This document shows positions 1 through 64,000 of a stretch of 64,000 nt of DNA, piece after piece. The notes below the pieces were generated by a model, which saw only the letters and a program-made list of their open reading frames with translations, was not told where the DNA came from and made no database searches. Every line of letters begins with the position of its first letter. The stretch's first letter is position 1. Origin of the DNA: Chitinophaga sp. MM2321 (lineage in GTDB: Bacteria; Bacteroidota; Bacteroidia; Chitinophagales; Chitinophagaceae). The stretch is from contig NZ_OZ035533.1 in NCBI RefSeq assembly GCF_964033635.1, positions 3,596,001-3,660,000 on the forward strand, given 5' to 3'. Made by a program: the position numbers and the translations under genes.

Positions 1-2
1 TC

Positions 3-1919
3 GGCAAGGCAATCAAGATCGATACACTCGTGTACCAGGTGACCGGTGTCATGAAGGACGTTCCCTTCTTTTCGCATATCAGTTTCGAAGCACTGGTATC
101 GTTGTCCACGGCTGAACAAACCAATAAAGACGATAAAAGTTTTGCAGCATGGACAAACATGTGGTCCAACTCCGTGTACGTCCTCCCCTCAAAAAATGCC
201 GACATGGCTGCAATCCAGTCGCAACTCGACAGACTTGCAAGAACGGATCTCAACGAAGAAAATACCAGGATCCAACTCGAACTGCTTCCTTTATACAACA
301 TCGTGGTTGGAGAGAGCCTCCGTCAATCCGAGGGCGGTCCTGGCTTCGTGGGTCCTCACATGTCCCCTATGCTGCTTTGGATACTCAGCGGACTGGCATT
401 TATTGTGATATTGTCTGCATGTTTCAACTATACCAATCTTTCGATAGCGCGTGCTACGCGCCGTATTAAGGAGATAGGTCTTCGCAAAGCTATCGGCGCC
501 GGCAAGCGCCAGGTACAGCTACAGTTCCTGGCCGAGGCGGTCATGATCTCCCTGGCAGCCCTTCTTCTTTCATTCCTATTGTTTCTCGTATTGCGACCGC
601 TACTGATCAACATGGCACCGGAGATGCAGCGCACGGTAACGCTCGATCTTACACCATCCATGATTGCAATCTTCATCGTTTTTTCGGTCGCCGTAGGAGT
701 AATTGCAGGTTTCACACCCGCTATATTCTTTTCGAAAATCAGCCCCATCAATGCTTTCGGAAATGTTTCATCGGTAAAAATGTTCAAACACCTGACACTC
801 AGGCGCGCTTTGGTGGTGATTCAATATACGGTTACACTGATCTTTATTACAACAACTGCCATCGGCTATGTACAGTATAAGAACATACTGGCATTCGACC
901 TGGGATTCAGCACAGCAAACATTCTGAACATTAATATGCTGGATAATAAACCGGACGCACTACTCCAGGAACTCAGTGAGATGCCGGAAGTAACTGCACT
1001 GTCCCGGTCACTGATCACCACCGGCGTAGGGAACGCCTGGGGCGGTAATATGAAATATAAAGATTCGCGGGATTCTGTTCTGGTCATGACCAACCATGTT
1101 GACGAGAATTATTTACCGCTGCATAGCTATAAACTCCTTGCCGGCGAAAATTTTATTGCCAGACCCACCACAGCCCAGGCTGTCGGCGAGGTGATTGTTA
1201 ACGAGCAGGTTTTAAAGCGATTCAACATAGGCGCCAACAACCCCCAAAAAGCTATCGGGGAGCAGATCACATTGAATGGACGCAAAATGACCATTGTTGG
1301 CGTAATGCAAGACTTTCACTATGGTAAGGTGGAGAACCTCATCGGACCGGTAGCATTCACGTTCTGGACACCCGAAGACAGGGCCATCATCAGCGCCAAA
1401 ATACAAAGCACCGACATACAGGCCACCTTAGCCAGGATCGGGTCTGTATGGAAGAAGATCGATCGTGTCCATCCGTTTACCGCTGAATTCTATGACGAAG
1501 CAATAAAAGATGCATACAGCGAATTTTCCACCATGATCAAGATCATTGGCTTCCTTTCGTTTCTGGCCATTTCCATTGCATCAATGGGATTGTTCGGAAT
1601 GGTGGTATTCACCACTGAAACAAGACTAAAGGAGATCGGCATCCGAAAAGTGATGGGCGCCAGCGCCGGCAACCTTATATACTTACTGAGCCGAAGTTTT
1701 CTATTTCTCCTGTCAGTATCGGCGCTCATTGCCCTACCGGCTACTTACATCTTCTTCCAAACCGTTGTACTCTCTAATTTCCCCTATCATAAACCCGTGC
1801 AAATCACCGAGCTGTTCGCTGGCTTACTGGCGGTACTGCTGATCGCATTCATTATGATCGGGTCGCAGACGTTGAAGGCGGCAAGGACCAATCCGGTGGC
1901 TGTTCTGAAGAGCGAGTAA
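3..1919 (+). CDS. ABC transporter permease, FtsX/MacB-like (5' end cut by window)
   Basis: The frame is open to the first base of the window, so the true start lies upstream; a GTG at 30 is only an internal codon. The protein is an inner-membrane permease subunit of the MacB/FtsX type found in Bacteroidota, working with an ATPase encoded elsewhere. Two FtsX domains are visible. Each has the intracellular KEIGxRKxxGA signature: RRIKEIGLRKAIGAG at about residues 142-156 counted from the GTG, and RLKEIGIRKVMGAS near residue 530. Hydrophobic segments flank these, and a soluble periplasmic MacB-like domain sits between helices 4 and 5. Family members are about 790-800 aa, so roughly 150 residues are missing. 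The substrate cannot be inferred. Family is secure; role (efflux, lipoprotein or peptide export) is not. Confidence 0.9.
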   Translation, partial: GKAIKIDTLVYQVTGVMKDVPFFSHISFEALVSLSTAEQTNKDDKSFAAWTNMWSNSVYVLPSKNADMAAIQSQLDRLARTDLNEENTRIQLELLPLYNIVVGESLRQSEGGPGFVGPHMSPMLLWILSGLAFIVILSACFNYTNLSIARATRRIKEIGLRKAIGAGKRQVQLQFLAEAVMISLAALLLSFLLFLVLRPLLINMAPEMQRTVTLDLTPSMIAIFIVFSVAVGVIAGFTPAIFFSKISPINAFGNVSSVKMFKHLTLRRALVVIQYTVTLIFITTTAIGYVQYKNILAFDLGFSTANILNINMLDNKPDALLQELSEMPEVTALSRSLITTGVGNAWGGNMKYKDSRDSVLVMTNHVDENYLPLHSYKLLAGENFIARPTTAQAVGEVIVNEQVLKRFNIGANNPQKAIGEQITLNGRKMTIVGVMQDFHYGKVENLIGPVAFTFWTPEDRAIISAKIQSTDIQATLARIGSVWKKIDRVHPFTAEFYDEAIKDAYSEFSTMIKIIGFLSFLAISIASMGLFGMVVFTTETRLKEIGIRKVMGASAGNLIYLLSRSFLFLLSVSALIALPATYIFFQTVVLSNFPYHKPVQITELFAGLLAVLLIAFIMIGSQTLKAARTNPVAVLKSE

Positions 1920-1964
1920 GGGTTACATTGTCAATTTCCTATTATCTATTCTCCACAATACAGG

Positions 1965-1995
1965 TTGAGGAAAAGTTGTTTGTGTATTACCTTTG
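1965..1995 (+). promoter_or_regulatory. Bacteroidota-type promoter (-33 TTG / -7 TACCTTTG)
   Basis: TTG at 1965-1967 is followed after 20 bases by TACCTTTG at 1988-1995. This fits the TTTG-N19-21-TAnnTTTG consensus used by the primary sigma factor of Bacteroidota. The start codon of the next gene lies 20 bases downstream. Confidence 0.5.
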
Positions 1996-2015
1996 CGACG
2001 GTATAAACAAAAAAC

Positions 2016-3074
2016 ATGAGTCAATTTCCGCATATAAACCTGTCGTTAAAGAACAAACTGACATTCACTGCTAACCCGGTAAATGTAGTGCCATTGCCGA
2101 ATGGAGAGATCCTGATGAACTTTGCGAGTCAGCCGCTGATTACAAAGCTCAATGCCAACCTTGAAATTGTTTGGGAAAAAATCATCCAGGGACAGCATAC
2201 GAACTATGTTAGCAGCAAGCTTTCTGCCTCTTCTGATGGCCGCCTGATTGCTATTGCGGGCATGACCGATATACGCATTCTCGATGCAGAAGGAACCAAA
2301 GTATTACATACTGTGGAACATGACTCCTGGAGCTGGTTCCTGGGTGCTGCCTGTTATTTCGCCAAGGATAATAAAACGATCTGGTATGTATTGCCAGGTA
2401 ATGAAAATGAAACAGACGAACTGCAGATAATGGATGCTGCTACTTTTGAAGTTATTGCTTCCTACCCGCTGCTGGAAAGCCAACAATACACCTATGCATT
2501 TCATACTACGCCAGACAATGGCATTATCCTGCTGGAAGCGGCTGCTGGCCAGGAGAAATCTATCCTGATGCAATTACAGCTGAAAGACGATGTCATCTCC
2601 CTGACTGAACTTACCCAATGTGATGATGTGATCATGGGCAACTTTGCGCCATCCGGGAAAGAGTTTGTTATGGCTCCTCATTATGATGGGCCGTTAGCAA
2701 TCTACTCCTTCCCTGAAATTGCCAAGGTATCGGAGCTGGATCAGGAGACTATTTTCGACGGCAGTAAAGATTTTCCTGCCGCTGAACCGGATAATATCAA
2801 CTACAGTGTATTCTTTGTAGATAATAATAACATCCTGGTAGTTTCCCAGTTTGGAAGATTATTATTGCTAGACAGAAAAGATTTACGTTGTAAGGCAGCC
2901 GTAATGCCGGAGGGTATTGAATTTACGGCATATAACCTGGATGGTAATCCTACTACCAACCCGGATTACATATTTGATTACAGCAGTAATATTATCAATG
3001 TAATGATTGTGCATGACAAGCTGTTGATGACGACCGGTGAAGGTCAGTTGCGCAGTTATGACCTGCCTGTATGA
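2016..3074 (+). CDS. beta-propeller-like (WD40/quinoprotein-like) hypothetical protein
   Basis: This 352-aa protein has no signal peptide and is probably cytoplasmic. It contains repeated units of about 45-50 residues with patterns such as SASSDGRLIAIAG, TTPDNGIILLEA and APSGKEFVMAP, typical of beta-propeller blades (WD40-like or PQQ-like). No catalytic motif was seen. The ATG at 2016 follows a good Bacteroidota promoter by 20 bases, which supports this start. It is a single-gene transcript with a strong terminator right after the stop codon. The propeller fold is inferred from repeat character only; function is unknown. Confidence 0.7.
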   Translation: MSQFPHINLSLKNKLTFTANPVNVVPLPNGEILMNFASQPLITKLNANLEIVWEKIIQGQHTNYVSSKLSASSDGRLIAIAGMTDIRILDAEGTKVLHTVEHDSWSWFLGAACYFAKDNKTIWYVLPGNENETDELQIMDAATFEVIASYPLLESQQYTYAFHTTPDNGIILLEAAAGQEKSILMQLQLKDDVISLTELTQCDDVIMGNFAPSGKEFVMAPHYDGPLAIYSFPEIAKVSELDQETIFDGSKDFPAAEPDNINYSVFFVDNNNILVVSQFGRLLLLDRKDLRCKAAVMPEGIEFTAYNLDGNPTTNPDYIFDYSSNIINVMIVHDKLLMTTGEGQLRSYDLPV

Positions 3075-3085
3075 TAAAAAATATT

Positions 3086-3120
3086 AAAGGTGTCTCCTGG
3101 TTTCGGAGACACCTTTTTTT
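3086..3120 (+). terminator. Rho-independent terminator
   Basis: A perfect 12-bp stem (3086-3097 with 3105-3116) has a 7-nt loop and runs into a T tract. It lies between two convergent genes and may work in both directions. Confidence 0.85.
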
Positions 3121-3175
3121 GTGGGTTATAAACATTTTGAACTGCTGAGAGTAGCAGGTTTGTGCATCCGGCTCT

Positions 3176-3742
3176 TCATCGCATCGCGTAGTGCAATGTA
3201 ACGACACCCGAACCAAGCGTTTTCGACTCCAGCAATTTCAAATTGCTCATCTGTGTATTGCTGTCGAACAAACTAATCCCTTCTCCTAATATTACGGGAT
3301 GCAGGGTCAGTTTATACTCGTCTATCAGCCCGAGATGCATCAGACTTTTGGCGAGACCGGGGCTGCCGAATATCACCAGATCTTTGCCCGGTTGCTGTTT
3401 TAGCTTGTTCACTTCTTCCACAATGTTATCTTTGATCAATGTGGTATTATTCCAGTCGGCACTGGTCAATGTTGTTGAGAAAACTATTTTGGGAATTTCC
3501 TGCACCCATTTCGCATGTTCCAGTGAATGCCCGCTTGCATTCGGGTCGTTCAATACTCCAGGCCAGTACCCTTCCATTAAATGGTACGTGTTTTTGCCGT
3601 ACACCGGAGCTCCCACCGTTTTGACCAGTTCCTCCGCGAATTGCTGCAGCTCACCATCATATGACAAAAAGCCAAGGCCGCCATTCTTATCACCGGCAAA
3701 ACCATCGAGGGAGATGTGCGCAAATAAAACCAGCTTTCTCAT
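3176..3742 (-). CDS. RibD C-terminal / dihydrofolate reductase-like family protein
   Basis: This 188-aa cytoplasmic protein matches the single-domain RibD_C group (YyaP/YwjB-like) of NADPH-dependent reductases. Supporting features are the N-terminal strand MRKLVLFAHISLDGFAGD, the central YGKNTYHLMEGYW block and the C-terminal FGSPGLAKSLMHLGLIDEYKL block with HPVILGEGISLF. Length is normal for the family. It stands alone and converges on the propeller gene, with a shared terminator between. A TAnnTTTG-like element (CAAAACTA on the plus strand, 3784-3791) lies upstream. The substrate is unknown; these proteins are often called dihydrofolate reductase in annotation, without proof of that activity. 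Confidence 0.88.
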   Translation of the reverse strand: MRKLVLFAHISLDGFAGDKNGGLGFLSYDGELQQFAEELVKTVGAPVYGKNTYHLMEGYWPGVLNDPNASGHSLEHAKWVQEIPKIVFSTTLTSADWNNTTLIKDNIVEEVNKLKQQPGKDLVIFGSPGLAKSLMHLGLIDEYKLTLHPVILGEGISLFDSNTQMSNLKLLESKTLGSGVVTLHYAMR

Positions 3743-4017
3743 TTTAATAGTATTTTCTTGTTTTGAATAATCATTTCAATATACAAAACTATCGCCTGCA
3801 CAGAAGAATATTGATGGGGGTTAGTGACAATCAAGGGGGGCTATAATGCCATCAAATCGGGCACAGTACGAAACCCGAATCATTTGTTAGCGGGCTTGAA
3901 GCTGCTAAGTGAGTGGTCAGCATTGAATGTGGCTTAAAGAATCGGATATTAAGGCAGGTGGATGAAAAAAGTCTTCAAATCTATGACTTGACGACTTTTG
4001 TTTCTAAATTTACGCTC

Positions 4018-4587
4018 ATGAATAACTTTTGGGAAAAAGTGACCATGTATCATCCGCTGTCGGCTGAAAGCCGCCAGGCATGGGGGAATATCATTACAAG
4101 TCGTACCTACAAACGTCATGAAACGTTGGTGGCGGAAGGCCAGGTGCCGCGGCTGGTGGCCTATGTGGTGAAAGGGCTATTCTCGCAGTACTATACAGCA
4201 CCGAATGGAGATGTGGTTATCAAACGTTTTTTCCCCGAAACATTTTTTACAGCCTCCATGAGCGCGATGTTGACCCAAAGCCCCAGCCAGTTTACAATCC
4301 GTGCACTGGAAAATACCACCGTGTTAGAATATCATTTCGATGAATTTAAAAAGTTGACAATGCTTTGTCCTGATATGGCCGCATTGTATATCCGCTACCT
4401 GGAAATACATTGGGTTGTGGAAAAAGAACCACAGGAAATATCACTGCGTTATGACACTGCCAAAAGCCGCTATACTGCTTTCCTCGAACAATTCCCAGCA
4501 TTAGAACATCGCTTGAAGCAACACGAGGTCGCTTCCTATCTTGGTATTACACCTACCCAACTAAGTCGCATACGTGCCGAGCTATAG
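4018..4587 (+). CDS. Crp/Fnr-family transcriptional regulator
   Basis: This 189-aa protein has an N-terminal cyclic-nucleotide-binding-like beta barrel (about residues 20-125) and a short C-terminal helix-turn-helix, LKQHEVASYLGITPTQLSRIRAEL. That is the usual shape of Bacteroidota Crp/Fnr regulators. The frame is open further upstream to 3913, but the ATG at 4018 fits the family start and is chosen here. The ligand-binding residues of true CRP are not recognisable. A cupin gene follows in the same direction about 100 bases later and may be a target or co-transcribed partner. Confidence 0.88.
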   Translation: MNNFWEKVTMYHPLSAESRQAWGNIITSRTYKRHETLVAEGQVPRLVAYVVKGLFSQYYTAPNGDVVIKRFFPETFFTASMSAMLTQSPSQFTIRALENTTVLEYHFDEFKKLTMLCPDMAALYIRYLEIHWVVEKEPQEISLRYDTAKSRYTAFLEQFPALEHRLKQHEVASYLGITPTQLSRIRAEL

Positions 4588-4684
4588 TTTTTTTTTGAAA
4601 TGTCAACATTTGTAAATGTTTTTCAGGTTGGCATGTCGGAATTTTGTCTTCATAAAAATGAAATTTATGAAGAAGATAGACTAT

Positions 4685-5173
4685 ATGGAAGACCAGCTCG
4701 CCAACAAGGCCACCATACACCATCCGGGCGAAGGAGAGCGGCTGGAAATGGGAGGTGCTTCCTTCGTTTTTAAAGTGACCAGCGAAATGTCGAACAACCA
4801 TCTGGGTGTATATGAGATCACACTACCGCCACATACTATCGGCGCCAGGTTGCATTATCACCGTTTTATGGATGAAACCTTTATTGTAGGCAAAGGTGTC
4901 CTCACTGTATATGCCGGTGAAGATACACATCACCTGCAACCCGGATCAGTAGTGTATGTGCCACGTTTCACTCCACACGGTTTTGCCAATGATACGGATG
5001 AACAGGTAGTGCTCACACTCATCTTCAATCCGGCAGAGAAAAGAGAAGGCTTCTTCCGCGGGCTGGTGGATATACTCAGTGAACAACCCATTGATCCAGC
5101 CAAATATCTGAAGCTGTATAACAAGTACGACAGTTTTCCAGTGGATGTCAATAATATGTTACCGGTGAAGTGA
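4685..5173 (+). CDS. cupin-domain protein
   Basis: This is a small single-domain cupin of 162 aa. Cupin motif 1 is seen around GARLHYHRFMDETFIVGKGVLTVY (histidines in HYH and the downstream glutamate) and motif 2 around PGSVVYVPRFTPHGFAND, so a metal-binding beta barrel is likely. The reaction is unknown. In-frame ATGs also exist at 4658 and 4667; 4685 is preferred because an AAGAAG ribosome-binding-like stretch lies about 9 bases before it. It follows the Crp/Fnr regulator gene on the same strand. Confidence 0.82.
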   Translation: MEDQLANKATIHHPGEGERLEMGGASFVFKVTSEMSNNHLGVYEITLPPHTIGARLHYHRFMDETFIVGKGVLTVYAGEDTHHLQPGSVVYVPRFTPHGFANDTDEQVVLTLIFNPAEKREGFFRGLVDILSEQPIDPAKYLKLYNKYDSFPVDVNNMLPVK

Positions 5174-5180
5174 TAAAAAC

Positions 5181-5198
5181 GGGGCATCATCCTGCCCC
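5181..5198 (+). terminator. weak terminator-like hairpin after cupin gene
   Basis: A 6-bp GC-rich stem (GGGGCA at 5181-5186 with TGCCCC at 5193-5198) lies 8 bases after the stop codon. It is followed by only a short pyrimidine run. Confidence 0.35.
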
Positions 5199-5437
5199 CA
5201 CTCTTCAGTCATTAGTGATTGATATTTTAAACCAGCATTCAGGCAATGAATAAGCTTATGTAAATATTAGTAAAACATCATTAGATGATCCATCCATCGG
5301 AATAATTATGTGTAGAAGGAAAGACAAAATACCTTTTGAACTTTCCGAAATTATCCATGATAATCTGAAGCTCCAACTATCAACTATTAAAAAGATCGAT
5401 AGAGAGCTAATTGATGAATAAAGAAAGTGCAGTAACT

Positions 5438-5476
5438 AAAAGCGTGATACATTCTTTCGAATTGTATCACGCTTTT
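5438..5476. repeat. hairpin repeat copy 1 (bidirectional terminator-like)
   Basis: A perfect 13-bp stem (5438-5450 with 5464-5476) starts in AAAA and ends in TTTT, with a 13-nt loop containing TTCGAA. A near-identical 34-base copy lies at 5992-6026. The pair brackets decayed small genes. Confidence 0.6.
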
Positions 5477-5666
5477 GTGATCCTTATGGTACAGAAATCG
5501 AACTAATTGATCCCGGATATTAAGTTGTTACTGATTTTACTACAAAATGGCAGGCTATATCTTAGAAAACAAATCAGCTAGTTTCCGCCTCTATTATTTT
5601 GTCAATCTTTTTAATAATTTTATAGCTATTTTGACAAAACGTTTTAGGGAAATCCTCGTTGGGATC

Positions 5667-5828
5667 CTACGTCTTTTTACCTTCTTTAAAATATTCTCTC
5701 AACGCAATAAGGTTTTCAAGCGTTCTGGCATACAAAATACGTTTGCCAACGGGAATCTGAGAGTAATAGTGTCCATTAGTGAATTCAAAGTGACTGTTAA
5801 ATCCAGTGAGAACGTATGACTTTTCCAT
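5667..5828 (-). CDS. small hypothetical protein (53 aa), possible gene remnant
   Basis: The frame reads from ATG (5826-5828) to TAG (5667-5669). The peptide starts MEKSYVLTGFNSHFEF and ends LRALREYF-like (actual ending LIALREYFKEGKKT), with a balanced composition that looks like real protein. It overlaps the preceding minus-strand small frame by 32 bases in another phase. The two may therefore be the halves of one frameshifted gene, or a tiny two-gene unit. The hairpin at 5438-5476 would end its transcript. No family was recognised. Confidence 0.3.
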   Translation of the reverse strand: MEKSYVLTGFNSHFEFTNGHYYSQIPVGKRILYARTLENLIALREYFKEGKKT

Positions 5829-5931
5829 CCAGACCAGGAACAATGTTGATGTTTAAGGCAATTGTCTCGCTATGAAAAACCGCCTTAAGTGCACAATTTG
5901 GGCATCTGATTTCTATAGGAGGGAATTGCAT
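5797..5931 (-). CDS. small hypothetical protein (44 aa) with CxxC, possible gene remnant
   Basis: The frame reads from ATG (5929-5931) to TAA (5797-5799). It begins MQFPPIEIRCPNCALKAVF and contains one CPNC zinc-ribbon-like pair, then a predicted strand region. It overlaps the next small minus-strand frame. No complete family domain is visible; a half zinc ribbon or a broken gene are both possible. Confidence 0.25.
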   Translation of the reverse strand: MQFPPIEIRCPNCALKAVFHSETIALNINIVPGLDGKVIRSHWI

Positions 5932-5991
5932 ATCATTAACTTTTAGAATTAACACTTAAAAAGGAAGTTAGGCAAATTAGTCATAATAAAA

Positions 5992-6026
5992 AAGCGTGAT
6001 ACATTCCTTCGAATTGCATCACGCTT
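5992..6026. repeat. hairpin repeat copy 2
   Basis: This copy matches the repeat at 5438-5476 except for two or three positions. The stem is AAGCGTGAT (5992-6000) with ATCACGCTT (6018-6026) and carries an internal TTCGAA. An A run lies on its left, so it could end transcription of minus-strand genes coming from the right. Confidence 0.55.
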
Positions 6027-6174
6027 CCTGATCTTCTTGGGAGTATTTGAGGTCCTCCTATATTTATGGCCAGTCCGAGGTAGAAAAATCTGTGGCCTTG
6101 AGGACCTCATCTATTGAAGCACCTAAGCCTATTCACCGTTGCAAAAAACATCTGTTTATAAGGCACCTTACCTA

Positions 6175-7410
6175 TTAATGTACTTCTATTCCTCCAGGCG
6201 CCACAACCGCCTTTCTTTGCCAAAAGAATAAAAAGGTAAACAAGACGATCAATATAACCGGAAAAGTGATCATATTTACCAAGGTGGCCTGGCCTGCAGC
6301 CAGCTCCAGAGCTCCACCAGTAAGACCCGCTGAGGCTTTTTCTATCCTCGCTGCATCTATCCAACTTCCAATAAATGGTTGAAAAATTGCTGTCGAGAAC
6401 ATCCCTATTCCACCAATAATGGACATTCCTAAAGCACCGCTTCCGGGCACCCGCTGTGCCACCGTACCTACCATCACCGGCCAGAAATAACATACACCCA
6501 AGGCGAATATAACAGTAGCCACATAAGCGAGTGGCCCTGTTACTGTACTAAACATATAGATACCAATAGTGGCCAAGATAGCTGATACCAACAGCACGCC
6601 CGTTTGGCCTAACATGCCAACTACCGGACCGGCAAAAAATCTTCCCAATGCCATCAACCCAGTGGTGAGGGCAAGGATCAACATAGGACTGGCGCCACTA
6701 TTACTCATAATAACACTTACCCACTGATTGGGCCCAAACTCTGTAATGGCAGTAAACGCCATACAGATAAACAGGAATATATATAGCGGACTAAGCATAG
6801 CTAAGAAATGCTGTGAAAGGGAGATCCTGACCTCTTCTTTTCTTACCACAAAAGTTTTCCCATAAAACAAAACAGCATACATAACAGCCGGTATTATCGT
6901 CACCCACATCTGCGCCTGCCATCCGAAATGAAGATCTGTCATAAACTTGGAGATCAGTGATCCGATCACAATTCCTCCAGGGAACCACATGTGGAATCTG
7001 TTCAACATCTTATTCATATCACGACCAGCATAAGCATCTGCGATCAAAGGATTACAGGCTGCTTCCGTACATCCGTTACCGAACCCGATTAAAAGCGTGG
7101 ATACCAGGAGGCTGGCATATCCGCCCGAAAATATAGTCATCAAAATTCCAATAGTATGTGTAACAAATGCTACCTGCATAATTCTTTTCGGACCAAAAGA
7201 ATGATATACCAAACCGCCAATGATCATAGAAATAGGAAAACCTAAAAAGAACATAAGGTTAATAAACCCCAGTTGCTCTCCAGTAAGTTTAAATTGAATA
7301 CCAAGTTGAGGTAAAATACCTGCCCGGATAGAGAAGGTAAAGGCAGTGGTAATTAAAGCAAAACAACTACCGGTAAACAGCGCACCTTTGTTAATTTTAT
7401 CGTTGGTCAT
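6175..7410 (-). CDS. MFS transporter, sugar-porter/FucP-like
   Basis: This 411-aa integral inner-membrane protein has about 12 hydrophobic helices. The loop between helices 2 and 3 carries a variant of the MFS signature (GLVYHSFGPKRIM). Acidic and asparagine residues in GFGNGCTEAACNPLIAD resemble the FucP/sugar-MFS branch, so a sugar or other small solute is the probable substrate, moved by proton symport. The frame is open upstream to 7467; the start MTNDKINKG at 7410 is chosen because the upstream 19 residues are unlike MFS N-termini. The gene is monocistronic and stands at the chromosomal side of the mobile element. Confidence 0.88.
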   Translation of the reverse strand: MTNDKINKGALFTGSCFALITTAFTFSIRAGILPQLGIQFKLTGEQLGFINLMFFLGFPISMIIGGLVYHSFGPKRIMQVAFVTHTIGILMTIFSGGYASLLVSTLLIGFGNGCTEAACNPLIADAYAGRDMNKMLNRFHMWFPGGIVIGSLISKFMTDLHFGWQAQMWVTIIPAVMYAVLFYGKTFVVRKEEVRISLSQHFLAMLSPLYIFLFICMAFTAITEFGPNQWVSVIMSNSGASPMLILALTTGLMALGRFFAGPVVGMLGQTGVLLVSAILATIGIYMFSTVTGPLAYVATVIFALGVCYFWPVMVGTVAQRVPGSGALGMSIIGGIGMFSTAIFQPFIGSWIDAARIEKASAGLTGGALELAAGQATLVNMITFPVILIVLFTFLFFWQRKAVVAPGGIEVH

Positions 7411-7848
7411 AGATGTGGATTTTAATTTCAAAACGGGAATATGAAAAAGCTTTATAGAAATAAGCAACTACAGTCCCTAAACATATCTAATCTTTGTTTT
7501 AAATAAAAGTACTTGGTTTGCACATTTTCGATACTATATTAGCCCATCAAGGTAAAGATGCCTTGGGAAAGGTGGTTTTGGTAACTTGGACAGCGCAGCT
7601 GAACATTTAATCTTTACTGTCTTGTTTGGGTTGTAATAATTGCTGAATGTCATTCCAGAGAAAGAACAGACGAGATTCGATTTTGTAAGCGAATCGCACT
7701 TTAATAGACTAACAAATAGACCAAAAATAAAAAACCCGCGCTATGCGCAGGTTTCAAGTTTCTCCAGTGACCCCACTGGTACAAAAGTCGAACTTTTTAC
7801 TTGAAGACCTTACTCTTTTATGCAATATATTAACGGAAGAATATTAAT
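7411..7848. other. intergenic region with an orphan minus-strand terminator
   Basis: About 440 bases hold no supported gene. The only clear structure is the hairpin at 7732-7754. Just right of it, on the minus strand, a short open tail reads KKFDFCTSGVTGET and stops. A related tail (FDFCTIRITKA) precedes the hairpin at 5438-5476. Both look like the 3' ends of lost genes. Confidence 0.45.
7732..7754 (-). terminator. Rho-independent terminator (minus strand), orphan
   Basis: The stem is AAACCCGCGC (7732-7741) with GCGCAGGTTT (7745-7754), with one mismatch and a 3-base loop. Read on the minus strand it is followed by a T-rich run. No intact minus-strand gene ends here; the next gene to the right is on the plus strand. 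Confidence 0.6.
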
Positions 7849-8538
7849 TTGAGTAACCGCATGAATTTGCCAGTAATTAATTATTTAATCTACCAGAATA
7901 TGAATCTAAGTTTATCAGATTTTAAACAGGAAAGTCCAGATATTTTAAAGTGCTATGACAGCATATGCACTACTATGGTTTATGTTTGTCAAGCCTTTTC
8001 CCATCTCGCTGCGTATAGCGACCCTCGTTTTACTTTAGTAAACTTAAACGGAGTTTTAAAATTTCAAAAAGCTGCGGCTCAATTTTTTTTAGTTGTCCAA
8101 TTCCTCAAACTTTTCGAGCCTAAAACAGGGCATACAGAAGGCCATTCATCACTATATAAACTAAATAGCTTATTACAAAAGGCCCACATTGAATATAAAC
8201 CACATTATAAAGAAATCAAAAAGTGCATCCAAAGTATACAAAAGGATGATTTATATAAAAAATTGAATTTATTGAGAAATAAGTGTTACGCCCATTCAGA
8301 AAGCCATCCAATTAATCCAATATTTAAATTCGATTTTTTGGATTTAGCGGAACAAAGTAAAATGAAGAATTTTATAGTTGAGGCAGAGAATGTTATTAAC
8401 ATTATCTGTAACTTTTATGATCATACAATGATATTCAGCAATTGGTATAATTCCTTAATGCCAGTTAATTTCATTAATAGAGTTGTATTGACTAAAGTCT
8501 ATTATAAAATCCCACCAGATAAATTGGAAGCTGAGTAA
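7849..8538 (+). CDS. HEPN-domain-like protein (AbiU2-like), candidate defence ribonuclease
   Basis: This 229-aa, mostly alpha-helical, lysine-rich cytoplasmic protein carries LLRNKCYAHSE at about residues 141-151. It has Arg143 and His149 in the R-x5-H spacing of HEPN ribonucleases, and RNKxxAH is the form typical of AbiU2-like and related HEPN families. HEPN proteins in this setting often act in abortive infection or as toxins, cutting RNA. A TTG at 7849 has GGAAG about 10 bases upstream; the ATG at 7861 is the alternative. The gene is AT-rich and stands alone at the edge of the mobile element, with no obvious antitoxin gene beside it. Assignment rests on one motif, so the function is inferred. 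Confidence 0.6.
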   Translation: MSNRMNLPVINYLIYQNMNLSLSDFKQESPDILKCYDSICTTMVYVCQAFSHLAAYSDPRFTLVNLNGVLKFQKAAAQFFLVVQFLKLFEPKTGHTEGHSSLYKLNSLLQKAHIEYKPHYKEIKKCIQSIQKDDLYKKLNLLRNKCYAHSESHPINPIFKFDFLDLAEQSKMKNFIVEAENVINIICNFYDHTMIFSNWYNSLMPVNFINRVVLTKVYYKIPPDKLEAE

Positions 8539-8597
8539 TTACTTCACTTATCATTGGTATAATTCAAATTTGCAACTTTGTTCTGGAATTTATTCCC

Positions 8598-8894
8598 CTA
8601 GGACGGTACTGAAGTTTCAAGGTTCACTTTACTAGGCCGTTTTCTGTAAAACGATGGCTCATAGCTCAGGTAACCATATTCATGTAGCTGTTTCATTACC
8701 GTATAATAGGTACCACAAGTAGAGATTTTTGCGATAGGCAATATTTGCACGCTGTATATGTAAAGCAATCCCTTAAAACCTTGAAGTGACCAGAGGTAAT
8801 ATAATGCCATGTAAACCGACATATGCGCCTTATTAATCCGATAATCCTTTTCAACCCTTGAAAAAAAAGACAACAGGTAGTTTTGATTTTCCAT
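8598..8894 (-). CDS. small winged-helix-like hypothetical protein
   Basis: This 98-aa protein contains a helix-rich N-terminus (RVEKDYRINKAHMSVYMALYYLW). It then has a stretch, PIAKISTCGTYYTVMKQLHEYGYLSYEPS, that looks like the recognition helix and wing of a winged-helix DNA-binding domain. It is the last gene of the long minus-strand transfer operon, 13 bases after the DUF3945-like gene. It may be an element-encoded regulator. Family not recognised by name. Confidence 0.6.
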   Translation of the reverse strand: MENQNYLLSFFSRVEKDYRINKAHMSVYMALYYLWSLQGFKGLLYIYSVQILPIAKISTCGTYYTVMKQLHEYGYLSYEPSFYRKRPSKVNLETSVPS

Positions 8895-8906
8895 ATCTCT
8901 ACATTA

Positions 8907-10052
8907 TCATGAAATCATTTTTCCTTTTCTTGCCACGCGATTAGAGGCTTTCACACCCTTTGAGGCATTAATAGGCACTATTAAGTTGACTGTACGCTGT
9001 TTAACTGTTTTGGGATTTGAAGGAATCTCCTGCGAAACACTCTGCCTAACCAATACCTTCCTTTGCTGTTTTTTTTCACGAGGAATCAATTGATTCATAG
9101 CCATTGGCCGTCCGTTTTCATCTGATACCAGTATGTTTCGCATATCATGCCCAACTTCTAGGGAAAACTTTTGAATCCTCCTTTGATGCGGAATATCCAG
9201 GAAAACCTTATTCCCATTATTTAATCCGCCCAATATCCGATCCTGTTCAACAGGTGATAACTGTTTCCAGAAAGGCTGCTGCTGACAAATATCCTTCGGT
9301 ACAAGATCGGTAGCAGCAATATACTTCATGAAATAATTACCCTGACTATCCAAAGTATCCAGTTGGCCCCAACGTTGTTTAATGACTCCACCTTCTATGC
9401 AATATTCTAATACTGGCCTGCCAGCCAATAAATTGACTGCCTTGGATACCGGGGTGATTTCATCACCCAAAACAAAATTGTGCTGCCGGAATTGGGTAGA
9501 ATTATTGGTATTCCGGTAGCTCCCCAGGTAGCTCTCAAACTTATGCCCTTGTTCATTATCAAATGAAAACTTCAGCATAAAATGTACCTGTTCATTTTGC
9601 TTAACTTCCGTTGGAATAGGGAGCGTGAAGTTTCGCTCTCCCTTTCTTATTTTGTCCAAAACCTGATCGGCATATGCTCCGAAACCAGCTTTGTTCATAA
9701 CACCCTGAATTTTGATATGCTCCTGCTCCTCCTTTTTGATTGCGGCCTTGCGTTCTAAAATTGAACGCAAAGGCCGCAACAGCCAATAGGCTAAAAATCT
9801 GAGACTATTACGCTTTGGAAATGCCACAGCTAAAAGGTGTTTACGCTCGATAGCCAGTAATTTTAGGCTGTCTATTTCCTGTCGAACTGACGTGAATGCT
9901 AATGTTGCTGCTATTCCATTTAGCCTGGCCAATCTTAACCTAGCAAAGTCAGCCCCCTTCATCACCTTTTCATTAAATATCCGGGTATTGGCTTCCTCCA
10001 TTCTATTCCAGTCCATAAGGGCCTCATGTACCCTGTTGATCAACTGTACCAT
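8907..10052 (-). CDS. DUF3945/DUF4099-like ICE accessory protein
   Basis: This 381-aa soluble protein has a helical N-terminal part (about 1-120) and a middle domain with SYLGSYRNTNNSTQFRQHNF. A C-terminal block, LSPVEQDRILGGLNNGNKVFL followed by QKFSLEVGHDMRNILVSDENG, resembles the repeat unit of DUF3945 proteins. Such proteins are found in Bacteroidota conjugative elements and their role is unknown. The extreme C-terminus is basic. The gene lies 21 bases after the related gene at 10073-11050 and shares its C-terminal pattern, so the two are likely paralogs in one transcript. Confidence 0.65.
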   Translation of the reverse strand: MVQLINRVHEALMDWNRMEEANTRIFNEKVMKGADFARLRLARLNGIAATLAFTSVRQEIDSLKLLAIERKHLLAVAFPKRNSLRFLAYWLLRPLRSILERKAAIKKEEQEHIKIQGVMNKAGFGAYADQVLDKIRKGERNFTLPIPTEVKQNEQVHFMLKFSFDNEQGHKFESYLGSYRNTNNSTQFRQHNFVLGDEITPVSKAVNLLAGRPVLEYCIEGGVIKQRWGQLDTLDSQGNYFMKYIAATDLVPKDICQQQPFWKQLSPVEQDRILGGLNNGNKVFLDIPHQRRIQKFSLEVGHDMRNILVSDENGRPMAMNQLIPREKKQQRKVLVRQSVSQEIPSNPKTVKQRTVNLIVPINASKGVKASNRVARKGKMIS

Positions 10053-10072
10053 ATTTAATGTATTAATCAGGG

Positions 10073-11050
10073 TTATTTCCTTACCATTCCTGTAGATTTG
10101 CGTTTTGCAGATTTCGTAGGCTGGCTTTTATTATTGGACTTGGCCACTGAGGTTCTTCCATTTAGTTTATGCGATTCCTTTTTTTTTAAAATGTTTTCCT
10201 CGGCTACTTTATGGCTTTCCCCTTTACCTTCCTCATTTAGATCAGTCTTGGTGGCTTCGATCTGCTGATTTAGCTTAAATTTTTCAGCATTATATAACCT
10301 TGGATTTTGTTCGGATACCCTTATGGTTTTAAGTTCTGCATCAATTTCAATATGGCGTTTCAGCTCTGTTTGGCCGCTAGTTAAGGTTACCAAAACTGCA
10401 TTCCCTTTCCTCAAGCCTCGGAGTATGGCTTCACGTCTTTCAGGGTCAAGCAGTTCTTTAATTGGGTATTTCTGGAGAATCGCTTCCCAATTACTGAATT
10501 TAAAACTCATCTTTGGATATACCCCCTTGTCATTCAGTTGCCGGTGATTCGCCTTTTTCCAGGTCTTGAAGGAAAGGACGATCTTTTCCCCGTGCTCATC
10601 CAGCTCTATTTCACCAGTAAGTTTATTTTTCTGTTCATAGGATATTTCCTTCTCCACCGAACCATTGAGCTTTTGATTGTAGATTTCTTTGAGTGTAAAG
10701 GTGTTTTGGGGAAACTTGCCATCTACATTTACCATTTCCACCATAGAAGCAATTGGGTCCAGAGGACGGGTGATAATACGCGTATCGTACTTATTGAAAT
10801 GATAATATTCCTTTTTCCCCATTGAAATATGCAAATTTGATTCTGTCACATCAGGGGGAAGGTCGTTATCAAATTTAAATTCCCGGAATACCTTTACGGA
10901 GAATTCAGGAATTCCTGACTTGATTTTTTCTAAAATCTCCGCTTCGTTAGTTTCACCAAAGCCAGTCATTTTGGTTTGGTTCGCCAACCAGCTTGCATTT
11001 TTTTCCTGTACAGTTTTTTCTTTTACAGTTTTTTCATTTTCCATGATCAT
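10073..11050 (-). CDS. DUF3945/DUF4099-like ICE accessory protein
   Basis: This 325-aa charged soluble protein has a block LLDPERREAILRGLRKGNAVLV followed by KRHIEIDAELKTIRVSEQNPR. The block parallels the C-terminal block of the next gene (8907-10052). The N-terminal 30 residues and the C-terminal 60 are very lysine-rich. A second ATG 6 bases into the frame is an equally good start. It sits 80 bases downstream of traN in the transfer operon. The function of this family is unknown; DNA binding is possible from the basic tail, but this is inference. Confidence 0.65.
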   Translation of the reverse strand: MIMENEKTVKEKTVQEKNASWLANQTKMTGFGETNEAEILEKIKSGIPEFSVKVFREFKFDNDLPPDVTESNLHISMGKKEYYHFNKYDTRIITRPLDPIASMVEMVNVDGKFPQNTFTLKEIYNQKLNGSVEKEISYEQKNKLTGEIELDEHGEKIVLSFKTWKKANHRQLNDKGVYPKMSFKFSNWEAILQKYPIKELLDPERREAILRGLRKGNAVLVTLTSGQTELKRHIEIDAELKTIRVSEQNPRLYNAEKFKLNQQIEATKTDLNEEGKGESHKVAEENILKKKESHKLNGRTSVAKSNNKSQPTKSAKRKSTGMVRK

Positions 11051-11130
11051 TAGTTTTTGGGTTCACATGCGCTGCACAAACCAGAAGTACACCGGTTACC
11101 ATCGCAATTAATTTAACTATTTCGATTTTG

Positions 11131-11970
11131 TTAGATTTGATTAGCGTGAATCAGGTGCCTGTTTCTTAGGCGGATCAGCAGGTTTCTTCCTCCGTTTTCT
11201 TCCATCATTTCAATGATGAAGACCTTTTGGTCCGGGATGGTAAATTTTGGAATGGCGACGACAACATTTTGCGCAGATCTTGATCCGACGGCTGTCGCAT
11301 TCCCGGCTAGGTAAAGTGGAGTAATCCGCAATTGTTGCGAAGCGGTTCTTTTGGCCTTATTTAAATCCTGAACGTAAAAACGCAGTTGATCAACTGTATA
11401 ATTGATATTACTGCCGTTCTTTAATTCCAGCTGACAGTATATCACATCATCCTTAATATAGATACCAAGACAGGAAAGCGAGATTTCATTGCTAGTATTT
11501 TTAAGGTGCCGGATCAGCTTCCTTTTATGTGTCAGCTGTGTGGCTAGGTCATTGACCTTTGCTTCATTATTTTCCCCATCTGCAAATAATGCCCATGGCG
11601 ATTGTGCAACCACTTTTCCTAGACTGAAATTCAGCTGTGCAGGATTTTCAAAATAGTGCAGGATAAATGAATATAGGGTACCGTCAGCACAAACCACGGT
11701 AAGATTGGTTTCTTTAAGAGAATCACTAGCAGCCTTCACTTGCAGGATATTCTCAACTCCCTGTGCCTTCTGCACCAATACTTCTGCACTTCCGCGATCA
11801 ACACTTTTGATGACGTAAGGAAAAATCAAATTCGTTGTTTTATGCCTGGTGATTTCCAGATTCAGTGGAATAACCTTTGCCTTGACTTCTGTAAACAAAT
11901 TTTGGGCTTTAGCCGTATAGGCCAAAAATAACATGATCACCCACATCATCACTCTTCCACACTTTCTCAT
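11131..11970 (-). CDS. traN: conjugative transposon protein TraN
   Basis: This 279-aa exported protein has a signal peptide (MWVIMLFLAYTAKA, cleavage about residue 23). Its sequence matches Bacteroidota TraN (DUF4138), the likely VirB9/TrbG-like outer part of the mating channel. Typical blocks are ITRHKTTNLIFPYVIKSVDRGS and DGTLYSFILHY near the N-terminus, and LAGNATAVGSRSAQNVVVAIPKFT near the C-terminus. Length is usual. The position after traM matches the TraK-L-M-N order of CTnDOT-like elements. Confidence 0.9.
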   Translation of the reverse strand: MRKCGRVMMWVIMLFLAYTAKAQNLFTEVKAKVIPLNLEITRHKTTNLIFPYVIKSVDRGSAEVLVQKAQGVENILQVKAASDSLKETNLTVVCADGTLYSFILHYFENPAQLNFSLGKVVAQSPWALFADGENNEAKVNDLATQLTHKRKLIRHLKNTSNEISLSCLGIYIKDDVIYCQLELKNGSNINYTVDQLRFYVQDLNKAKRTASQQLRITPLYLAGNATAVGSRSAQNVVVAIPKFTIPDQKVFIIEMMEENGGRNLLIRLRNRHLIHANQI

Positions 11971-12000
11971 GTTCTTCTTTTTAAAATTTACATTGAATGT

Positions 12001-13263
12001 TTAATTGTTGCTTTCCTGGTTCTCATCTTTCAGCAGCAGCTTATAACCAGTTTTGAGGTTGACTTTAACCTGTTTTACTTTTTTCCTAATCAGGGACTTT
12101 GAAAGTTCAATGCCTGCTGATGCTGCCTGAGCTGCGAGGCCGGGATCCATACTACCCATTCCCAGACCCTGAATCATGTCAGAGCCGGATTCTTTCGCTA
12201 AATCCCGTGAAATGGTACCGGGTATGTGAATGCCGTACATACCATCCAGATCATAGACTGAAAGGTTAACCGGGTAAATTGAATTGTGATACCTGATGCT
12301 TTTGATTTCGATATTCATGCGCTCCCCGGATATACTGGCTTCACCGAAAAGGAAGATGTCTTTGGGGATCAATTCACCCTGAATGTAGATGTCGTTGACC
12401 AGACGTAGTTTCACGATTGATCCGGATACAATAGTCTGGTTGTCATGCACCACCGCTGCGATGGTATTATATTCGTCAGCTTCTTCCGAAAGGCTCAGTC
12501 CATAAAATCCAGGTGCGGTAAGCTTCCGGCCTTTTACCGGTCCTTCGAATAAAGAGACCACATTATCATTTTGCTTTGTGGTCACCGCATAAACCTGCCC
12601 CCGCTTGCGGTCTTTCTCATTTTTAATTTTCTCCTGTGCCCGTTCAGGATGCTGAATATCCATGATTCGCTCCAGCATGGTATTGATCTGCTGCATCTCC
12701 GGGTCATCTTTTGCATTGCCGTCCTGCATCATATTCATCATATTTTCCAAGCGGTCCAAATCACTGCTACTAACCCCTGAAGAGCGGTTTAGATCGCCGC
12801 CAATTGAGGACTGGTCTGGACTTACTGGTTGATTTAACACCGCATTAAGTTCTCCTAGTTTACTATATATCCTCGCTTCATTTGGGTCACTTAAGGGCTG
12901 CGTCCCATATACTGATCTATTGATCCCTGCCACGGAGGTAGGGCTATAACCAAATTCATTGTCCGTACCTGTGGCTATCTGATTGAAATAAGGATCAAGC
13001 CGATGTTCCTCATTCCTTTTTGCACTGTCTGCATTTGCCTCCGCGTAAAAACTCATCTTATCACCAGGATTTTTCTTTTGAAAATTTGGATCAGGAAGTG
13101 TCGTGTTTATACGTGGCTTTTCAGCCGGTTGCTTGGTGCTTGCAACATTTTCCGAACCTGCGAACGTCCAGAAAAAAAGGGTAAGAAATGGCAATACGAG
13201 CAATGGGAGGAAAACTAAAAATTTTCGCTGCTTATCAGTTGTGATTGGGTCACTTGTTTTCAT
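12001..13263 (-). CDS. traM: conjugative transposon protein TraM
   Basis: This 420-aa protein has one N-terminal transmembrane helix (FLVFLPLLVLPFLTLFFWTF, about residues 15-34). A long low-complexity linker follows, then a C-terminal domain (about 230-400) with the VSGSIVKLRLVNDIYIQGELIPKD region. This is the pattern of TraM, the VirB10-like component joining inner and outer membranes. It starts 3 bases downstream of the stop of the TraL-position gene, so translation is probably coupled. Confidence 0.9.
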   Translation of the reverse strand: MKTSDPITTDKQRKFLVFLPLLVLPFLTLFFWTFAGSENVASTKQPAEKPRINTTLPDPNFQKKNPGDKMSFYAEANADSAKRNEEHRLDPYFNQIATGTDNEFGYSPTSVAGINRSVYGTQPLSDPNEARIYSKLGELNAVLNQPVSPDQSSIGGDLNRSSGVSSSDLDRLENMMNMMQDGNAKDDPEMQQINTMLERIMDIQHPERAQEKIKNEKDRKRGQVYAVTTKQNDNVVSLFEGPVKGRKLTAPGFYGLSLSEEADEYNTIAAVVHDNQTIVSGSIVKLRLVNDIYIQGELIPKDIFLFGEASISGERMNIEIKSIRYHNSIYPVNLSVYDLDGMYGIHIPGTISRDLAKESGSDMIQGLGMGSMDPGLAAQAASAGIELSKSLIRKKVKQVKVNLKTGYKLLLKDENQESNN

Positions 13264-13266
13264 GAT

Positions 13267-13800
13267 TTAATTGTTAGGGTTTACAATTTGGTCGTTGGGA
13301 TTGACCATCTTTTTTTGGGCCTTATATAGGTATTCAAACAGGTTCAAACTGTCTTTCAATCCAGGTCTGGATAATAGGATCCGGTTATATTCGGGCCGGG
13401 TTCTTTTATTTCCTGCAAGACTGTCCAGGTAATTTTTGAATTGCATGATCCGCTGGTACTCCTCATTAGTAATACCTTGATACACCGAATCTGTGCCTGT
13501 AACGCCTGGTGAGATTTTGAGGGGGGCCAGAATGGTGGAAATATCAAACTTCTGACGGTGAGGGATATAAAATATCCGGGTCATTAACCATACATTATAT
13601 GCGCTCAATACTATCATCAGGATAATAAGTAGCACTACTTTTTTCTTCCGGGAATAATGTCTGGTTTTCTTTTGAAGTACATCAGAGAGCCTGTGCATAC
13701 TTCGTTCTGTCCCGGATTGAACTTTCTGCCCGATCCGATTTTGAATCACCGAAAAATTGCCTTTAGGAGTTTCTGGAGGTTTTCTAAATATGAATTTCAT
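13267..13800 (-). CDS. TraL-position membrane protein of the transfer operon
   Basis: This 177-aa protein has one transmembrane helix (KKVVLLIILMIVLSAYNVWLM, about residues 52-72), a basic cytoplasmic N-terminus and a helical periplasmic C-terminus. Its place between traK and traM is that of TraL (DUF3989). It is longer than the roughly 100 aa usual for that family, and I do not see a decisive TraL motif, so identity is by position. It abuts traM. Confidence 0.6.
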   Translation of the reverse strand: MKFIFRKPPETPKGNFSVIQNRIGQKVQSGTERSMHRLSDVLQKKTRHYSRKKKVVLLIILMIVLSAYNVWLMTRIFYIPHRQKFDISTILAPLKISPGVTGTDSVYQGITNEEYQRIMQFKNYLDSLAGNKRTRPEYNRILLSRPGLKDSLNLFEYLYKAQKKMVNPNDQIVNPNN

Positions 13801-13834
13801 TACAAATGATTAGGGTCTAACAAAATGATCAGGG

Positions 13835-14461
13835 TTACCGCGGGTTAACGGATAGGTCTTTATTTTCAACAATGTTCCACCGCTCGATCAAAAATCCATG
13901 TGAATTATTTTCACTCCTGCTGACTTCACGTAGCTGACCGGCAGTAATCAGGCTTCTGGTTAGTATGCTTGTAGGACGGGTAAGGGTTTGCACCGCATAG
14001 CATAGGAAAGCAATCGGACTGGCATTCATATCCAATGCAACACTATCAATTCGAATGGTTTGGCTGATATTTGAGCTGATGATGTTATTGTAATAACTGG
14101 CTTCTCTCAGATCATCATACTGCTTTTTTGCAGATTCGTCGCAGAGATACAATGCCCTGGAGATATTGGCTTCGATTGATTTATCATCCGGAGATAAGGT
14201 AAAAAACCAGCGATGGAACATGGTAATGTGATCCCTTGCCTCAACCGGAATATTTTCTTTTCGTTCACTGGAATACGCTTCCAGGGCTTTGCCGTTGACC
14301 AGCACATATACTTTCTCATGTTTGGACTTTACCAGCTCGAAGCTCCGGTAAATGACAAATAAACTGAGGATAATTGCACCTGCAATCACGACGAGGCTAA
14401 TTACACGGATATAGCGGAATGCGCTATCTACATTTTGCATTTGTTTAAACATCTCTCTCAC
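13835..14461 (-). CDS. traK: conjugative transposon protein TraK
   Basis: This 208-aa protein has a short cytoplasmic N-terminus containing FKQMQNVDSAFRYIRV, one transmembrane helix (about 20-42) and a periplasmic domain. That is the TraK/TrbF layout equivalent to VirB8. Typical blocks are ITMFHRWFFTLSPDDKSIEANI and the C-terminal SENNSHGFLIERWNIVENKDL. Length is normal. It lies between traJ and the TraL-position gene. Confidence 0.92.
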   Translation of the reverse strand: MREMFKQMQNVDSAFRYIRVISLVVIAGAIILSLFVIYRSFELVKSKHEKVYVLVNGKALEAYSSERKENIPVEARDHITMFHRWFFTLSPDDKSIEANISRALYLCDESAKKQYDDLREASYYNNIISSNISQTIRIDSVALDMNASPIAFLCYAVQTLTRPTSILTRSLITAGQLREVSRSENNSHGFLIERWNIVENKDLSVNPR

Positions 14462-14522
14462 TTTTCTCTTTCACAATTCAATTCATTCTATTTATGAATC
14501 TGGTATTGGACAATAATGTTCA

Positions 14523-15749
14523 CTATCCTTTTTTGGAACCCATTTCATTTCCTTTCAGCTTATCGGCCATGTATGCCCTGCCAATGGCTCTTCCTAAAGC
14601 TCCGGCTACACCATCACCGGATGATTTTCCGCTTCTACCTTCCTCATAGTTTTGTTTCATATTGGCCAGTGTATCCGCTGCACCACCAATCTTCCCACCT
14701 GTATTCATGGCCATTCCTGGGGCACTGCTGGTTAAACTGGTCAGTTTCTGGACCATTGCACCGCCACCGCCTGCATTTACCACAAATCCTGCAACCGAAG
14801 GAACTGTGAAATAGCCTACAATGCCAATGAGTAGAAATACCAGATACCCGGTATCCGTAGGACTGAAAAAAGTATCACCTGTACGTGCTATCTGACCAAT
14901 ATCCATACGGATTAAGTTCTCCTGGACTTTCCCGATAATTGCAGAGAACAGGTTTGCTACCGGCAGCCACAGGAATACATTGATGTACTTCGCAATCCAT
15001 GCACCAAGCGTATGTTGCAAGCCATCAAACACGGACAAACCAAACACTAATGGACCTAATATCGTCAGGACGATCATCTGAAAAGTGCGGATGGTGTTGA
15101 TGCACAATGCCGCGGCCTCGAAAAGAATGCGCAGCACTTCAGACATATATTCTTTAATAGAATTTTGAAGTTTAAAGGTTGCTTTAGCAATGGTGAAACG
15201 CAGATCGTTGCCGATACCACTTAAAAAATCTTCACCTGAAGGATCCTCATTATTATGTGTATAGCGATACCACTGATCCCGGTTTCCTTCATTGTCCTGG
15301 CCGACATACATTTGATAAAGTGGAGATTTTTTAAGTACGTCTTCTTTTTGTTTCAGCAGCATTTTTACTGTTTGGTTGGAGTTTTCCACGAGCTTACCTG
15401 TACCATCTGAAATGGGTTGAAGGATTCCATTTAGAGTACCCATCACCAATATAGGAAACCCAGCTATGCAGAAACCCAAAATAAAAGGACGGAATAAGGG
15501 ATAAAAATCTATGGCCTCCGCATTCATGATTTGCTTCCATACCCTGGCAGCAATATAGAAGAGGGCTGCGAACCCTGCGATGCCCTGTGCGATGTCAATC
15601 ATTCCACTGCACAACGGCATCATTTCCTCATACAGATTGGTCAGTACATCCTGCATAGAATGGATGTTATCTGCAACACCCTGACCATAACTGAATATAG
15701 GTGTAAGGGTGAGGATCCACAATGATTTCAATACTTTTATAGTTTTCAT
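14523..15749 (-). CDS. traJ: conjugative transposon protein TraJ (VirB6-like)
   Basis: This 408-aa multi-pass inner-membrane protein has a signal-like N-terminus (MKTIKVLKSLWILTLTPIFSYGQG). At least six hydrophobic stretches follow, including IAQGIAGFAALFYIAARVW and MIVLTILGPLVFGLSVFDG, the hallmark region of TraJ. The C-terminus is glycine-rich (VVNAGGGGAM). The frame is open upstream to 15836, but the start at 15749 gives the family N-terminus. It is 5 bases from the stop of the preceding gene. It forms the inner-membrane channel base, by analogy to VirB6. Confidence 0.92.
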   Translation of the reverse strand: MKTIKVLKSLWILTLTPIFSYGQGVADNIHSMQDVLTNLYEEMMPLCSGMIDIAQGIAGFAALFYIAARVWKQIMNAEAIDFYPLFRPFILGFCIAGFPILVMGTLNGILQPISDGTGKLVENSNQTVKMLLKQKEDVLKKSPLYQMYVGQDNEGNRDQWYRYTHNNEDPSGEDFLSGIGNDLRFTIAKATFKLQNSIKEYMSEVLRILFEAAALCINTIRTFQMIVLTILGPLVFGLSVFDGLQHTLGAWIAKYINVFLWLPVANLFSAIIGKVQENLIRMDIGQIARTGDTFFSPTDTGYLVFLLIGIVGYFTVPSVAGFVVNAGGGGAMVQKLTSLTSSAPGMAMNTGGKIGGAADTLANMKQNYEEGRSGKSSGDGVAGALGRAIGRAYMADKLKGNEMGSKKG

Positions 15750-15754
15750 AAGCT

Positions 15755-16393
15755 CTATTTTTCTATGCTGTATAGGGTACCTGTACTCCTGACTTGATTT
15801 ATCTCTTTGCTGCGCTCCAGCGCCAACAATGAACAACTGCCATTAAAAGACCGGATAAAACTGAGTTTATCCTCCATATCCGCATAGAGCTTGTCTATTG
15901 CCGCCAAACGTTCATCATCACTCATTCGCAGAGAATTGGCAGTCATCACGTTCAATAGTTCATCCAGATTTTTAAGAGAGCTGGCACCTAAATTTTCATA
16001 TACGCCCAGCATGTAACTGATTTCACCGGAATTGAAAAGTTCAGGCACATTTAATCTTCTGCCGGCCGATTTACAGGCTTTAACTAGTTGAATCTGATAT
16101 TCTATGATTCCCGCAACTTTATAATATTTCTTAATGGCAGGACTAACCTGTAACAGGCCGTCCAGAAAAGTCTGGTGTAAACTGAAATTTCCCTGAGTAA
16201 GAGATTTCACTGTACCATATCCTTTACTGACTATGGTAAAGCCTTTTTTCAAGGTTGTCAAGATACTTTTTAGCTGAGCAAGCTTTTCAATATTTAGGGC
16301 CAGCTGCGCGGCTTCATTCACCTGGGCCTTAGCCCCGATGGGGATTTGAGCTATCATAACCCAAACCAATACGGTTACTACTATTTGTTTCAT
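15755..16393 (-). CDS. exported transfer-operon protein, TerB-annotated family, paralog 1
   Basis: This 212-aa protein has a signal peptide ending in GAKAQV (about residue 24) and is otherwise helical. Blocks such as LKKGFTIVSKGYGTVKSLTQGNFSLHQTF and MTANSLRMSDDERLAAIDKLYADM recur in the neighbour gene at 16446-17102, so the two are paralogs. Relatives in Bacteroidota ICEs are sometimes annotated as TerB-family tellurite resistance proteins; nothing here points to tellurite. A structural role in the periplasmic part of the transfer apparatus is more likely. Confidence 0.75.
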   Translation of the reverse strand: MKQIVVTVLVWVMIAQIPIGAKAQVNEAAQLALNIEKLAQLKSILTTLKKGFTIVSKGYGTVKSLTQGNFSLHQTFLDGLLQVSPAIKKYYKVAGIIEYQIQLVKACKSAGRRLNVPELFNSGEISYMLGVYENLGASSLKNLDELLNVMTANSLRMSDDERLAAIDKLYADMEDKLSFIRSFNGSCSLLALERSKEINQVRSTGTLYSIEK

Positions 16394-16445
16394 TTCTGCA
16401 CATTTTCAATTTCACTAATCCAATCCTTCTAAATTTTAAGATCTG

Positions 16446-17102
16446 CTATTGATCTAAAGCCAATCCATAAAGCAATTTCAGCTGATCTTGATCTGAATTC
16501 TCCTTCTCTTTAAAGCGAGCATATAAGGAGATGTCATTTAAAAAATGTTTTGTAAATGCATAATGCTCTTTGGCTTGTTCATAAAGAGCATCCACCCGCT
16601 TGATCCGCTCTGCGTCACTCATTTCCATTTGATTGTCAGCAACTACCGCCATCAGTTCATCAAGTGCATTTGCTAAAATCTCCAGGGTATTGTTTACGAC
16701 CTGCTGGATATACCTGTTTTCCATCATGTTAAATAACCCTTCATGACCTGATTTGCCAATCTGTTTCAACTGCTTTACACACTGCACATTAAGGGCAATC
16801 ATTTCGGCAACTTTTCCATATTTTTTAATTCCAGGATTCACAAATTTCAATGCACTAAAAAAGTCCCTGTGCAGGTCAAAATCACCGGTCTTAATTTTGT
16901 TGATCAGGTTAAGTCCTTTACTTGCAATGCTGTAGCCTTTCTTCAAGTATGTCTTGTAAATTTGCAGCGCCGCGATCTGCTGCCCTAATAGTTTTCGGTT
17001 TTCTTTTTTTTGTGAAAAAAGACTGCCAAGGATCTGTGCATTTCCCGAAAAGGAAAGCAGCATCCCCAGTAGGATGATAATGGCTGTTTTCATGTTTAAC
17101 AA
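16446..17102 (-). CDS. exported transfer-operon protein, TerB-annotated family, paralog 2
   Basis: This 218-aa exported helical protein has a signal peptide MKTAIIILLGMLLSFSGNAQ. It has the same block order as the gene at 15755-16393: YLKKGYSIASKGLNLINKIKTGDFDLHRDFF, then ADNQMEMSDAERIKRVDALY. It is one of two tandem paralogs between the small 142-aa proteins and traJ. Function is unknown; export and operon context suggest a part of, or chaperone for, the mating channel. Confidence 0.72.
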   Translation of the reverse strand: MLNMKTAIIILLGMLLSFSGNAQILGSLFSQKKENRKLLGQQIAALQIYKTYLKKGYSIASKGLNLINKIKTGDFDLHRDFFSALKFVNPGIKKYGKVAEMIALNVQCVKQLKQIGKSGHEGLFNMMENRYIQQVVNNTLEILANALDELMAVVADNQMEMSDAERIKRVDALYEQAKEHYAFTKHFLNDISLYARFKEKENSDQDQLKLLYGLALDQ

Positions 17103-17172
17103 TTTGAATTAAATGCTTCTTTTCTCATGAGTTGTTACTTTCAGTTTCTGCATTCTCTTGAAGCAACATTAA

Positions 17173-17601
17173 TTATAGTTTAGGCCCCTTGCGTTGGTTC
17201 TTGCTGGTTAAGGATTGAATATGTCGGTTTAGCTGCAAGAGATCCGGTAACTCATTCATGTCTTTTAATGTGATGGTAGTTTGACCCATGGACTGATCCT
17301 TTATTCGGTCCCAACGGTCAACAATCATTTGTTCCAACTTAAAACCAGTTTCTTTTTTATAGCCCACCTCCATCAGGCAAGTGGTATACTTATAACTCAT
17401 CAAATCCCCTTTGGTGAGGGTCATCATCCAAAATGAGAACCCTCCTGACAAGTCAAGTTCTCTGGACTGGCTCTTCACATTATTCAGCAGTACATCTGCC
17501 AACTCCTGATTTTGCAGATCATTGGCAAAGATTTTCCCCGTGTATCCTTTTTCCTTAAGCTGTTGTATAAATTCCTTGATGTGTTGTTCCGTTATATTCA
17601 T
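17173..17601 (-). CDS. small transfer-operon protein, paralog pair member
   Basis: This 142-aa soluble protein starts MNITEQHIKEFIQQLKEKGY. It is similar in length and layout to the next gene (17664-18092): an N-terminal helix ending in KGY/RGY, a middle LLNNVK/LLKDKL region and a C-terminal basic tail (NQRKGPKL against KKRKLRRL). The similarity is weak but collinear. It is conserved-looking and in operon, but of unknown role. Confidence 0.6.
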   Translation of the reverse strand: MNITEQHIKEFIQQLKEKGYTGKIFANDLQNQELADVLLNNVKSQSRELDLSGGFSFWMMTLTKGDLMSYKYTTCLMEVGYKKETGFKLEQMIVDRWDRIKDQSMGQTTITLKDMNELPDLLQLNRHIQSLTSKNQRKGPKL

Positions 17602-17663
17602 TTTTCAGGGGTTAACGTTAAAAACTATATTGTAATAGCACCTATATCAGTTGAGCAATCCAA

Positions 17664-18092
17664 TTATAGCCTCCTTAACTTTCTTTTTTTGGGGTTTGTC
17701 AATTCTCCATTTAAGCTTTTGTTGCCTTGTATTTTAGAAGGGATGTCCCGTCTATGACTCATCTTTCTATGTTGGCTAAATAACAGCCTGTCCTGACCCA
17801 GTTTCCACAACTGCAAGTCGATGCTTTTTACATGTACTCCATGCTTTGGGTTGTAATCAATATTCAATACACAACGGCTGTAATAACCCGCATCATCCGG
17901 TAATGCGGTAATCATTTCCACTGCTACCGGCAGTAATTCAGCCATAGGATCTCTGAGTGCTGATACCAGTTTGTCTTTAAGAAGAACTGATAGGCTTTCA
18001 GGGCTACTTCCATTCAACGTAAAAAGGCTATCATACCCTCTCTTCTGGAGATATGCGGTTAATTCATCTATTGATTTATCGATTTTTTTCAT
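17664..18092 (-). CDS. small transfer-operon protein, paralog pair member
   Basis: This 142-aa soluble protein starts MKKIDKSIDELTAYLQKRGYDS. It has the same length as the downstream gene 17173-17601 and a matching overall plan, ending in a very basic tail. No enzymatic motif is visible. It lies inside the transfer operon between the traI-like gene and the exported paralogs. Unknown function. Confidence 0.6.
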   Translation of the reverse strand: MKKIDKSIDELTAYLQKRGYDSLFTLNGSSPESLSVLLKDKLVSALRDPMAELLPVAVEMITALPDDAGYYSRCVLNIDYNPKHGVHVKSIDLQLWKLGQDRLLFSQHRKMSHRRDIPSKIQGNKSLNGELTNPKKRKLRRL

Positions 18093-18133
18093 TCAATTAT
18101 GCGATTGATTTCATCTCGAAGATGCAATGAGCT

Positions 18134-18397
18134 TTAGTGTTTTAATTTCCTCCTATTTGACCGCTTTTTAATGGTATTTGAATCGGGTAGTTGCCTCTCC
18201 CCGGTCGAAGACAAGGGCTTTATCTGAACCTTTCCGGAATTTGAACCCATAGTGTTTTTTGCATTAATATAGTTTAACCCATCAGTTTGTTTCAGGAGGT
18301 CTATTAGGGCCAGACGATACAATTTGTAGCGGTTCAGGTACATCTTCCAGGAAGTTGGTTTAAATATTTTTAGACGAAATTCTATTTTATGTGCCAT
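18134..18397 (-). CDS. small basic hypothetical protein
   Basis: This 87-aa very basic protein starts MAHKIEFRLKIFKPTSWKMYL. A helix is followed by a polar tail with KKRSNRRKLKH at the end, so nucleic-acid binding is possible. It sits 4 bases after the stop of the traI-like gene, which suggests translational coupling. Family not recognised. Confidence 0.55.
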   Translation of the reverse strand: MAHKIEFRLKIFKPTSWKMYLNRYKLYRLALIDLLKQTDGLNYINAKNTMGSNSGKVQIKPLSSTGERQLPDSNTIKKRSNRRKLKH

Positions 18398-18401
18398 TTT
18401 C

Positions 18402-19076
18402 TTACTCCTTTATGCCGTACATTACTTTCAATTGCTCCAGTTCTACCTTACTTTTTGAACGTGTAAGGGAAAGGATATAATTCTCATTGGTAAACCTTTT
18501 TAAATCCGAATAATTCTGATCCACTTTTTCGGCAGCATCTCCTATGATCTCCAACCTTTTGGCATCACTCATACTCGTTGCAAACGAATTCACAACAAGG
18601 CTTAACTGCTCTACGTTTTTTAAGGTTTCTTCCAGAATACCGTGGTAAACATTACCGATGTGGTTAATTTCATCCAATGTGAAATTTTTATCCTGTCGTA
18701 CCAATCTCCACGCACGGTTGTATTCCTCCACTATGCGGATCTGCTGTTGTCCTATCTCTTTGATCCTTTTATAATAGGTTATGATGGTCTTGACTTTATT
18801 CAACTCCTCAAAATATCCCCGGTATAAATTGCGCTGCTTCTCTGTCCAGTCGCTGATCTCATCCAGCTTTAGTTTTGCCATCGCGTTTTCCAAGGTTTTC
18901 TGTGCATTCTGTAACCATATCACTTTGTTCTGCTGCCGCTGAATCGCCAAATCGGCAGCAAGAATTGCTTTCTTTACTGCTGCCTTAATAACGATCCACC
19001 AGATGGCATGGCTCTTTTGGGTAGGTGCAATCACCAGGGTAAAACACAATAAAAGGCTTAACATTATTTTTCTCAT
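18402..19076 (-). CDS. conjugal transfer protein TraI-like (Bacteroidota type)
   Basis: This 224-aa exported protein has a signal peptide ending ..KSHA (about residue 25) followed by IWWIVIKAAVKKAILAADL. It then has QNAQKTLENAMAKLKLDEISDWTEKQR, a pattern typical of the ICE protein annotated as conjugal transfer protein TraI in Bacteroidota (unrelated to the F-plasmid relaxase TraI). Coiled-coil-like helices fill most of the length, resembling VirB5-type proteins. The location between traG/methyltransferase and traJ fits the conserved order. Confidence 0.8.
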   Translation of the reverse strand: MRKIMLSLLLCFTLVIAPTQKSHAIWWIVIKAAVKKAILAADLAIQRQQNKVIWLQNAQKTLENAMAKLKLDEISDWTEKQRNLYRGYFEELNKVKTIITYYKRIKEIGQQQIRIVEEYNRAWRLVRQDKNFTLDEINHIGNVYHGILEETLKNVEQLSLVVNSFATSMSDAKRLEIIGDAAEKVDQNYSDLKRFTNENYILSLTRSKSKVELEQLKVMYGIKE

Positions 19077-19094
19077 CGTAGGTTATAGGTTCGT

Positions 19095-20099
19095 TTATAA
19101 AAATATCCCAAGCTCCCTATGCAGACGCTTCATTGCCATCTGTGCATACTTAGGGTTCAATTCAAAACCAACATAGTTACGGGATAACTTGCGGGCAACT
19201 AACGCAGTTGTACCTGCCCCCAGAAATGGATCTAATACGATCCCATGTTCCGGACAACCTGCTTTAATACATATAAATGGAATTTCCTCTGGAAAAGTGG
19301 CGAAATGATTTCCTTTATATCCTTTAGTGTGTAGTGTCCATACTGATCTTAGATTAGCCTGTCCTGTTACTGATGCCGGTTTTCTTTTACTTTCTTTAAA
19401 TGCAGGGTCTTCCCTTTCTATGTATGTCCGTTTACTTTGTTTTACATTATCTCTTGGCAAATAAATGCGTTGAACTGGCTGACCTGGAATACCCTCCCTA
19501 TACTTGTTCTTTGAGGATACTCCCCGCATCTGTCTTTGTATGGAAGAAATTTTTAAGGTTTGGCTTACGGCGTTTTGGTCATAATAATATTCACGTGACT
19601 TGCTCAACAGAAATAGATATTCGTGGCTCTTTGTACACCTATCCTTTACACCTTCTGGCATCGGGCTTGGCTTATGCCAGATAATATCCTGTCGCAGGTA
19701 AAGGCCGATATCACGCAAGGCAAAGGCAAGCATCCAGGGGATACCAATAAGGTCTTTGCATTTTAAATTTGAATGAGGCACATCGGTGCTTAGTTCTGCC
19801 GGCCTCTTCTTATGACTGAAATAAGAATCTCCGATGTTGATCCAAATCGTCCCTTCCGGTCTCAAAACCCGTTTCACTTCACGGAATATGTCCACAAGTT
19901 TTGTTATATACTCTTCAGGCCACTGTTCCTGTCCGATCTGCCCGTTGACCTGATAATCCCTCAACCTGAAATATGGAGGAGAGGTAACACAACAGTGAAA
20001 GAACTTATCGGGGTATAACTTTAATCCTTTAAGGCAATCCTGGTTCAGGATTATATTGGTGGGCACTTGCAGGTTACTTGTCTGTTTTATGTTCTTCAT
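19095..20099 (-). CDS. site-specific DNA methyltransferase, beta class
   Basis: This 334-aa protein has motif IV TSPPYFRLRDY near residue 40 and, late in the chain, motif I DPFLGAGTTALVARKL with NYVGFELNPKYA. The order IV before I is the beta-class arrangement, giving N4-cytosine or N6-adenine methylation with S-adenosylmethionine. A target-recognition region of about 150 residues lies between. No restriction endonuclease gene is beside it, so it is a solitary enzyme carried in the transfer operon between traG and the traI-like gene. It probably protects the element against host restriction or affects its regulation. Confidence 0.9.
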   Translation of the reverse strand: MKNIKQTSNLQVPTNIILNQDCLKGLKLYPDKFFHCCVTSPPYFRLRDYQVNGQIGQEQWPEEYITKLVDIFREVKRVLRPEGTIWINIGDSYFSHKKRPAELSTDVPHSNLKCKDLIGIPWMLAFALRDIGLYLRQDIIWHKPSPMPEGVKDRCTKSHEYLFLLSKSREYYYDQNAVSQTLKISSIQRQMRGVSSKNKYREGIPGQPVQRIYLPRDNVKQSKRTYIEREDPAFKESKRKPASVTGQANLRSVWTLHTKGYKGNHFATFPEEIPFICIKAGCPEHGIVLDPFLGAGTTALVARKLSRNYVGFELNPKYAQMAMKRLHRELGIFL

Positions 20100-20107
20100 A
20101 ATCAGTG

Positions 20108-21244
20108 CTATTTATTTTGTTGTTCTCTGGCCAGGATTTCAATCCCTTTTTGTATGCTTCCGAAACGTTCTGCATATTCCATCACCTTTACTTTCTCCAA
20201 TTGCTCTGTGGTATAGGCGAGATATTCTTCAGGTGAGACTTCCGTTCGATACACTTTGGAATGAACCCCGCCCAATGAAATAAACACTTCCTTGTACTTC
20301 AGCGACGGATCATTGGATTTATTGATTGATAAAGCCAGCGCCTTTTCTTTTTCAGTAAGCCCCAACAAATCCTGGATGAGGTCAAACTTGTTCGCATATT
20401 TGGATTGATCCAGCAGAATCTTGCAATCACTATTGTTGATGATGGCTTGCTTGACTACGGGACTGGAAATAATATCTTCAACCTCCTGGGTAACGACAAT
20501 GGCTTCGCCAAAAAACTTCCGGACCGTCTTGAAAAGATATTTAATGTACTCGGCGAAACCCTCCTTCATTAAGGCTTTCCAGGCTTCTTCAATCAAAATC
20601 ATCTTCCTTACGCCTTTAAGTTTCCGCATCTTATTCAAGAAGACCTGCATCACGATGATCGTGGCGACTGGGAAAAGAATAGCATGATTTTTAATTTCGT
20701 CCAGCTCAAATATGATCAGCCGCTCCTGTAGCAGATCAAGGTTTTCTGTAGCATTCAGTAAAAAGTCAAATTCCCCGCCCAGGTAATATGGACGTGTAAC
20801 AAACAAAAAATTGTTAATGTCAAAATCCTGTTCCTTTACGTTATCTGTTTTAAGCAGGTTGACAAAATCTTCTTTCAGGTACTCATAAAAGCTATTGAAA
20901 CAGGGAAATATTTCAGGGTGCCGCTCCATCTTGTCGAAAAAGCCAGTTATTGCATTGCTCAGCGCCACATATTCCGAACGTTTATAAACCTCTGTGTCTG
21001 ATTTCCACAAAGCGAGCAATAGCGTCTTGATACTTTCCTTTGTTTCCGTGTCCAGGTTGTCCCCTTCGCCGATGAAAAACGGGTTAAACTTTATGGGATT
21101 ATTCTCTGAGTAGGTAAAATAGTACCCATTGACCATATCGCACAGACCACGGTAACTATGCCCCACATCGACAATTACGATATGACATCCCTGCTCGTAA
21201 TAACTCCGGCACAGGTGATTCGTAAAAAAACTTTTTCCAGATCC
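20108..21244 (-). pseudogene. traG: traG, 3' part (VirB4-like conjugation ATPase, interrupted)
   Basis: This is the C-terminal ~378 codons of the TraG ATPase. The first preserved codons read GSGKSFFTNHLCRSYYEQG, the second half of the Walker A motif. Further on, Walker B lies in RKMILIEEAWKALM and the QEVEDI region follows. It is in a different phase from the N-terminal half because of the 50-base insertion at 21245-21294. Its only good in-frame start (GTG at 21166) would give a protein without a P-loop. The intact gene would encode about 820-830 aa, the usual TraG length. As it stands the ATPase should be inactive unless recoding restores the frame. Confidence 0.85.
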
Positions 21245-21294
21245 AGCTTGGAGGGTTACCGGGCCATTTAATTAAAAATGGCCCGGTAACCCCC
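21245..21294. repeat. 50-bp palindromic insertion in the traG Walker A motif
   Basis: A perfect 17-bp inverted repeat (21253-21269 with 21276-21292) has a 6-base AATTAA spacer and a central PacI-like TTAATTAA. CCAAGC (minus strand) occurs on both sides, looking like a short target duplication. It separates GPS from GSGKS of Walker A exactly and, being 50 bases, shifts the frame. Stops occur inside it in both relevant frames. Confidence 0.85.
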
Positions 21295-22632
21295 GCTTGG
21301 CCCTAAAATGAACCGGTTCCTTGCCGTTATCCAACCTTTGAGCATCGGGTAATCCGATAGGTCTACATGTACAGGCTTCCCGGTCACCCGGTCACCCAGC
21401 CGGATACCAAATGGACTAATGGAATCCTGATAACTGGTCTCCAGATTCAGAAAACAAGCAGATTGCTCCAAAAACGTATCGAAAGTATCGTTCATGGGAA
21501 AACCCGCACTGTTACCCGGGATACCGGCCCAAAAGATTTGCGGCGCACCGGAAGTTTCCATCTTTGCCACCGCATCCATTTGAGCAAGTCCAGAACTGAC
21601 CAGGTTTTTCAGGTCCTTTAATTCTTCTTTATCACTGGTCCACACCATCACATTGAAATGTGCCTTGACCGGAACACGACCTTCCGAAATTGCTTCATTT
21701 AGAAAATCATTCGTAGCATCCCGGCTGATCATATTTTCCCTGCTATAGGCAGATAGGGATTGCAGGCGAAGCCGCTTGGTTTCCAGCTTTTGAATGGTCT
21801 TTGCCGAATCTTCTATAAAAATGTACTGATTGTAAATGTGGCTGCATGGCAGTAATTGCCCGAGCGTGGAAGAGAAACCAACACTGAATTTTGTCCTGTC
21901 TGTTGAATAACGGTCATAGTTGATCCTGGTACCACACAAAGCTGGAAGATCAGCCGCATCCCCAAGCGTATAAATCTGCATATGCTGATCACCAACCTGA
22001 ATCCCGTCAGAAAATGAAATGTCCTTAACGATTAGTTCATCTTCCTTGTTTGAAAGGGAACAATAACGTTCGATCAACCCCATCTCCCTGCTGTGACTGA
22101 CCAGTTGCTGAGCATCCAGCCTGCTGAGTGTTACAAACCCGCTATCCTCCATGATACGTTTGAACTGACCGCAACTGTCCAGGAAATCCTGAAGCATTCC
22201 TGCTTTTACTGTTTGCTCAGGGACAATCGAGGGGCGGATCAGGTTGGAGAAAATAGAAGAACTTAATTTGCGGCCCGCTGGTTTTTTAGTGAGATAAATG
22301 TAACAGCGGTGGTCCAGAAAAGGACGCTCATTAAAAAACCTGTTACTCGCCTGACTGAGAAAGCTCGTTGCATTACTTGCACCGCTCTTTTCGAATTCAG
22401 GGTCAAATTTGCTGTCAATAAACCAGTCCTGTTTATGGAAACAGGAAAATTTTGGCAGCATTTTTATCGCATGAACCCAGGTCTGATGAAAGGATTCATA
22501 ATCATGATCACTTAAGGTAAAAATCTCTGGCAATTCGACCTGGTAGACCAGGGTAATGTCCCCTTGTTTTGATAAAATACAATCCTGCTCTATGCCCATT
22601 ATCGGGAAAATATCATTCAACCACTTTTCCAT
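21268..22632 (-). pseudogene. traG: traG, 5' part (VirB4-like conjugation ATPase, interrupted)
   Basis: This is the N-terminal 454 codons of TraG, starting MEKWLNDIFPIMGIEQD. The sequence is typical for the family and holds together right up to ARNRFILGPSG, where the Walker A motif should continue GSGKS. It then enters the insertion, reads GGYRAIFN and stops at TAA. TraG powers assembly of, and substrate movement through, the mating channel. A piece of this length lacks all nucleotide-binding residues. It lies 157 bases downstream of the DUF-paralog gene at 22790-23599. Confidence 0.85.
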
Positions 22633-22789
22633 ATCTCACATTTTCTTTCGCACTGTGTCTGGCAATATTGCCCCGTTCATTTCATTAATATTTTTGGCGT
22701 TTATATGGTTGCCAGTACCATTAAAGGTTTCATATCCAATTGAAGGATTATACTTTTCATGGTATTTTCAACCCTTCTTCATGCCTGGT

Positions 22790-23599
22790 CTATACACTAT
22801 TCCTGAATTTCCTGTGCCATATCCTAAGTTGTTCAGTAGCTTTTCTCTGCGTTTCCTTTTCCTGGTTAATTTTCACATAGCGGTTTAAATTGGTTTCGTT
22901 CAAGGGGATGATTTTAGCTTCCAGATGCCTGGTAAGCGGATGGCGCATTAAGTAGGTCTTCAGATCTGTCCCGATACTTTTAGCCCGGTAATAAGGATCC
23001 AGCTGTGTTCTGCCAGGGATCAATACTTTCACCACTTCTTCCCCGGGCATTTCCTTAATGGTTAGCGGATCAATCCTGACCAGTTGATGTGTGTGCTTAT
23101 TCAGATAAGCTGATAGCATACCCTCATGTCTGAAGTCCGGCTTAAATCCAGAAAGTGGGATGACGTTTTTCCGATGGTACAACTGACTGCGTTCCATGTC
23201 CACCATATAGTCTGCGCCCAAAACCTTCATTTCTGGTAACTGCCCCTGATCCCGCTGATGGAACAGTTCAACATCTACTGCCAGATCAAAATCTGTCCGG
23301 TGCCGTATGTCCAGTATTGAAATGTTATATTTAGCGGCCATTTCAGCCGGGGCGATCTCCACCAGTTGCGGGATGTAGGCGGTAACCACATCTTCACCGC
23401 CTATTTCCAATGGACTTGCAGTTTTTTGTGTGAATAAATCATAGTCCAGGGTATAATGACTGCCGTGATAAACCATATCCTCAATGGAAATGATGTGCAA
23501 AGCATCATCAGCCTTTATAAAATGACGCTCATCAACGTCTACATTAAAAAATGTTCCCCTGATTTGTGTAATGGGTAGCAGTTCCTGTTTTACCTTCAT
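22790..23599 (-). CDS. ICE accessory protein, DUF-paralog family (copy 3)
   Basis: This 269-aa soluble protein shares an architecture with the genes at 24527-25348 and 25955-26764. All have a segment with a proline and DP pair followed by a helix, here TQLDPYYRAKSIGTDLKTYLMRHPLTRHLEAKIIPLNETNLNRYV. The N-terminal part has the FYVD/FFNVDVDER-like strand also seen in 24527-25348. Similar proteins are scattered in Bacteroidota transfer operons. Function unknown. An open stretch of about 44 codons without a start codon fills the gap to traG in another phase, so the C-terminus may be frameshifted. Confidence 0.6.
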   Translation of the reverse strand: MKVKQELLPITQIRGTFFNVDVDERHFIKADDALHIISIEDMVYHGSHYTLDYDLFTQKTASPLEIGGEDVVTAYIPQLVEIAPAEMAAKYNISILDIRHRTDFDLAVDVELFHQRDQGQLPEMKVLGADYMVDMERSQLYHRKNVIPLSGFKPDFRHEGMLSAYLNKHTHQLVRIDPLTIKEMPGEEVVKVLIPGRTQLDPYYRAKSIGTDLKTYLMRHPLTRHLEAKIIPLNETNLNRYVKINQEKETQRKATEQLRIWHRKFRNSV

Positions 23600-23603
23600 C
23601 GCC

Positions 23604-24416
23604 TTACAAACTTTTTCCTTTATTCCTTTTAGCTGATGCTTTTAAATTTTCGGACCATTCCGGATTGATTTCCTTCATCCGCTTTTTATAATAGTCCAAT
23701 TTTTCACTTTCTTCCCCAATGCGTTTCTGATAAAACTCTTTACTGGTTTCACTAATTTCCACTACCGGTGAACCGGGATTATACTTTCCTGATAGTCTCC
23801 TTTCGCATATCCTGATATGCTTCTGACTTTCCTTAATCCTGTTAGTCAGGTATCTCGGGCTTGAATACTTTGCCCCTTCAGCAGCGCGCCTGGCAGTTTC
23901 TGCCTTGCTATTGTAATGCTCAGCCTTTTCTGCCTCAGCAAATGATTTTCCGAAGGTGTTATGGATTTTGTCCCGATAATTCCGGTCTCTTTTTTCACTA
24001 TGATGTCCTATATGTATGGGCTGACCGAAGGGGATCACAGCAGCCATATCTTTAGCTTTTCTATACAAATCATCAGAATGCTGCTCGGCTCTCCCTGCTT
24101 TCCTTTCTGCATTTTCTGCCCGACGTGCTGCTCGGCTCTTCTCTTTGTTCACCTGTTCTTCAAATGAAATCTTTTCGCCTTTGGTTCCTGCATCCACGAA
24201 GCCCATTGCTGCAAGCTCACCTTTCAGGAAATGACAATTCTCGGCTTTGCCTTTTGAAATCCAGCAAACCTGATAACGGCTCCAGCGGCAATAGGTTCGG
24301 AAAACCTTTTTCTGATTTTGATCAAGGGATTCGTAAAAAGACTTAGTAAGAAATACATCCAGTTTACCGGATTCCAAATTGTGATGAAAATAATTTTCCT
24401 GTTTCATAACCTCCAA
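23604..24416 (-). CDS. DUF3560-domain protein
   Basis: This 270-aa protein has a central DUF3560 region: a basic coiled coil (RAARRAENAERKAGRAEQHSDD), then AAVIPFGQPIHIGHHSEKRDRNYRDKI and KAEHYNSKAETARR. The GQPIxxGHHSEKR block is the family hallmark. DUF3560 proteins are common on plasmids and ICEs; their biochemical role is unknown. The N-terminal 75 residues look like a separate small domain. It is 4 bases from the next gene, so translation is probably coupled. Confidence 0.85.
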   Translation of the reverse strand: MEVMKQENYFHHNLESGKLDVFLTKSFYESLDQNQKKVFRTYCRWSRYQVCWISKGKAENCHFLKGELAAMGFVDAGTKGEKISFEEQVNKEKSRAARRAENAERKAGRAEQHSDDLYRKAKDMAAVIPFGQPIHIGHHSEKRDRNYRDKIHNTFGKSFAEAEKAEHYNSKAETARRAAEGAKYSSPRYLTNRIKESQKHIRICERRLSGKYNPGSPVVEISETSKEFYQKRIGEESEKLDYYKKRMKEINPEWSENLKASAKRNKGKSL

Positions 24417-24526
24417 TTTTTAAATGTCCCTGCTTTCTGCGCGGTGTAGGTCGGGTTAGCTTTTTCCTACTTTGACCTTTCCGGTTCCAATACCTGCGGC
24501 TTCATAAATCTCCAGCCGGATTACTT

Positions 24527-25348
24527 TTACGGTCTTAATCCTTTTCTACTTTTTTTTGGTAGCTGTTGTTGTTTCTTTTCTTTAACCAGTCTGCGTTCCA
24601 GTTCCAATTGCCCCAGATTGAATTTCACCACTTCGGCGATGTAGGTTCGTTCCAATGGAACCACAATAGCTTTCTGATACATCACCAGTGGATACTCTTT
24701 TAAATAGCGATCATCATTTTCATTCCTGCTTCTAGCCAGTCCTACAGGATCCAGTCTTGCCGGTCCGGGAAGGATGACCATCACGACATTATCCGGATAA
24801 CTCGTTAGGTTATCAGGTAAGTCTACCTCTGTATGACTGGGAATATGGTAAAAAATGGTGTGGTGAATCGCCTCTGGATTTACCCAGGAAATATCAATCC
24901 CATTTGTTTTGAAATCATCCTTGGGGCGCAGGTTCCCCAACCGCACTTCGGCGAAGAACGGATGCCCTGCGATATCAATAACCGGTATCATCCCTCTTTT
25001 TATCCGCATTTCCTCCGGACTTGCATTGACCATCAATTCAAAATCACAACATCCTGCCAGTTCACCCACCGTCTTTCCATATTTTCTGGCCATACCTTCG
25101 GGATCAAGGTCTTTCATCTGCGGCACCAGGATTAAATTGCCAGGAGGTTCATCATTAAAATTGGGAAAGGATGGAATTAGATTTTTCTCTTCAGGGTCGT
25201 AGTCCATTTCATAATGCGTCCTTTTGTCATTCATAGCCAGAAATGAAATCACATTTTCTGGATTTTCCTTCTCCTGCAATTCCCTGCGATCGATGTCCAC
25301 GTAGAAGGTGGTACCCTTCAGGGAATACTCAATTGGTTTTTTGTTCAT
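24527..25348 (-). CDS. ICE accessory protein, DUF-paralog family (copy 2)
   Basis: This 273-aa soluble protein starts MNKKPIEYSLKGTTFYVDIDR. It contains two similar units: DLDPEGMARKYGKTVGELAGC, then ARLDPVGLARSRNENDDRY followed by YPLVMYQKAIVVPLERTYI. These DP-G-A units recur in 22790-23599 and 25955-26764. The C-terminus is a charged helix with KKQQQLPKKSRKG. The family is known only as hypothetical proteins of Bacteroidota mobile elements. Confidence 0.6.
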   Translation of the reverse strand: MNKKPIEYSLKGTTFYVDIDRRELQEKENPENVISFLAMNDKRTHYEMDYDPEEKNLIPSFPNFNDEPPGNLILVPQMKDLDPEGMARKYGKTVGELAGCCDFELMVNASPEEMRIKRGMIPVIDIAGHPFFAEVRLGNLRPKDDFKTNGIDISWVNPEAIHHTIFYHIPSHTEVDLPDNLTSYPDNVVMVILPGPARLDPVGLARSRNENDDRYLKEYPLVMYQKAIVVPLERTYIAEVVKFNLGQLELERRLVKEKKQQQLPKKSRKGLRP

Positions 25349-25584
25349 GTCTTTAAGTTTTTGAGGTACGAGTCAACCTAAGCACGGCAGCGTCCGTGCA
25401 GTCATTTATTTTATGGATTAACTATTTATTTTGTTGTTCCTTTTACTGGGGCTAACCGGTTAATTATAGAATTCCAGAAATTGTACTATTGCTGATTTGA
25501 GCAAATGGATATTATCCTGATTCAAATGTTTGATTTAGCTGCTCCAACAGATAGCTATTTTGAAATCTTATTTCTTGTTGGAAG

Positions 25585-25935
25585 TTATTTTTTGATTACT
25601 GACCTCCTCTTTGCTGTTATGTTCATGTTCCTAAAAACCTCCCTGCTGTTACATTTGACCACCTTGGGAATACCGCGTTTCGCAATTTCCTTCATCAATC
25701 CATACTCCCCGTACTTGTTGCTCATTTGATATACCTTCATCACCATTCCGGCTCCCACGGACAATATCAAGGCCATGCCCACATAAGTATCGATGCCGGC
25801 CAGATACAAAATGGCATACAGGATCATCAGGATCATCGCCCCGGCACCCAGGTACCATATGTACTGGGCCTTTAAACCTTTGAATTCAATGGATTTGTTA
25901 ATTCCCTTGTTGATCACATATACGCTGTTTCCCAT
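25585..25935 (-). CDS. traF: conjugative transposon protein TraF
   Basis: This 116-aa inner-membrane protein of the DUF4133 family starts MGNSVYVINKGINKSIEFKG. It has two hydrophobic helices (about residues 28-48 and 53-72) and the conserved YGEYGLMKEIAKRGIP region near the C-terminus. It is the VirB3-like partner of TraG in the mating apparatus. It lies downstream of traE, although here three accessory genes are interleaved between traE, traF and traG, which is looser than the compact CTnDOT order. Confidence 0.92.
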   Translation of the reverse strand: MGNSVYVINKGINKSIEFKGLKAQYIWYLGAGAMILMILYAILYLAGIDTYVGMALILSVGAGMVMKVYQMSNKYGEYGLMKEIAKRGIPKVVKCNSREVFRNMNITAKRRSVIKK

Positions 25936-25954
25936 ACTTACACTCCTCTGTTGA

Positions 25955-26764
25955 CTATGTTTTGTGTTTCAGGGACTTGTTTGCCTTCCCTTTCCCCTGG
26001 TCTGGATCCAACCCATTTTCTTTTCCTAACTTCTCTTGCTGTCCCAAATCGTACTTGGTGATCTGTGCCCTGATCTGATTGTTAAGGGGATATCGATTGA
26101 GGTAATGAAATCCATTTCGGCCTTCCAATTCTGCTACACCAACTGGATCCATTGCTTTTAATTCATCAAACGTAATGGTACAAGTTGCTCCAATCCTGTC
26201 TTTCCATGGGGAGTTTATCGGCAGGAATAATTTCCGTGTTTCATCATAAAGGCATTCGAGTTTTTTATGCCCGTCCTCTTCGATCTCCGTTAACAAAGAC
26301 AAGGGGAATTTAGCGTTGCTGACTACTGAACAAATCTGCTGACCAAGCGTATCCAGGTAAAAGCGGTCTGATGCAACCATAAGCTGAGGCTTCATCCCCA
26401 GTATCCTTTCTGCATACATTTCACCCAATTTCTGAAAGCCGTAATGATTAACAGCACTATCAGCATTGATTTGATCATAGGTTTTAAGATCTATCTTATG
26501 TCTCAATCTGGCCACCTCAGCAGGTAAGGTAATCACCTGTAAATGAGCCTGGCCTTCTTCCTGTCTGTACCTTCCTTGGTAAATACACCTGTTTTCACTA
26601 TCATAAACAAACTTTAAAAATCCCTGGTTAACTCCCATTTCACTGTAGGCCAGAAAATGTTTGTTGGTTTCCATATCCTTCAAGCCCTCATCTGACAACT
26701 CAATCTGATAAAGGTGCGGACCAAGTACCAGCTTATCAAAGAACAATATATTGTAATGACTCAT
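25955..26764 (-). CDS. ICE accessory protein, DUF-paralog family (copy 1)
   Basis: This 269-aa soluble protein contains KAMDPVGVAELEGRNGFHYLNRYPLNNQIRAQITKYDLGQQ near its end. That is the same DP-G-A and YPL unit found in the genes at 24527-25348 and 22790-23599. Two N-terminal units are more diverged. The C-terminal tail is lysine-rich. It sits 19 bases before traF. Unknown role. Confidence 0.6.
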   Translation of the reverse strand: MSHYNILFFDKLVLGPHLYQIELSDEGLKDMETNKHFLAYSEMGVNQGFLKFVYDSENRCIYQGRYRQEEGQAHLQVITLPAEVARLRHKIDLKTYDQINADSAVNHYGFQKLGEMYAERILGMKPQLMVASDRFYLDTLGQQICSVVSNAKFPLSLLTEIEEDGHKKLECLYDETRKLFLPINSPWKDRIGATCTITFDELKAMDPVGVAELEGRNGFHYLNRYPLNNQIRAQITKYDLGQQEKLGKENGLDPDQGKGKANKSLKHKT

Positions 26765-26775
26765 ACCGCCGTGTT

Positions 26776-27213
26776 TTATGGATGAGATAATAAATAATCA
26801 TGCAGCTCTGCAATGATCATGTGCCGCATAAAATGATCGTCCAATTTCTCCAGTGAAAAATCGAATGCTTCAAAGGCCGGGAGACATACCAGGATCATTT
26901 TGGTCAGCTCAAATTTTAATACGCCTGCGTCCTCATATTGCTGGAATTCTTTGGGAAATTCTTCCTGCAAAACTGCTTTCAGGTATTGGTACTTTGAAGG
27001 GCCAAGCGGCTTGGCTATTTCCGCGATACAAAGCGCCACAATCTGCGCTTCATCCTCTCCCTGTTCCATCAGTTCATCCATCAATGGGGAAATCAGGCTT
27101 ACCCGATCTTCCAGGTATTGGGGTAATGTGCCTCTTTCTGCAAAAAGCAGCATCAACTCAGGATGATTCTCCTGTAAAAATTCCTGTAGCCTTTTCTTGA
27201 ATTTTGTTTTCAT
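26776..27213 (-). CDS. small transfer-operon hypothetical protein
   Basis: This 145-aa acidic helical protein starts MKTKFKKRLQEFLQENHPEL at 27213. The frame is open upstream to 27321, but that part overlaps traE in another phase, and the ATG at 27213 overlaps the traE stop as ATGA, which decides the start. No motif was recognised. Tight coupling to traE suggests a stoichiometric partner or chaperone in the transfer apparatus. Confidence 0.65.
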   Translation of the reverse strand: MKTKFKKRLQEFLQENHPELMLLFAERGTLPQYLEDRVSLISPLMDELMEQGEDEAQIVALCIAEIAKPLGPSKYQYLKAVLQEEFPKEFQQYEDAGVLKFELTKMILVCLPAFEAFDFSLEKLDDHFMRHMIIAELHDYLLSHP

Positions 27214-27545
27214 GCGATTCCAAAAAAGCTCCTTAAAATTGTGGCCACTACCACAAGAAATATACAGCTGCCCAACCACGCCGCCGCAACTTTTGAAGTG
27301 TCCTGGTCTCCACCAGACCACTTCTGGTAAACCTTTACAGCTCCAATCAACCCAAGAATGGCACCTACTGCATACATGAGCTTCTCGCCGGACTGGAAAT
27401 AGGTTCGTATTTCCGAATCAGCCTTATCAATGCCGGCCTTACCACCTTGCGCCTGCACCATCAGATCCTGAAGGACCAATATCGTTGTAATGGCAGCCAC
27501 CATTATCTTTTGTCGGGAGATTCCCTTTAATTTCCATCTACACAT
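27210..27545 (-). CDS. traE: conjugative transposon protein TraE
   Basis: This 111-aa DUF4134 protein has a signal-like hydrophobic segment (MVAAITTILVLQDLMVQAQG), the conserved GIDKADSEIRTYFQSGEKLMYAVGAILGLIGAVKVYQKW and a second helix near the end. It is the VirB2-like pilin or channel subunit of Bacteroidota conjugation systems. The start could also be the internal ATG at 27503. It overlaps the next gene by 4 bases. Confidence 0.92.
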   Translation of the reverse strand: MCRWKLKGISRQKIMVAAITTILVLQDLMVQAQGGKAGIDKADSEIRTYFQSGEKLMYAVGAILGLIGAVKVYQKWSGGDQDTSKVAAAWLGSCIFLVVVATILRSFFGIA

Positions 27546-27954
27546 ATCTATTCACATTTAAAGGTTAATGCTGCTCAAACTTTCTCCTTTCCCCACCGCA
27601 TCGGCGGCAGGGCTAAGAGAAAGGACTACTGCACACGACTCACTCACACACCTTCCACACGCTCCTGTATGGCAGCAGTCAATATTTTATTTTCGGATTA
27701 TCTGTTGAGATAATTCCTGGGTTAACGATGCACCCGGAGAAGGGCAACATGGCTATGCTGTAAGCTTCCCCATGCTTCCTGCCTTTTCAAGGCAGGAAGA
27801 AGGAAAGCCGGGCCGGCTTCCGCTGTCTCATAGATTCCTAACATTGCTCTACAGCACTGAGCAGGGAGCGGGCCAATTCTTTTGGGGTTAATTTCAACTG
27901 TACTGCCTTTCTCCCCCCGCCTGGGTGATTACGGGGGGATAATTGGCCGGTTCA
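27546..27954. other. gene-free 409-bp region inside the transfer operon with hairpins
   Basis: No coding frame is convincing. A 9-bp hairpin lies at 27775-27799 (CTTCCTGCC / GGCAGGAAG). An 8-bp hairpin at 27912-27939 pairs a C6 run with a G6 run. Near 27636-27665 there is a cluster of short CACAC repeats. The base composition is more GC-rich than the flanks. It could be a leader for traE or a cis-acting transfer site, but no nick site can be named. Confidence 0.4.
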
Positions 27955-28425
27955 CTAGTTCAGCGCCAACTTCCACAAACCATTCACCTCAACTTTGCTG
28001 GGACTAATGAAACCGTATAACTTAAATTCTTCCAGAATCATTTCAGTGATACCCGCCTGCAGCAGCTCATCCTGAATAGTCGGATATTCCTGTAACAACA
28101 CTTTGATAGACCGCAAGACTGCTGGCTCAGTCAATTCCAACTCACTTGCTTCCGCAACCGCAGCTTTGATCCTGATGATCAGCTCTTCGGCCAGCTGGTA
28201 ACTTTCATCCTCAATTGGAACAAAATGTTTAGGTTGCCGGCGGTTTTCAAAGGGATCGAAAATTTCCAGTTCTTCCCCTTTTTGATCTTCATTGATTGAC
28301 CTTCCATTTAAAAAAGCAATTAAATCTTTTCGGTAGTATCTTAGGATCACATAGGTATAATAAAGAAATAGCAGGATACCGATAACAATGAAGTATTCCT
28401 TCCAAGTGTAGTGTAGCATTTTCAA
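27955..28425 (-). CDS. membrane-anchored hypothetical protein, first gene of the transfer operon
   Basis: This 156-aa protein has one N-terminal transmembrane helix (EYFIVIGILLFLYYTYVILRYY, about residues 9-30) and a soluble acidic helical C-terminus. It is the most upstream gene of the minus-strand transfer block and is separated from traE by 409 bases with hairpins. No family recognised; proteins of this shape are common just before traE in Bacteroidota elements. Confidence 0.65.
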   Translation of the reverse strand: MKMLHYTWKEYFIVIGILLFLYYTYVILRYYRKDLIAFLNGRSINEDQKGEELEIFDPFENRRQPKHFVPIEDESYQLAEELIIRIKAAVAEASELELTEPAVLRSIKVLLQEYPTIQDELLQAGITEMILEEFKLYGFISPSKVEVNGLWKLALN

Positions 28426-28498
28426 GTCTGATTAAGGTTAGCAAATACAAACAGATTTAATTTCTGTTTGCCGTTGATTACGATACAAAAGAACAGGA

Positions 28499-28621
28499 AT
28501 GCTAAATTTCTCAAAAGCCCAAGAATGGGCACAATTAAATGGCTTTGAAGTTGTGCCCACTGATTTACAAGGAGATAGATTCAATTATGGGCAAAAAAAA
28601 ACCAGAATTATTTTAAAATAA
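28499..28621 (+). CDS. small protein (40 aa), divergent to the transfer operon
   Basis: The frame begins with ATG at 28499, reads MLNFSKAQEWAQLNGFEVV and ends RIILK before TAA at 28619-28621. Composition and hydrophobic spacing look protein-like (a helix, a strand, a basic strand). It is divergent from the gene at 27955-28425. A 9-bp inverted repeat TGGGCACAA / TTGTGCCCA lies inside it, and its 3' end overlaps the terminator hairpin of the opposite gene. A regulatory or excisionase-like peptide is possible; this is speculation. Confidence 0.35.
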   Translation: MLNFSKAQEWAQLNGFEVVPTDLQGDRFNYGQKKTRIILK

Positions 28622-28627
28622 TTCTGG
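28602..28627 (-). terminator. Rho-independent terminator (minus strand)
   Basis: A perfect 26-base palindrome (28602-28614 with 28615-28627) is followed on the minus strand by nine T residues. It lies 30 bases after the stop of the gene at 28657-29850. Confidence 0.8.
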
Positions 28628-28656
28628 ATCAAAAATAAAAAAAGGAACCACCTTCT

Positions 28657-29850
28657 TTAATATGCCTCTATAATCTTAATCATTCTTAGTAAGAAATCTA
28701 TTAGTACATTTTTGTCGGATTGCTCCACAGCATAGGCTTTGGAGCGCATATTTTCCCAGCTGGGATCTTCCCTTTCTCTGGTCGAAAGATGTGGCGCCAC
28801 GGCCCTGAAAACTGCCCGAAGACTGCGCGCGATCAGTAACCCGACCGCTTCAGCTGCTCTTAACAATATTGCCACCTGATCTACGGACAATGCAAGCATC
28901 ACTTTAAGGAATACATCATTTTTAATGGTTTCCGCTTTCATCTTTGAAATAGGAATGAACCCTTCTACTTTATGTTCAAGGTATTGCAATTCATTGGTAA
29001 GGTATTGGAGGAAATGATCCTTGATACCGGGATAGTTTTTTGCATAGGCGAAGTTTGGTATTTCGGGCATCTGTGCTATTTTTTTGATTTCGAGGGTGAG
29101 GTAAGCGATCTTCTCATTGTTATCCGTGAAAGCCCCTAGTACTGTTTCCAGCCCTTGTGTGAAGTAACGGATACTTTCCTTACTGTTGAGATTCCAATAG
29201 ACCAGCAACTCATGCAGAGAAGGGCAGCTGCTTGACAACACCCCCTTTTCGTAGTTCTGCTCTACATCTAACAATACCTGTCGATGGTAATCCGCCTCCT
29301 GTATGGATATGCTTTCTTTCAATTCAATTCTGTTAATAAAATCCAACCAAAAACTTAACAGTACTTTTCGTAATTCTTCATTGTTGCCGCTTGCTTTCAG
29401 TTTTTCATCCAACGGCCCCATTTTGATTTCAATTTCTTCTTTGAGTTGCAGCAGTTTCGTGATTGGAGCGGCCTCCTGAGCATCTAGCAGTGCGTCAAAT
29501 CTCGAGCGAATAAAAAATAGAATGTTGTGCTGCGATGCCAGTATTGCCTCATGTACTTTTTGCGTATTCATTTTTTTGCTGTGGGCATGTTTGGAATACT
29601 CATGTGTTTTGTTGATCAGCTGCACCAAAGCATTGTGACATTTTCTAACCATCGCCCTTTCATGACGGACTTCCTTTAACCTGAAAATGATATTTTTCAA
29701 CGTATTCTGAACTTTATATTCCTCCTCTGTGATTTGTAACAGCAGCTCCCGCGCCCGTGCAGCAGTGAGCATTTTAGGAGATAAGGCGGTAGGATTTAAC
29801 TCATGGGAAACCAATTGGTCAAAATATTGAAATACATAGGATATCTTCAT
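28657..29850 (-). CDS. ICE hypothetical protein, possibly RteC-like at the C-terminus
   Basis: This 397-aa helical soluble protein has a C-terminal third (about 310-397) with LALSVDQVAILLRAAEAVGLL, then WENMRSKAYAVEQSDKNVLIDFLLRMIKII. It resembles the C-terminal part of RteC-type regulators: an L-s-v-q-l-A/l-l-R segment followed by an R-x-K and a helix. The divergent gene at 31059-32240 has the same length and a similar last 130 residues. Its own terminator follows, so it is separate from the transfer operon. A regulatory role in excision or transfer is inferred from this resemblance only. Confidence 0.5.
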   Translation of the reverse strand: MKISYVFQYFDQLVSHELNPTALSPKMLTAARARELLLQITEEEYKVQNTLKNIIFRLKEVRHERAMVRKCHNALVQLINKTHEYSKHAHSKKMNTQKVHEAILASQHNILFFIRSRFDALLDAQEAAPITKLLQLKEEIEIKMGPLDEKLKASGNNEELRKVLLSFWLDFINRIELKESISIQEADYHRQVLLDVEQNYEKGVLSSSCPSLHELLVYWNLNSKESIRYFTQGLETVLGAFTDNNEKIAYLTLEIKKIAQMPEIPNFAYAKNYPGIKDHFLQYLTNELQYLEHKVEGFIPISKMKAETIKNDVFLKVMLALSVDQVAILLRAAEAVGLLIARSLRAVFRAVAPHLSTREREDPSWENMRSKAYAVEQSDKNVLIDFLLRMIKIIEAY

Positions 29851-30142
29851 TTTGGTTCTGTTAAGGGTTACCAGGTCCGAAAGGATTCAATAGGGTATTG
29901 AATCAAAAAATATATTAAAGCTACATATTATATTGAATAATAGCACTATACACATATATTAGTACATTATACATTGCTTAAAAGCCGTTTGGAGGGAACA
30001 TATAGGACTGCCATTCGTTTCAGGATCTGAAACAAACTTATGCAGCTTAGCCAAACCTTAGATGGATAACTGAATCCGTTATTTAGACAGTAAAATTAAC
30101 GGAACCTGAAATATTTCCAGGTTGATAAAAATCAATAAATAC

Positions 30143-30721
30143 TTACAAATGGCTTGATTTGATCCGCGAAAGTGTTTCCTCACTCATGCTCAGGTAGGAT
30201 GCGATATATTTATTGGGAACCCGCTTGATGATCTCTGGTGAACGTTCCATGAGATCCTTGTACTTTTCAGCTGCATTATGTTTGCGCATCGCGAGCATAT
30301 TCTCCTCACTTTTGCAATAATACTCGGTGGTCAGCACTCTGCCTATTACATTGAATTCAACGTGACTGCCATATAGCTCCATAAGGTCATCGTGGTGAAT
30401 GGAGATCAGCTCACAGTCTTCCAGGGCTTCAATAGTTTCAAAACTAGGCTGTCTTCGGTAGAAGGACAACAAAGAGATGACCAAATCATTTTCCATCAAA
30501 AACCAATTGGTGACGTCTTCAAACCCCACCTCATAATAGGACCTGAGTAATCCTTTAATTACAAAATGCATATGGTTACATATGGTACCCTGCCGTAACA
30601 AAATTGCATTTTTTGTAAGGCTCCTGTATTGCAGCCTGGATGTGAAATCAACAACAAAAGCTTCCGTAACAGGGATGATCTGTGAGATCATTTCCAAAAC
30701 AGGATTGTTCATAGCACTCAT
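30143..30721 (-). CDS. Crp/Fnr-family transcriptional regulator
   Basis: This 192-aa protein has an N-terminal cyclic-nucleotide-binding-like domain (FTSRLQYRSLTKNAILLRQGTICNHMHFVIKGLLRSYY, about 24-62). Its C-terminal helix-turn-helix is PNKYIASYLSMSEETLSRIKSS. The length fits Bacteroidota Crp/Fnr proteins, which usually lack canonical cAMP-binding residues. It stands between two ~395-aa paralogous ICE proteins and before the redox-peptide cargo. It may control cargo genes; no operator was identified. Confidence 0.88.
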   Translation of the reverse strand: MSAMNNPVLEMISQIIPVTEAFVVDFTSRLQYRSLTKNAILLRQGTICNHMHFVIKGLLRSYYEVGFEDVTNWFLMENDLVISLLSFYRRQPSFETIEALEDCELISIHHDDLMELYGSHVEFNVIGRVLTTEYYCKSEENMLAMRKHNAAEKYKDLMERSPEIIKRVPNKYIASYLSMSEETLSRIKSSHL

Positions 30722-31058
30722 AACAATGGTAATTTGAGCGTTTAGGAATTATTTACTACAAATTATTAAAAACAATCTGATCGTTAAAGTTCAATAAGCT
30801 CTGCATCACTAAGACTGGCCATTAATTTACGCATATCAATTAAATAACGCAAATTCTAATTTGGTTAGCTGCGTACATCATTATTTTATGTCAAAGCCTA
30901 ATTATTTAATCTAAACTTTATGATTTAAATGCCAACATTTCTCATTAATAAAAAATTATTCCTATTTTAACGCTGTTAACCCAATAGGTACAACCTTGAC
31001 CAACTCCTTTATGAATTCATTTATGTGATGTAAACGCATCGCTCTTATCCACCTCGTC
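30722..31058. other. AT-rich intergenic region between divergent genes
   Basis: About 340 bases lie between the start of the Crp/Fnr gene (minus) and the start of the gene at 31059 (plus). It must hold both promoters. I see no exact TAnnTTTG match and no strong hairpin. Confidence 0.5.
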
Positions 31059-32240
31059 ATGAAAAATCGCCTCTCCAATTTTGAATCTTTCGTACATAAA
31101 CTATTTACAGATCACCCCTTTTCCAAGGAAAAAAATAACTGGGATAACTGGCAAGATCAGATTGAACTGGAAAAAAAAATTCTCATGGAAGCTGTATATG
31201 ATTTACTCTTTGCTCATCAGGATGATCCATTTGTGACAAGGGTACTTAAGGTCTATCATATCCGGCTTACCGCCATCTCTAATCATGCTTATGAGGACAT
31301 CAGGGAAGAGATGTCGCAGGGAAATTCCCCGAAAAAACCAGATTCACTTTTTGCCATTAAACTGTATGTTTTACTATCAATTGATCAATTGCTTGAAGCT
31401 GCATTCGCCATTTTACCGGTGCAAAGTGAACTAATTGCCCCGGAGTATAATGTGGACGTAACTGGTCGTGAGCTATTAGAAGCGTTCCATAAGGTCTCCA
31501 GGAGACTTAAAAGGAATATGGTACCTCCCAGTATTATTAAGATACTTCAAGACTTTTTCGGTGAAATAGACAGCAGCAGGGCAGTAGCTTTCAACTACCG
31601 GCAACTGGAATATGCACAGAAAGTTTCCAGGGGTATACATAAGATGTTACGAAGAGATCCCGTGGGAACCTGGCCGGATAAAATATGGCAAATGCTAATT
31701 CATATGAATTTCAACCGGGAAAGTGCCCAGCAATATTCCAAGCAGCATATGTACACGAAAGCGATTTCAGATAAGCCTGCCAACATTTCTTTGATAGAGC
31801 TGGAACTGCTTCGGAAAGATATAGAAGGCATAGATGTAGATGAAAACTGGGCTTATGATCCCGGGCATTACCCTTTAAAGAGGTATATCCTGGACATTAT
31901 AGGAGAAGAAGTTCATTGGACAGAAAAGAACATTTTGGAACTGGAAAAGGAAATAGTACGACAAAACAAGAATTACTTTTTGATGGACATTACAGAACGC
32001 CAGTTAAATCTGCTCGCATTGATCAACCTGAAGCTGAATAAAATTCCGTATCATTCTCACCGCCATGTGCTTAAGGTATTGTCTATTTTTATTCGCCCAA
32101 TACGAAATGTTCCTATGAGCTTTAGGAGTGTCAGCAAGAAAAGTGTTGGCTCCGACAAATCAACCGTAAGAGGGCTGTACGCCTACTTAATGAGCATGGT
32201 GGAGTACATCAGAATAAATCACGGTGACTTACTGCACTGA
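31059..32240 (+). CDS. ICE hypothetical protein, paralog of 28657-29850
   Basis: This 393-aa helical soluble protein has a last-130-residue region with DITERQLNLLALINLKLNKIPYHSHRHVLK and IFIRPIRNVPMSFRSVSKKSVGSDKSTVRGLYAYLMSMVEYI. It lines up with the end of the protein at 28657-29850 (similar spacing of the L-l-x-l-i segment, the R-S/R-x-K segment and the final helix). The two flank the Crp/Fnr gene in divergent orientation. The RteC-like reading is the same inference as for its paralog. No catalytic motif. Confidence 0.5.
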   Translation: MKNRLSNFESFVHKLFTDHPFSKEKNNWDNWQDQIELEKKILMEAVYDLLFAHQDDPFVTRVLKVYHIRLTAISNHAYEDIREEMSQGNSPKKPDSLFAIKLYVLLSIDQLLEAAFAILPVQSELIAPEYNVDVTGRELLEAFHKVSRRLKRNMVPPSIIKILQDFFGEIDSSRAVAFNYRQLEYAQKVSRGIHKMLRRDPVGTWPDKIWQMLIHMNFNRESAQQYSKQHMYTKAISDKPANISLIELELLRKDIEGIDVDENWAYDPGHYPLKRYILDIIGEEVHWTEKNILELEKEIVRQNKNYFLMDITERQLNLLALINLKLNKIPYHSHRHVLKVLSIFIRPIRNVPMSFRSVSKKSVGSDKSTVRGLYAYLMSMVEYIRINHGDLLH

Positions 32241-32596
32241 TCCGGCAATTTTCATTATTCTTAAAAATTAGTTATTAATAATTAATTCTGGTCAAAAAGT
32301 ATAGGTTAGTGCGCAATTTTGGCAAAATCAATAAAAAAAACAATGTTTCGCTTCCTAAGTTGCATTTAAAATGGCTAAATCTTTAATGCGTAAAATATTT
32401 TAAAAAATATTTCAATACTCCTTTCTGTCTTTACTCCTCAGCAGTCGCATTTTGACAAATAAAATTTGATTCTGTCACATTTGGGGGCACTCATACCCCT
32501 TGACTGTATAGGCTTTCTTTGCCGACCTTTAATTTGTGATTCGACTGAACCCATCACGATTAATTAACCGAGGATATTACCATATTTAAATCTGTT
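32241..32596. other. intergenic leader before cassette A
   Basis: This AT-rich stretch of 356 bases contains no coding frame of interest. A 19-base string (AAATTTGATTCTGTCACAT, starting about 32463) is identical to one inside the gene at 10073-11050. The promoter of the MauE-type gene should be here; a perfect TAnnTTTG was not found. Confidence 0.4.
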
Positions 32597-33085
32597 ATGA
32601 AAATCAAAAAATCCATTATCACAATTGTAAGTTTCCTGTTCATCTTTATTTTTATTTATACAGCTCATTCTAAAATTGTCGATCATTATAGATTCGCCAG
32701 TACACTTTCTACCTCCCCCTTAATTGGAGAGCAATATGCTCGCCCGATTGCCTGGATGATTCCAGCAAGTGAAATCGCAATTGGATTTTTACTGATTATA
32801 CCCAGTACAAGAAAAATAGGTCTTTGGCTTTCTTTGGGTTTGATGATTGTATTTACCGCTTACTTGATCTTTATGGTGACCTCTGGACTTCCAAAAACTT
32901 GTAATTGCGGTGGTGTGATTTCCTCCATGCGTTGGACGCAGCACATCGCCTTCAATTTTGGCCTAATTTCTCTTGCTGCATGTGCATTGTATATTGATAA
33001 AATATATGAGAATATAACAAAGTGGAATAAAATAGCTATACATAAACTGACCAAAAAGCGGAATGGTCCGCATTGGAAATATTAA
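32597..33085 (+). CDS. MauE/DoxX-type redox-associated membrane protein (cassette A)
   Basis: This 162-aa protein has four transmembrane helices (about residues 7-25, 50-68, 74-95 and 116-134). It carries a C-x-C-G-G motif with Cys102 and Cys104, followed by SSMRWTQHIAFN. This is the MauE-like group in Bacteroidota. MauE in methylamine utilisation is linked to disulfide formation or maturation of a periplasmic protein, so a thiol/disulfide role at the inner membrane is probable. The next gene, 34 bases downstream, encodes a secreted two-cysteine peptide that is a natural candidate partner. A close analogue lies at 43863-44315. Confidence 0.8.
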   Translation: MKIKKSIITIVSFLFIFIFIYTAHSKIVDHYRFASTLSTSPLIGEQYARPIAWMIPASEIAIGFLLIIPSTRKIGLWLSLGLMIVFTAYLIFMVTSGLPKTCNCGGVISSMRWTQHIAFNFGLISLAACALYIDKIYENITKWNKIAIHKLTKKRNGPHWKY

Positions 33086-33119
33086 TTAACCATTTTTTAA
33101 ACCTCTAATTTTTAAACGT

Positions 33120-33449
33120 ATGAAAAGTTTAATTTTTGGCCTGGCGGTTGCCGCTGTGGCCGTGGGCATGAGCGCATTTACTGCACCTCAGGTTCAATCT
33201 AAAGCAATCTTAGCAAGTCAATTCTCATTTATCGGAGGACAAAACATTAATGATGCAACAGACCCTAGTCAGTATTCTTCAACACCACCTGTTGACTGTG
33301 GTGTTCAAGGAAAATTATGTGCAGTTACTGCAACTGATGACGGAACTGGGCACCCAAAACAAAGTGAACTAACCTCCTTAACATCTGATTTAAACACTGC
33401 TATTAGTGGAGGAAGTGTAACCAACCCTGATGTAGAAACCAAGGAGTAA
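33120..33449 (+). CDS. secreted CX6C peptide, DUF6520-like (cassette A)
   Basis: This 109-aa protein has a signal peptide (MKSLIFGLAVAAVAVGMSAFTAP) and a mature part with DATDPSQYSSTPPVDCGVQ. It has only two cysteines, Cys60 and Cys67, spaced CX6C. The N-terminal pattern and the ATDPSQYS block fit DUF6520, a family of small exported Bacteroidota proteins of unknown function. It is co-directional with the MauE-type gene. A bidirectional terminator follows, and the convergent TlpA-like gene lies on the other side. Confidence 0.7.
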   Translation: MKSLIFGLAVAAVAVGMSAFTAPQVQSKAILASQFSFIGGQNINDATDPSQYSSTPPVDCGVQGKLCAVTATDDGTGHPKQSELTSLTSDLNTAISGGSVTNPDVETKE

Positions 33450-33474
33450 AGGTTTGGAGTAAAGATTTATGCTA

Positions 33475-33520
33475 AAAGAGGGAAATTCCATGAAGTGAAA
33501 TTTATGGAGTTACCCTCTTT
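33475..33520. terminator. bidirectional terminator between convergent genes
   Basis: AAAGAGGG (33475-33482) pairs with CCCTCTTT (33513-33520), and an inner TCCAT/ATGGA stem extends the structure. It separates the CX6C peptide gene from the converging TlpA-like gene. Confidence 0.7.
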
Positions 33521-33530
33521 CAATTCAAAT

Positions 33531-34811
33531 CTAATCTATCACCAGATACTTAATCTTCCTTTTCTCTTTAATCAAATCAAAACCTTGTTTGTATAATTTA
33601 TCTTTCAAAGGTTTCTCATCCAAAATATTAATATTCCTTATCATTGAAATACTATCCCGCTTTTTCAATCTAGATTCATTCAAAAATGGGGTTTTCGAAG
33701 CCACTACTCCATAATTTATTGACATTAGATTTAGGAACATTTCCCCGGACCACGTAATAACTTCCTTATTGGTATTTTGATAATCTGGTTTGCTATTTAC
33801 ATCGTGTTTATCTACTAAAATAATACATTCTACATTGCGTTCTACCAATTTTGCTCTAATGCCATAAATCTTCTTAAAATAACGATTTAAATCTTCTTGC
33901 ATATACTGATAAGCATCTTTGTCGGTTACAGAAACTCTTTGAAAATAACTATACCAATGTTTACCTTTCCAAGCATCAAACAAATTTGGGTCTGATGGCT
34001 TTATTAGGAAGCTATAAGTTAGCGAATCCAAAATTATACGATTATTGAATATATAATCTTTTGAATTTAATGGAAGGCCCATTTGAAAAGCAACCGTATA
34101 CAAGTTTAATACGGAAGTATTTGTATACCATTTTGTTATTTCGGTTTTAGAAGTGTCCAACTGAACCCCGGCCCGAACTTCAGGGAGTCCGTTATTGAAC
34201 TTCAGTAGCGAAGAATTGTACACATATTGTTTTCCTTCCAATTTAAACAAGAATGAATCAAGTGAGTAATATTGAAAATCTTTGTGTCTAACATCTCTCT
34301 TCAAAATTAAATTCACCGGTTTCCCATTCAGAATATCATTTAAATGCTCACTAGTGTTATTGTAGCCGTTAGTAATGTTTACAACCTTTCCTTCGGGATT
34401 AATCCACACACTATGAGGAACAAAAATATATGGAAAATATTTAGCAAGGATTTTATCTGACACCACCATCATTATATTAGGCATCTTGATTTTCATTCTC
34501 TTGAAATAAGCATCTATTGCAGATTTACTGGCATTAGTGACCAAAATAATCTGGATTTTATCCCCAAATTCCTTTTGCAATAATTCTAATTTTGGGAAAG
34601 AGGCAATACAAGATCCACAGCCAATACCCCAAAAATCCAAAACAACCAATTTCCCTTCAAAATGATGTAGAGAAGATGAGGTACTATTAAAGTTATAAAT
34701 ACTGTCTAATGGTATGATGGGAACATGATCTCCTATTTTTAAAGGGTTTATATTTTGTGCCTTACAAACTATAATAGCTAGTAAAAATGAAAGGAGAATA
34801 CAATATTTCAT
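33531..34811 (-). CDS. TlpA-like exported thioredoxin-domain protein (cassette A)
   Basis: This 426-aa protein has a signal peptide (MKYCILLSFLLAIIVCKAQ) and an N-terminal thioredoxin/TlpA domain. The domain has active site Cys65-Gly-Ser-Cys68 (LDFWGIGCGSC) and the cis-proline region FVPHSVWINPEGKV. The remaining ~250 residues are a second domain seen in Sphingobacteriia TlpA-like proteins, ending GFDLIKEKRKIKYLVID, like the tail of DUF3738. It probably acts in the periplasm or on the cell surface in thiol/disulfide exchange. It is the last gene of the ECF-FecR-SusC-SusD-TlpA operon and converges with the CX6C peptide gene. Confidence 0.85.
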   Translation of the reverse strand: MKYCILLSFLLAIIVCKAQNINPLKIGDHVPIIPLDSIYNFNSTSSSLHHFEGKLVVLDFWGIGCGSCIASFPKLELLQKEFGDKIQIILVTNASKSAIDAYFKRMKIKMPNIMMVVSDKILAKYFPYIFVPHSVWINPEGKVVNITNGYNNTSEHLNDILNGKPVNLILKRDVRHKDFQYYSLDSFLFKLEGKQYVYNSSLLKFNNGLPEVRAGVQLDTSKTEITKWYTNTSVLNLYTVAFQMGLPLNSKDYIFNNRIILDSLTYSFLIKPSDPNLFDAWKGKHWYSYFQRVSVTDKDAYQYMQEDLNRYFKKIYGIRAKLVERNVECIILVDKHDVNSKPDYQNTNKEVITWSGEMFLNLMSINYGVVASKTPFLNESRLKKRDSISMIRNINILDEKPLKDKLYKQGFDLIKEKRKIKYLVID

Positions 34812-34822
34812 ATCTTTTTAAC

Positions 34823-36202
34823 TTAACGTTTATTTTGTTCAATGCCAGAAATTGAGATTACTGAATTGGGGATCAATAACTCATACCGAAGGTCATTAGG
34901 CGGAAGTGAATAAGTATCATTCTCAAATTTTCGCTCAAGTGTGATGGCAAACTTGGACACTTTGTTCAGTCGTTTAAGGTCACTCCATCTTCTATTTCTA
35001 AAGATCAATTCCTTTCTTCGCTCATTCAATATGACCATTAACACCTTCTCTGAATCGTCTAAATCAAAGTCAATGAATGTGTTTTGAAGCCAACGTTTTC
35101 TTAACAATGTATTAATGTCTATTAATGCCCTCTTGGTGTCATTGTTTCTTGCATAACATTCTGCTCGGATCAAATAAATTTCGTCCGTTGCAATTCCAGT
35201 AAAGCAGACGCTTGAACCTCCATTCGTGGTTCCAGCATAATTCCCTCTAAAACTATAGGTATTATTACCGTTATCTCCAAAAAAAAGATGTTTTCTTAAA
35301 TCGTTATTTGAATAGGATTGATACAAAGTTGAATCAACAATACATGTTGGAGGTTTCAGGGGCGGGGCACCCAGTGAGGTTGCAAAGAAAATAGTTTCTT
35401 CATTAAATGAAGCTATTGGATACTTAGTGCTTCCATCAAGAGTATTATAGTCGATTAATTCATCTCTTATTTGCAAACAGGAATCTGCATACAACCCGGA
35501 TTGGACAAAATCTGACATGCAGAGGTAGACTCTTGCTAATTCAGCAAATGCCGCAGCTTTTGTAGGCCGTGTAGAAATACTTGTAGTAAATGGAAGTAAC
35601 GATGCAGCATTCTTTAGGTCTTCAATAATTTGCAAGTAACATTCTTTCAATGACACTCTTTTTGAAGGATCATTTATATCAGCAGTTAGTTTTAGCACGA
35701 TACCTATATCTTCTGAAGCTGTGGAATTATCATAAGCTTTAGCATAGTCCTGAACCACGTTAAAATGTAAATGACCCCTAAAAAATAAGGCGCTACCTTT
35801 AATGGAGTTAAATAATAATTTATCTCCATTCTTTACCTTTTCCAGATTATCTAGAACTAGATTGCTAGTTGATATAGCTGTATAAGGAGATACCCAGTTT
35901 GCATCCCATTCGGCAACATTCTTCCAAATATAATTGTCTCGGTAACTAACATTTAAGCTTTGAAAATCATTTGCTAATAAATAATAATTATCCGCCGCGA
36001 TTTCCCCTAGAATTGGCTCAGAAAAATTCATTCGGACTGCATAATCCAAAAGCGATTGAAAATCCTGCAACGTTTTTGGGATAGCAAGACTGTTATCCGA
36101 CTTCTTATCTAGGTATTTACTACAGGAGGAACCGCAAATAACGTATATAGTAAGACATATAGTGATACATCTAAATGTTCTACTAAATTCAATCCAATTC
36201 AT
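34823..36202 (-). CDS. RagB/SusD-family outer-membrane lipoprotein (cassette A)
   Basis: This 459-aa protein has an N-terminal hydrophobic signal followed by cysteines (CGSSCSKYLDKKSD), of which one would be the lipidated residue. Typical SusD blocks are present: LQDFQSLLDYA, then IKGSALFFRGHLHFNVVQDYAKAYDN, and near the end LIRAECYARNNDTKRALIDINTLLRKR and ILNERRKELIFRNRRWSDLKR. SusD proteins form the lid of the SusC channel and bind the ligand, which may be a peptide or glycan. Stop-start gaps to its neighbours are short. Confidence 0.9.
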   Translation of the reverse strand: MNWIEFSRTFRCITICLTIYVICGSSCSKYLDKKSDNSLAIPKTLQDFQSLLDYAVRMNFSEPILGEIAADNYYLLANDFQSLNVSYRDNYIWKNVAEWDANWVSPYTAISTSNLVLDNLEKVKNGDKLLFNSIKGSALFFRGHLHFNVVQDYAKAYDNSTASEDIGIVLKLTADINDPSKRVSLKECYLQIIEDLKNAASLLPFTTSISTRPTKAAAFAELARVYLCMSDFVQSGLYADSCLQIRDELIDYNTLDGSTKYPIASFNEETIFFATSLGAPPLKPPTCIVDSTLYQSYSNNDLRKHLFFGDNGNNTYSFRGNYAGTTNGGSSVCFTGIATDEIYLIRAECYARNNDTKRALIDINTLLRKRWLQNTFIDFDLDDSEKVLMVILNERRKELIFRNRRWSDLKRLNKVSKFAITLERKFENDTYSLPPNDLRYELLIPNSVISISGIEQNKR

Positions 36203-36226
36203 AGAAATATATTTTGAACAGGTTTA

Positions 36227-39200
36227 TTAGAATGAACCTCGAACTCCAATTGCATAAGATCTGGAATAAGGGATTTTATTGTTTATATAATCGGGATCAA
36301 TTTGACCTTTGCTTTCTTTCCAAATTATTCCAATATTATTGGCATAAAGTGAAACTTCCAGATTTTTAACCAGACAATGTGATTGAGATAAATTTTTAAA
36401 ATTATAAGCCAACCTAATGTCCTGTAATCTGATATGGTCACCTTTTTCTACGTTAGGCTCAGCGTTTGCATAAAAAAGGTCACGGTTGCTATTGGCCGGG
36501 TACGTCATAGAGGGGACAGAAGTTGTTGCTTCATCACCAGGATTCTGCCACCTGTCTTTATAGTCAGTGTGTCCCTTCCATTGAGTGTACAGAGAATTGT
36601 ATTCTATAGTTGGCCTTCGAATGAAGTATTTAAATTTATAGGTGATATTAACTGACAATTGAAATCCTTTCCAGTTAATGTCATTTCTTATTGAACCAAA
36701 ATAGAGGGGAATAGCCGATCCGTGGTAAACGAGATTTTGAACCGAATCCGCCATGAGACTGCTATACTCTTTACTTACAGCTCCATTTAAATACCCTTGT
36801 GGATCCCCATTCTTAGGATCCAACCCTGCCCATTTATAGGAGAACATTGGATATAGTACCTTTCCTTCTAAGGGATTTAGGTTAAATCCATTCCCTAAAA
36901 AGGAATTGGCTCTTATGCTGGTATTGAAATATTTTGCAACAACCGATTTGTTCGAGCTGTACAGGGCACTGGTCCGCCATTTAAAATTAGGTGTCTGAAT
37001 AATTTTAAAAGTGAGTTGAATATCAATACCTTTACCTTTTATATCAGCGGCATTCATAGTAACCGAATTGAATCCTGATGTTGGGTCTATAGGTACTGGA
37101 CTTAAAAGATCTGTGGAGTTTTTTGTATAATATTCAACACTTCCAGTTATTAGGTCATCTTTCAACGAAAAATCTAAACCTACGTTAAAGGTACCAACCT
37201 TTTCCCAGCGCAATTCTGAATTGGGCGGGGTATAAGGAGCTGCGAAGATTAAATTAGTTATTCTATTTGGGGTGTAATATCGAATTGTCGCCAAAGAAGT
37301 CGCTGTTGGATTGATATTGCCCTGATAGCCAAAGGTGGATCGGAGCTTTAAAAAGGAGATCATTTTGGTTTTGAAAAAATCCTCATTTGAAATTATCCAA
37401 CTCAGACCACTTGACCATAAAGGGACCCCTTTTTTATTCGTCTCCACACCAAATAAATTGGATTCATCTTTCCGCGCGCTCCCGGACATTATATATTTTT
37501 CCTTGTAGGTATATGCAGCATTGACAAAATAAGATCTATAACGGTTGGTTACTTGAGAGAAATCTGCTTTATTTGGAACTACAGTAGTTCCACTTAAATT
37601 ATCAAAAACTGGATATGAATTCTTGAAATCCACATTTTGGGATGTACTGTTTTCCTCATTATATCCATAGGTACGAAAGCTATTGCCTTGGAAATTGGCT
37701 TCGCTAATTTCCATTCCTGCAATTGCTGAAATTCGATTCTTCTGATTCCATACTTTATCGTAATTCAATTGCCCGCGCAGGTTGTTGCTGACTAGATTCC
37801 TTGTATCCAAATCAAGTATTCCCCCCAATGGTATCCCATAGATTACTTCGCTACCCTTTAACTGCGAAAAGCGATTTATTAAATCACGTGCAAAAAAAGT
37901 ATTGGTATTGTAATAGGATCTGTATTGAGTTTTCTGATTTTCGAATTGATATTTAATACCGACACTTAACGAAGGTAAAAGCTGATAGGTATTTCCCAGA
38001 TTCAGTACAAAATCCTGATTTTTCGTGGATTTATCTGATTCTTGCATCTCTGTCAATGGATTGTAATTCCAATTTAATAGCCTTCCATTGCCAGCAGTAT
38101 CCAAATAAGCAGTTCTGTAATTTTTTGGTAGGTTGTATGTATTTCCATAACCCAGTTCTGCATATGGATATATATAGGTTCCTCTAGCATCACTAAGAGA
38201 TAAGGAATTGTAATCACCAATGCTGTTGTTATCAGATTTACTTTGCGTATAAGCAATACCTATAACTGTCTCCATATTTTTCAAAATCCGAAATGTAGTA
38301 TTGTTTTGTAAGGTTATGCGGTCAAAGTCATTTTCTTTCAATCTGGAGAGATTTCGATCATAGCCCCCAGAAAAGTGATATTTTATCTGGTTGTTCCCCC
38401 CCGAAATCTGTATAGAATTTTGCTGGTTTAAAGGGTTGCGGTAAATATACTTTGAATAATCTCTCCTGAGATCCTTATTCCTTAGTTCATCTATTTGTTG
38501 CGATGCTGCTTCATGTGTCAGTTTACCATTCCGCTGTTTAAATAGAATTTCATAAACAGGAGAGAATATGGGCCGGTTGTTTTTTGCTGTATCAGAAAAT
38601 TGAAAACCGTTATTGAACAATTCCTGTTCCACATCGATGAAATCTGAGGATGTCATTTGGGGAAAGTAGTTTAAATCAGGCTTTTCTGATATGGTCAAAT
38701 TAGAAGCAAAACTTAAAGTCAAAGGCTTATTATACTGCCCTTTCTTCGTGGTAATCACTATTACTCCATTTGCAGACCTTGCGCCCCAAATGGAAGCGGA
38801 AGCTGCATCTTTAAGGATGGTAATGCTTTCGACATCATTTGGGTTGATGTTATTCAAATCTCCGTTATATGGAAAATTATCAACCACAATAAGTGGTGCA
38901 GATATTCCATAAGTTAATGTGCTTACACCCCTAATTGTAATTCGGTCATCTGCTGCGCGCTTATCAAATGCCATTCCACTGACCTTGCCTTCCAGGCGGC
39001 TAAGCACATCTGTACTAATTTCCCTATTGTACTCTGTATTATCAAGAAAAATGAAGCTTCCCGTCGCCCTTTCTTTGGGTAATATTTGGTACCCCGTAGA
39101 CACTACTTCATGTCCTTCTAATTTCATTTCTTCTTGTTCAAGTTCCACTTCCAGTGTTTCGTTAAGTTCAAGCGGCAGCTTGATCCTTTTTGAGTGGAAA

Positions 39201-39790
39201 CCCACAAAGGATACTATGAGAAAACCGTTAAGTCTGCTGCCACTTAAATATTTAAACCGGCCATTTTCATCCGTAACCGTTCCTATTGTGGATCCTTCAA
39301 TCTTCACGGACGCTCCAGGTAGAGGAGCGCCGCGATAGGTGACCCTGCCAGAGATCTGGCTGGCCGAATCTTTGTTTGAATCTAAACTGAAATCTATGGG
39401 TTGGTTTTTGCTTTCTTTGGAATTAGGATGAGGCTGCACAATTAATCGCTGGCCATTTAACGTATAGCCAAAAGGTTGCCCTGCAAAAATCTTTTTGAAG
39501 ACTGATGCCGCCGCTGCATTTTTAACCTCGATGCTTACAGGCTTCGCTTTGCCAGTTAATTTCTTATCGTACAATATTCGGTAGCTGCTCTGCTGTTCTA
39601 TGGCATCAAATATTTTTTCTACCGGCGCATTCCGGAAAGAAAGGGTTAACCCTTTAGTCTGTTGTTCTGTAATGTTGCCCTGTGCAGATAGTCCCCCCTG
39701 CAATAGCATAAATACCAAGAAATTGATCACTATTGGGAGGGCAATGCGATGCCGAGTCCCTCGATTAAGGGAACCTTTGTGTTTCATCAT
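36227..39790 (-). CDS. SusC/RagA-family TonB-dependent transporter with STN domain (cassette A)
   Basis: This 1187-aa outer-membrane protein has, in order, a signal peptide, an STN (secretin/TonB short N-terminal) domain at about 45-115 (LTLSFRNAPVEKIFDAIEQQSSY), a CarboxypepD_reg-like domain at about 145-225 and a plug (to GARSANGVIVITTKKG near 350). A 22-strand-type barrel ends in SYAIGVRGSF. The STN domain allows signalling to the FecR anti-sigma encoded upstream, so it acts as sensor and importer. The ligand is unknown. The paralog in cassette B is at 48230-51586. Confidence 0.92.
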   Translation of the reverse strand: MMKHKGSLNRGTRHRIALPIVINFLVFMLLQGGLSAQGNITEQQTKGLTLSFRNAPVEKIFDAIEQQSSYRILYDKKLTGKAKPVSIEVKNAAAASVFKKIFAGQPFGYTLNGQRLIVQPHPNSKESKNQPIDFSLDSNKDSASQISGRVTYRGAPLPGASVKIEGSTIGTVTDENGRFKYLSGSRLNGFLIVSFVGFHSKRIKLPLELNETLEVELEQEEMKLEGHEVVSTGYQILPKERATGSFIFLDNTEYNREISTDVLSRLEGKVSGMAFDKRAADDRITIRGVSTLTYGISAPLIVVDNFPYNGDLNNINPNDVESITILKDAASASIWGARSANGVIVITTKKGQYNKPLTLSFASNLTISEKPDLNYFPQMTSSDFIDVEQELFNNGFQFSDTAKNNRPIFSPVYEILFKQRNGKLTHEAASQQIDELRNKDLRRDYSKYIYRNPLNQQNSIQISGGNNQIKYHFSGGYDRNLSRLKENDFDRITLQNNTTFRILKNMETVIGIAYTQSKSDNNSIGDYNSLSLSDARGTYIYPYAELGYGNTYNLPKNYRTAYLDTAGNGRLLNWNYNPLTEMQESDKSTKNQDFVLNLGNTYQLLPSLSVGIKYQFENQKTQYRSYYNTNTFFARDLINRFSQLKGSEVIYGIPLGGILDLDTRNLVSNNLRGQLNYDKVWNQKNRISAIAGMEISEANFQGNSFRTYGYNEENSTSQNVDFKNSYPVFDNLSGTTVVPNKADFSQVTNRYRSYFVNAAYTYKEKYIMSGSARKDESNLFGVETNKKGVPLWSSGLSWIISNEDFFKTKMISFLKLRSTFGYQGNINPTATSLATIRYYTPNRITNLIFAAPYTPPNSELRWEKVGTFNVGLDFSLKDDLITGSVEYYTKNSTDLLSPVPIDPTSGFNSVTMNAADIKGKGIDIQLTFKIIQTPNFKWRTSALYSSNKSVVAKYFNTSIRANSFLGNGFNLNPLEGKVLYPMFSYKWAGLDPKNGDPQGYLNGAVSKEYSSLMADSVQNLVYHGSAIPLYFGSIRNDINWKGFQLSVNITYKFKYFIRRPTIEYNSLYTQWKGHTDYKDRWQNPGDEATTSVPSMTYPANSNRDLFYANAEPNVEKGDHIRLQDIRLAYNFKNLSQSHCLVKNLEVSLYANNIGIIWKESKGQIDPDYINNKIPYSRSYAIGVRGSF

Positions 39791-39838
39791 AATGCGAATG
39801 CTTGTCAGTTGATCAGGACTTTTCGCCCTGTAAATGAT

Positions 39839-41056
39839 TTAATGGTTGGTATCTGATTGTCCTGTTGAAATGTATACCGTTTTGTTTTCTATCTTAAAGC
39901 TGGCAACACCCGTGCTTTGAATCATTTCTAGAACCTCTGATAAGGGAACATCCCTGCTGATTTCCCCCACAAACTCATTGCGCTGATCATAGTCGGCGGC
40001 GAATCTGATCTGTATGTCATACCAGCGTGCCAACTGTTCGCTCAACGCTTTCATATCCATTCCCCGGAAACGGAAGTTTCCATTTTTCCATGCCATCACA
40101 GAAAGAGTGTCCGCAGGCAAAATCTTTATGTCCAGTCCATTGGATACCGCCGTCTTTCCCGGTTGCAGTGTCAATGTTTTTTCTTTTTCTTTCAGCCGCA
40201 CCGCACCACTCAACAGCGTCGTCTGAATATGATCCTCCTGGTATGCCTGAATGTTGAATGCGGTACCCAACACCAATACCTCCATTCCCTGTACGCTGAC
40301 CATAAAAGGATGGTTCATATCCCTTGCCACCTCCAGGTAAACTTCTCCGGTAATCTCCACCATTCTCTTTCCACCTGTAAATTGTGCTGGGAAACGAATA
40401 CTGGATGCTGCATTCAGCCAAACATTGGTACCATCAGACAATTGCAGGTGGTATTCCCCCCCATTGGGCGTAATCATCGTATGGTACTGATCCTCTTGAA
40501 CAGTCCCTTTATTTGTAATGTAACTGAGCATCCCTTGCTTGCTCACATGCACTACAGCGCCCTGTGTGAAACTGGTATCTTTGTTCATCGTCAGATCAAC
40601 TTCTTGTCCGTTCCCCAACAGCAATACCGCCTTTTTACTTCCGGGTGCAACATCCTTATCGAGTAGACCGCTCTGCTGTTTGCTTTTTTCAGCGGAGCCA
40701 TATTTTTGCAGCAGATAAGGTAGCGATGCCCCTATTGCCAATAGCAAGACAGCTGCCACCTGTAATATCCTCCTGACACGTTTTCTCTTCCGGATGTTTT
40801 GCCTGTCTGTTTCCTTGTTTGCAGTACTTTCGTATATCCTTGCGAGGACATCGTGTCTGACCTTGCTGCGATCTTCGCGTATATACCCCTCTATTGCTTC
40901 AGGGCCTGACAACTCCAGGAACAATTTCTTGTTTTTTTCAGATGCATTAAGCCACTCCTGCAACCTCTTTTCCTGATCCTCCGTAATGGTACCCCTGATA
41001 TGAAGGACAATCAGATTTGCTATTTCGCTTTGCCAAAATCCCCGATGTTCATTCAT
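39839..41056 (-). CDS. FecR-family anti-sigma factor (cassette A)
   Basis: This 405-aa protein has a cytoplasmic N-terminal sigma-binding part (about 1-90), one transmembrane helix at about 97-116 and a periplasmic FecR domain. A DUF4974 C-terminal domain follows (FRFRGMDMKALSEQLARWYDIQIRF). This is the classic Bacteroidota FecR. It holds the ECF sigma factor encoded just upstream until the SusC STN domain signals ligand binding. It lies between the sigma gene and susC in the same direction. Confidence 0.93.
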   Translation of the reverse strand: MNEHRGFWQSEIANLIVLHIRGTITEDQEKRLQEWLNASEKNKKLFLELSGPEAIEGYIREDRSKVRHDVLARIYESTANKETDRQNIRKRKRVRRILQVAAVLLLAIGASLPYLLQKYGSAEKSKQQSGLLDKDVAPGSKKAVLLLGNGQEVDLTMNKDTSFTQGAVVHVSKQGMLSYITNKGTVQEDQYHTMITPNGGEYHLQLSDGTNVWLNAASSIRFPAQFTGGKRMVEITGEVYLEVARDMNHPFMVSVQGMEVLVLGTAFNIQAYQEDHIQTTLLSGAVRLKEKEKTLTLQPGKTAVSNGLDIKILPADTLSVMAWKNGNFRFRGMDMKALSEQLARWYDIQIRFAADYDQRNEFVGEISRDVPLSEVLEMIQSTGVASFKIENKTVYISTGQSDTNH

Positions 41057-41173
41057 TGGATTGCGTTGTTTAGATAAGACTTTAAAAAGGATAAAACCCG
41101 TAAATAATATAGTCCACTAATAAATAAGTGACAGGTTATTTCAATATTTAATATTTTGAAGGGAATTTAATAT

Positions 41174-41716
41174 CTATCTCGAAGCTTCATGAATGACCAT
41201 GAACAGAAGACCGAATGTGCCTTTTCCTAAAATTGTGCGGAGCATGACCAACCCTTTTGCTTTGTGCTTTTCAACTGTACTTAGGCTCACCCCAAGGTTT
41301 TCGGCGATTGCTTTACTTTGCATGCGGTCCATATAGGCCATTTTAATAACCCTCCTGAATGTTTCTGGCAAGTCCTCAATAGCCAATTCCATTTGACGAA
41401 ACACCTCTGTCCTGATCAGTTCCAGGTCTGCATCGGGATAGTTCAATAATGTATATTCTATGCTGTTATGCGTCTGTAGCTTACGCTGTTTGTCTTTAAG
41501 ATAATCCAAACAGGCATTCCGAATAATGGTATTCAAATAAGCATAGATATTGATAATCTTTGCCTGGTCCCTGCGCTCCCAAAGTTTGGCAAATGTATCC
41601 TCCACCAGATCCTCAGCACTCTGTCGGATTCCGATTATTTTTTCTGCGTATAGGCACAACGCAGTGAAATAAGTATGATAAACCTGCTCAAATTCAGCTT
41701 TACTCATATGGACCAT
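41174..41716 (-). CDS. ECF RNA polymerase sigma factor (cassette A)
   Basis: This 180-aa sigma-70 family protein has region 2 at about 25-85 (AEDLVEDTFAKLWERRDQAK) and region 4 near 120-165 (LPETFRRVIKMAYMDRMQSKAIAENLGVSLSTVEKHK). Four residues into the frame a second ATG is an alternative start. It heads the operon sigma-FecR-SusC-SusD-TlpA and should direct transcription of it on a signal from SusC. Its -35/-10 target was not identified. Confidence 0.92.
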   Translation of the reverse strand: MVHMSKAEFEQVYHTYFTALCLYAEKIIGIRQSAEDLVEDTFAKLWERRDQAKIINIYAYLNTIIRNACLDYLKDKQRKLQTHNSIEYTLLNYPDADLELIRTEVFRQMELAIEDLPETFRRVIKMAYMDRMQSKAIAENLGVSLSTVEKHKAKGLVMLRTILGKGTFGLLFMVIHEASR

Positions 41717-43095
41717 TTAGACGGTATGTAGATGGGATAGTAGCAGAATTTCGCCCATAGGCGTTGGGGTTAGCCCAAATAAAATAACATTAAAGGTAAA
41801 CTATTTTTTAATACAAGAGGTTCCAAAATCCACAACTATCCGGAAAATACACATTGGGTAAATCACCTTTCCAACCTCATAATTTGGGGTTCAAATGGTC
41901 AGTTATGAATGTATGGATATCCAGTTACCTTAACCCTGTATTTGCAAATTTCAACTCCTTACTATTAAATATATATTCATTTAATTTAGGCGTCAAGGGC
42001 TTGGCAGATATTCCAGTAATCCATGGTGATCATGCTGAAAAAATATGTTGAGCTGAATAGACATCCAGCTCCATATCAAACCATTAATAATTGAAAGGGC
42101 CAGATAGAAATAAGACCCTGTTTATTTCTCGGTTTTAGTTCCAACTAATCATGCGCAAAATGCATTCATAATTGGTTTACATTATAAAATGGGAACCGAA
42201 TAGAAACCCAGTTCCATTGCGTATATAATACAACGATAGATTAGACCGGATAGAAATCGGGTCTCGGGTAATTAATGAAAAAAAAGATTATTTATAGACC
42301 AATTTGATGTGTAATACCACTACAGGCTAAATTATGGCCGGACAACCACAGGGCTGCCAAAGGCAAAATGTTCTGGTGCATATTTTAGGGTATTAATGAT
42401 GTATACAAAGAATAAAAGGTTGGTTAAGGTCAATATGTTTAACCAAGCCTTACGGCGAATACGCTTCCTGTAAATTAATCACAGGTAAAATGGTTGGTTT
42501 CATGAATTCAATTGAGTGAATACGTGCTTATTGATTTTGAATTGAACCATGCAGGGACATGGGGCATGACCGCACAAATGTATAACACCTGAATGACTCC
42601 TAACGGAATTTGAGCTGACTAATTTCAATTGCTAAATGGTTATATCAGTAAGGTTTTACAACAACAACAGGAAAGGTTTTACATTCTTTTAAACAATTAC
42701 TTTTATTGTTAGTAAACATTAAATATTTGCCGTTTCTAAAAATCATCATGCATGTTCATTCACCACCTTATACCCTGATTATACCTACATAAAAAAATTG
42801 ATGGATAGAAAATAATTTATTCTTTTTATCTATTGTCTGCTCTGCAAACAACTTCCTGTTTAAGTAAGATCATCACATCCCAAATTAATCCAAATCACAT
42901 CAGTACATGCTTTTCACATGAATACCTCACCGTTACTTCAATTTCCTGAATCGATACTTAATTCATGATTTTACAACTGCGATTATTATTCAGCTGGAGT
43001 TTAGTAAATTCCTATTTATTTGAAATAGTGTTTTCTTGCCAATAATTAACTGTTTAGTATTAACTCAAATTAACTCACCCTCAGAAAACCTTCAA
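41717..43095. other. 1.38-kb AT-rich intergenic region with hairpin cluster
   Basis: No convincing coding frame; a 65-codon plus-strand frame at 41854-42051 lacks protein-like character. Between 42050 and 42264 four small hairpins share an ATAGAAAT-like loop. The rest is low-complexity AT-rich sequence. This region separates cassettes A and B and must contain promoters for the sigma gene (minus) and the HTH gene (plus). Confidence 0.6.
42050..42264. repeat. cluster of four stem-loops with shared ATAGAAA-type loop
   Basis: Hairpins lie at 42050-42071 (GAGCTG/CAGCTC), 42096-42119 (AGGG/CCCT), 42192-42215 (GGAAC/GTTCC) and 42243-42264 (AGACC/GGTCT). The stems differ in sequence. The loops agree as AATAGACAT, GATAGAAAT, AATAGAAAC and GATAGAAAT. 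Different stems with a constant loop suggest that structure is conserved. Confidence 0.45.
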
Positions 43096-43443
43096 ATGAA
43101 CATTTCCAGAACCCAAATAGCGGCATTATGCCGGGTTAAAACCGATCTCGAATGTAACCCGGGACATGGCATTACCATAGAACAATTGATGAGGACCTCA
43201 GGACTAAGTGAAACGTCGCTCCGGCTTGGCTTCAAATTTTGCTTCCAGATTACCATATATGAATATCATCGGAACATCAGCATGGAGTACGCCAAAGCTT
43301 TATTGGAGGATGGCATGATGGTCAAGCTGGTGGCGCGCAAATTAGGCTACCGGAATGCAACGAATTTCACCAGGGCATTTCAATACGTATTTAGTAAGCC
43401 ACCGGGTTTGATTTCGCTGAAGAAGAAACGCAGTGAAAAATAA
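43096..43443 (+). CDS. AraC-type HTH-domain protein (DNA-binding domain only)
   Basis: This ~115-aa protein consists almost entirely of an AraC-family double helix-turn-helix: GITIEQLMRTSGLSETSLRLGFKF, then MVKLVARKLGYRNATNFTRAFQYVFSKPP. No effector domain is present. The frame can be extended upstream to a TTG at 43036, but the ATG at 43096 gives the family start. It lies 420 bases upstream of the cassette B MauE-type gene on the same strand and is a good candidate regulator of that transcript. Confidence 0.8.
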   Translation: MNISRTQIAALCRVKTDLECNPGHGITIEQLMRTSGLSETSLRLGFKFCFQITIYEYHRNISMEYAKALLEDGMMVKLVARKLGYRNATNFTRAFQYVFSKPPGLISLKKKRSEK

Positions 43444-43862
43444 CAGATTTGATCGCACTTTTCCTTTGGTTAGTATTTTTTAAAGTTTTAATTTAGTAGA
43501 AGGATCAGATGAAAACGCCCTTGTGACCAACGACCTGTATTAGGATTTAAGAAAACACTCAAAATAACTTTAGCCCAGGTGTATAACCTATAGCCCAAAG
43601 ACACAGTTTACCCTCAGACCGGAATTTTCAAAATTTCTAGCACTGTAATTCAAGCTACGCAATCAATGATTGCTTATGGAAGCTACATGCAACAATTGAT
43701 CATTACTTTCTAAGTAACCTTTTGGAGAAAAGCTGTGTCTCATGTTTTTTGCTTTTTTTATAATAGGCGGCGGCAGGCATCCTGTAATTTGAGCAGGCCA
43801 GCCACTTTCAGGGTGCTGCTATGCCTGCTATAAGTTCTATTATCTAACAGAAATTTGATGCT
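43444..43862. other. leader region before cassette B MauE gene
   Basis: This 419-bp region has no gene. Just before the start codon GCAGGCAT (43773-43780) can pair with ATGCCTGC (43821-43828), with CCTG/CAGG pairs inside. A structured 5' leader of about 100 bases is therefore possible. Confidence 0.4.
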
Positions 43863-44315
43863 ATGTTTACGATAAATCGTCGCCGTATTATTGAGTTCAT
43901 TATCTATGCCTTTTTCTTTCTGTTTATTTATACTAGTGCTACAAAATTATTAGATTTTGATCTGTTTCTCCGTGACCTTAATAGATCACCTGAATTGGCA
44001 CCGTTTAAAGGAATACTTTCCGTGATCATACCGGGAGCAGAGTTAATAATTGCTGGATTAATTTTATTTAAAAATACGCGCCAGATAGGGTTTATTGGAG
44101 CAATTGCAATTATGGCGCTATTTACCATTTATGTTGCTTATGTATTGACTTTACCGGATATTGATCGACCCTGCTCTTGCGGCGGCATTATCCGGTCCCT
44201 AACCTGGCAACAGCACATCATATTTAATCTCGTATTTCTCTTACTTGCCATAGTCGGCTATTTATTAAACAGAAAGCCAAGTGATACAACTAACTGGATG
44301 CCAATAAATACTTAG
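43863..44315 (+). CDS. MauE/DoxX-type redox-associated membrane protein (cassette B)
   Basis: This 150-aa protein has four transmembrane helices and C-x-C-G-G with Cys104 and Cys106 (RPCSCGGIIRSLTWQQHIIFN). The motif, helix spacing and QHI-FN tail match the cassette A protein at 32597-33085. A thiol/disulfide role at the inner membrane is inferred from the MauE family and the paired cysteines. It is followed by three genes for secreted 86-aa peptides with two cysteines each, making it a probable disulfide-forming or maturation partner. Confidence 0.8.
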   Translation: MFTINRRRIIEFIIYAFFFLFIYTSATKLLDFDLFLRDLNRSPELAPFKGILSVIIPGAELIIAGLILFKNTRQIGFIGAIAIMALFTIYVAYVLTLPDIDRPCSCGGIIRSLTWQQHIIFNLVFLLLAIVGYLLNRKPSDTTNWMPINT

Positions 44316-44420
44316 AAATATAACTCTTTTATGCGCATCAAAGCGTCATGTTGCAACATGGCAAAGGGATATGCTGAAACCCTGTTAAAAAAGTAAGCGT
44401 TACCAAAAAAAATCCAAATT

Positions 44421-44681
44421 ATGAAACTTTCAAAGATTTTCTTTACCGGAGTTCTCGCATTCGTTGCAATTGCTGCTGCAAATGCTTCCAATTCTCGTGT
44501 GCCAACAGTACGTTATTTTTATGAAAACGAAAACAACACTGGAACTGTACTTCAGGATACATTTGACAACGCATGTATCACTGGTGGTTCCACCTGTATT
44601 GTTAGTACCTCAGTTGGTGACAGGTTACTGTATGCTACCAAAGTAAATGCTACTACCGCTGCTGATCCCCTGAAGCATTAA
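44421..44681 (+). CDS. secreted CX6C peptide 1 (86 aa, cassette B)
   Basis: The peptide has a signal peptide MKLSKIFFTGVLAFVAIAAANA and a mature part VRYFYENENNTGTVLQ. It carries Cys52 and Cys59 in CITGGSTC, then GDRLLYATKV, and ends DPLKH. The two cysteines are spaced CX6C, as in the cassette A peptide. It resembles DUF6520 small exported proteins. Peptides 2 and 3 have the same length and pattern. A perfect 15-bp hairpin follows its stop codon. Confidence 0.75.
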   Translation: MKLSKIFFTGVLAFVAIAAANASNSRVPTVRYFYENENNTGTVLQDTFDNACITGGSTCIVSTSVGDRLLYATKVNATTAADPLKH

Positions 44682-44684
44682 TAA

Positions 44685-44719
44685 ATTTAGGTACCGATGG
44701 ATGACATCGGTACCTAAAT
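44685..44719 (+). promoter_or_regulatory. perfect intercistronic hairpin between peptide genes 1 and 2
   Basis: The stem at 44685-44699 pairs perfectly over 15 bases with 44705-44719, with a 5-base loop GATGA. It lies 3 bases after the stop of peptide 1 and lacks a T run downstream. It may stabilise the 3' end of the MauE-peptide 1 mRNA or attenuate readthrough into peptides 2 and 3. Confidence 0.65.
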
Positions 44720-44770
44720 ATGTTCGAAATTCCTTTCTACAACCCGTTTCACAATATTAAATGTAATTAC

Positions 44771-45031
44771 ATGAAAAAGGTTCGAATTACTTTAACAATT
44801 ATAATAGGATTCATTTCCGTTACATTGGCGATTGCTTCTAATAAACATACTCTTATAACCCTCTATTATTATGCAAATAGTGATAATACTGGGGAAGTAT
44901 TCCCAATACTCGTTGATTCACCCTGTATAATTGGTGGCATAGGCTGTATAATTCCAACAGAAATTGGAGAAAGGCAACTTTACGTAGCTAAAATATCCAA
45001 ATATATCGCCGATGGTCCGCTTCGACATTAA
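44771..45031 (+). CDS. secreted CX6C peptide 2 (86 aa, cassette B)
   Basis: This peptide starts at MKKVRITLTIIIGFISVTLAIA (signal peptide). Cys52 and Cys59 lie in CIIGGIGC, followed by the block IPTEIGERQLYVAKI and the ending GPLRH. The frame is open upstream to 44720, but the ATG at 44771 gives the exact 86-residue length shared with peptides 1 and 3. It is closest to peptide 3. Exported, probably with one disulfide. Confidence 0.7.
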   Translation: MKKVRITLTIIIGFISVTLAIASNKHTLITLYYYANSDNTGEVFPILVDSPCIIGGIGCIIPTEIGERQLYVAKISKYIADGPLRH

Positions 45032-45130
45032 GATCCTTAGGTGCAAATCAATTACAACCAATACTTAAATACCACTTGTTTTATAAATTGCTTGGCAAGA
45101 CAATTATGTACATTATTTAAATCAAAGATC

Positions 45131-45391
45131 ATGAAAAAGATTCGCGTCATTTTAATAATGTTAATAGCCTTTGGTGCCATTACTTTGGCTATTGCTTCCA
45201 ACAAATATCCAAAAGTGACCCGGTATTACTATGAAAATGAAAACAATACTGGGCTTGTCTTTTCAGTTAAAATTGAATCACCATGCATTACAGGCGGCAC
45301 GGGTTGCTTCATCCCAACGGAAATCGGGGACAGACAGCTTTATGCCACTAAGATTCACAATTATTGGGCAATTGATCCAATGCGCCATTAA
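45131..45391 (+). CDS. secreted CX6C peptide 3 (86 aa, cassette B)
   Basis: The start at 45131 gives MKKIRVILIMLIAFGAITLAIA (signal peptide) and 86 residues. The mature part RYYYENENNTG is nearly that of peptide 1. CITGGTGC holds Cys52 and Cys59, then IPTEIGDRQLYATKI, and the end is DPMRH. Its stop codon is only 2 bases from the stop of the converging TlpA-like gene, with no terminator between. The frame is open upstream to 45041, but that part lacks signal-peptide character. Confidence 0.75.
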   Translation: MKKIRVILIMLIAFGAITLAIASNKYPKVTRYYYENENNTGLVFSVKIESPCITGGTGCFIPTEIGDRQLYATKIHNYWAIDPMRH

Positions 45392-45393
45392 AT

Positions 45394-46755
45394 CTAATTA
45401 CTATCACTAACGACAATAACCTTCATCTGTTTTTCTGTATCAACCAGGTCAAATCCCAGTTGATTTAATGCCGACTTGATTTGGCTTAAATTCAAGTGTT
45501 GGAAATCGAAGGAAAGATCTAATTTGAAATCTACATTTGTGTCGTCTAATATAGGCGTTCTTGGGCTACCCTCGTCTATTTGAGCAATATTGGTCGTAAG
45601 TTGTAAATGTCTTGAGATAAAATCTTTAACAGTGATATTTGCTACGTGTATTGAATCGTCCACTTTAGCCCAACTGGAATGTCCAGTTTTGTTCTTCAAA
45701 GATTTTATTCTTTGACGGTTTTTTACAACCAGGGACAAAACCTTGCATACCTTAGTTTCAACTGTTGAAGTCAGTCCAAATGACCTTTCCAATTCTTCTC
45801 CTAATGCCATTTTTGTTTTTTCTAGTGATGATTCTCTTACCAAAGTGTATAGACTATAGGCATATAAATTTTTTATCCCATTTGCTATTAAGTCGTCAGG
45901 AGAAAACCTGTTTGTTTTAAGGACTATTCCATCATAGAATCCATCCCCATAATACCATTCTATTCTCCCGGTGTTAACAAACAAAAAAAGATGCTGAAGG
46001 TCAAAGCCCATACATTCGGACAAATTAGAGGGTTCAGCTCGCGGATTTCTGAAATATCCTGTATAGTAATAATTTGGCATTTTGTCATTCCATCTGGTCA
46101 GCAAAGAGCGGGATATAAACGCTGTATCGTAGCCCCCATTTGCTTGTAAACCGGAGGTTAGTAATGGCAATACTCTCACATAATTTGAGTCTGCATGTTT
46201 CTCGTGACTCGAATAACCTTTTTCAAGTTCTTCAGGCACCATACCGGAAATTATTTTTGCTAAAGCTATACTATCCAAATGATAAGTCTTCACTGCTATT
46301 TTTCCAACAGGATCTATGACAAGAATTAGCGGAAAAGCCGTAATGTCAAAAATACGGTTCACGGTTGTATCAAAGGCCACTGTTAAATCTAAATTATTCA
46401 ATTTCGCTTGGTTGTAATATAATGCTTTAGTCCGGATAACGTCTTTGGGGTCATTCGGATTGCCACTAGCTGCCACCATTATAATTTTAGCTTTCCCAGA
46501 AAATTGTTTGGTAAGTAAATTCATTCTAGGAAAACTTGCAATGCAGCCACTACAGAACCTCGACCAAAAGTCCAATACCAGCCATTGACCCTTATAGTCT
46601 TTTATACTAGCTTTAGAAGTTGGGTTATTTATTATCTCAGTAAATAGATGATTGTTAACATAGTCACCAACTTTTGGAAAATAGATCTTATTAGCTTGAC
46701 CATATACTTCCATCATTGTGAGGATTAGAATAGCTATTATAATTATTTTTCTCAT
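45394..46755 (-). CDS. TlpA-like exported thioredoxin-domain protein (cassette B)
   Basis: This 453-aa protein has a signal peptide (MRKIIIIAILILTMMEVYGQ), an active site Cys68-Ser-Gly-Cys71 (LDFWSRFCSGC) and a cis-proline region (TAFPLILVIDPVG). A C-terminal domain ends QLGFDLVDTEKQMKVIVVSDS, similar to the tail of the cassette A protein and to DUF3738. A thiol/disulfide role in the periplasm is inferred. It is last in its operon after susD and converges with the CX6C peptide genes, as in cassette A. Confidence 0.85.
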   Translation of the reverse strand: MRKIIIIAILILTMMEVYGQANKIYFPKVGDYVNNHLFTEIINNPTSKASIKDYKGQWLVLDFWSRFCSGCIASFPRMNLLTKQFSGKAKIIMVAASGNPNDPKDVIRTKALYYNQAKLNNLDLTVAFDTTVNRIFDITAFPLILVIDPVGKIAVKTYHLDSIALAKIISGMVPEELEKGYSSHEKHADSNYVRVLPLLTSGLQANGGYDTAFISRSLLTRWNDKMPNYYYTGYFRNPRAEPSNLSECMGFDLQHLFLFVNTGRIEWYYGDGFYDGIVLKTNRFSPDDLIANGIKNLYAYSLYTLVRESSLEKTKMALGEELERSFGLTSTVETKVCKVLSLVVKNRQRIKSLKNKTGHSSWAKVDDSIHVANITVKDFISRHLQLTTNIAQIDEGSPRTPILDDTNVDFKLDLSFDFQHLNLSQIKSALNQLGFDLVDTEKQMKVIVVSDSN

Positions 46756-46779
46756 AACAATATACTAATAACATGAACC

Positions 46780-48210
46780 TTAATTATATCCTTTATTCTG
46801 TATCAAATTTGGATCATTTTTCAATTCTGTAAGCGGTAGTGGAAGTAACTGTTTCTCACTTTTCCATATACCGCCCTTATCAGGGGTTACACTACCCATT
46901 ACGTTTTCAATTGATTTTGTGCGCTTTAAGTCCAGCCACCGATGGCCCCATTCGGTAAAAAGTTCAATTTGTCTTTCATGTAGTATTGAAGTAAGCAGTT
47001 CTGCTTTAGTAATGTTAGGTTTCGTATCTGCTATTAATGGCAAATTAGCTCGGCCTCTGATCACATCCAGGTCTGCTATTGCACCCGGGAGGTTACCTAA
47101 CTGTGCACGTGCTTCTGCGCGAATCAGATATTGTTCAGCCAAACGCAATACCACTGAATACTCAGAAATAGAAGTGGCATTTACTACTTTGTACTTAGCA
47201 GGATAGAAATAGTCTGTTCCAGCACTTGAAAATATTCCGATCCAGTTTGTTTTTCTCAAATCATTTGGTTCGAATGAATCAAGTAGACTCTTACTTATCG
47301 AAGAGCAATTAAAAAGCGAGTAAGTTGCTGGTACATCGGTCAAAACAAATCCTTTTCCTTCGGAAGTATTCATTAAAGATCCTTCAGTATAATCCGCAGG
47401 ACTAAGTTGCCAGATTGCTTCTTTACTGTTTACTAGAAATACTTCGCTCAGTGGTAACTCAGTAGTATATAAATTCGTCTCTTCTATAATGGAACTAGCC
47501 TCTGCTTCTGCCTCGGAATATTTTCCCATGAATAAATACGTCCTTGCTAGTAGGGCCATTGCAGCATATTTATTAGGTCGAAGTCTTTGTGTGGAAACGA
47601 TGTATTTTGCATCCAGGTAATCTTCGCTTAAATCCTGTTTTGCAAGCAGTAAGTCAGCTACAATTTGATTATAAATTGATGACTGTGCGTCCCGCTTAGC
47701 GTTACCGTTTATTAAATAGTCAGTGGAAGTTATTAGGGGTACATCTCCGTAGAGGTTCACGAGATAAAAATACCAGAAAGACCGAATGAAAAGTGCTTCA
47801 GCTATAAGTTGCTTTTTGACATTTGGTGATAGCGTTTGAGAAGCGTTACAACCCTCATACACTGCATTAGCCTGATAGATATACTGGTATGCACTTAGCC
47901 ATATAGAATTAGTTGGGGCGTCAAGAGCATTCAAATTGTTCGTATAGATTTGATCCAGTGTATTCCAGTAGTTTTTGAGCTCATCCGCGGAAAGTCCCAA
48001 ATACAAACCCATTTGGTACGGTGATGGCTCTTTTGTTCCCATCATTTGAGGATAAATATTTAAAAGCGCAGCCGTTGCACTCTCATTATTGCCAAAAACT
48101 TTAGCAGTAACCAACTGCGTTTTTGGTGCTTCAACTTCAACAAATTTCCTACAACCAGCCAAGCTGAACGTAAGTATAAATATAGTTATTGATATGTAAT
48201 TTAATCTCAT
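46780..48210 (-). CDS. RagB/SusD-family outer-membrane lipoprotein (cassette B)
   Basis: This 476-aa protein has a lipobox ending LAGC (Cys20) and typical SusD blocks: AEALFIRSFWYFYLVNLYGDVPLITS, AMALLARTYLFMGKYSEAEAEAS, RLAEQYLIRAEARAQLGN and ILHERQIELFTEWGHRWLDLKRT. It is the surface lid of the SusC channel encoded 20 bases upstream. It is only distantly like the cassette A SusD, so the two loci may bind different ligands. Confidence 0.93.
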   Translation of the reverse strand: MRLNYISITIFILTFSLAGCRKFVEVEAPKTQLVTAKVFGNNESATAALLNIYPQMMGTKEPSPYQMGLYLGLSADELKNYWNTLDQIYTNNLNALDAPTNSIWLSAYQYIYQANAVYEGCNASQTLSPNVKKQLIAEALFIRSFWYFYLVNLYGDVPLITSTDYLINGNAKRDAQSSIYNQIVADLLLAKQDLSEDYLDAKYIVSTQRLRPNKYAAMALLARTYLFMGKYSEAEAEASSIIEETNLYTTELPLSEVFLVNSKEAIWQLSPADYTEGSLMNTSEGKGFVLTDVPATYSLFNCSSISKSLLDSFEPNDLRKTNWIGIFSSAGTDYFYPAKYKVVNATSISEYSVVLRLAEQYLIRAEARAQLGNLPGAIADLDVIRGRANLPLIADTKPNITKAELLTSILHERQIELFTEWGHRWLDLKRTKSIENVMGSVTPDKGGIWKSEKQLLPLPLTELKNDPNLIQNKGYN

Positions 48211-48229
48211 TTTTCCTAATTTTAATGAC

Positions 48230-51200
48230 TTAAAAAGTCAAATTTAAACCTGCTGTAATGATACGTAAAGAAGGTAGCGTAAGGGCCGATGCCACTCCTT
48301 GAGTTTCCGGGTCTAAGCCTTTAAACTTTGTAAAAGTCACCAGGTTTTGGCCCTGCAAGTAGACTTTTATATGCTTAGCGCATGCCTTTTGACTCCAGCG
48401 TTCTGGAATCTCCCAAGCGAAGTAGATGTTTTTTAGGCGTATAAAGGATGCATCAGTGATCAAGGCATCACTTTGCGTATATAACGAATTCTCGTTTGAA
48501 ATGAATGTCGTATATTTTTGGAATTGTGATCCCTCTTCACCTGCTTTCTCCCACCGATTTAAAACATAAGTTGGCTGGTTTACATTATACCTTCCCGGTG
48601 TTCCATTTTGGATAGTATAATCATAGCCCGTTTGTTTGACGAACTGGATGGAAAAATCTAAAGTAAATCCATTGTATGTAAAGTTATTGGTAATTGCACC
48701 GAACCATTTTTGCCCAACGAAATACGGTGCAATATCTGATGAGGACGTAATTTCGCCATCTTTATTTAGGTCATCAAACGTATATAGACCCGTATTTTTA
48801 TCCACTCCAGTAGACTTATAAAGAAACATAATAAATAATGGCTGACCAACAACATATCTTTGAGCGTAGCTTGAACTGGTTAAATTAGGGTATGAAATCA
48901 GCTTATTTTTAGGTACGCTAATGTTGCCGGAAGTACTCCAGGAAAAACCACTGTGGGAAAGGTTCTGTGAGGTTATCTCTATTTCCAAGCCTTTGTTTTC
49001 TATAACCGCAGGCAGGTTTGCTCTGACATTGGAGAAGCCAGTTATTCCTGGCAAGTTATATCCAACTAGCTGGTTCCCGGTGCGGTTACGGTACCAATCT
49101 ATATTGAAGAGCAATTTATTATCTAAGAATCCAGTTTCCAAGGCAGCCTCAATTTTATTGATGGTTTCCCAGCCATAAAGTGGATTTGTTAGGGATTTTG
49201 GGTCAAGGGTAGACACCCCCATATATGTCGTTCCATTTGACAGGTATGAACTCAGGTATTCATAATCATCGATTTGGTCATTTCCGGTTTTGCCAATACT
49301 ACCTCTGAGTTTTCCATAACTGATGAAGGAGGGCAACCTAAGAAAGTTCTCCTTGGAAAATATCCATGCGGCGCCAATCGCACCAAAATTCCCAAATTGT
49401 CTGTCTGGCCCGAAACGACTACTACCATCCCTTCTTCCTGTCAAGTTTAAAACATATTTTTCATCGTAATTATATCCAATTCTGCCATAGATCGCATTGT
49501 AGTGATAAAGAGAATAAATGGACGAAGATCCATTTAAAGCAGATGCAGCCGAAATGTTCTCAATTAAATCATCGGACGAAAATCCCACATATCGTTGCTG
49601 GACTCCTTCCTGCTCCTTTTGTTGCCACGTTGCACCAACTAAAGCCTCTAATGTATTTTTGCCGAATACTCTTCTATAATTTATCTGGGGGTCAATAATC
49701 CAGCTGCCAACTGAATTGTGTGCAAGGTCATTCAACCGATTGGTTGGAAGAATCCCTGACCTGGGCATTATAGAAGTGGCTGGCTGTATGGTCGACTCGT
49801 CTAAGCGCATCTTTGTATAACCAAAATTACTTTTGAGCTGCAAACCATTTATGATGTTGTAGGATAGAGTTATATTTGAGATTAGATTTTCTGTTTTAGC
49901 GGTCAATTTTTCCTCAATCCACGCATAAGGATTACTATAGAAATTTTTCAACCAATTAATAGTGCCATCTGCATTATAAGGATCAGGTGAATTCGGTGCA
50001 ATTAATATGTATTTAGTCAGATCGATTATCGGTAATCTGTTATTTGAATTTGAATAGGAACTACTAAAATCGGCATGAAATTTTTCATTTTCTGAGGTGT
50101 GATTTATATTCACAAGCATTGATCCTATACGGTTATTATATGGCCCTGGGTACACTGTTGTTTCCTTGCGGTATGAACCGCTCAACAGAAACTGCGTATT
50201 TTTATTTCCACCGGAAATGGATCCTTGGGCATTTAGGAAGTTAGCAGTACCACCGATGAATTTTTCCTGCCAATCTGTATATTTATTTTGATCGTATAGG
50301 GTAAGATCTGCATTTGAACTTGATACAGTTGTTGTTGAAGTGGGTATGCTTAAGCCGTCATTTAAATATGCCTCCTTGCGCATTTCGAGATATTGTGGCG
50401 TATTCATTGCCTTTATTTTCTTCGCTACTTCACCAATGCCATTTGATACATTGACATCCAATCTGGTTTGGCCTGATTTACCTTTTTTTGTCGTAATAAG
50501 TATAACCCCATTGGCACCCCTTGAACCGTATATAGCTGTCGCATCTGCATCTTTAAGCACATCTATACTTTCTATATCTTCAGGACGCAAGCTCATAAAG
50601 GGGCTTAAATTAGTAAGGGTAGCATTTGTATTCTGAGAAAGGTTGCTGGCATTAAATGGGACACCATCAACGATATAAAATGGGTCGTTACCATTTGCAA
50701 TGCTGTTTTGACCACGCAGTCTGACCTGCAAACCCGCTCCTGGAACTCCGGAAGTTTGAAATAGATATAAACCAGGGATTTTACCTTGCAGAGCAAGTAA
50801 CGGGTCGCTTACCGGTTGCTTGCTAATTTCCTCAGCCTTTAAAGTACTGACACTACCAGTATTCAAAATCTTAGTCGTCGAATAGTATCCTTTTATAACT
50901 GCTTCATCAAGTTGATTTAATAATTCCTTTAATATAATATTGATTACAGTCCTTCCTTTAATAGGTATATCTTCATTGGTATAACCAACATAACTGAATT
51001 GAAGTACACTATTAGATTCAGCTGTTATGCTGTAATCCCCATCCTCATTTGTAGTAGTTCCCGTTTGCGAATCTTTAATTCGGATGTTAACACCAATCAA
51101 TGGTTTATTCTCATTGTCTGTTACTTTCCCTTTAATGATGATTTGTTTTTCCTCATCAAGCTTTGATTCAGGAGTAAATTTGTCGTCTTTTTTTTTGTCA

Positions 51201-51586
51201 GACTTGGGTTGAATGATAATAATTTTATTCTCTTTAGAGTAGCTGAAGGGTTGGTCTGCAAAGATCTTTTCCAGCGATTCTTCAATGCTGGAATTTTGAA
51301 GTTCGATGGTGACCGGCCTGGCATCTTTGAGATAGGAGCTTTTGAATAGAAACTGATACCCGGTTTGTTGCCTGATCGATTTCATCACATCACGTAAGGG
51401 TGCTTTTTTGAGGGAAAGGGTAATGTCCTGCGAATAGGCCGCAGCGGAAACCCTCAATGAAATGGCCAGAAGTATCAGAAACATTTTCATGGCTATAATG
51501 AATTGAATTTGTCTTTGGTTGAGTACAGGCATTTTCCCGCTGAAAAAAGAAAATACGCCTGCATCGGTATGAATAGTATTATTCAT
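48230..51586 (-). CDS. SusC/RagA-family TonB-dependent transporter with STN domain (cassette B)
   Basis: This 1118-aa outer-membrane protein has a signal segment, an STN domain at about 57-125 (ITLSLKKAPLRDVMKSIRQQTGYQFL), a CarboxypepD_reg-like domain at about 150-220 (IKGKVTDNENKPLIGVNI) and a plug ending GSRGANGVILITTKKG. The barrel ends ITAGLNLTF. The STN domain links it to the FecR/ECF pair upstream. The open frame reads on upstream of the transmembrane signal; the first ATG (51586) is used, though one 93 bases further in (at MKMFLILLA) may be the real start. Confidence 0.92.
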   Translation of the reverse strand: MNNTIHTDAGVFSFFSGKMPVLNQRQIQFIIAMKMFLILLAISLRVSAAAYSQDITLSLKKAPLRDVMKSIRQQTGYQFLFKSSYLKDARPVTIELQNSSIEESLEKIFADQPFSYSKENKIIIIQPKSDKKKDDKFTPESKLDEEKQIIIKGKVTDNENKPLIGVNIRIKDSQTGTTTNEDGDYSITAESNSVLQFSYVGYTNEDIPIKGRTVINIILKELLNQLDEAVIKGYYSTTKILNTGSVSTLKAEEISKQPVSDPLLALQGKIPGLYLFQTSGVPGAGLQVRLRGQNSIANGNDPFYIVDGVPFNASNLSQNTNATLTNLSPFMSLRPEDIESIDVLKDADATAIYGSRGANGVILITTKKGKSGQTRLDVNVSNGIGEVAKKIKAMNTPQYLEMRKEAYLNDGLSIPTSTTTVSSSNADLTLYDQNKYTDWQEKFIGGTANFLNAQGSISGGNKNTQFLLSGSYRKETTVYPGPYNNRIGSMLVNINHTSENEKFHADFSSSYSNSNNRLPIIDLTKYILIAPNSPDPYNADGTINWLKNFYSNPYAWIEEKLTAKTENLISNITLSYNIINGLQLKSNFGYTKMRLDESTIQPATSIMPRSGILPTNRLNDLAHNSVGSWIIDPQINYRRVFGKNTLEALVGATWQQKEQEGVQQRYVGFSSDDLIENISAASALNGSSSIYSLYHYNAIYGRIGYNYDEKYVLNLTGRRDGSSRFGPDRQFGNFGAIGAAWIFSKENFLRLPSFISYGKLRGSIGKTGNDQIDDYEYLSSYLSNGTTYMGVSTLDPKSLTNPLYGWETINKIEAALETGFLDNKLLFNIDWYRNRTGNQLVGYNLPGITGFSNVRANLPAVIENKGLEIEITSQNLSHSGFSWSTSGNISVPKNKLISYPNLTSSSYAQRYVVGQPLFIMFLYKSTGVDKNTGLYTFDDLNKDGEITSSSDIAPYFVGQKWFGAITNNFTYNGFTLDFSIQFVKQTGYDYTIQNGTPGRYNVNQPTYVLNRWEKAGEEGSQFQKYTTFISNENSLYTQSDALITDASFIRLKNIYFAWEIPERWSQKACAKHIKVYLQGQNLVTFTKFKGLDPETQGVASALTLPSLRIITAGLNLTF

Positions 51587-51650
51587 ATCTTTGGTTAGTT
51601 TAGGTAATTAAAATTGTTGATTCATCTCGACATGCAAAAGACCTGACTAC

Positions 51651-51677
51651 AACCGGGGTGTTAGTAGCACTCCGGTT
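51651..51677. promoter_or_regulatory. intercistronic hairpin between FecR and SusC genes
   Basis: AACCGG (51651-51656) pairs with CCGGTT (51672-51677), with an inner GGTG/CACT extension making about 10 bp. Read on the plus strand it is followed by TTTTTTAG. In the minus-strand mRNA it could reduce readthrough or protect the susC message. Confidence 0.45.
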
Positions 51678-51721
51678 TTTTAGTCTTTTACAATGATTGT
51701 GTTTGTGTTGTTAGTTTTGTA

Positions 51722-52879
51722 CTAGTTGATCATGATCCTCCTTCCTTCCATCTTTAATTTGATGCTGCTGCTGATTTCAATTGACCTCAAAACTTCGGAT
51801 AGCGGAATCTTACGGGAGATTTCACCATCGAAATTTATTTGCGGCATATTGCTGTAATCAACCTCAACGTTGTACCATCGGCTAATTTCTCTTAACACTT
51901 GCTGCAATGGGGTTTGGACGAAAACGAATAGCCCGTCCTTCCAGGCAATGATATCGTCTGGATTGACTTGCTTAACTAGGATTTCATGTGATGTAACTAT
52001 CGCTTGTTTTCCGGGAGAGAGGTTTGTGTGTGCCCCGGTTTTGGGTAAGGAAACTACGACGCTTCCTTCAGCGAGCGTAGTTTGCATGTTTTCAGATTTA
52101 GGATAGCAGCATACATTGAAATGTGTGCCGGTTACGGTTACCAATTGTTCATTACTCTGAACTGAGAAGGGTTTTGTAGGATTCTTCGTTACTTCGAAAT
52201 AGGCTTCTCCAATCAGTTCTACCTTCCTTTCTTTTAGTTTGGTAAAGGATTGGGGAAAAGTGATTTTTGAATCGGCATTCAGCCAGACATGTGTACCGTC
52301 TTGCAATACAATTTCATATTGGCCTCCTTTAGGCGTACTGATCGTATTCAATTGTTCTCCAGTTGTCTCATCGGATTTGGTTATGGTAGATTTGGTTATG
52401 GTATAGATAACCTTTCCATTTTTAGATTGTTGAATGCTGAGACCTGCTAATTTGGAGAGTTCTCCCTGATGGAGACTGTCCAAGGTGATTTGCTGTCCAT
52501 TTGCAAGAGTGAGGATAGCTTTATTACTGGCAGGCCCTATATCCGTTGCAGCGAGGTTTGGTACATCGGGTAGAATTACCGGATTCAGAAACCACCAAAC
52601 CGTGCCGGCTGCTAAAACAAATCCCAGCACGGCGGCGGCTATCTTTAACGGGGTAAATGGTATAGTCCTTTTGTTTTTTCTATGAATAAGACGGGCATCA
52701 TGATCTACAAGTGCATTCCAGATGCTTTCATTAATCTGCTCAAAATCAGGCTGACCTTCCGGCATGGATTCCGACTTTGCGATCTCCAGGTACCAGCTCT
52801 CGACCAGTAGCTGCTCTTCCGGTGTGCAGGTTCCATTACGGTAACGTGCGATTAATGCTAGTGCTTCTTGTTTTTCCAT
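51722..52879 (-). CDS. FecR-family anti-sigma factor (cassette B)
   Basis: This 385-aa protein has a cytoplasmic N-terminus (about 1-75), a transmembrane helix at about 78-97 and a FecR domain (NTISTPKGGQYEIVLQDGTHVWLNADSKI). A DUF4974 C-terminal domain follows (LQQVLREISRWYNVEVDYS). It belongs with the sigma gene at 53039-53617 and the downstream SusC. The layout matches cassette A. Confidence 0.93.
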   Translation of the reverse strand: MEKQEALALIARYRNGTCTPEEQLLVESWYLEIAKSESMPEGQPDFEQINESIWNALVDHDARLIHRKNKRTIPFTPLKIAAAVLGFVLAAGTVWWFLNPVILPDVPNLAATDIGPASNKAILTLANGQQITLDSLHQGELSKLAGLSIQQSKNGKVIYTITKSTITKSDETTGEQLNTISTPKGGQYEIVLQDGTHVWLNADSKITFPQSFTKLKERKVELIGEAYFEVTKNPTKPFSVQSNEQLVTVTGTHFNVCCYPKSENMQTTLAEGSVVVSLPKTGAHTNLSPGKQAIVTSHEILVKQVNPDDIIAWKDGLFVFVQTPLQQVLREISRWYNVEVDYSNMPQINFDGEISRKIPLSEVLRSIEISSSIKLKMEGRRIMIN

Positions 52880-53038
52880 TGCTAATCTATCGGTTGTAGG
52901 TATGCCCCATAACTTAAATACAGGTGACCAGGTGATTTAGGGTAGTCCATTCTTGTTTTTTTTAAAAAAACCTGTGGACAACCTGCCCAATAACACCTTA
53001 AGTATTTGTAAATCAGATTCTTGAATTAATTTATTTTT

Positions 53039-53617
53039 TTAGAGAAACAGGGAAATCAGGAGCGTTAATTTGCTTCGAAGGATTTGCATCGCACGCTCTA
53101 TTTGCTTTTTAATGGTTTGCTCACTGGTTCCGGTTTCATTGGATATCTCTCGATAGCTGAGTCTTTGTTTTTTTGCCAATTCAAAGGCCCGTCGCATTTT
53201 AGGGGGAAGAAGAGAAATTTCTGTTTCTATTCTTTCCTGAAGTTGACGATCGCTATCCTCTTCCCGTTCTAAGATTTCTTCACGGCTAAGTTCATGCTCA
53301 TTAAGGTTTACGTGATGCCAGAAATGTGCATACCTGTCGATTACCTTCTCATGATCAAATGCGTTCATGATTTTGTTTCTCAGACTGGTATAGAGATAAG
53401 GCCAGAGCGGTTTTTCAGAATCAATCCGATCCGATTTATGGAGTAGCATCATAAATACATCCTGTACGGTATCTTTAGCCTGCTCATCGCATTTGAGCAA
53501 ACGCCGGGCATGAAGAAATAGCATTCTCCAATATCTGTTGTAAAGTACCTCGAATGCCTTTCCGTCGCCTTGGTTGAATGCGGAAAGCAATTCACTGTCA
53601 GTTAGTGCATCAAGCAT
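53039..53617 (-). CDS. ECF RNA polymerase sigma factor (cassette B)
   Basis: This 192-aa protein has sigma-70 region 2 (FEVLYNRYWRMLFLHARRLLKCDEQAKDTVQDVFMMLL, about 22-60) and region 4 (LPPKMRRAFELAKKQRLSYREISNETGTSEQTIKKQI, about 137-173). It is the first gene of the cassette B operon, 159 bases before the FecR gene. It probably drives its own SusCD operon after release from FecR. Confidence 0.92.
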   Translation of the reverse strand: MLDALTDSELLSAFNQGDGKAFEVLYNRYWRMLFLHARRLLKCDEQAKDTVQDVFMMLLHKSDRIDSEKPLWPYLYTSLRNKIMNAFDHEKVIDRYAHFWHHVNLNEHELSREEILEREEDSDRQLQERIETEISLLPPKMRRAFELAKKQRLSYREISNETGTSEQTIKKQIERAMQILRSKLTLLISLFL

Positions 53618-53807
53618 GTATCGCCTTTTTCGCTAAATCGTAAAATACTGAAATTTAATTACTGCCGGCTCTGTTACCGACACAGTATGAACATGACAAT
53701 TGCAAAAAAGGATTTTTTCAAAGGATCAGTAAGCAAATATGGGGGTTCCCCATTTAAGCTATGTACGATTGTGAAGGCACTTTAGATTAAATTTAAAAAA
53801 TTAAGGT

Positions 53808-54377
53808 TCAGCCGATCACAATGATCAATATTCTTGCAATCCTGCTGCGCAGGGTTTTGATGGCCAAATAAAGTTGCTTTTTTACTGTTTCTTCCGCTGT
53901 TCCCGTGCGGACGGCGATTTCCTTATGACTCAGCTGCTCATTCCAGCTCAATTTAAACTTAGTCCTGGTCTGTTCGTGTAGCAGCTCAATTTCCCTATCA
54001 ATACTTTCAGTCAGTTCCCTTGCCAGTATGGCTTCATCGGTCTGCCAATGCCCATCTTCATAGATGCGAACGAGTAACTGAAAATGATCGTCCCTTATTC
54101 TTTCCTTCGCAATAATATTCAGGATATGATTACGAAGGGAAGTATACAGAAAAGAAGCAATGGTGCTTTTCAGCTCGAATTTTCCTTTTTTCTCAAGGAG
54201 CTTTGTAAACACGTCCTGCAATACGTCAGCTGCCTGCTCATCATCTTTGACCATGCGCCTGGCATGGCCGTACATTTTTTGCCAATACCGGTTATATATC
54301 TCAGCAAACGCATCTGAACTGCCTTCATTAAACAATACGGCCAACGCTGAATCAGGTTTATCACATAAAGTTTTCAT
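53808..54377 (-). CDS. second ECF sigma factor, no FecR of its own
   Basis: This 189-aa protein is similar to the adjacent sigma gene in region 2 (FAEIYNRYWQKMYGHARRMVKDDEQAADVLQDVFTKLL) and region 4 (FKLSWNEQLSHKEIAVRTGTAEETVKKQL). It lies 190 bases upstream of the cassette B sigma gene in the same direction and no FecR or SusC gene separates them. It may share the cassette B FecR, or be a duplicate whose partners were lost. Ends hydrophobic (RILIIVIG), like its neighbour. Confidence 0.9.
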   Translation of the reverse strand: MKTLCDKPDSALAVLFNEGSSDAFAEIYNRYWQKMYGHARRMVKDDEQAADVLQDVFTKLLEKKGKFELKSTIASFLYTSLRNHILNIIAKERIRDDHFQLLVRIYEDGHWQTDEAILARELTESIDREIELLHEQTRTKFKLSWNEQLSHKEIAVRTGTAEETVKKQLYLAIKTLRSRIARILIIVIG

Positions 54378-54539
54378 TTTATTGGAATGGTTAAGGTAGT
54401 AATGGTGCGTACCGGAAGCGGAGATGAAGAGAAGGATCTATGGGTTAACAGTTATAGGTATTTCCCCGGCTCACCAATAAACAAATATAATTAAAATAAT
54501 ATTTGTAGTGGTAAATTTTGAACGGATTATGCTTAAAGG

Positions 54540-54917
54540 TTAGGATACCAGCCCTACGGATTGATTGATAATGTGCTGTATGTGCGGCAACAGGGTGCTT
54601 TTTCGAGCCAGCATTAAGAGCAATCGATATAGTATCCCCAGCGCGATGATGAAGTTGAAGTAGCCCATCGCCGGAATGTATACATCTGTGGTAAGTATAT
54701 ACTTCCGTTTAGTCAGTTTACCATGTAGTGTTGCAATCCGTGTGGCCAGCTCAATCAGCTTGATGTTCAGCAACCAGGTGCTTAGCTGTGCATCTTTCCC
54801 TTTTTCGAAATCACATTCTGCCTGGACAAGATCAGTGTAAATTGATCCCAGCTCGGTGATCACTTCCGAACTGGGATGGTATTTTGATTTCGGGAATAAG
54901 GTAAAACCATTCATCAT
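54540..54917 (-). CDS. hypothetical protein (125 aa)
   Basis: This helical protein starts MMNGFTLFPKSKYHPSSEVI. Helices at about 20-60 are followed by a hydrophobic C-terminal part (AMGYFNFIIALGILYRLLLMLA). One membrane or buried helix is possible. It lies in the ICE accessory region between the cassette B sigma genes and a response-regulator gene. No family recognised. Confidence 0.5.
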   Translation of the reverse strand: MMNGFTLFPKSKYHPSSEVITELGSIYTDLVQAECDFEKGKDAQLSTWLLNIKLIELATRIATLHGKLTKRKYILTTDVYIPAMGYFNFIIALGILYRLLLMLARKSTLLPHIQHIINQSVGLVS

Positions 54918-55016
54918 GGGTTAAATAAAATAGCAATGAATAAAATTGATTCTTCATTTCAGGTATCGTCTCCTTGTTATGCACCATCCTTACTCCCGAC
55001 CTTAGCGTAAGGGTAC

Positions 55017-55544
55017 CTAAGGTTTATTCTTTTTCTGTTTCCCTTTATCATTTTTCTTGGACGCTTTAGAAGGCGCCCCCTTTTGCGGATCTGTTATATT
55101 TTTTTTCTTCAGTTCCTGTTCATTAGCTCCCGCTGCTGATGTAGGTTTTTCTTTCTTAATTCCCCTTTCCTCCTTTGTTGGAAACTTACTCGTCCAGCAA
55201 TGCAAACGCTGTTGCAACTTCATCTGGTCATAAGGCTTGGGCAAAAAATCATCTGCCCCCAGCCCTAATGCCTTTAGGGCATCATTCTCCGAAGTACTCG
55301 AAGAAGTAAATAAAATCGGGATGTTGTTATTGACCTTCCGGATGGCTGCAATTAACTGATAGCCATTCATCTTTCGGATATTGGCATCAATCAGGCACAG
55401 GTCATATTCCGCTCCGAGGTATTGCCCCCATGCCAGGCTCCCGTTATCCAGGTGGGTCACCTCATAACCGGATGCCTCCAGTTTCAATTTTGTCTGTGTT
55501 GCCTGTTCTGGTTCCTTTTCTACAAATAGGATTTTTCTTCCCAT
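55017..55544 (-). CDS. single-domain response regulator with Lys-rich tail
   Basis: This 175-aa protein has a receiver domain (about 1-125). The phospho-acceptor is Asp53 (LCLIDANIRKMNG) and Ser/Thr near 80 (PILFTSSSTS) and Lys103 (FLPKPYD) are present. The acidic pocket begins with Glu9/Glu11. No output domain follows; residues 130-175 are a highly basic low-complexity tail. The frame is open to 55712, but the start MGRKILFVEKEPE at 55544 fits the family. No histidine kinase lies nearby, so its partner must be elsewhere. Confidence 0.85.
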   Translation of the reverse strand: MGRKILFVEKEPEQATQTKLKLEASGYEVTHLDNGSLAWGQYLGAEYDLCLIDANIRKMNGYQLIAAIRKVNNNIPILFTSSSTSENDALKALGLGADDFLPKPYDQMKLQQRLHCWTSKFPTKEERGIKKEKPTSAAGANEQELKKKNITDPQKGAPSKASKKNDKGKQKKNKP

Positions 55545-56348
55545 AGTGGTTGTTGTTTTTTTGGTGATTGATGTTGATATAGGTTGCATTGTATTACACC
55601 TAACAAAATGAACTGCTGCGATTCTGTTTATACCAGTTGCCTTACCGGATCCCGGCATCCCCAAAGTTTCATGGCAAAGTATACTCATGAGAAAAGAGAT
55701 GAATCTTCCCATCGCACGATCACATACCCAATTGGGCGGTGAGGTAGAAACCTCCTGCCTGTAACTTTACCAAAATCTTTCTGGTGTACCTGCACACCAG
55801 AAAGATTTTGTAGGAATATTTGTTTTTAAATACAGCAATAATTGCACAAATTGGTAACAGGCCCTCTAAGCTCAGAAAGGATTCGTCAAACCCTCCGCCT
55901 GCTTAGTATTGGCTTTTGCATATATAAAGTTGTATCAATGGTCTGATCTCATCACTGCGCTGGTACTTCAATTTATTGACATCCCGTCATCGCCGGCAAC
56001 AGACGCTCCACTCACAGGGCTTTAAAACTAAAACCCTCCGGCAATGCGCTTTATGCCTGATTTTGATTTATGGCAATTAAAGCTTTCAGGGATCTTTAAA
56101 ATACCCCTGACAACTATAAAACAGCATTTCTTAGGCGTCGGGTTATCCGGAATAAAAATATTTTTTATTTTTTTTATTCTAACAGACCAATATCAAAGAA
56201 TAACATTTGAATAACACGCTATGGCAAAATAATCAGCAACTATTTTTCCAAGGCAATTTATATTTGCGTCTGTAGTTTAGAAACAAAAAACACTGGACCT
56301 TGATGTTATTCTGTTCGATATATCAGTAAATCAAATTATCCGATAATT
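55545..56348. other. 804-bp intergenic region with a perfect 17-bp hairpin
   Basis: No convincing gene. The hairpin at 55771-55810 is the only strong structure. Further right the sequence is AT-rich, with runs such as ATATTTTTTATTTTTTTT near 56160. Confidence 0.5.
55771..55810. terminator. perfect 17-bp hairpin
   Basis: CAAAATCTTTCTGGTGT (55771-55787) pairs with 55794-55810 around a 6-base loop ACCTGC. No long T run follows on either strand. It is far from any gene end. Confidence 0.4.
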
Positions 56349-56693
56349 ATGCTCACTACTACACCAAAACACATCCAATTTTGCCAGGAGCTTGTTGATA
56401 AAATGGATGTGATGCTACAGGAAATTTCTGTCACCTCAGAGGATATGGAGATCTCATTTCAAAATTCGCCACAGAAAAGCCGTTTGGTATTGACCACCTC
56501 CCTGGAGGGTTTAAGAGCTTGTAGGGAGAACATCCTAAAAAAGCAAATCATATTACAGTGGTTGATGGAGAAGTTCCAGCACCGAAGCGACCTTAATGAT
56601 GCGATCCCGGAAGCACTGCTCGCCTTTGAAAGCCTCGTCCATGGGGAGAACGCCAGGGCAGAAAGGATCATGGATGATTATTTTGATAGTTGA
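56349..56693 (+). CDS. small helical hypothetical protein
   Basis: This 114-aa protein consists of a helical hairpin-like sequence (IQFCQELVDKMDVMLQEISVTSEDMEI) and a second helical pair. It ends in an acidic helix (AERIMDDYFDS). It faintly resembles the 124-aa protein at 57959-58333: both start with a helix containing H-C-x-x-L/V and V-x-x-x-D-V-x-L-x-E-I. They may be diverged paralogs. Unknown role in the ICE accessory region. Confidence 0.55.
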   Translation: MLTTTPKHIQFCQELVDKMDVMLQEISVTSEDMEISFQNSPQKSRLVLTTSLEGLRACRENILKKQIILQWLMEKFQHRSDLNDAIPEALLAFESLVHGENARAERIMDDYFDS

Positions 56694-56962
56694 ATTTGAC
56701 GCTGAATGATCCGGTGCTATCCATATGGATCGGTGAAAGATTTTTGGGGTTAACAAACAATGGATGAAAGTCCTGCCCTTGATTCTTCTCGGGCTGGAAA
56801 TATTTCAACCAGACGCCCGTGGATAGCCCATTTAACTGGATCCTGTTTTTTTTGAATAACAGTAGTATAACATTCTAAGAGTGCCCTATCTGTTGTTGTT
56901 TTTTCTTCGATCACCAAATTTTGAATCTTGTATCAATCCTGATTTTTTTGAAAAAATCCTAA

Positions 56963-57835
56963 ATGATAAAATTGATCAACATGTTTTCTCCCTCAAAAGT
57001 ATTGACCTGTTGTTTGGTCTTTTCGGTAAATCTGGTACATGCACAACTCCTGTGGAAAATTACAGGCAGTCAACTCCAGGGAACTTCCTATCTCTTCGGA
57101 ACTACCGGTTCGCTGTGCAAAGACGAATTCTTTGTTCCAGCCAAAGTAACTGCTGCATTCAGGGAATCAGCAATTTTGTGTACAGAAATAGATATGTCCA
57201 AGCCTGAAGATCCCAAAAAACTGGAACCGCTACTCATGATTCCACAGGGCGACCCCTCATTGCATGACGGCATGGACAGCATAAAATTTGATGAATTACT
57301 CCGCTATTTCGCGGATTCCCTTTCTCTGGACCTGATCAAACTACAATGGGCTAAACCTTTGCTGGCAGCCACTATCGTTATCACGCGCGGGATTCCATGC
57401 AAACAGGCGGTATCAATAGAGAAAGAAATGATTGCCACTGCAATACGGGAGAAAAAATCAATTGTTGCCTTGGAAAATATTACCGATCAGGTTAAGATAT
57501 ATGATAGCATACCCGATATGGTAGAAGGGGAAATTTTGCTATCAAGGATCCGGAACATCAACAAAGGTAACGAAACCTATTTCCGTTCAGCACATGCCTA
57601 TCGGCGGCAGGACCTGAATGAACTGGAAGCACTTTACGAAGCCTCCGAGGCTGAAAGGCCATACCGATCCTTGTTCCTCGCTGACCGGCACATCGCCTGG
57701 ATACCCAAAATGAAAGCCCAACTAACCAAAGGAACAGTTTTCTTTGCTGTTGCTGCTGCTCATCTTGCAGGAGATAAGGGACTTATTCAGCTTTTGCGGA
57801 ATGAAGGTTTTACGGTAGAACCGCTACCTGATTAA
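56963..57835 (+). CDS. TraB/GumN-family exported protein
   Basis: This 290-aa protein has a signal peptide (LTCCLVFSVNLVHAQ, about 13-28). It has the TraB/GumN domain start LLWKITGSQLQGTSYLFGTTG and end FFAVAAAHLAGDKGLIQLLRNEGFTVEPL. Family members have been proposed to be metal-dependent proteases or hydrolases. The usual N-terminal YLFGTxH histidine is replaced here (FGTTGS), while the C-terminal AAHLAG histidine is present. Activity is therefore uncertain. It sits in the ICE accessory region and has no known link to the conjugation gene called traB. Confidence 0.82.
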   Translation: MIKLINMFSPSKVLTCCLVFSVNLVHAQLLWKITGSQLQGTSYLFGTTGSLCKDEFFVPAKVTAAFRESAILCTEIDMSKPEDPKKLEPLLMIPQGDPSLHDGMDSIKFDELLRYFADSLSLDLIKLQWAKPLLAATIVITRGIPCKQAVSIEKEMIATAIREKKSIVALENITDQVKIYDSIPDMVEGEILLSRIRNINKGNETYFRSAHAYRRQDLNELEALYEASEAERPYRSLFLADRHIAWIPKMKAQLTKGTVFFAVAAAHLAGDKGLIQLLRNEGFTVEPLPD

Positions 57836-57958
57836 TTTTTCAACTTTTGTATACTTACCCATTGCTCCACTTCAATTATATTTTTGATTAAAGTCCCCCT
57901 GTAAGTTGAGTCTTCTCCATCCGGTAATTCCATTGCCCATTTTTAAGTTTCAGCACAT

Positions 57959-58333
57959 ATGAACTTAACCTTTTTACAGGAAATACATCGATGCAGCGGA
58001 TTGGTAAAGGATTTGGATGTACTTCTAAAAGAAATCCAGTTGCGTCTTATCCGGGTTGAGGAAGCCCTGGAAGCGGGTGATCCTCGATTTAAAAGTCCTC
58101 TGGATGAATTCAAACAGAACATGCTGCTTGCTTCCATAAACATCCACGGTATCCGCAAACGCATTCATGAACTCATCAACTTTTTGGATGACCTGCCCCA
58201 GCCATTGCCGGAAGCCCCTCATCAGTTTGAACAATTAGAAAATGAAGTGGATCTGGAGAAAAAGGAATTTGCCATGCTAAGTATCAGCTTTTACAAATTC
58301 ATCACCACAGACTTAATTGAAATGTACAAATAA
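57959..58333 (+). CDS. helical hypothetical protein (124 aa)
   Basis: This all-helical acidic protein starts MNLTFLQEIHRCSGLVKDL. It has two long amphipathic segments and a proline break (FLDDLPQPLPEAPH) at about 77-90. Faint similarity exists to the 114-aa protein at 56349-56693. No motif recognised; possibly a scaffold or coiled-coil partner. Confidence 0.55.
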   Translation: MNLTFLQEIHRCSGLVKDLDVLLKEIQLRLIRVEEALEAGDPRFKSPLDEFKQNMLLASINIHGIRKRIHELINFLDDLPQPLPEAPHQFEQLENEVDLEKKEFAMLSISFYKFITTDLIEMYK

Positions 58334-58626
58334 CTGCAACAATGAACTTAACTTCTTGGTTGACAGATAACCGGCATCAGGACTTATCCCGGGCTGCTTT
58401 TATTAATGAGTTGATCTTTCATACAAATTTCCATAAAAGCCCGGCTCTTGATTCCTCTTTGGCCGGCCTCTTTTATCATTCCGTTGTTAGTTCACTGATC
58501 CTTTAAATCTGGTCAATAATTGCAATTCTATGAATAGCTATTTTAAAAGAGAGTACGATATAGGAAACAAAAATTAAAACTATTGAAACCCGATGATTTT
58601 GTATCTTATGTTTGAACTAAGAAAAA

Positions 58627-58923
58627 ATGCCTATGCTTAGCCACAAAGACCGCATGACACAGGAAAAAGTAAAGAGCCAAGAAAGAACATTGAAAGCGAT
58701 AGTTTCAATTACACTAAATGTTCCTGGTGCCCATTTTACTACGGAGAAACTGCTGGAAATTGTATTGCCGCAAACCGATCTTGTTTTCTTAAAATCCAGT
58801 GGTTTGAATCGGGCCATCTTAGCTCAACTAAATTTATTAATACAGAAAGGACAAATCTGTCCAGCCCATATTATAGGCATGCCCAGGGGATATTTACTCA
58901 ATATGCCGATACCCATTGATTGA
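58627..58923 (+). CDS. small hypothetical protein, HTH-like
   Basis: This 98-aa basic protein starts MPMLSHKDRMTQEKVKSQE. Residues about 40-85 (FTTEKLLEIVLPQTDLVFLKSSGLNRAILAQLNLLIQ) look like a small helical domain with a turn, as in winged-helix proteins. It may bind DNA. It is flanked by other small ICE genes on the same strand. Confidence 0.5.
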   Translation: MPMLSHKDRMTQEKVKSQERTLKAIVSITLNVPGAHFTTEKLLEIVLPQTDLVFLKSSGLNRAILAQLNLLIQKGQICPAHIIGMPRGYLLNMPIPID

Positions 58924-59058
58924 GACATTACTGTACCACCCCTGAGACGTATTTAAGGAAAACCTTCCTACCGTTTACTTAGGGTTAACAGTTTGCTGAT
59001 TCAAATATGCTTTATTTGCTATCATTCACTTTCACCATCTTACTAAAACCAAGTCCTT

Positions 59059-59328
59059 ATGGCCGTTACGCTACAAATCGCATTTAATTCACTCGCGGTT
59101 AAAGAATTTCAAATTATTAATCCCCAGGTATTGCCCGCTGAAGGGGAAATAGTCGATTTTAAATGGGACGACTTTATCACCGATCCGGGTGAATTGGAAC
59201 TACTTGAAAATAATGATCAGACATTTGTATGCAGTATTGTCTTTAAATCCTATACAGCATCGGATGTAAAGATTATGGTTGTCCTCCACGAAGAACAGGA
59301 ATATAACGCCCGTTTGTATAACTCCTGA
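59059..59328 (+). CDS. small hypothetical protein (89 aa)
   Basis: This beta-rich acidic protein starts MAVTLQIAFNSLAVKEFQI. Strands alternate with acidic loops (DFKWDDFITDPGELELLENNDQ). No family recognised. It lies on the plus strand and converges with the FRG-domain gene, whose stop codon is 22 bases away. Confidence 0.5.
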   Translation: MAVTLQIAFNSLAVKEFQIINPQVLPAEGEIVDFKWDDFITDPGELELLENNDQTFVCSIVFKSYTASDVKIMVVLHEEQEYNARLYNS

Positions 59329-59349
59329 TCGGTCGAAAAATTTTGATCA

Positions 59350-60180
59350 TTACAGGTTGAATAATCCCTTATGCGCTTTGATGGTTTTACTCATCCCCTC
59401 AAAATCAGGATACACCGAGTAGTCATTGATGTACAACATATTCAGATGCTCTAGTATGGATGCTTTACAATTTGCCGGAATTTGAATTCTGTGCAAATAA
59501 TCCTTTGCCAATTCATCCATTGGTATTTCTGAGGTTCCATGGATTGTAAAACATCCATGCTGGTTATATATTCTGTCATTGGTAAAACATGCAACATACG
59601 GAAATGGTAATTCCAAATCCTTGGTGGCTAAATCGGCATACCCAAAAGTTTTCTCGATATACTTAGCAATGTGTTCATAATTCCAACCAGAGGCCAGCAA
59701 AGACCTGGCAGTAATGTTGATCTGGTGTATCTCAGGATGCACCCCTTTCTTCCCATTTATTGCTTTGGGCCAGTACTTCCATGTGTTAAGTATGACGATC
59801 TCCCCATTCGTAGCTTCTCCGGTTTTCTGATTTACATTATGCTTACAGGCAAAGAACAGCGCAGTTAACGGTGCTACTGACCAATCCAAAAGTCTTGTTG
59901 GTATCTCATAATGCTGCATTTCTACTAGTAGCTTATCTCGTTCGGTTTGGTAATTATAATCAACATGATGCCTGCGCCCATACTGCTTAAAATCTAAAAG
60001 CAACTCCTTTTCATCATAGCCATCCCCCCTAAGTACTGAAGGCCATAGCTGATATTCTAAATCAGCATGTCCTCTGAAAAAAAAGTGTTTTTTAGCATTT
60101 GTTTGCTTATATAAATCTTTTACCTCCGTTAAATATTCCTGAATACTTGAAATCTCCATTTTTTTTATTTGATCAGCCAA
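59350..60180 (-). CDS. FRG-domain protein
   Basis: This 276-aa soluble protein has an FRG domain: HFFFRGHADLEYQLWPSVLR at about 32-51 and MQHYEIPTRLLDWSVAPLTALFFACKH at about 88-114. The FRGh and QHyxxPTRLLDW blocks are diagnostic. FRG-domain proteins are frequent in phage-defence and accessory islands and some are thought to act as toxins or effectors; the catalytic activity is not settled. It is the only minus-strand gene in this part of the accessory region, which hints at separate acquisition. Confidence 0.88.
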   Translation of the reverse strand: MADQIKKMEISSIQEYLTEVKDLYKQTNAKKHFFFRGHADLEYQLWPSVLRGDGYDEKELLLDFKQYGRRHHVDYNYQTERDKLLVEMQHYEIPTRLLDWSVAPLTALFFACKHNVNQKTGEATNGEIVILNTWKYWPKAINGKKGVHPEIHQINITARSLLASGWNYEHIAKYIEKTFGYADLATKDLELPFPYVACFTNDRIYNQHGCFTIHGTSEIPMDELAKDYLHRIQIPANCKASILEHLNMLYINDYSVYPDFEGMSKTIKAHKGLFNL

Positions 60181-60635
60181 AATAATCTTTTTAGACCATG
60201 AATCACCTGCTTTATTAAAGCACCATCCTGTCCTGTTTTCTATAGCCTAATCAGGCCCTACCAGTTCTGTTTATAGGCAAAAATACCTCAGTAACAAACA
60301 TCCTTTTTGTCCTGATAAAGTAGCTTCTTTTCTTTCAAACAGTAAACCCTCCCTTCCTTCCTGATTCCTTCACCCTTTATATCACCTCACCAGTTTTTTG
60401 CCTGCACTCATTTTTTGTTGTCCCTGGATAAAAAGAACAACAAAAATAAGGAAAGCGTTCAAAACATCACGGGAATGGCTGGCGGGAGCCAGCCACCCTT
60501 CGGGACTTGCCCGCGATTTATTTGCCCACTTCCCTTTTCGAATTTTTGTCTTTTTCCCACGGCCAAAAAAAATAGAGGCTGGGCAAAAAAAAAGGAAAGG
60601 ACAAAAAAATTATTAACAATAAAAATTAAAAAGTT
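60181..60635. other. 455-bp intergenic region, structured leader before ICE core genes
   Basis: No gene is supported; the plus-strand frames at 60398-60639 are shadows of a low-complexity G- and A-rich stretch. The right half holds a GC-rich hairpin pair and A-rich runs leading to the start of the gene at 60636. Confidence 0.55.
60476..60582 (+). ncRNA. candidate structured leader RNA
   Basis: An 8-bp stem TGGCTGGC/GCCAGCCA (60476-60495, loop GGGA) is followed at once by CCC-TTC-GGG (60496-60504). Then TTGCCCA (60522-60528) can pair with TGGGCAA (60576-60582). The segment ends about 50 bases before the start codon at 60636. GC content contrasts with its surroundings. Whether it is a leader, attenuator or separate RNA cannot be told. 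Confidence 0.4.
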
Positions 60636-61154
60636 ATGAAAACAGCAACAAAAAAAGTTAGCGAAAAAAAGGGAAGCCTCGTATTAACGGCGGTTGTTTC
60701 AAACGGTCAGGCAGAAAAACTAAATGACAATGCCGCAAAACCAAGCGGAGCAGACATCATCGAAAACGAATCAGCGGAGGCTGTGCCCACAGCTGCACAA
60801 CCGGGAGTTAAAGCCGCTTTGCGTGCTAAACTGGGAACCGTAATCAGCGTGGAGGCCCTTAGCAAATGGGTGGAAGACATGAATTATCTAAAGGCCGGCC
60901 TTTCCAAATTAAAGGCAGGAGAAGAGCGGCTAAGAGGTTTTGAAATTAAAGTACGGGAAGAACCGGACAACACCGACCGGAATTACTGGACCGGTTGCAC
61001 GTTGACCATCAAAGATGATAACGGTCAGGCTTATGAAGTAAAAAACCCGGTAGTCATTGCCGCCTGTGTAAAGTTTCTCTATGAAACCTTTGAAGAAAGA
61101 GCGCAGGAAATCGAAACCGAAATTCTGGAAAAGGCGAACAGTTACCCCTATTAA
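60636..61154 (+). CDS. conserved ICE hypothetical protein
   Basis: This 172-aa protein has a disordered N-terminus (about 1-65: lysine-, alanine- and glutamate-rich). A C-terminal domain (LSKWVEDMNYLKAGLSKLKAGEERLRGFEIKVREEPDNTDRNYW) ends in an acidic helix. It lies directly before the DUF932 and ParB-like genes, an arrangement common in Bacteroidota conjugative elements and plasmids. Function unknown; not exported. Confidence 0.65.
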   Translation: MKTATKKVSEKKGSLVLTAVVSNGQAEKLNDNAAKPSGADIIENESAEAVPTAAQPGVKAALRAKLGTVISVEALSKWVEDMNYLKAGLSKLKAGEERLRGFEIKVREEPDNTDRNYWTGCTLTIKDDNGQAYEVKNPVVIAACVKFLYETFEERAQEIETEILEKANSYPY

Positions 61155-61160
61155 TCTACG

Positions 61161-61185
61161 CAATCCCCCCAACCCGGGGGGATTG
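61161..61185 (+). terminator. perfect 10-bp GC-rich hairpin after 60636-61154
   Basis: CAATCCCCCC (61161-61170) pairs with GGGGGGATTG (61176-61185) around a 5-base AACCC loop, 6 bases after the stop codon. No T run follows. It may act as an intercistronic attenuator or mRNA-stability element. Confidence 0.5.
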
Positions 61186-61225
61186 AATTCATTTCATTTT
61201 CTATTCACTTTTAAAAATTACAATC

Positions 61226-62299
61226 ATGGCACATAATTTAAATTTCAATGCAGCTACAGGAAAATATAGTTTCTTTTCCGTTCAGGAAAAAGCATGGCAT
61301 GGATTGGGTCAGATCGTTGCAGACTACCCCACCAGTGCAGAAGCATTAAGGTTTGCAGGACTGGATTTTGAAATTGCTAAATATCCACTGTATAGCAAAT
61401 CTGAATCATTCGAAATCACCGACAGCGGGCTGTTAATACCTAGCAGGGAGATCAATGTACCTAACTATTACGCCAATGTAAGAACCGATAACAACAAGGT
61501 TTTAGGGGTAGTTGGGAAAGACTATGAAATTATACAAAACACAGATGCATTTTCTTTCTTTGATGCCATTGTCGGAGGTGGCGATGGGATAAAATACGAA
61601 ACTGCGGGCGCGCTCGGCGATGGGGAAAGAGTATTCATTACCGCAAAACTTCCCGATTATATCCGTATCGGTGCAAGTAATGATGTTATTGAACAATACC
61701 TGTTTTTAACCACTTCCCACGATGGTAGCGGAAGTATTACTGTTGCATTTACCCCGGTGCGCATTGTGTGCGCCAATACTTTAAACGCTGCAATGCACTG
61801 CAATACTATGGCGCTACGTATACGCCATACGGCCAATGCAAAACAACGTTTGGAACAAGCACATAAAGTAATGGGCATGAGTTGCAAAAAATCGCAGGAG
61901 TTGTCTACAGTTTTCAACCAGTGGGCGAAAATTAGAATTACAGATCAGGAGGTTTTAAAACTGATCAAACTGGCGATGTGTCCAAACAAAGAAACTTTAG
62001 ACAAGATTCAGGAAGGGCTTTTTGAGGAAACCTCCACAAATTTTAAAAATACCTGTAATGATGTTTTTGCCTATGGTGTGACCAGTGACACCCAATTGTT
62101 AGAAACCACAAAGGGTACCGTATTCGGCGCTTACAATGCCATAACCGGATACTATCAAAATGTATGTACTTATGCCAACAAGGAGGCTAAAATGAAATCT
62201 GTGCTTTTAGGTGGCCTCGCTCAAACAAGAACACAAAAAGCCTTCGACCTCTGTGCAGATTTTGTAAAGGACGGCGCAGGTATTTTCCAGTTCAACTGA
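61226..62299 (+). CDS. DUF932-domain protein (phage/plasmid-like)
   Basis: This 357-aa protein matches the DUF932 family: KAWHGLGQIVADYPTSAEALRFAGLDFEIAKYPLYS near the N-terminus, EYLFLTTSHDGSGSITVAFTPVRIVCANTLNAA in the middle and VFGAYNAITGYYQN later. These are common on plasmids, phages and ICEs and are thought to take part in replication or recombination, though this is not proven. Length is normal. It lies between a conserved ICE gene and the ParB-like gene, all on the plus strand. Confidence 0.9.
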   Translation: MAHNLNFNAATGKYSFFSVQEKAWHGLGQIVADYPTSAEALRFAGLDFEIAKYPLYSKSESFEITDSGLLIPSREINVPNYYANVRTDNNKVLGVVGKDYEIIQNTDAFSFFDAIVGGGDGIKYETAGALGDGERVFITAKLPDYIRIGASNDVIEQYLFLTTSHDGSGSITVAFTPVRIVCANTLNAAMHCNTMALRIRHTANAKQRLEQAHKVMGMSCKKSQELSTVFNQWAKIRITDQEVLKLIKLAMCPNKETLDKIQEGLFEETSTNFKNTCNDVFAYGVTSDTQLLETTKGTVFGAYNAITGYYQNVCTYANKEAKMKSVLLGGLAQTRTQKAFDLCADFVKDGAGIFQFN

Positions 62300-62368
62300 T
62301 CCTATTGTGCAGGTCACCAAATCGGCGGCCTGCTTTAAACCATTTATTCCATTTTAAATTTTACTATT

Positions 62369-64000
62369 ATGACTACCATAAATAAAAAACTCAAAACTAC
62401 AACCATCCATAACCGCAAGCCCCTTTCTAAAGTACAATCTAAAGAGACTGGTGGTTTACCGGAATTAACCGAAGGGATACACATGATTATTCCTACAAGT
62501 GCAATAGACCTTAGCCCCCGGAAAAACCGGACGTATATATCCCAACAGGCTGTAAAGGAACTCGGCGCCGACATTGCTGTTCACGGGGTGATTTCCTCCC
62601 TCACTGTGCGGCAAATGGCAACCGGACGTTATGAACTTGTTGCCGGGGAAAGGCGGTTCAGGGCTGCACAACTTATACAACTTGAATCCCTTCCTGTTGT
62701 GGTTAGAACTCTTACCGACCAACAGGCAAGAGAAATCCAACTTTCCGAAAACCTCCACCGGGAAGATCCGCACCCTTTAGATGAATCCAATGGCATCGCC
62801 ATGCTTCAAAGTGAGGGCATGAGCATTGATGAAATTGTCTTGCGCCTGGGCAAATCAAAATCCTTTATTTACAACCGCATTAAACTGGCCCAACTTGCAG
62901 AAGAATTAAAAGAGCTTTTTTTTGCGGATAAAATTAACCTCTCTGAAGCTACAGAAATCGCTAACCTTTCCTCCGAATCTCAAAATGAGTTCTTTGTAAA
63001 ATATTGCGGGAACTGGGAAGATGAAAGTTTTGCGTTAAGGCACTTTAAGGATATGCTCTCAAAATATAAGTATGATCTTACCCATGCACCATTCGATATT
63101 TCAGATTCGCAACTCATACCTAATGCCGGTCCCTGTGGCAGCTGCCCGTTTAATTCTGCCACCCTCCATTCACTTTTTCCTGAAATGGCGAAGCAGTCCA
63201 ACTGCACAAATAAATCCTGCTATAAGAATAAATGTTTGGCGCATGCTGAAATTAGCTTGCGTGAATTGATAAATGAACATCAACCGGCTGCCATATTGGT
63301 TAGCGGCTCCCTTTCAGATGATCACCTGACCATCATTGAATCCATGCCCGAAACCATGCAGCTGCCACAATACAGCTATTACGAGGTAAAAATCATTCAT
63401 CAGCCATCACCACCGGATGTAGAAGATTATACAGAATACCTCAACGAAGACGAAGAAGATCATGAACAGGAAGAAACTATCTTTGATCAGCAGGGTTATG
63501 ATCAGGCCATGCAGGAATATGAAGGTGATTTATCAGCATATCAAGAAATGAAAAGTGCAAATGGTGTTATCAAGGCACTGCATTTTACAAACCGCAAGAT
63601 CAACGCGGTACTCTTTACCCCTTTTGCTGCCAAAACTGAAGATGAGCAACCAAAGGTAACGGCCAAACAGGTACAGGAAGCCATTAAAGCAGGGACAGTT
63701 ACCGCGGAATTGTTACAGGGTGAAATTCAACGCATTCAGGAAAGGGAGATAAGAGCAAAAGAAATTGACAGGGATAAAATTCAGCTCAAACTGCAGTCGC
63801 AATTTTCTGACGTACTTTCCACAAGCAGCATAAAAAAAATAAACACCCTCGCAGATATCACCGCCATTAGACTACTGGTTTATTTGTCTTTAGGGTACCA
63901 GGAGAGAATAACAATTGACAACACCCTATTTGCCGATATAGATTTAACCCGGATACCTCTATATGAGCGCCTATCAAACCTGACACCTGAACAATTCTGT
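62369..64000 (+). CDS. ParB/Spo0J-family partition-like protein (3' end cut by window)
   Basis: The frame starts at ATG 62369 and is open to the last base, giving at least 544 residues. A ParB nuclease-like domain includes GERRFRAAQ (about 93-101) and SENLHREDPHPLD (about 126-138). A helix-turn-helix follows (GMSIDEIVLRLGKSKSFIYNRIKLAQL). A cysteine cluster CGSCPFNS and CTNKSCYKNKC at about 255-290 looks zinc-binding, as in Bacteroidota ICE ParB-like proteins. The acidic insert near 360-375 (YLNEDEEDHEQEE) and a long coiled C-terminus follow. It is probably in element maintenance or regulation. No ParA gene is in view. Confidence 0.9.
   Translation, partial: MTTINKKLKTTTIHNRKPLSKVQSKETGGLPELTEGIHMIIPTSAIDLSPRKNRTYISQQAVKELGADIAVHGVISSLTVRQMATGRYELVAGERRFRAAQLIQLESLPVVVRTLTDQQAREIQLSENLHREDPHPLDESNGIAMLQSEGMSIDEIVLRLGKSKSFIYNRIKLAQLAEELKELFFADKINLSEATEIANLSSESQNEFFVKYCGNWEDESFALRHFKDMLSKYKYDLTHAPFDISDSQLIPNAGPCGSCPFNSATLHSLFPEMAKQSNCTNKSCYKNKCLAHAEISLRELINEHQPAAILVSGSLSDDHLTIIESMPETMQLPQYSYYEVKIIHQPSPPDVEDYTEYLNEDEEDHEQEETIFDQQGYDQAMQEYEGDLSAYQEMKSANGVIKALHFTNRKINAVLFTPFAAKTEDEQPKVTAKQVQEAIKAGTVTAELLQGEIQRIQEREIRAKEIDRDKIQLKLQSQFSDVLSTSSIKKINTLADITAIRLLVYLSLGYQERITIDNTLFADIDLTRIPLYERLSNLTPEQFC

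Follow-up and report, generated by a model that had tools for sequence, protein, structure and literature searches.

Why should an operon for a MauE-type membrane protein and small, predicted exported cysteine peptides be read head-on against a regulated outer-membrane importer operon, and why twice, side by side, in one Chitinophaga genome? The window, that is, the whole stretch of 64,000 nucleotides from Chitinophaga sp. MM2321 that was analysed, holds two such cassettes, A (32597-41716) and B (43863-53617). A check of the open reading frames finds all of them at these coordinates, and a Pfam scan of seven proteins from cassette A and nine from cassette B confirms the families of the shared layout that the preliminary description had noticed. 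On the plus strand a CxCGG MauE-type membrane protein is followed by small cysteine-bearing peptides, one gene in A and three in B; on the minus strand genes for ECF sigma factor, FecR, STN-containing SusC, SusD and a TlpA-like thioredoxin point at them.

Cassette A
32597..33085, plus strand: MauE-type membrane protein with CxCGG (PF07291, 113.5 bits, cut-off 27)
33120..33449, plus strand: predicted exported peptide of 109 aa with a signal-like start and a CX6C motif, CGVQGKLC (open reading frame)
33531..34811, minus strand: TlpA-like thioredoxin (CGSC) with an extra C-terminal region (PF08534, 30.5 bits; PF13905, 27.9 bits)
34823..36202, minus strand: SusD (PF14322, 116 bits), of the first cassette clade
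36227..39790, minus strand: SusC with STN domain (STN, CarboxypepD_reg_2, Plug)
39839..41056, minus strand: FecR anti-sigma factor (PF04773, 61 bits)
41174..41716, minus strand: ECF sigma factor (Sigma70_r2 and r4_2)

Cassette B
43111..43443, plus strand: open reading frame with an AraC-type DNA-binding domain (HTH_18, 50.9 bits), 5' of the MauE gene
43863..44315, plus strand: MauE-type protein with CxCGG (PF07291, 105 bits, cut-off 27)
44421..44681, plus strand: predicted exported peptide 1, CX6C
44771..45031, plus strand: predicted exported peptide 2, CX6C; likely ATG at 44771, inside a longer open reading frame from 44720
45131..45391, plus strand: predicted exported peptide 3, CX6C; likely ATG at 45131, inside a longer open reading frame from 45041; weak PF20130 (DUF6520) match
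45394..46755, minus strand: TlpA-like thioredoxin (CSGC; PF00578, 35 bits)
46780..48210, minus strand: SusD (PF07980, 98.4 bits), grouping with those of loci L007 and L008 in the second cassette clade
48230..51586, minus strand: SusC with STN domain (STN, CarboxypepD_reg_2, Plug)
51722..52879, minus strand: FecR (PF04773, 66.2 bits)
53039..53617, minus strand: ECF sigma factor (PF08281, 42.7 bits; PF04542, 41.6 bits)

In cassette B the stop of the TlpA-like gene lies 2 bases from that of peptide 3, and the C-terminal part of its product weakly matches TIGR03435 (18.6 bits, cut-off 40). The AraC-type reading frame is likely the regulator of the plus-strand unit. Scans for sigma-70 promoter-like sequences (39 against 46.8 in shuffles) and terminator-like sequences (12 against 9.5) gave counts within the range of the shuffles. 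Could one cassette be a recent copy of the other? By blastp, counterpart proteins of A and B are 24-33 % identical over the aligned stretch only, and the cassette A peptide has no significant match among those of cassette B. Therefore, as the divergence of the parts had already suggested, the pair did not come from a recent duplication, which is also ruled out by the separate clades of the two SusDs.

Genes for TraM, TraJ and TraG are located at 12.0-22.6 kb of the window, and those for a NikA/MobC-like protein, a relaxase and coupling proteins at about 66.6-70.3 kb in window coordinates. The cassettes lie between these transfer and mobilisation genes, and because they are flanked in this way they probably ride an integrative and conjugative element (ICE), although the ends of the mobile element were not found. 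The preliminary description, in which the system was carried by the ICE, is thus right about location, while the cassette type itself is not specific to the ICE: two copies elsewhere in the host genome and dozens of other loci share the layout, and ICE-only cargo was rejected as a general explanation for this reason.

How widely, then, is the pairing kept? The two further strong MauE genes of the host genome each face a SusCD-thioredoxin-S9 peptidase operon, and the layout is found at all four strong single-domain MauE genes of this genome, in which a SusD occurs about once per 51 kb. A survey of 47 other genomes of Chitinophagaceae gave 110 MauE loci, 100 of them with enough downstream sequence. 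Eighty of the 100 are convergent with a SusCD-type operon, against one of 156 control genes taken from random stretches (Fisher about 6e-46) and, in a second control, one of 429 oppositely read genes of the same loci; the layout rule was failed by 20 of the 100, and passed by 29 of 39 if one MauE per genome is counted. These neighbourhood statistics bear out the earlier view of a kept arrangement, and the control genes rule out chance adjacency, the outcome that it had named as refuting. A predicted exported peptide with cysteine is present in 79 of the 80 convergent loci (73 by rule and six more on a second look), the remaining one being L166, whose predicted exported peptide lacks cysteine. 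TlpA is encoded on the minus strand in 63 of the 80 and missing from that strand within 10 kb in 17, and some loci have an S9 or M16 peptidase gene in the minus operon. A set of named loci extends the pairing to Pedobacter, Flavobacterium, Leeuwenhoekiella, Chryseobacterium and Cyclobacteriaceae: 25 of the 32 with room follow the layout rule, and three more have a peptidase-sized gene in that slot, which is M16 in the one of the three that was tested. Many Bacteroidota thus keep an operon for a predicted exported cysteine peptide beside a regulated outer-membrane importer, usually facing it.

What are the peptides? Their export is predicted from a custom signal rule and from inspection by eye, which shows hydrophobic leader signals about 20 residues long. 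The cysteines are spaced by six residues in all four window peptides (the motifs in cassette B are CITGGSTC, CIIGGIGC and CITGGTGC), and in an alignment of 28 peptides, a set chosen beforehand for at least two cysteines, two cysteine positions are invariant. The bodies are highly variable across loci, with tandem arrays of six or seven labelled peptides at L082, L109 and L160; a structure model of the body (mean pLDDT 60) was too weak to use. DUF6520 (PF20130), a family for which we know of no function, is matched by 17 of the 28 cassette peptides with E of at most 0.01 (lowest 2.8e-19). In 296 Bacteroidota genomes this family has 21 matches, 19 of which lie directly downstream of MauE. The window peptides are below the PF20130 cut-off of 25.4 bits, the best being peptide 3 of cassette B with 19.1 bits; since peptides of relatives in the same gene position match PF20130, those of the window are likely distant relatives of this family. 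The NVEALA family (PF14055) was also considered and set aside, since none of the 28 peptides matches it at E 0.01 and only one of the 296 genomes has it. Neither DUF6520 nor NVEALA is mentioned in the literature searched.

As for MauE, CxCGG is invariant in the four host-genome copies and present in 98 of the 110 relatives (12 are without it). Its upstream neighbour belongs to an AraC-like similarity group in 40 of the 110, and a small TlpA on the plus strand co-occurs with an S9 peptidase on the minus strand (Fisher 5.5e-8). Some relatives have a membrane-anchored propeller beside MauE or fused to it; by fold it is most similar to DUF4221 and NHL propellers, and no solved relative was found by sequence at E 1.

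Do the two halves vary together? Most SusDs of cassettes group in two nearly pure clades, that of A in one and that of B in the other. On the SusD tree the cassette label changes 10 times, against 41.6 times when shuffled, and none of 500 shuffles was as low; a cut of the SusD distances into two clusters split them 71 to 1 and was set aside. The mature peptide tracks SusC in 517 of 1169 comparisons against 438 in shuffles (44 % vs 37 %) and SusD in 497 of 1169 against 440, in both cases with none of 300 shuffles as high, and the effect is modest. The signal part of the peptide tracks neither SusC nor SusD, and MauE similarity tracks SusC weakly and SusD not at all (450 of 1169, z 0.3). Mantel rho is 0.24 for MauE-SusC, 0.22 for MauE-SusD, 0.13 for MauE-peptide, and 0.14 for both peptide-SusC and peptide-SusD, for each pair with none of 499 permutations as high, while SusC-SusD gives 0.85 for comparison with these cross-half values. 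Strict block co-inheritance of the whole cassette was rejected: distances across the halves agree weakly, though above every permutation.

What might such a pair of operons do? In our judgement there is an even chance that each cassette is one functional unit, in which the peptide would be the cognate ligand of SusCD: exported, sensed via STN, FecR and ECF sigma factor, imported, reduced and cleaved. The unit would be built from two operons that in most cases face each other. From the plus operon, which frequently has an AraC-type gene next to it, would come MauE and one or more short peptides, each starting with a Sec-like signal. Together with the TlpA-like thioredoxin, MauE would probably form or rearrange the peptide disulfide; such a role of MauE has been speculated for methylamine dehydrogenase. 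The minus operon would provide the outer-membrane SusCD pair with STN, FecR, ECF sigma factor and thioredoxin, and in some loci a peptidase. The mature peptide would leave the periplasm and be bound by the facing SusCD, binding would trigger STN-FecR-ECF signalling, and the peptide would probably then be imported, reduced by thioredoxin and cleaved, a small disulfide cargo which the S9 or M16 peptidase and the thioredoxin of the import operon would suit. Among the scanned cassette proteins Pfam recognised no carbohydrate-active enzyme beside SusCD. The peptide may be a pheromone that the cell makes for itself, or a carrier, encoded in the genome, by which a nutrient or metal is fetched. Co-conservation, architecture, the two main SusD lineages and the covariation of peptide and SusCD are what the analysis shows; disulfide formation, passage through the outer membrane, binding, signalling, import and purpose are inferred. 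STN, FecR and ECF sigma factor accompany SusCD, and therefore the uptake or sensing role put forward in the preliminary description may be retained as putative; the redox link between the parts that it also proposed is plausible from the families present. More tentatively, and with less than even confidence, we suggest that Bacteroidota have here a widespread means of self-recognition or self-retrieval, in which a variable disulfide-closed peptide is matched to a SusCD-FecR-ECF set; with up to nine complete pairs per genome and two main receptor lineages, it would form a repertoire of private peptide channels, used for pheromones or nutrient-fetching carriers.

Several results speak against the cognate-ligand proposal: the cassettes hold no recognised outer-membrane exporter for the peptide, some convergent loci have no TlpA on the minus strand, a fifth of the MauE loci do not follow the layout rule, some MauE relatives are without CxCGG, the peptide of L166 has no cysteine, MauE does not track SusD, and the peptide-SusC effect is modest. 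Other readings have to be weighed as well. The peptide might stay in the cell as a periplasmic partner of SusCD (a gate, a plug partner, or a ligand of STN or FecR), with MauE setting its disulfide and SusCD signalling reporting periplasmic redox. The peptides have a signal-like start, yet Pfam finds no outer-membrane exporter for them in either cassette; redox proteins occur in both halves, and the tracking of SusC and SusD by the mature peptide is equally in its favour. However, variable bodies and long tandem arrays would be odd for a housekeeping subunit, and the peptidases of some facing operons are left unexplained, so that we hold this reading to be unlikely, if worth keeping in mind. 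The link between the halves might otherwise be redox alone: MauE would serve the TlpA of the SusCD operon, like a MauE/MauD pair, for import of an external disulfide substrate, and the peptide would be an accessory of MauE. Both MauE and MauD are known for methylamine dehydrogenase maturation (PMC7794033), and TlpA stands on the minus strand at most convergent loci, but the cysteine peptide is the more constant of the two, and it is the mature peptide that tracks both SusC and SusD while MauE does not track SusD; this makes the reading quite unlikely.

More doubtful still is that the peptides are antimicrobial toxins, with SusCD as the receptor of rivals' versions or as a self-protecting importer that clears the toxin. 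Short, variable cysteine peptides with their own thiol oxidoreductase do resemble bacteroidetocins in logic (PMC6671954), and peptidase and thioredoxin could inactivate such a peptide. Against this, no GG leader is seen by eye, no ABC transporter or immunity gene was recognised in the cassettes, and PADLOC gave no match for MauE and TlpA of cassette A, the sole cassette proteins scanned there; by the same result a defence system was dropped as a candidate. Finally, ordinary nutrient SusCD operons might stand beside MauE by happenstance, as such a genome has more than a hundred SusCD pairs: the host genome has 134 SusD-like_3 matches. The control genes refute this in its chance form, the near-pure SusD clades also speak against it, and we regard it as highly improbable.

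To our knowledge, the ligand of most SusCD pairs is not readable from sequence. If the neighbouring peptide is the ligand, it becomes readable from the genome and the pairing can be tested directly, and DUF6520 peptides and MauE of Bacteroidota would gain a function. SusCD would then also be part of a loop in which a gene-encoded peptide serves signalling or retrieval; the literature searched describes no such loop, and no description of the MauE-peptide-SusCD pairing system was found there either. Even a periplasmic peptide would be noteworthy as a conserved partner of signalling SusCDs.

Which known systems come closest? Cell-surface signalling loci consist of an ECF sigma factor, FecR and an STN-bearing TonB-dependent transducer, SusCD versions included, and by Pfam all three adjoin on one strand in both minus operons, the STN domain being present in both window SusCs, the two checked. 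The cassettes add a conserved opposite MauE operon and a predicted exported ribosomal peptide, a partner not described for such loci in the parts of the literature searched. They resemble the mau cluster in having MauE, a TlpA-like thioredoxin (MauD is thioredoxin-like) and a small exported cysteine protein, with a propeller in some relatives, and the comparison can be extended to MauA and MauB; however, none of the cassette proteins scanned with Pfam matches a MauA or MauB family, and the propeller of the relatives is closest in fold to DUF4221 and NHL. In candidate RiPP clusters found in Streptomyces by decRiPPter, MauE (in one family also MauD) stands beside a predicted precursor peptide, but these are actinobacterial, and the part of the source consulted mentions no TonB or SusCD partner (PMC7794033). 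Bacteroidetocins, class IIf bacteriocins, are likewise short cysteine peptides of Bacteroidota with a dedicated thiol oxidoreductase, but they have a GG leader of 15-16 aa, mature peptides of 42-48 aa and an ABC exporter that contains a leader peptidase domain (PMC6671954). The leaders in the cassettes instead look Sec-type, a SusCD operon faces the peptides, and Pfam gives no ABC or C39 match in either cassette. Methanobactin loci combine a peptide precursor, the TonB transporter MbnT and the sigma/anti-sigma pair MbnI/MbnR, so that a self-made peptide, TonB uptake and sigma/anti-sigma control make them alike in how they would work. Methanobactin and other MNIO peptide loci also have an MNIO-type peptide-modifying enzyme, and no peptide-modifying enzyme of this or another type was matched by Pfam among the scanned cassette proteins. 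Where methanobactin has a single TonB receptor the cassettes have SusCD, and in RagAB-like systems it is a SusCD pair that binds and imports peptide.

The convergent pairing of a MauE-peptide operon on the plus strand with a SusCD operon on the minus strand is real and strongly conserved in Bacteroidota, and from it we infer a function. In the open-access papers searched, preprints excluded, we found no description of such a pairing. In Chitinophaga sp. MM2321, whose window lies on a single contig of 6.78 Mb, it occurs four times, twice in the window (cassettes A and B) and twice elsewhere (L007 and L008, each examined as a 20-kb stretch).

Convergent cassettes of Chitinophaga sp. MM2321
Cassette A, window 32597-41716: plus strand, MauE and one 109-aa peptide; minus strand, TlpA, SusD, SusC, FecR and ECF
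Cassette B, window 43863-53617: plus strand, AraC-type DNA-binding ORF (43111-43443, ahead of that range), MauE and three peptides; minus strand, TlpA, SusD, SusC, FecR and ECF
L007: MauE, small TlpA-like protein (CPYC), two-Cys peptide; facing operon, S9 peptidase, thioredoxin, SusD, SusC
L008: one peptide, MauE, small TlpA, inserted pair of transposase-like ORFs, two further peptides; facing operon, S9 peptidase, thioredoxin, SusD, SusC

ORFs and Pfam matches place both window cassettes, with all parts listed in the preliminary description, where it had put them. All four window peptides (one of A, three of B) carry CX6C, both SusCs carry an STN domain, and in cassette B only 2 bases separate the stop of the third peptide from that of TlpA. 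The parts were said to be diverged, and indeed identity between A and B is 24-33 %. In cassette B, a perfect 15-bp inverted repeat with a 5-base loop (44685-44719), possibly a terminator or an operator, separates the first peptide from the second, and directly upstream of the ECF gene of this cassette lies a second ECF sigma gene (53808-54377, minus strand) with no FecR or SusC of its own adjoining.

Own-genome MauE matches number six, five of them over the Pfam curated threshold, and the strong single-domain copies are those of A, B, L007 and L008; the layout is absent at the remaining matches, L009 and L010 (72.5 and 22.4 bits). SusD-like_3 has 134 matches in this genome, about one per 51 kb. 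At L007, the opposite strand carries ECF and a short match to FecR past SusC, while FecR and ECF of the L008 cassette come next, in the stretch L168. Several other features of these loci may be recorded here. The HTH-only ORFs at window 43111-43443, which is AraC-type, and at L008 8744-9091 are near-identical by eye, each upstream of an otherwise diverged cassette. The transposase-like pair of L008 (10860-11986, IS3-like by eye) splits the plus operon between small TlpA and two peptides. L007 has two extra exported two-Cys peptides similar to its cassette peptide (4399-5247, minus strand), upstream of a same-strand ECF-FecR-SusC operon, and between its AraC gene and MauE an 894-aa protein (7264-9948, plus strand) with an N-terminus of nucleotide-binding look by eye and no Pfam match.

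Is this layout kept among relatives? An alignment of the four own MauE rows matched 49 of 117 Chitinophagaceae genomes, giving 116 matches including the four own, and 110 of the 112 others were fetched with flanks of up to 9.75 kb either way. Of the two omitted, one was a short partial match, with no other in that genome, and one was the second fragment of a split gene. ORF calling was mechanical, and labels came from profiles of the window and own cassettes instead of from Pfam. A locus was counted as convergent if TlpA, SusD or S9 was the first minus-strand gene of appreciable length to follow MauE and a SusD lay within the first four. By this rule 83 of 110 loci, spread over 39 of 47 genomes, are convergent, and, if one MauE is taken per genome, 29 of 39. 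That the arrangement is a kept one, as had been proposed, is borne out by 80 of the 100 loci whose downstream sequence reaches 6 kb or more, versus 1 of 156 control genes from 20 random stretches of ten of these genomes, even though these control genes all had at least 9 kb of room, which biased the comparison in their favour. With an exported peptide of at least two Cys also demanded, the counts are 73 of 100 and 0; among 429 oppositely read genes in the same loci, one satisfies the rule, with a peptide. Some of the 20 failing loci hold a variant, such as same-strand FecR-SusC-SusD (L111) or an intervening gene (L109, L163), while others, L062, L156 and L157 among them, have no SusCD in the fetched stretch. 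Minus-strand TlpA is found in 63 of the 80 convergent loci, and 45 of the 100 loci with room have FecR or ECF on that strand no more than 10 kb away, many stretches ending sooner.

More widely, a scan of named genomes gave 37 loci, of which five (L025, L027, L039, L053, L055) were excluded before counting for less than 3 kb downstream or an incomplete MauE. The same rule holds for 25 of the remaining 32, in genera and groups including Chitinophaga, Niastella, Pedobacter, Mucilaginibacter, Flavobacterium, Chryseobacterium and Cyclobacteriaceae. In three further loci, from Leeuwenhoekiella, SusD is preceded by a gene of some 940 aa, which in L033, the only one of the three tested, is an M16 peptidase; L030 has FecR and ECF with SusCD not labelled, and L043 has convergent SusD-SusC behind a 171-aa ORF. 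Two Pedobacter loci (L044, L050) keep S9 and TlpA genes upstream on the same strand, so the genes can stay linked even where their orientation has changed. A phylum-wide draw found such MauE in 31 of 296 genomes. Thus, the system is widespread yet far from universal.

The labelled peptides number 96 in 76 convergent loci. After residue 18, 65 have two Cys (CX6C in 25, CX7C in 33) and 22 have four, a count that is not blind because the label itself demanded two Cys. On a relaxed second look at the seven convergent loci without a labelled peptide, six had a Cys-bearing exported peptide and that of L166 was Cys-free; Cys-bearing exported peptides therefore occur in 79 of 80 convergent loci. Among 28 peptides taken from the window and from named loci, 17 match DUF6520 with an E of 0.01 or lower (2.8e-19 for the best), but those of the window fall under the family cut-off. 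A separate search of a 296-genome phylum draw gave 21 DUF6520 matches in 17 genomes, of which 19 matches lie 0.2-1.5 kb downstream of MauE on the same strand, the place lists being compared by eye; at the two exceptions (contigs G402:C205 and G361:C23) no MauE is listed. An AlphaFold peptide model is confident only in the signal helix. Elsewhere in the phylum, at G348:C2:22059-24002, a DUF4221 propeller match is flanked by two NVEALA peptide matches, a possible parallel case of peptide and propeller paired.

In a FastTree tree built from 85 cassette SusDs and 51 background ones, the cassette label needs 10 changes, against 41.6 after shuffling (none of 500 shuffles was as low). The cassette SusDs split into one group of 41 and another of 44. 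Both groups take in five background rows apiece, mostly from MauE loci themselves; this purity may be overstated because the background was chosen for convenience (the 30 best PF07980 matches of the own genome and 21 from fetched loci). SusD of A belongs to the first group and that of B to the second, together with L007 and L008, whose SusDs are exactly its nearest own-genome paralogues (373 and 363 bits; next 108), while A has no close one (best L008, 66 bits).

Do peptide and receptor vary together? For 72 complete loci, using the first peptide of each, we asked in every other genome with at least two cassettes whether one part and another pick the same best match, and cassettes were shuffled 300 times within genomes. 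Mature peptide agrees with SusC in 517 of 1169 cases (438 in shuffles) and with SusD in 497 (440), and no shuffle was as high for either; an earlier whole-peptide run is consistent with this. The signal agrees with SusC in 466 (61 shuffles as high) and with SusD in 426 (231), MauE with SusC in 519 (4) and with SusD in 450 (113), and MauE with mature peptide in 479 (9) and with signal in 514 (4). The effect is small, but it lies in the mature sequence, which is what contact of that sequence with SusCD would predict. Accessory parts are also associated: in 87 loci, plus-strand small TlpA and minus-strand S9 occur together in 6, small TlpA alone in 2, and S9 in none of the 79 without small TlpA. 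Peptides with at least four Cys go with small TlpA (p 0.0005), S9 (p 0.007) and a missing large TlpA (p 0.0005).

The suggestion that an ICE carries the cassettes is probable: TraM, TraJ and TraG lie at window 12.0-22.6 kb, and NikA/MobC-like, relaxase and coupling proteins at 2615-6257 of L171, a further own-genome stretch, or about window 66.6-70.3 kb. Because conjugation genes thus stand on both sides, A and B probably travel with it. The TraG ORF (21268-22632, minus strand) stops after 45 of 413 P-loop domain positions, so that the gene may be broken or may continue in another frame. An FRG-domain protein (59353-60180, minus strand), encoded in the DNA that separates the cassettes from the mobilisation genes, matches PDC-S15, a candidate anti-phage defence group.

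How might such a cassette work? Its parts suggest that the peptide would be exported via Sec, oxidised by MauE with a TlpA-like partner and recognised by SusCD, that a signal would then pass through STN-FecR-ECF, and that the peptide might finally be imported, reduced and cleaved. Of this scheme, the signal-like start of the peptide and the signalling parts are read from sequence and family knowledge, and the other steps are inferred. The weakest point is how it would get across the outer membrane. As to known systems, PMC7794033 calls a disulfide-forming role of MauE speculation. PMC6671954 describes Bacteroides as lacking the general machinery and makes the case that Cys peptides there have a thiol oxidoreductase of their own.
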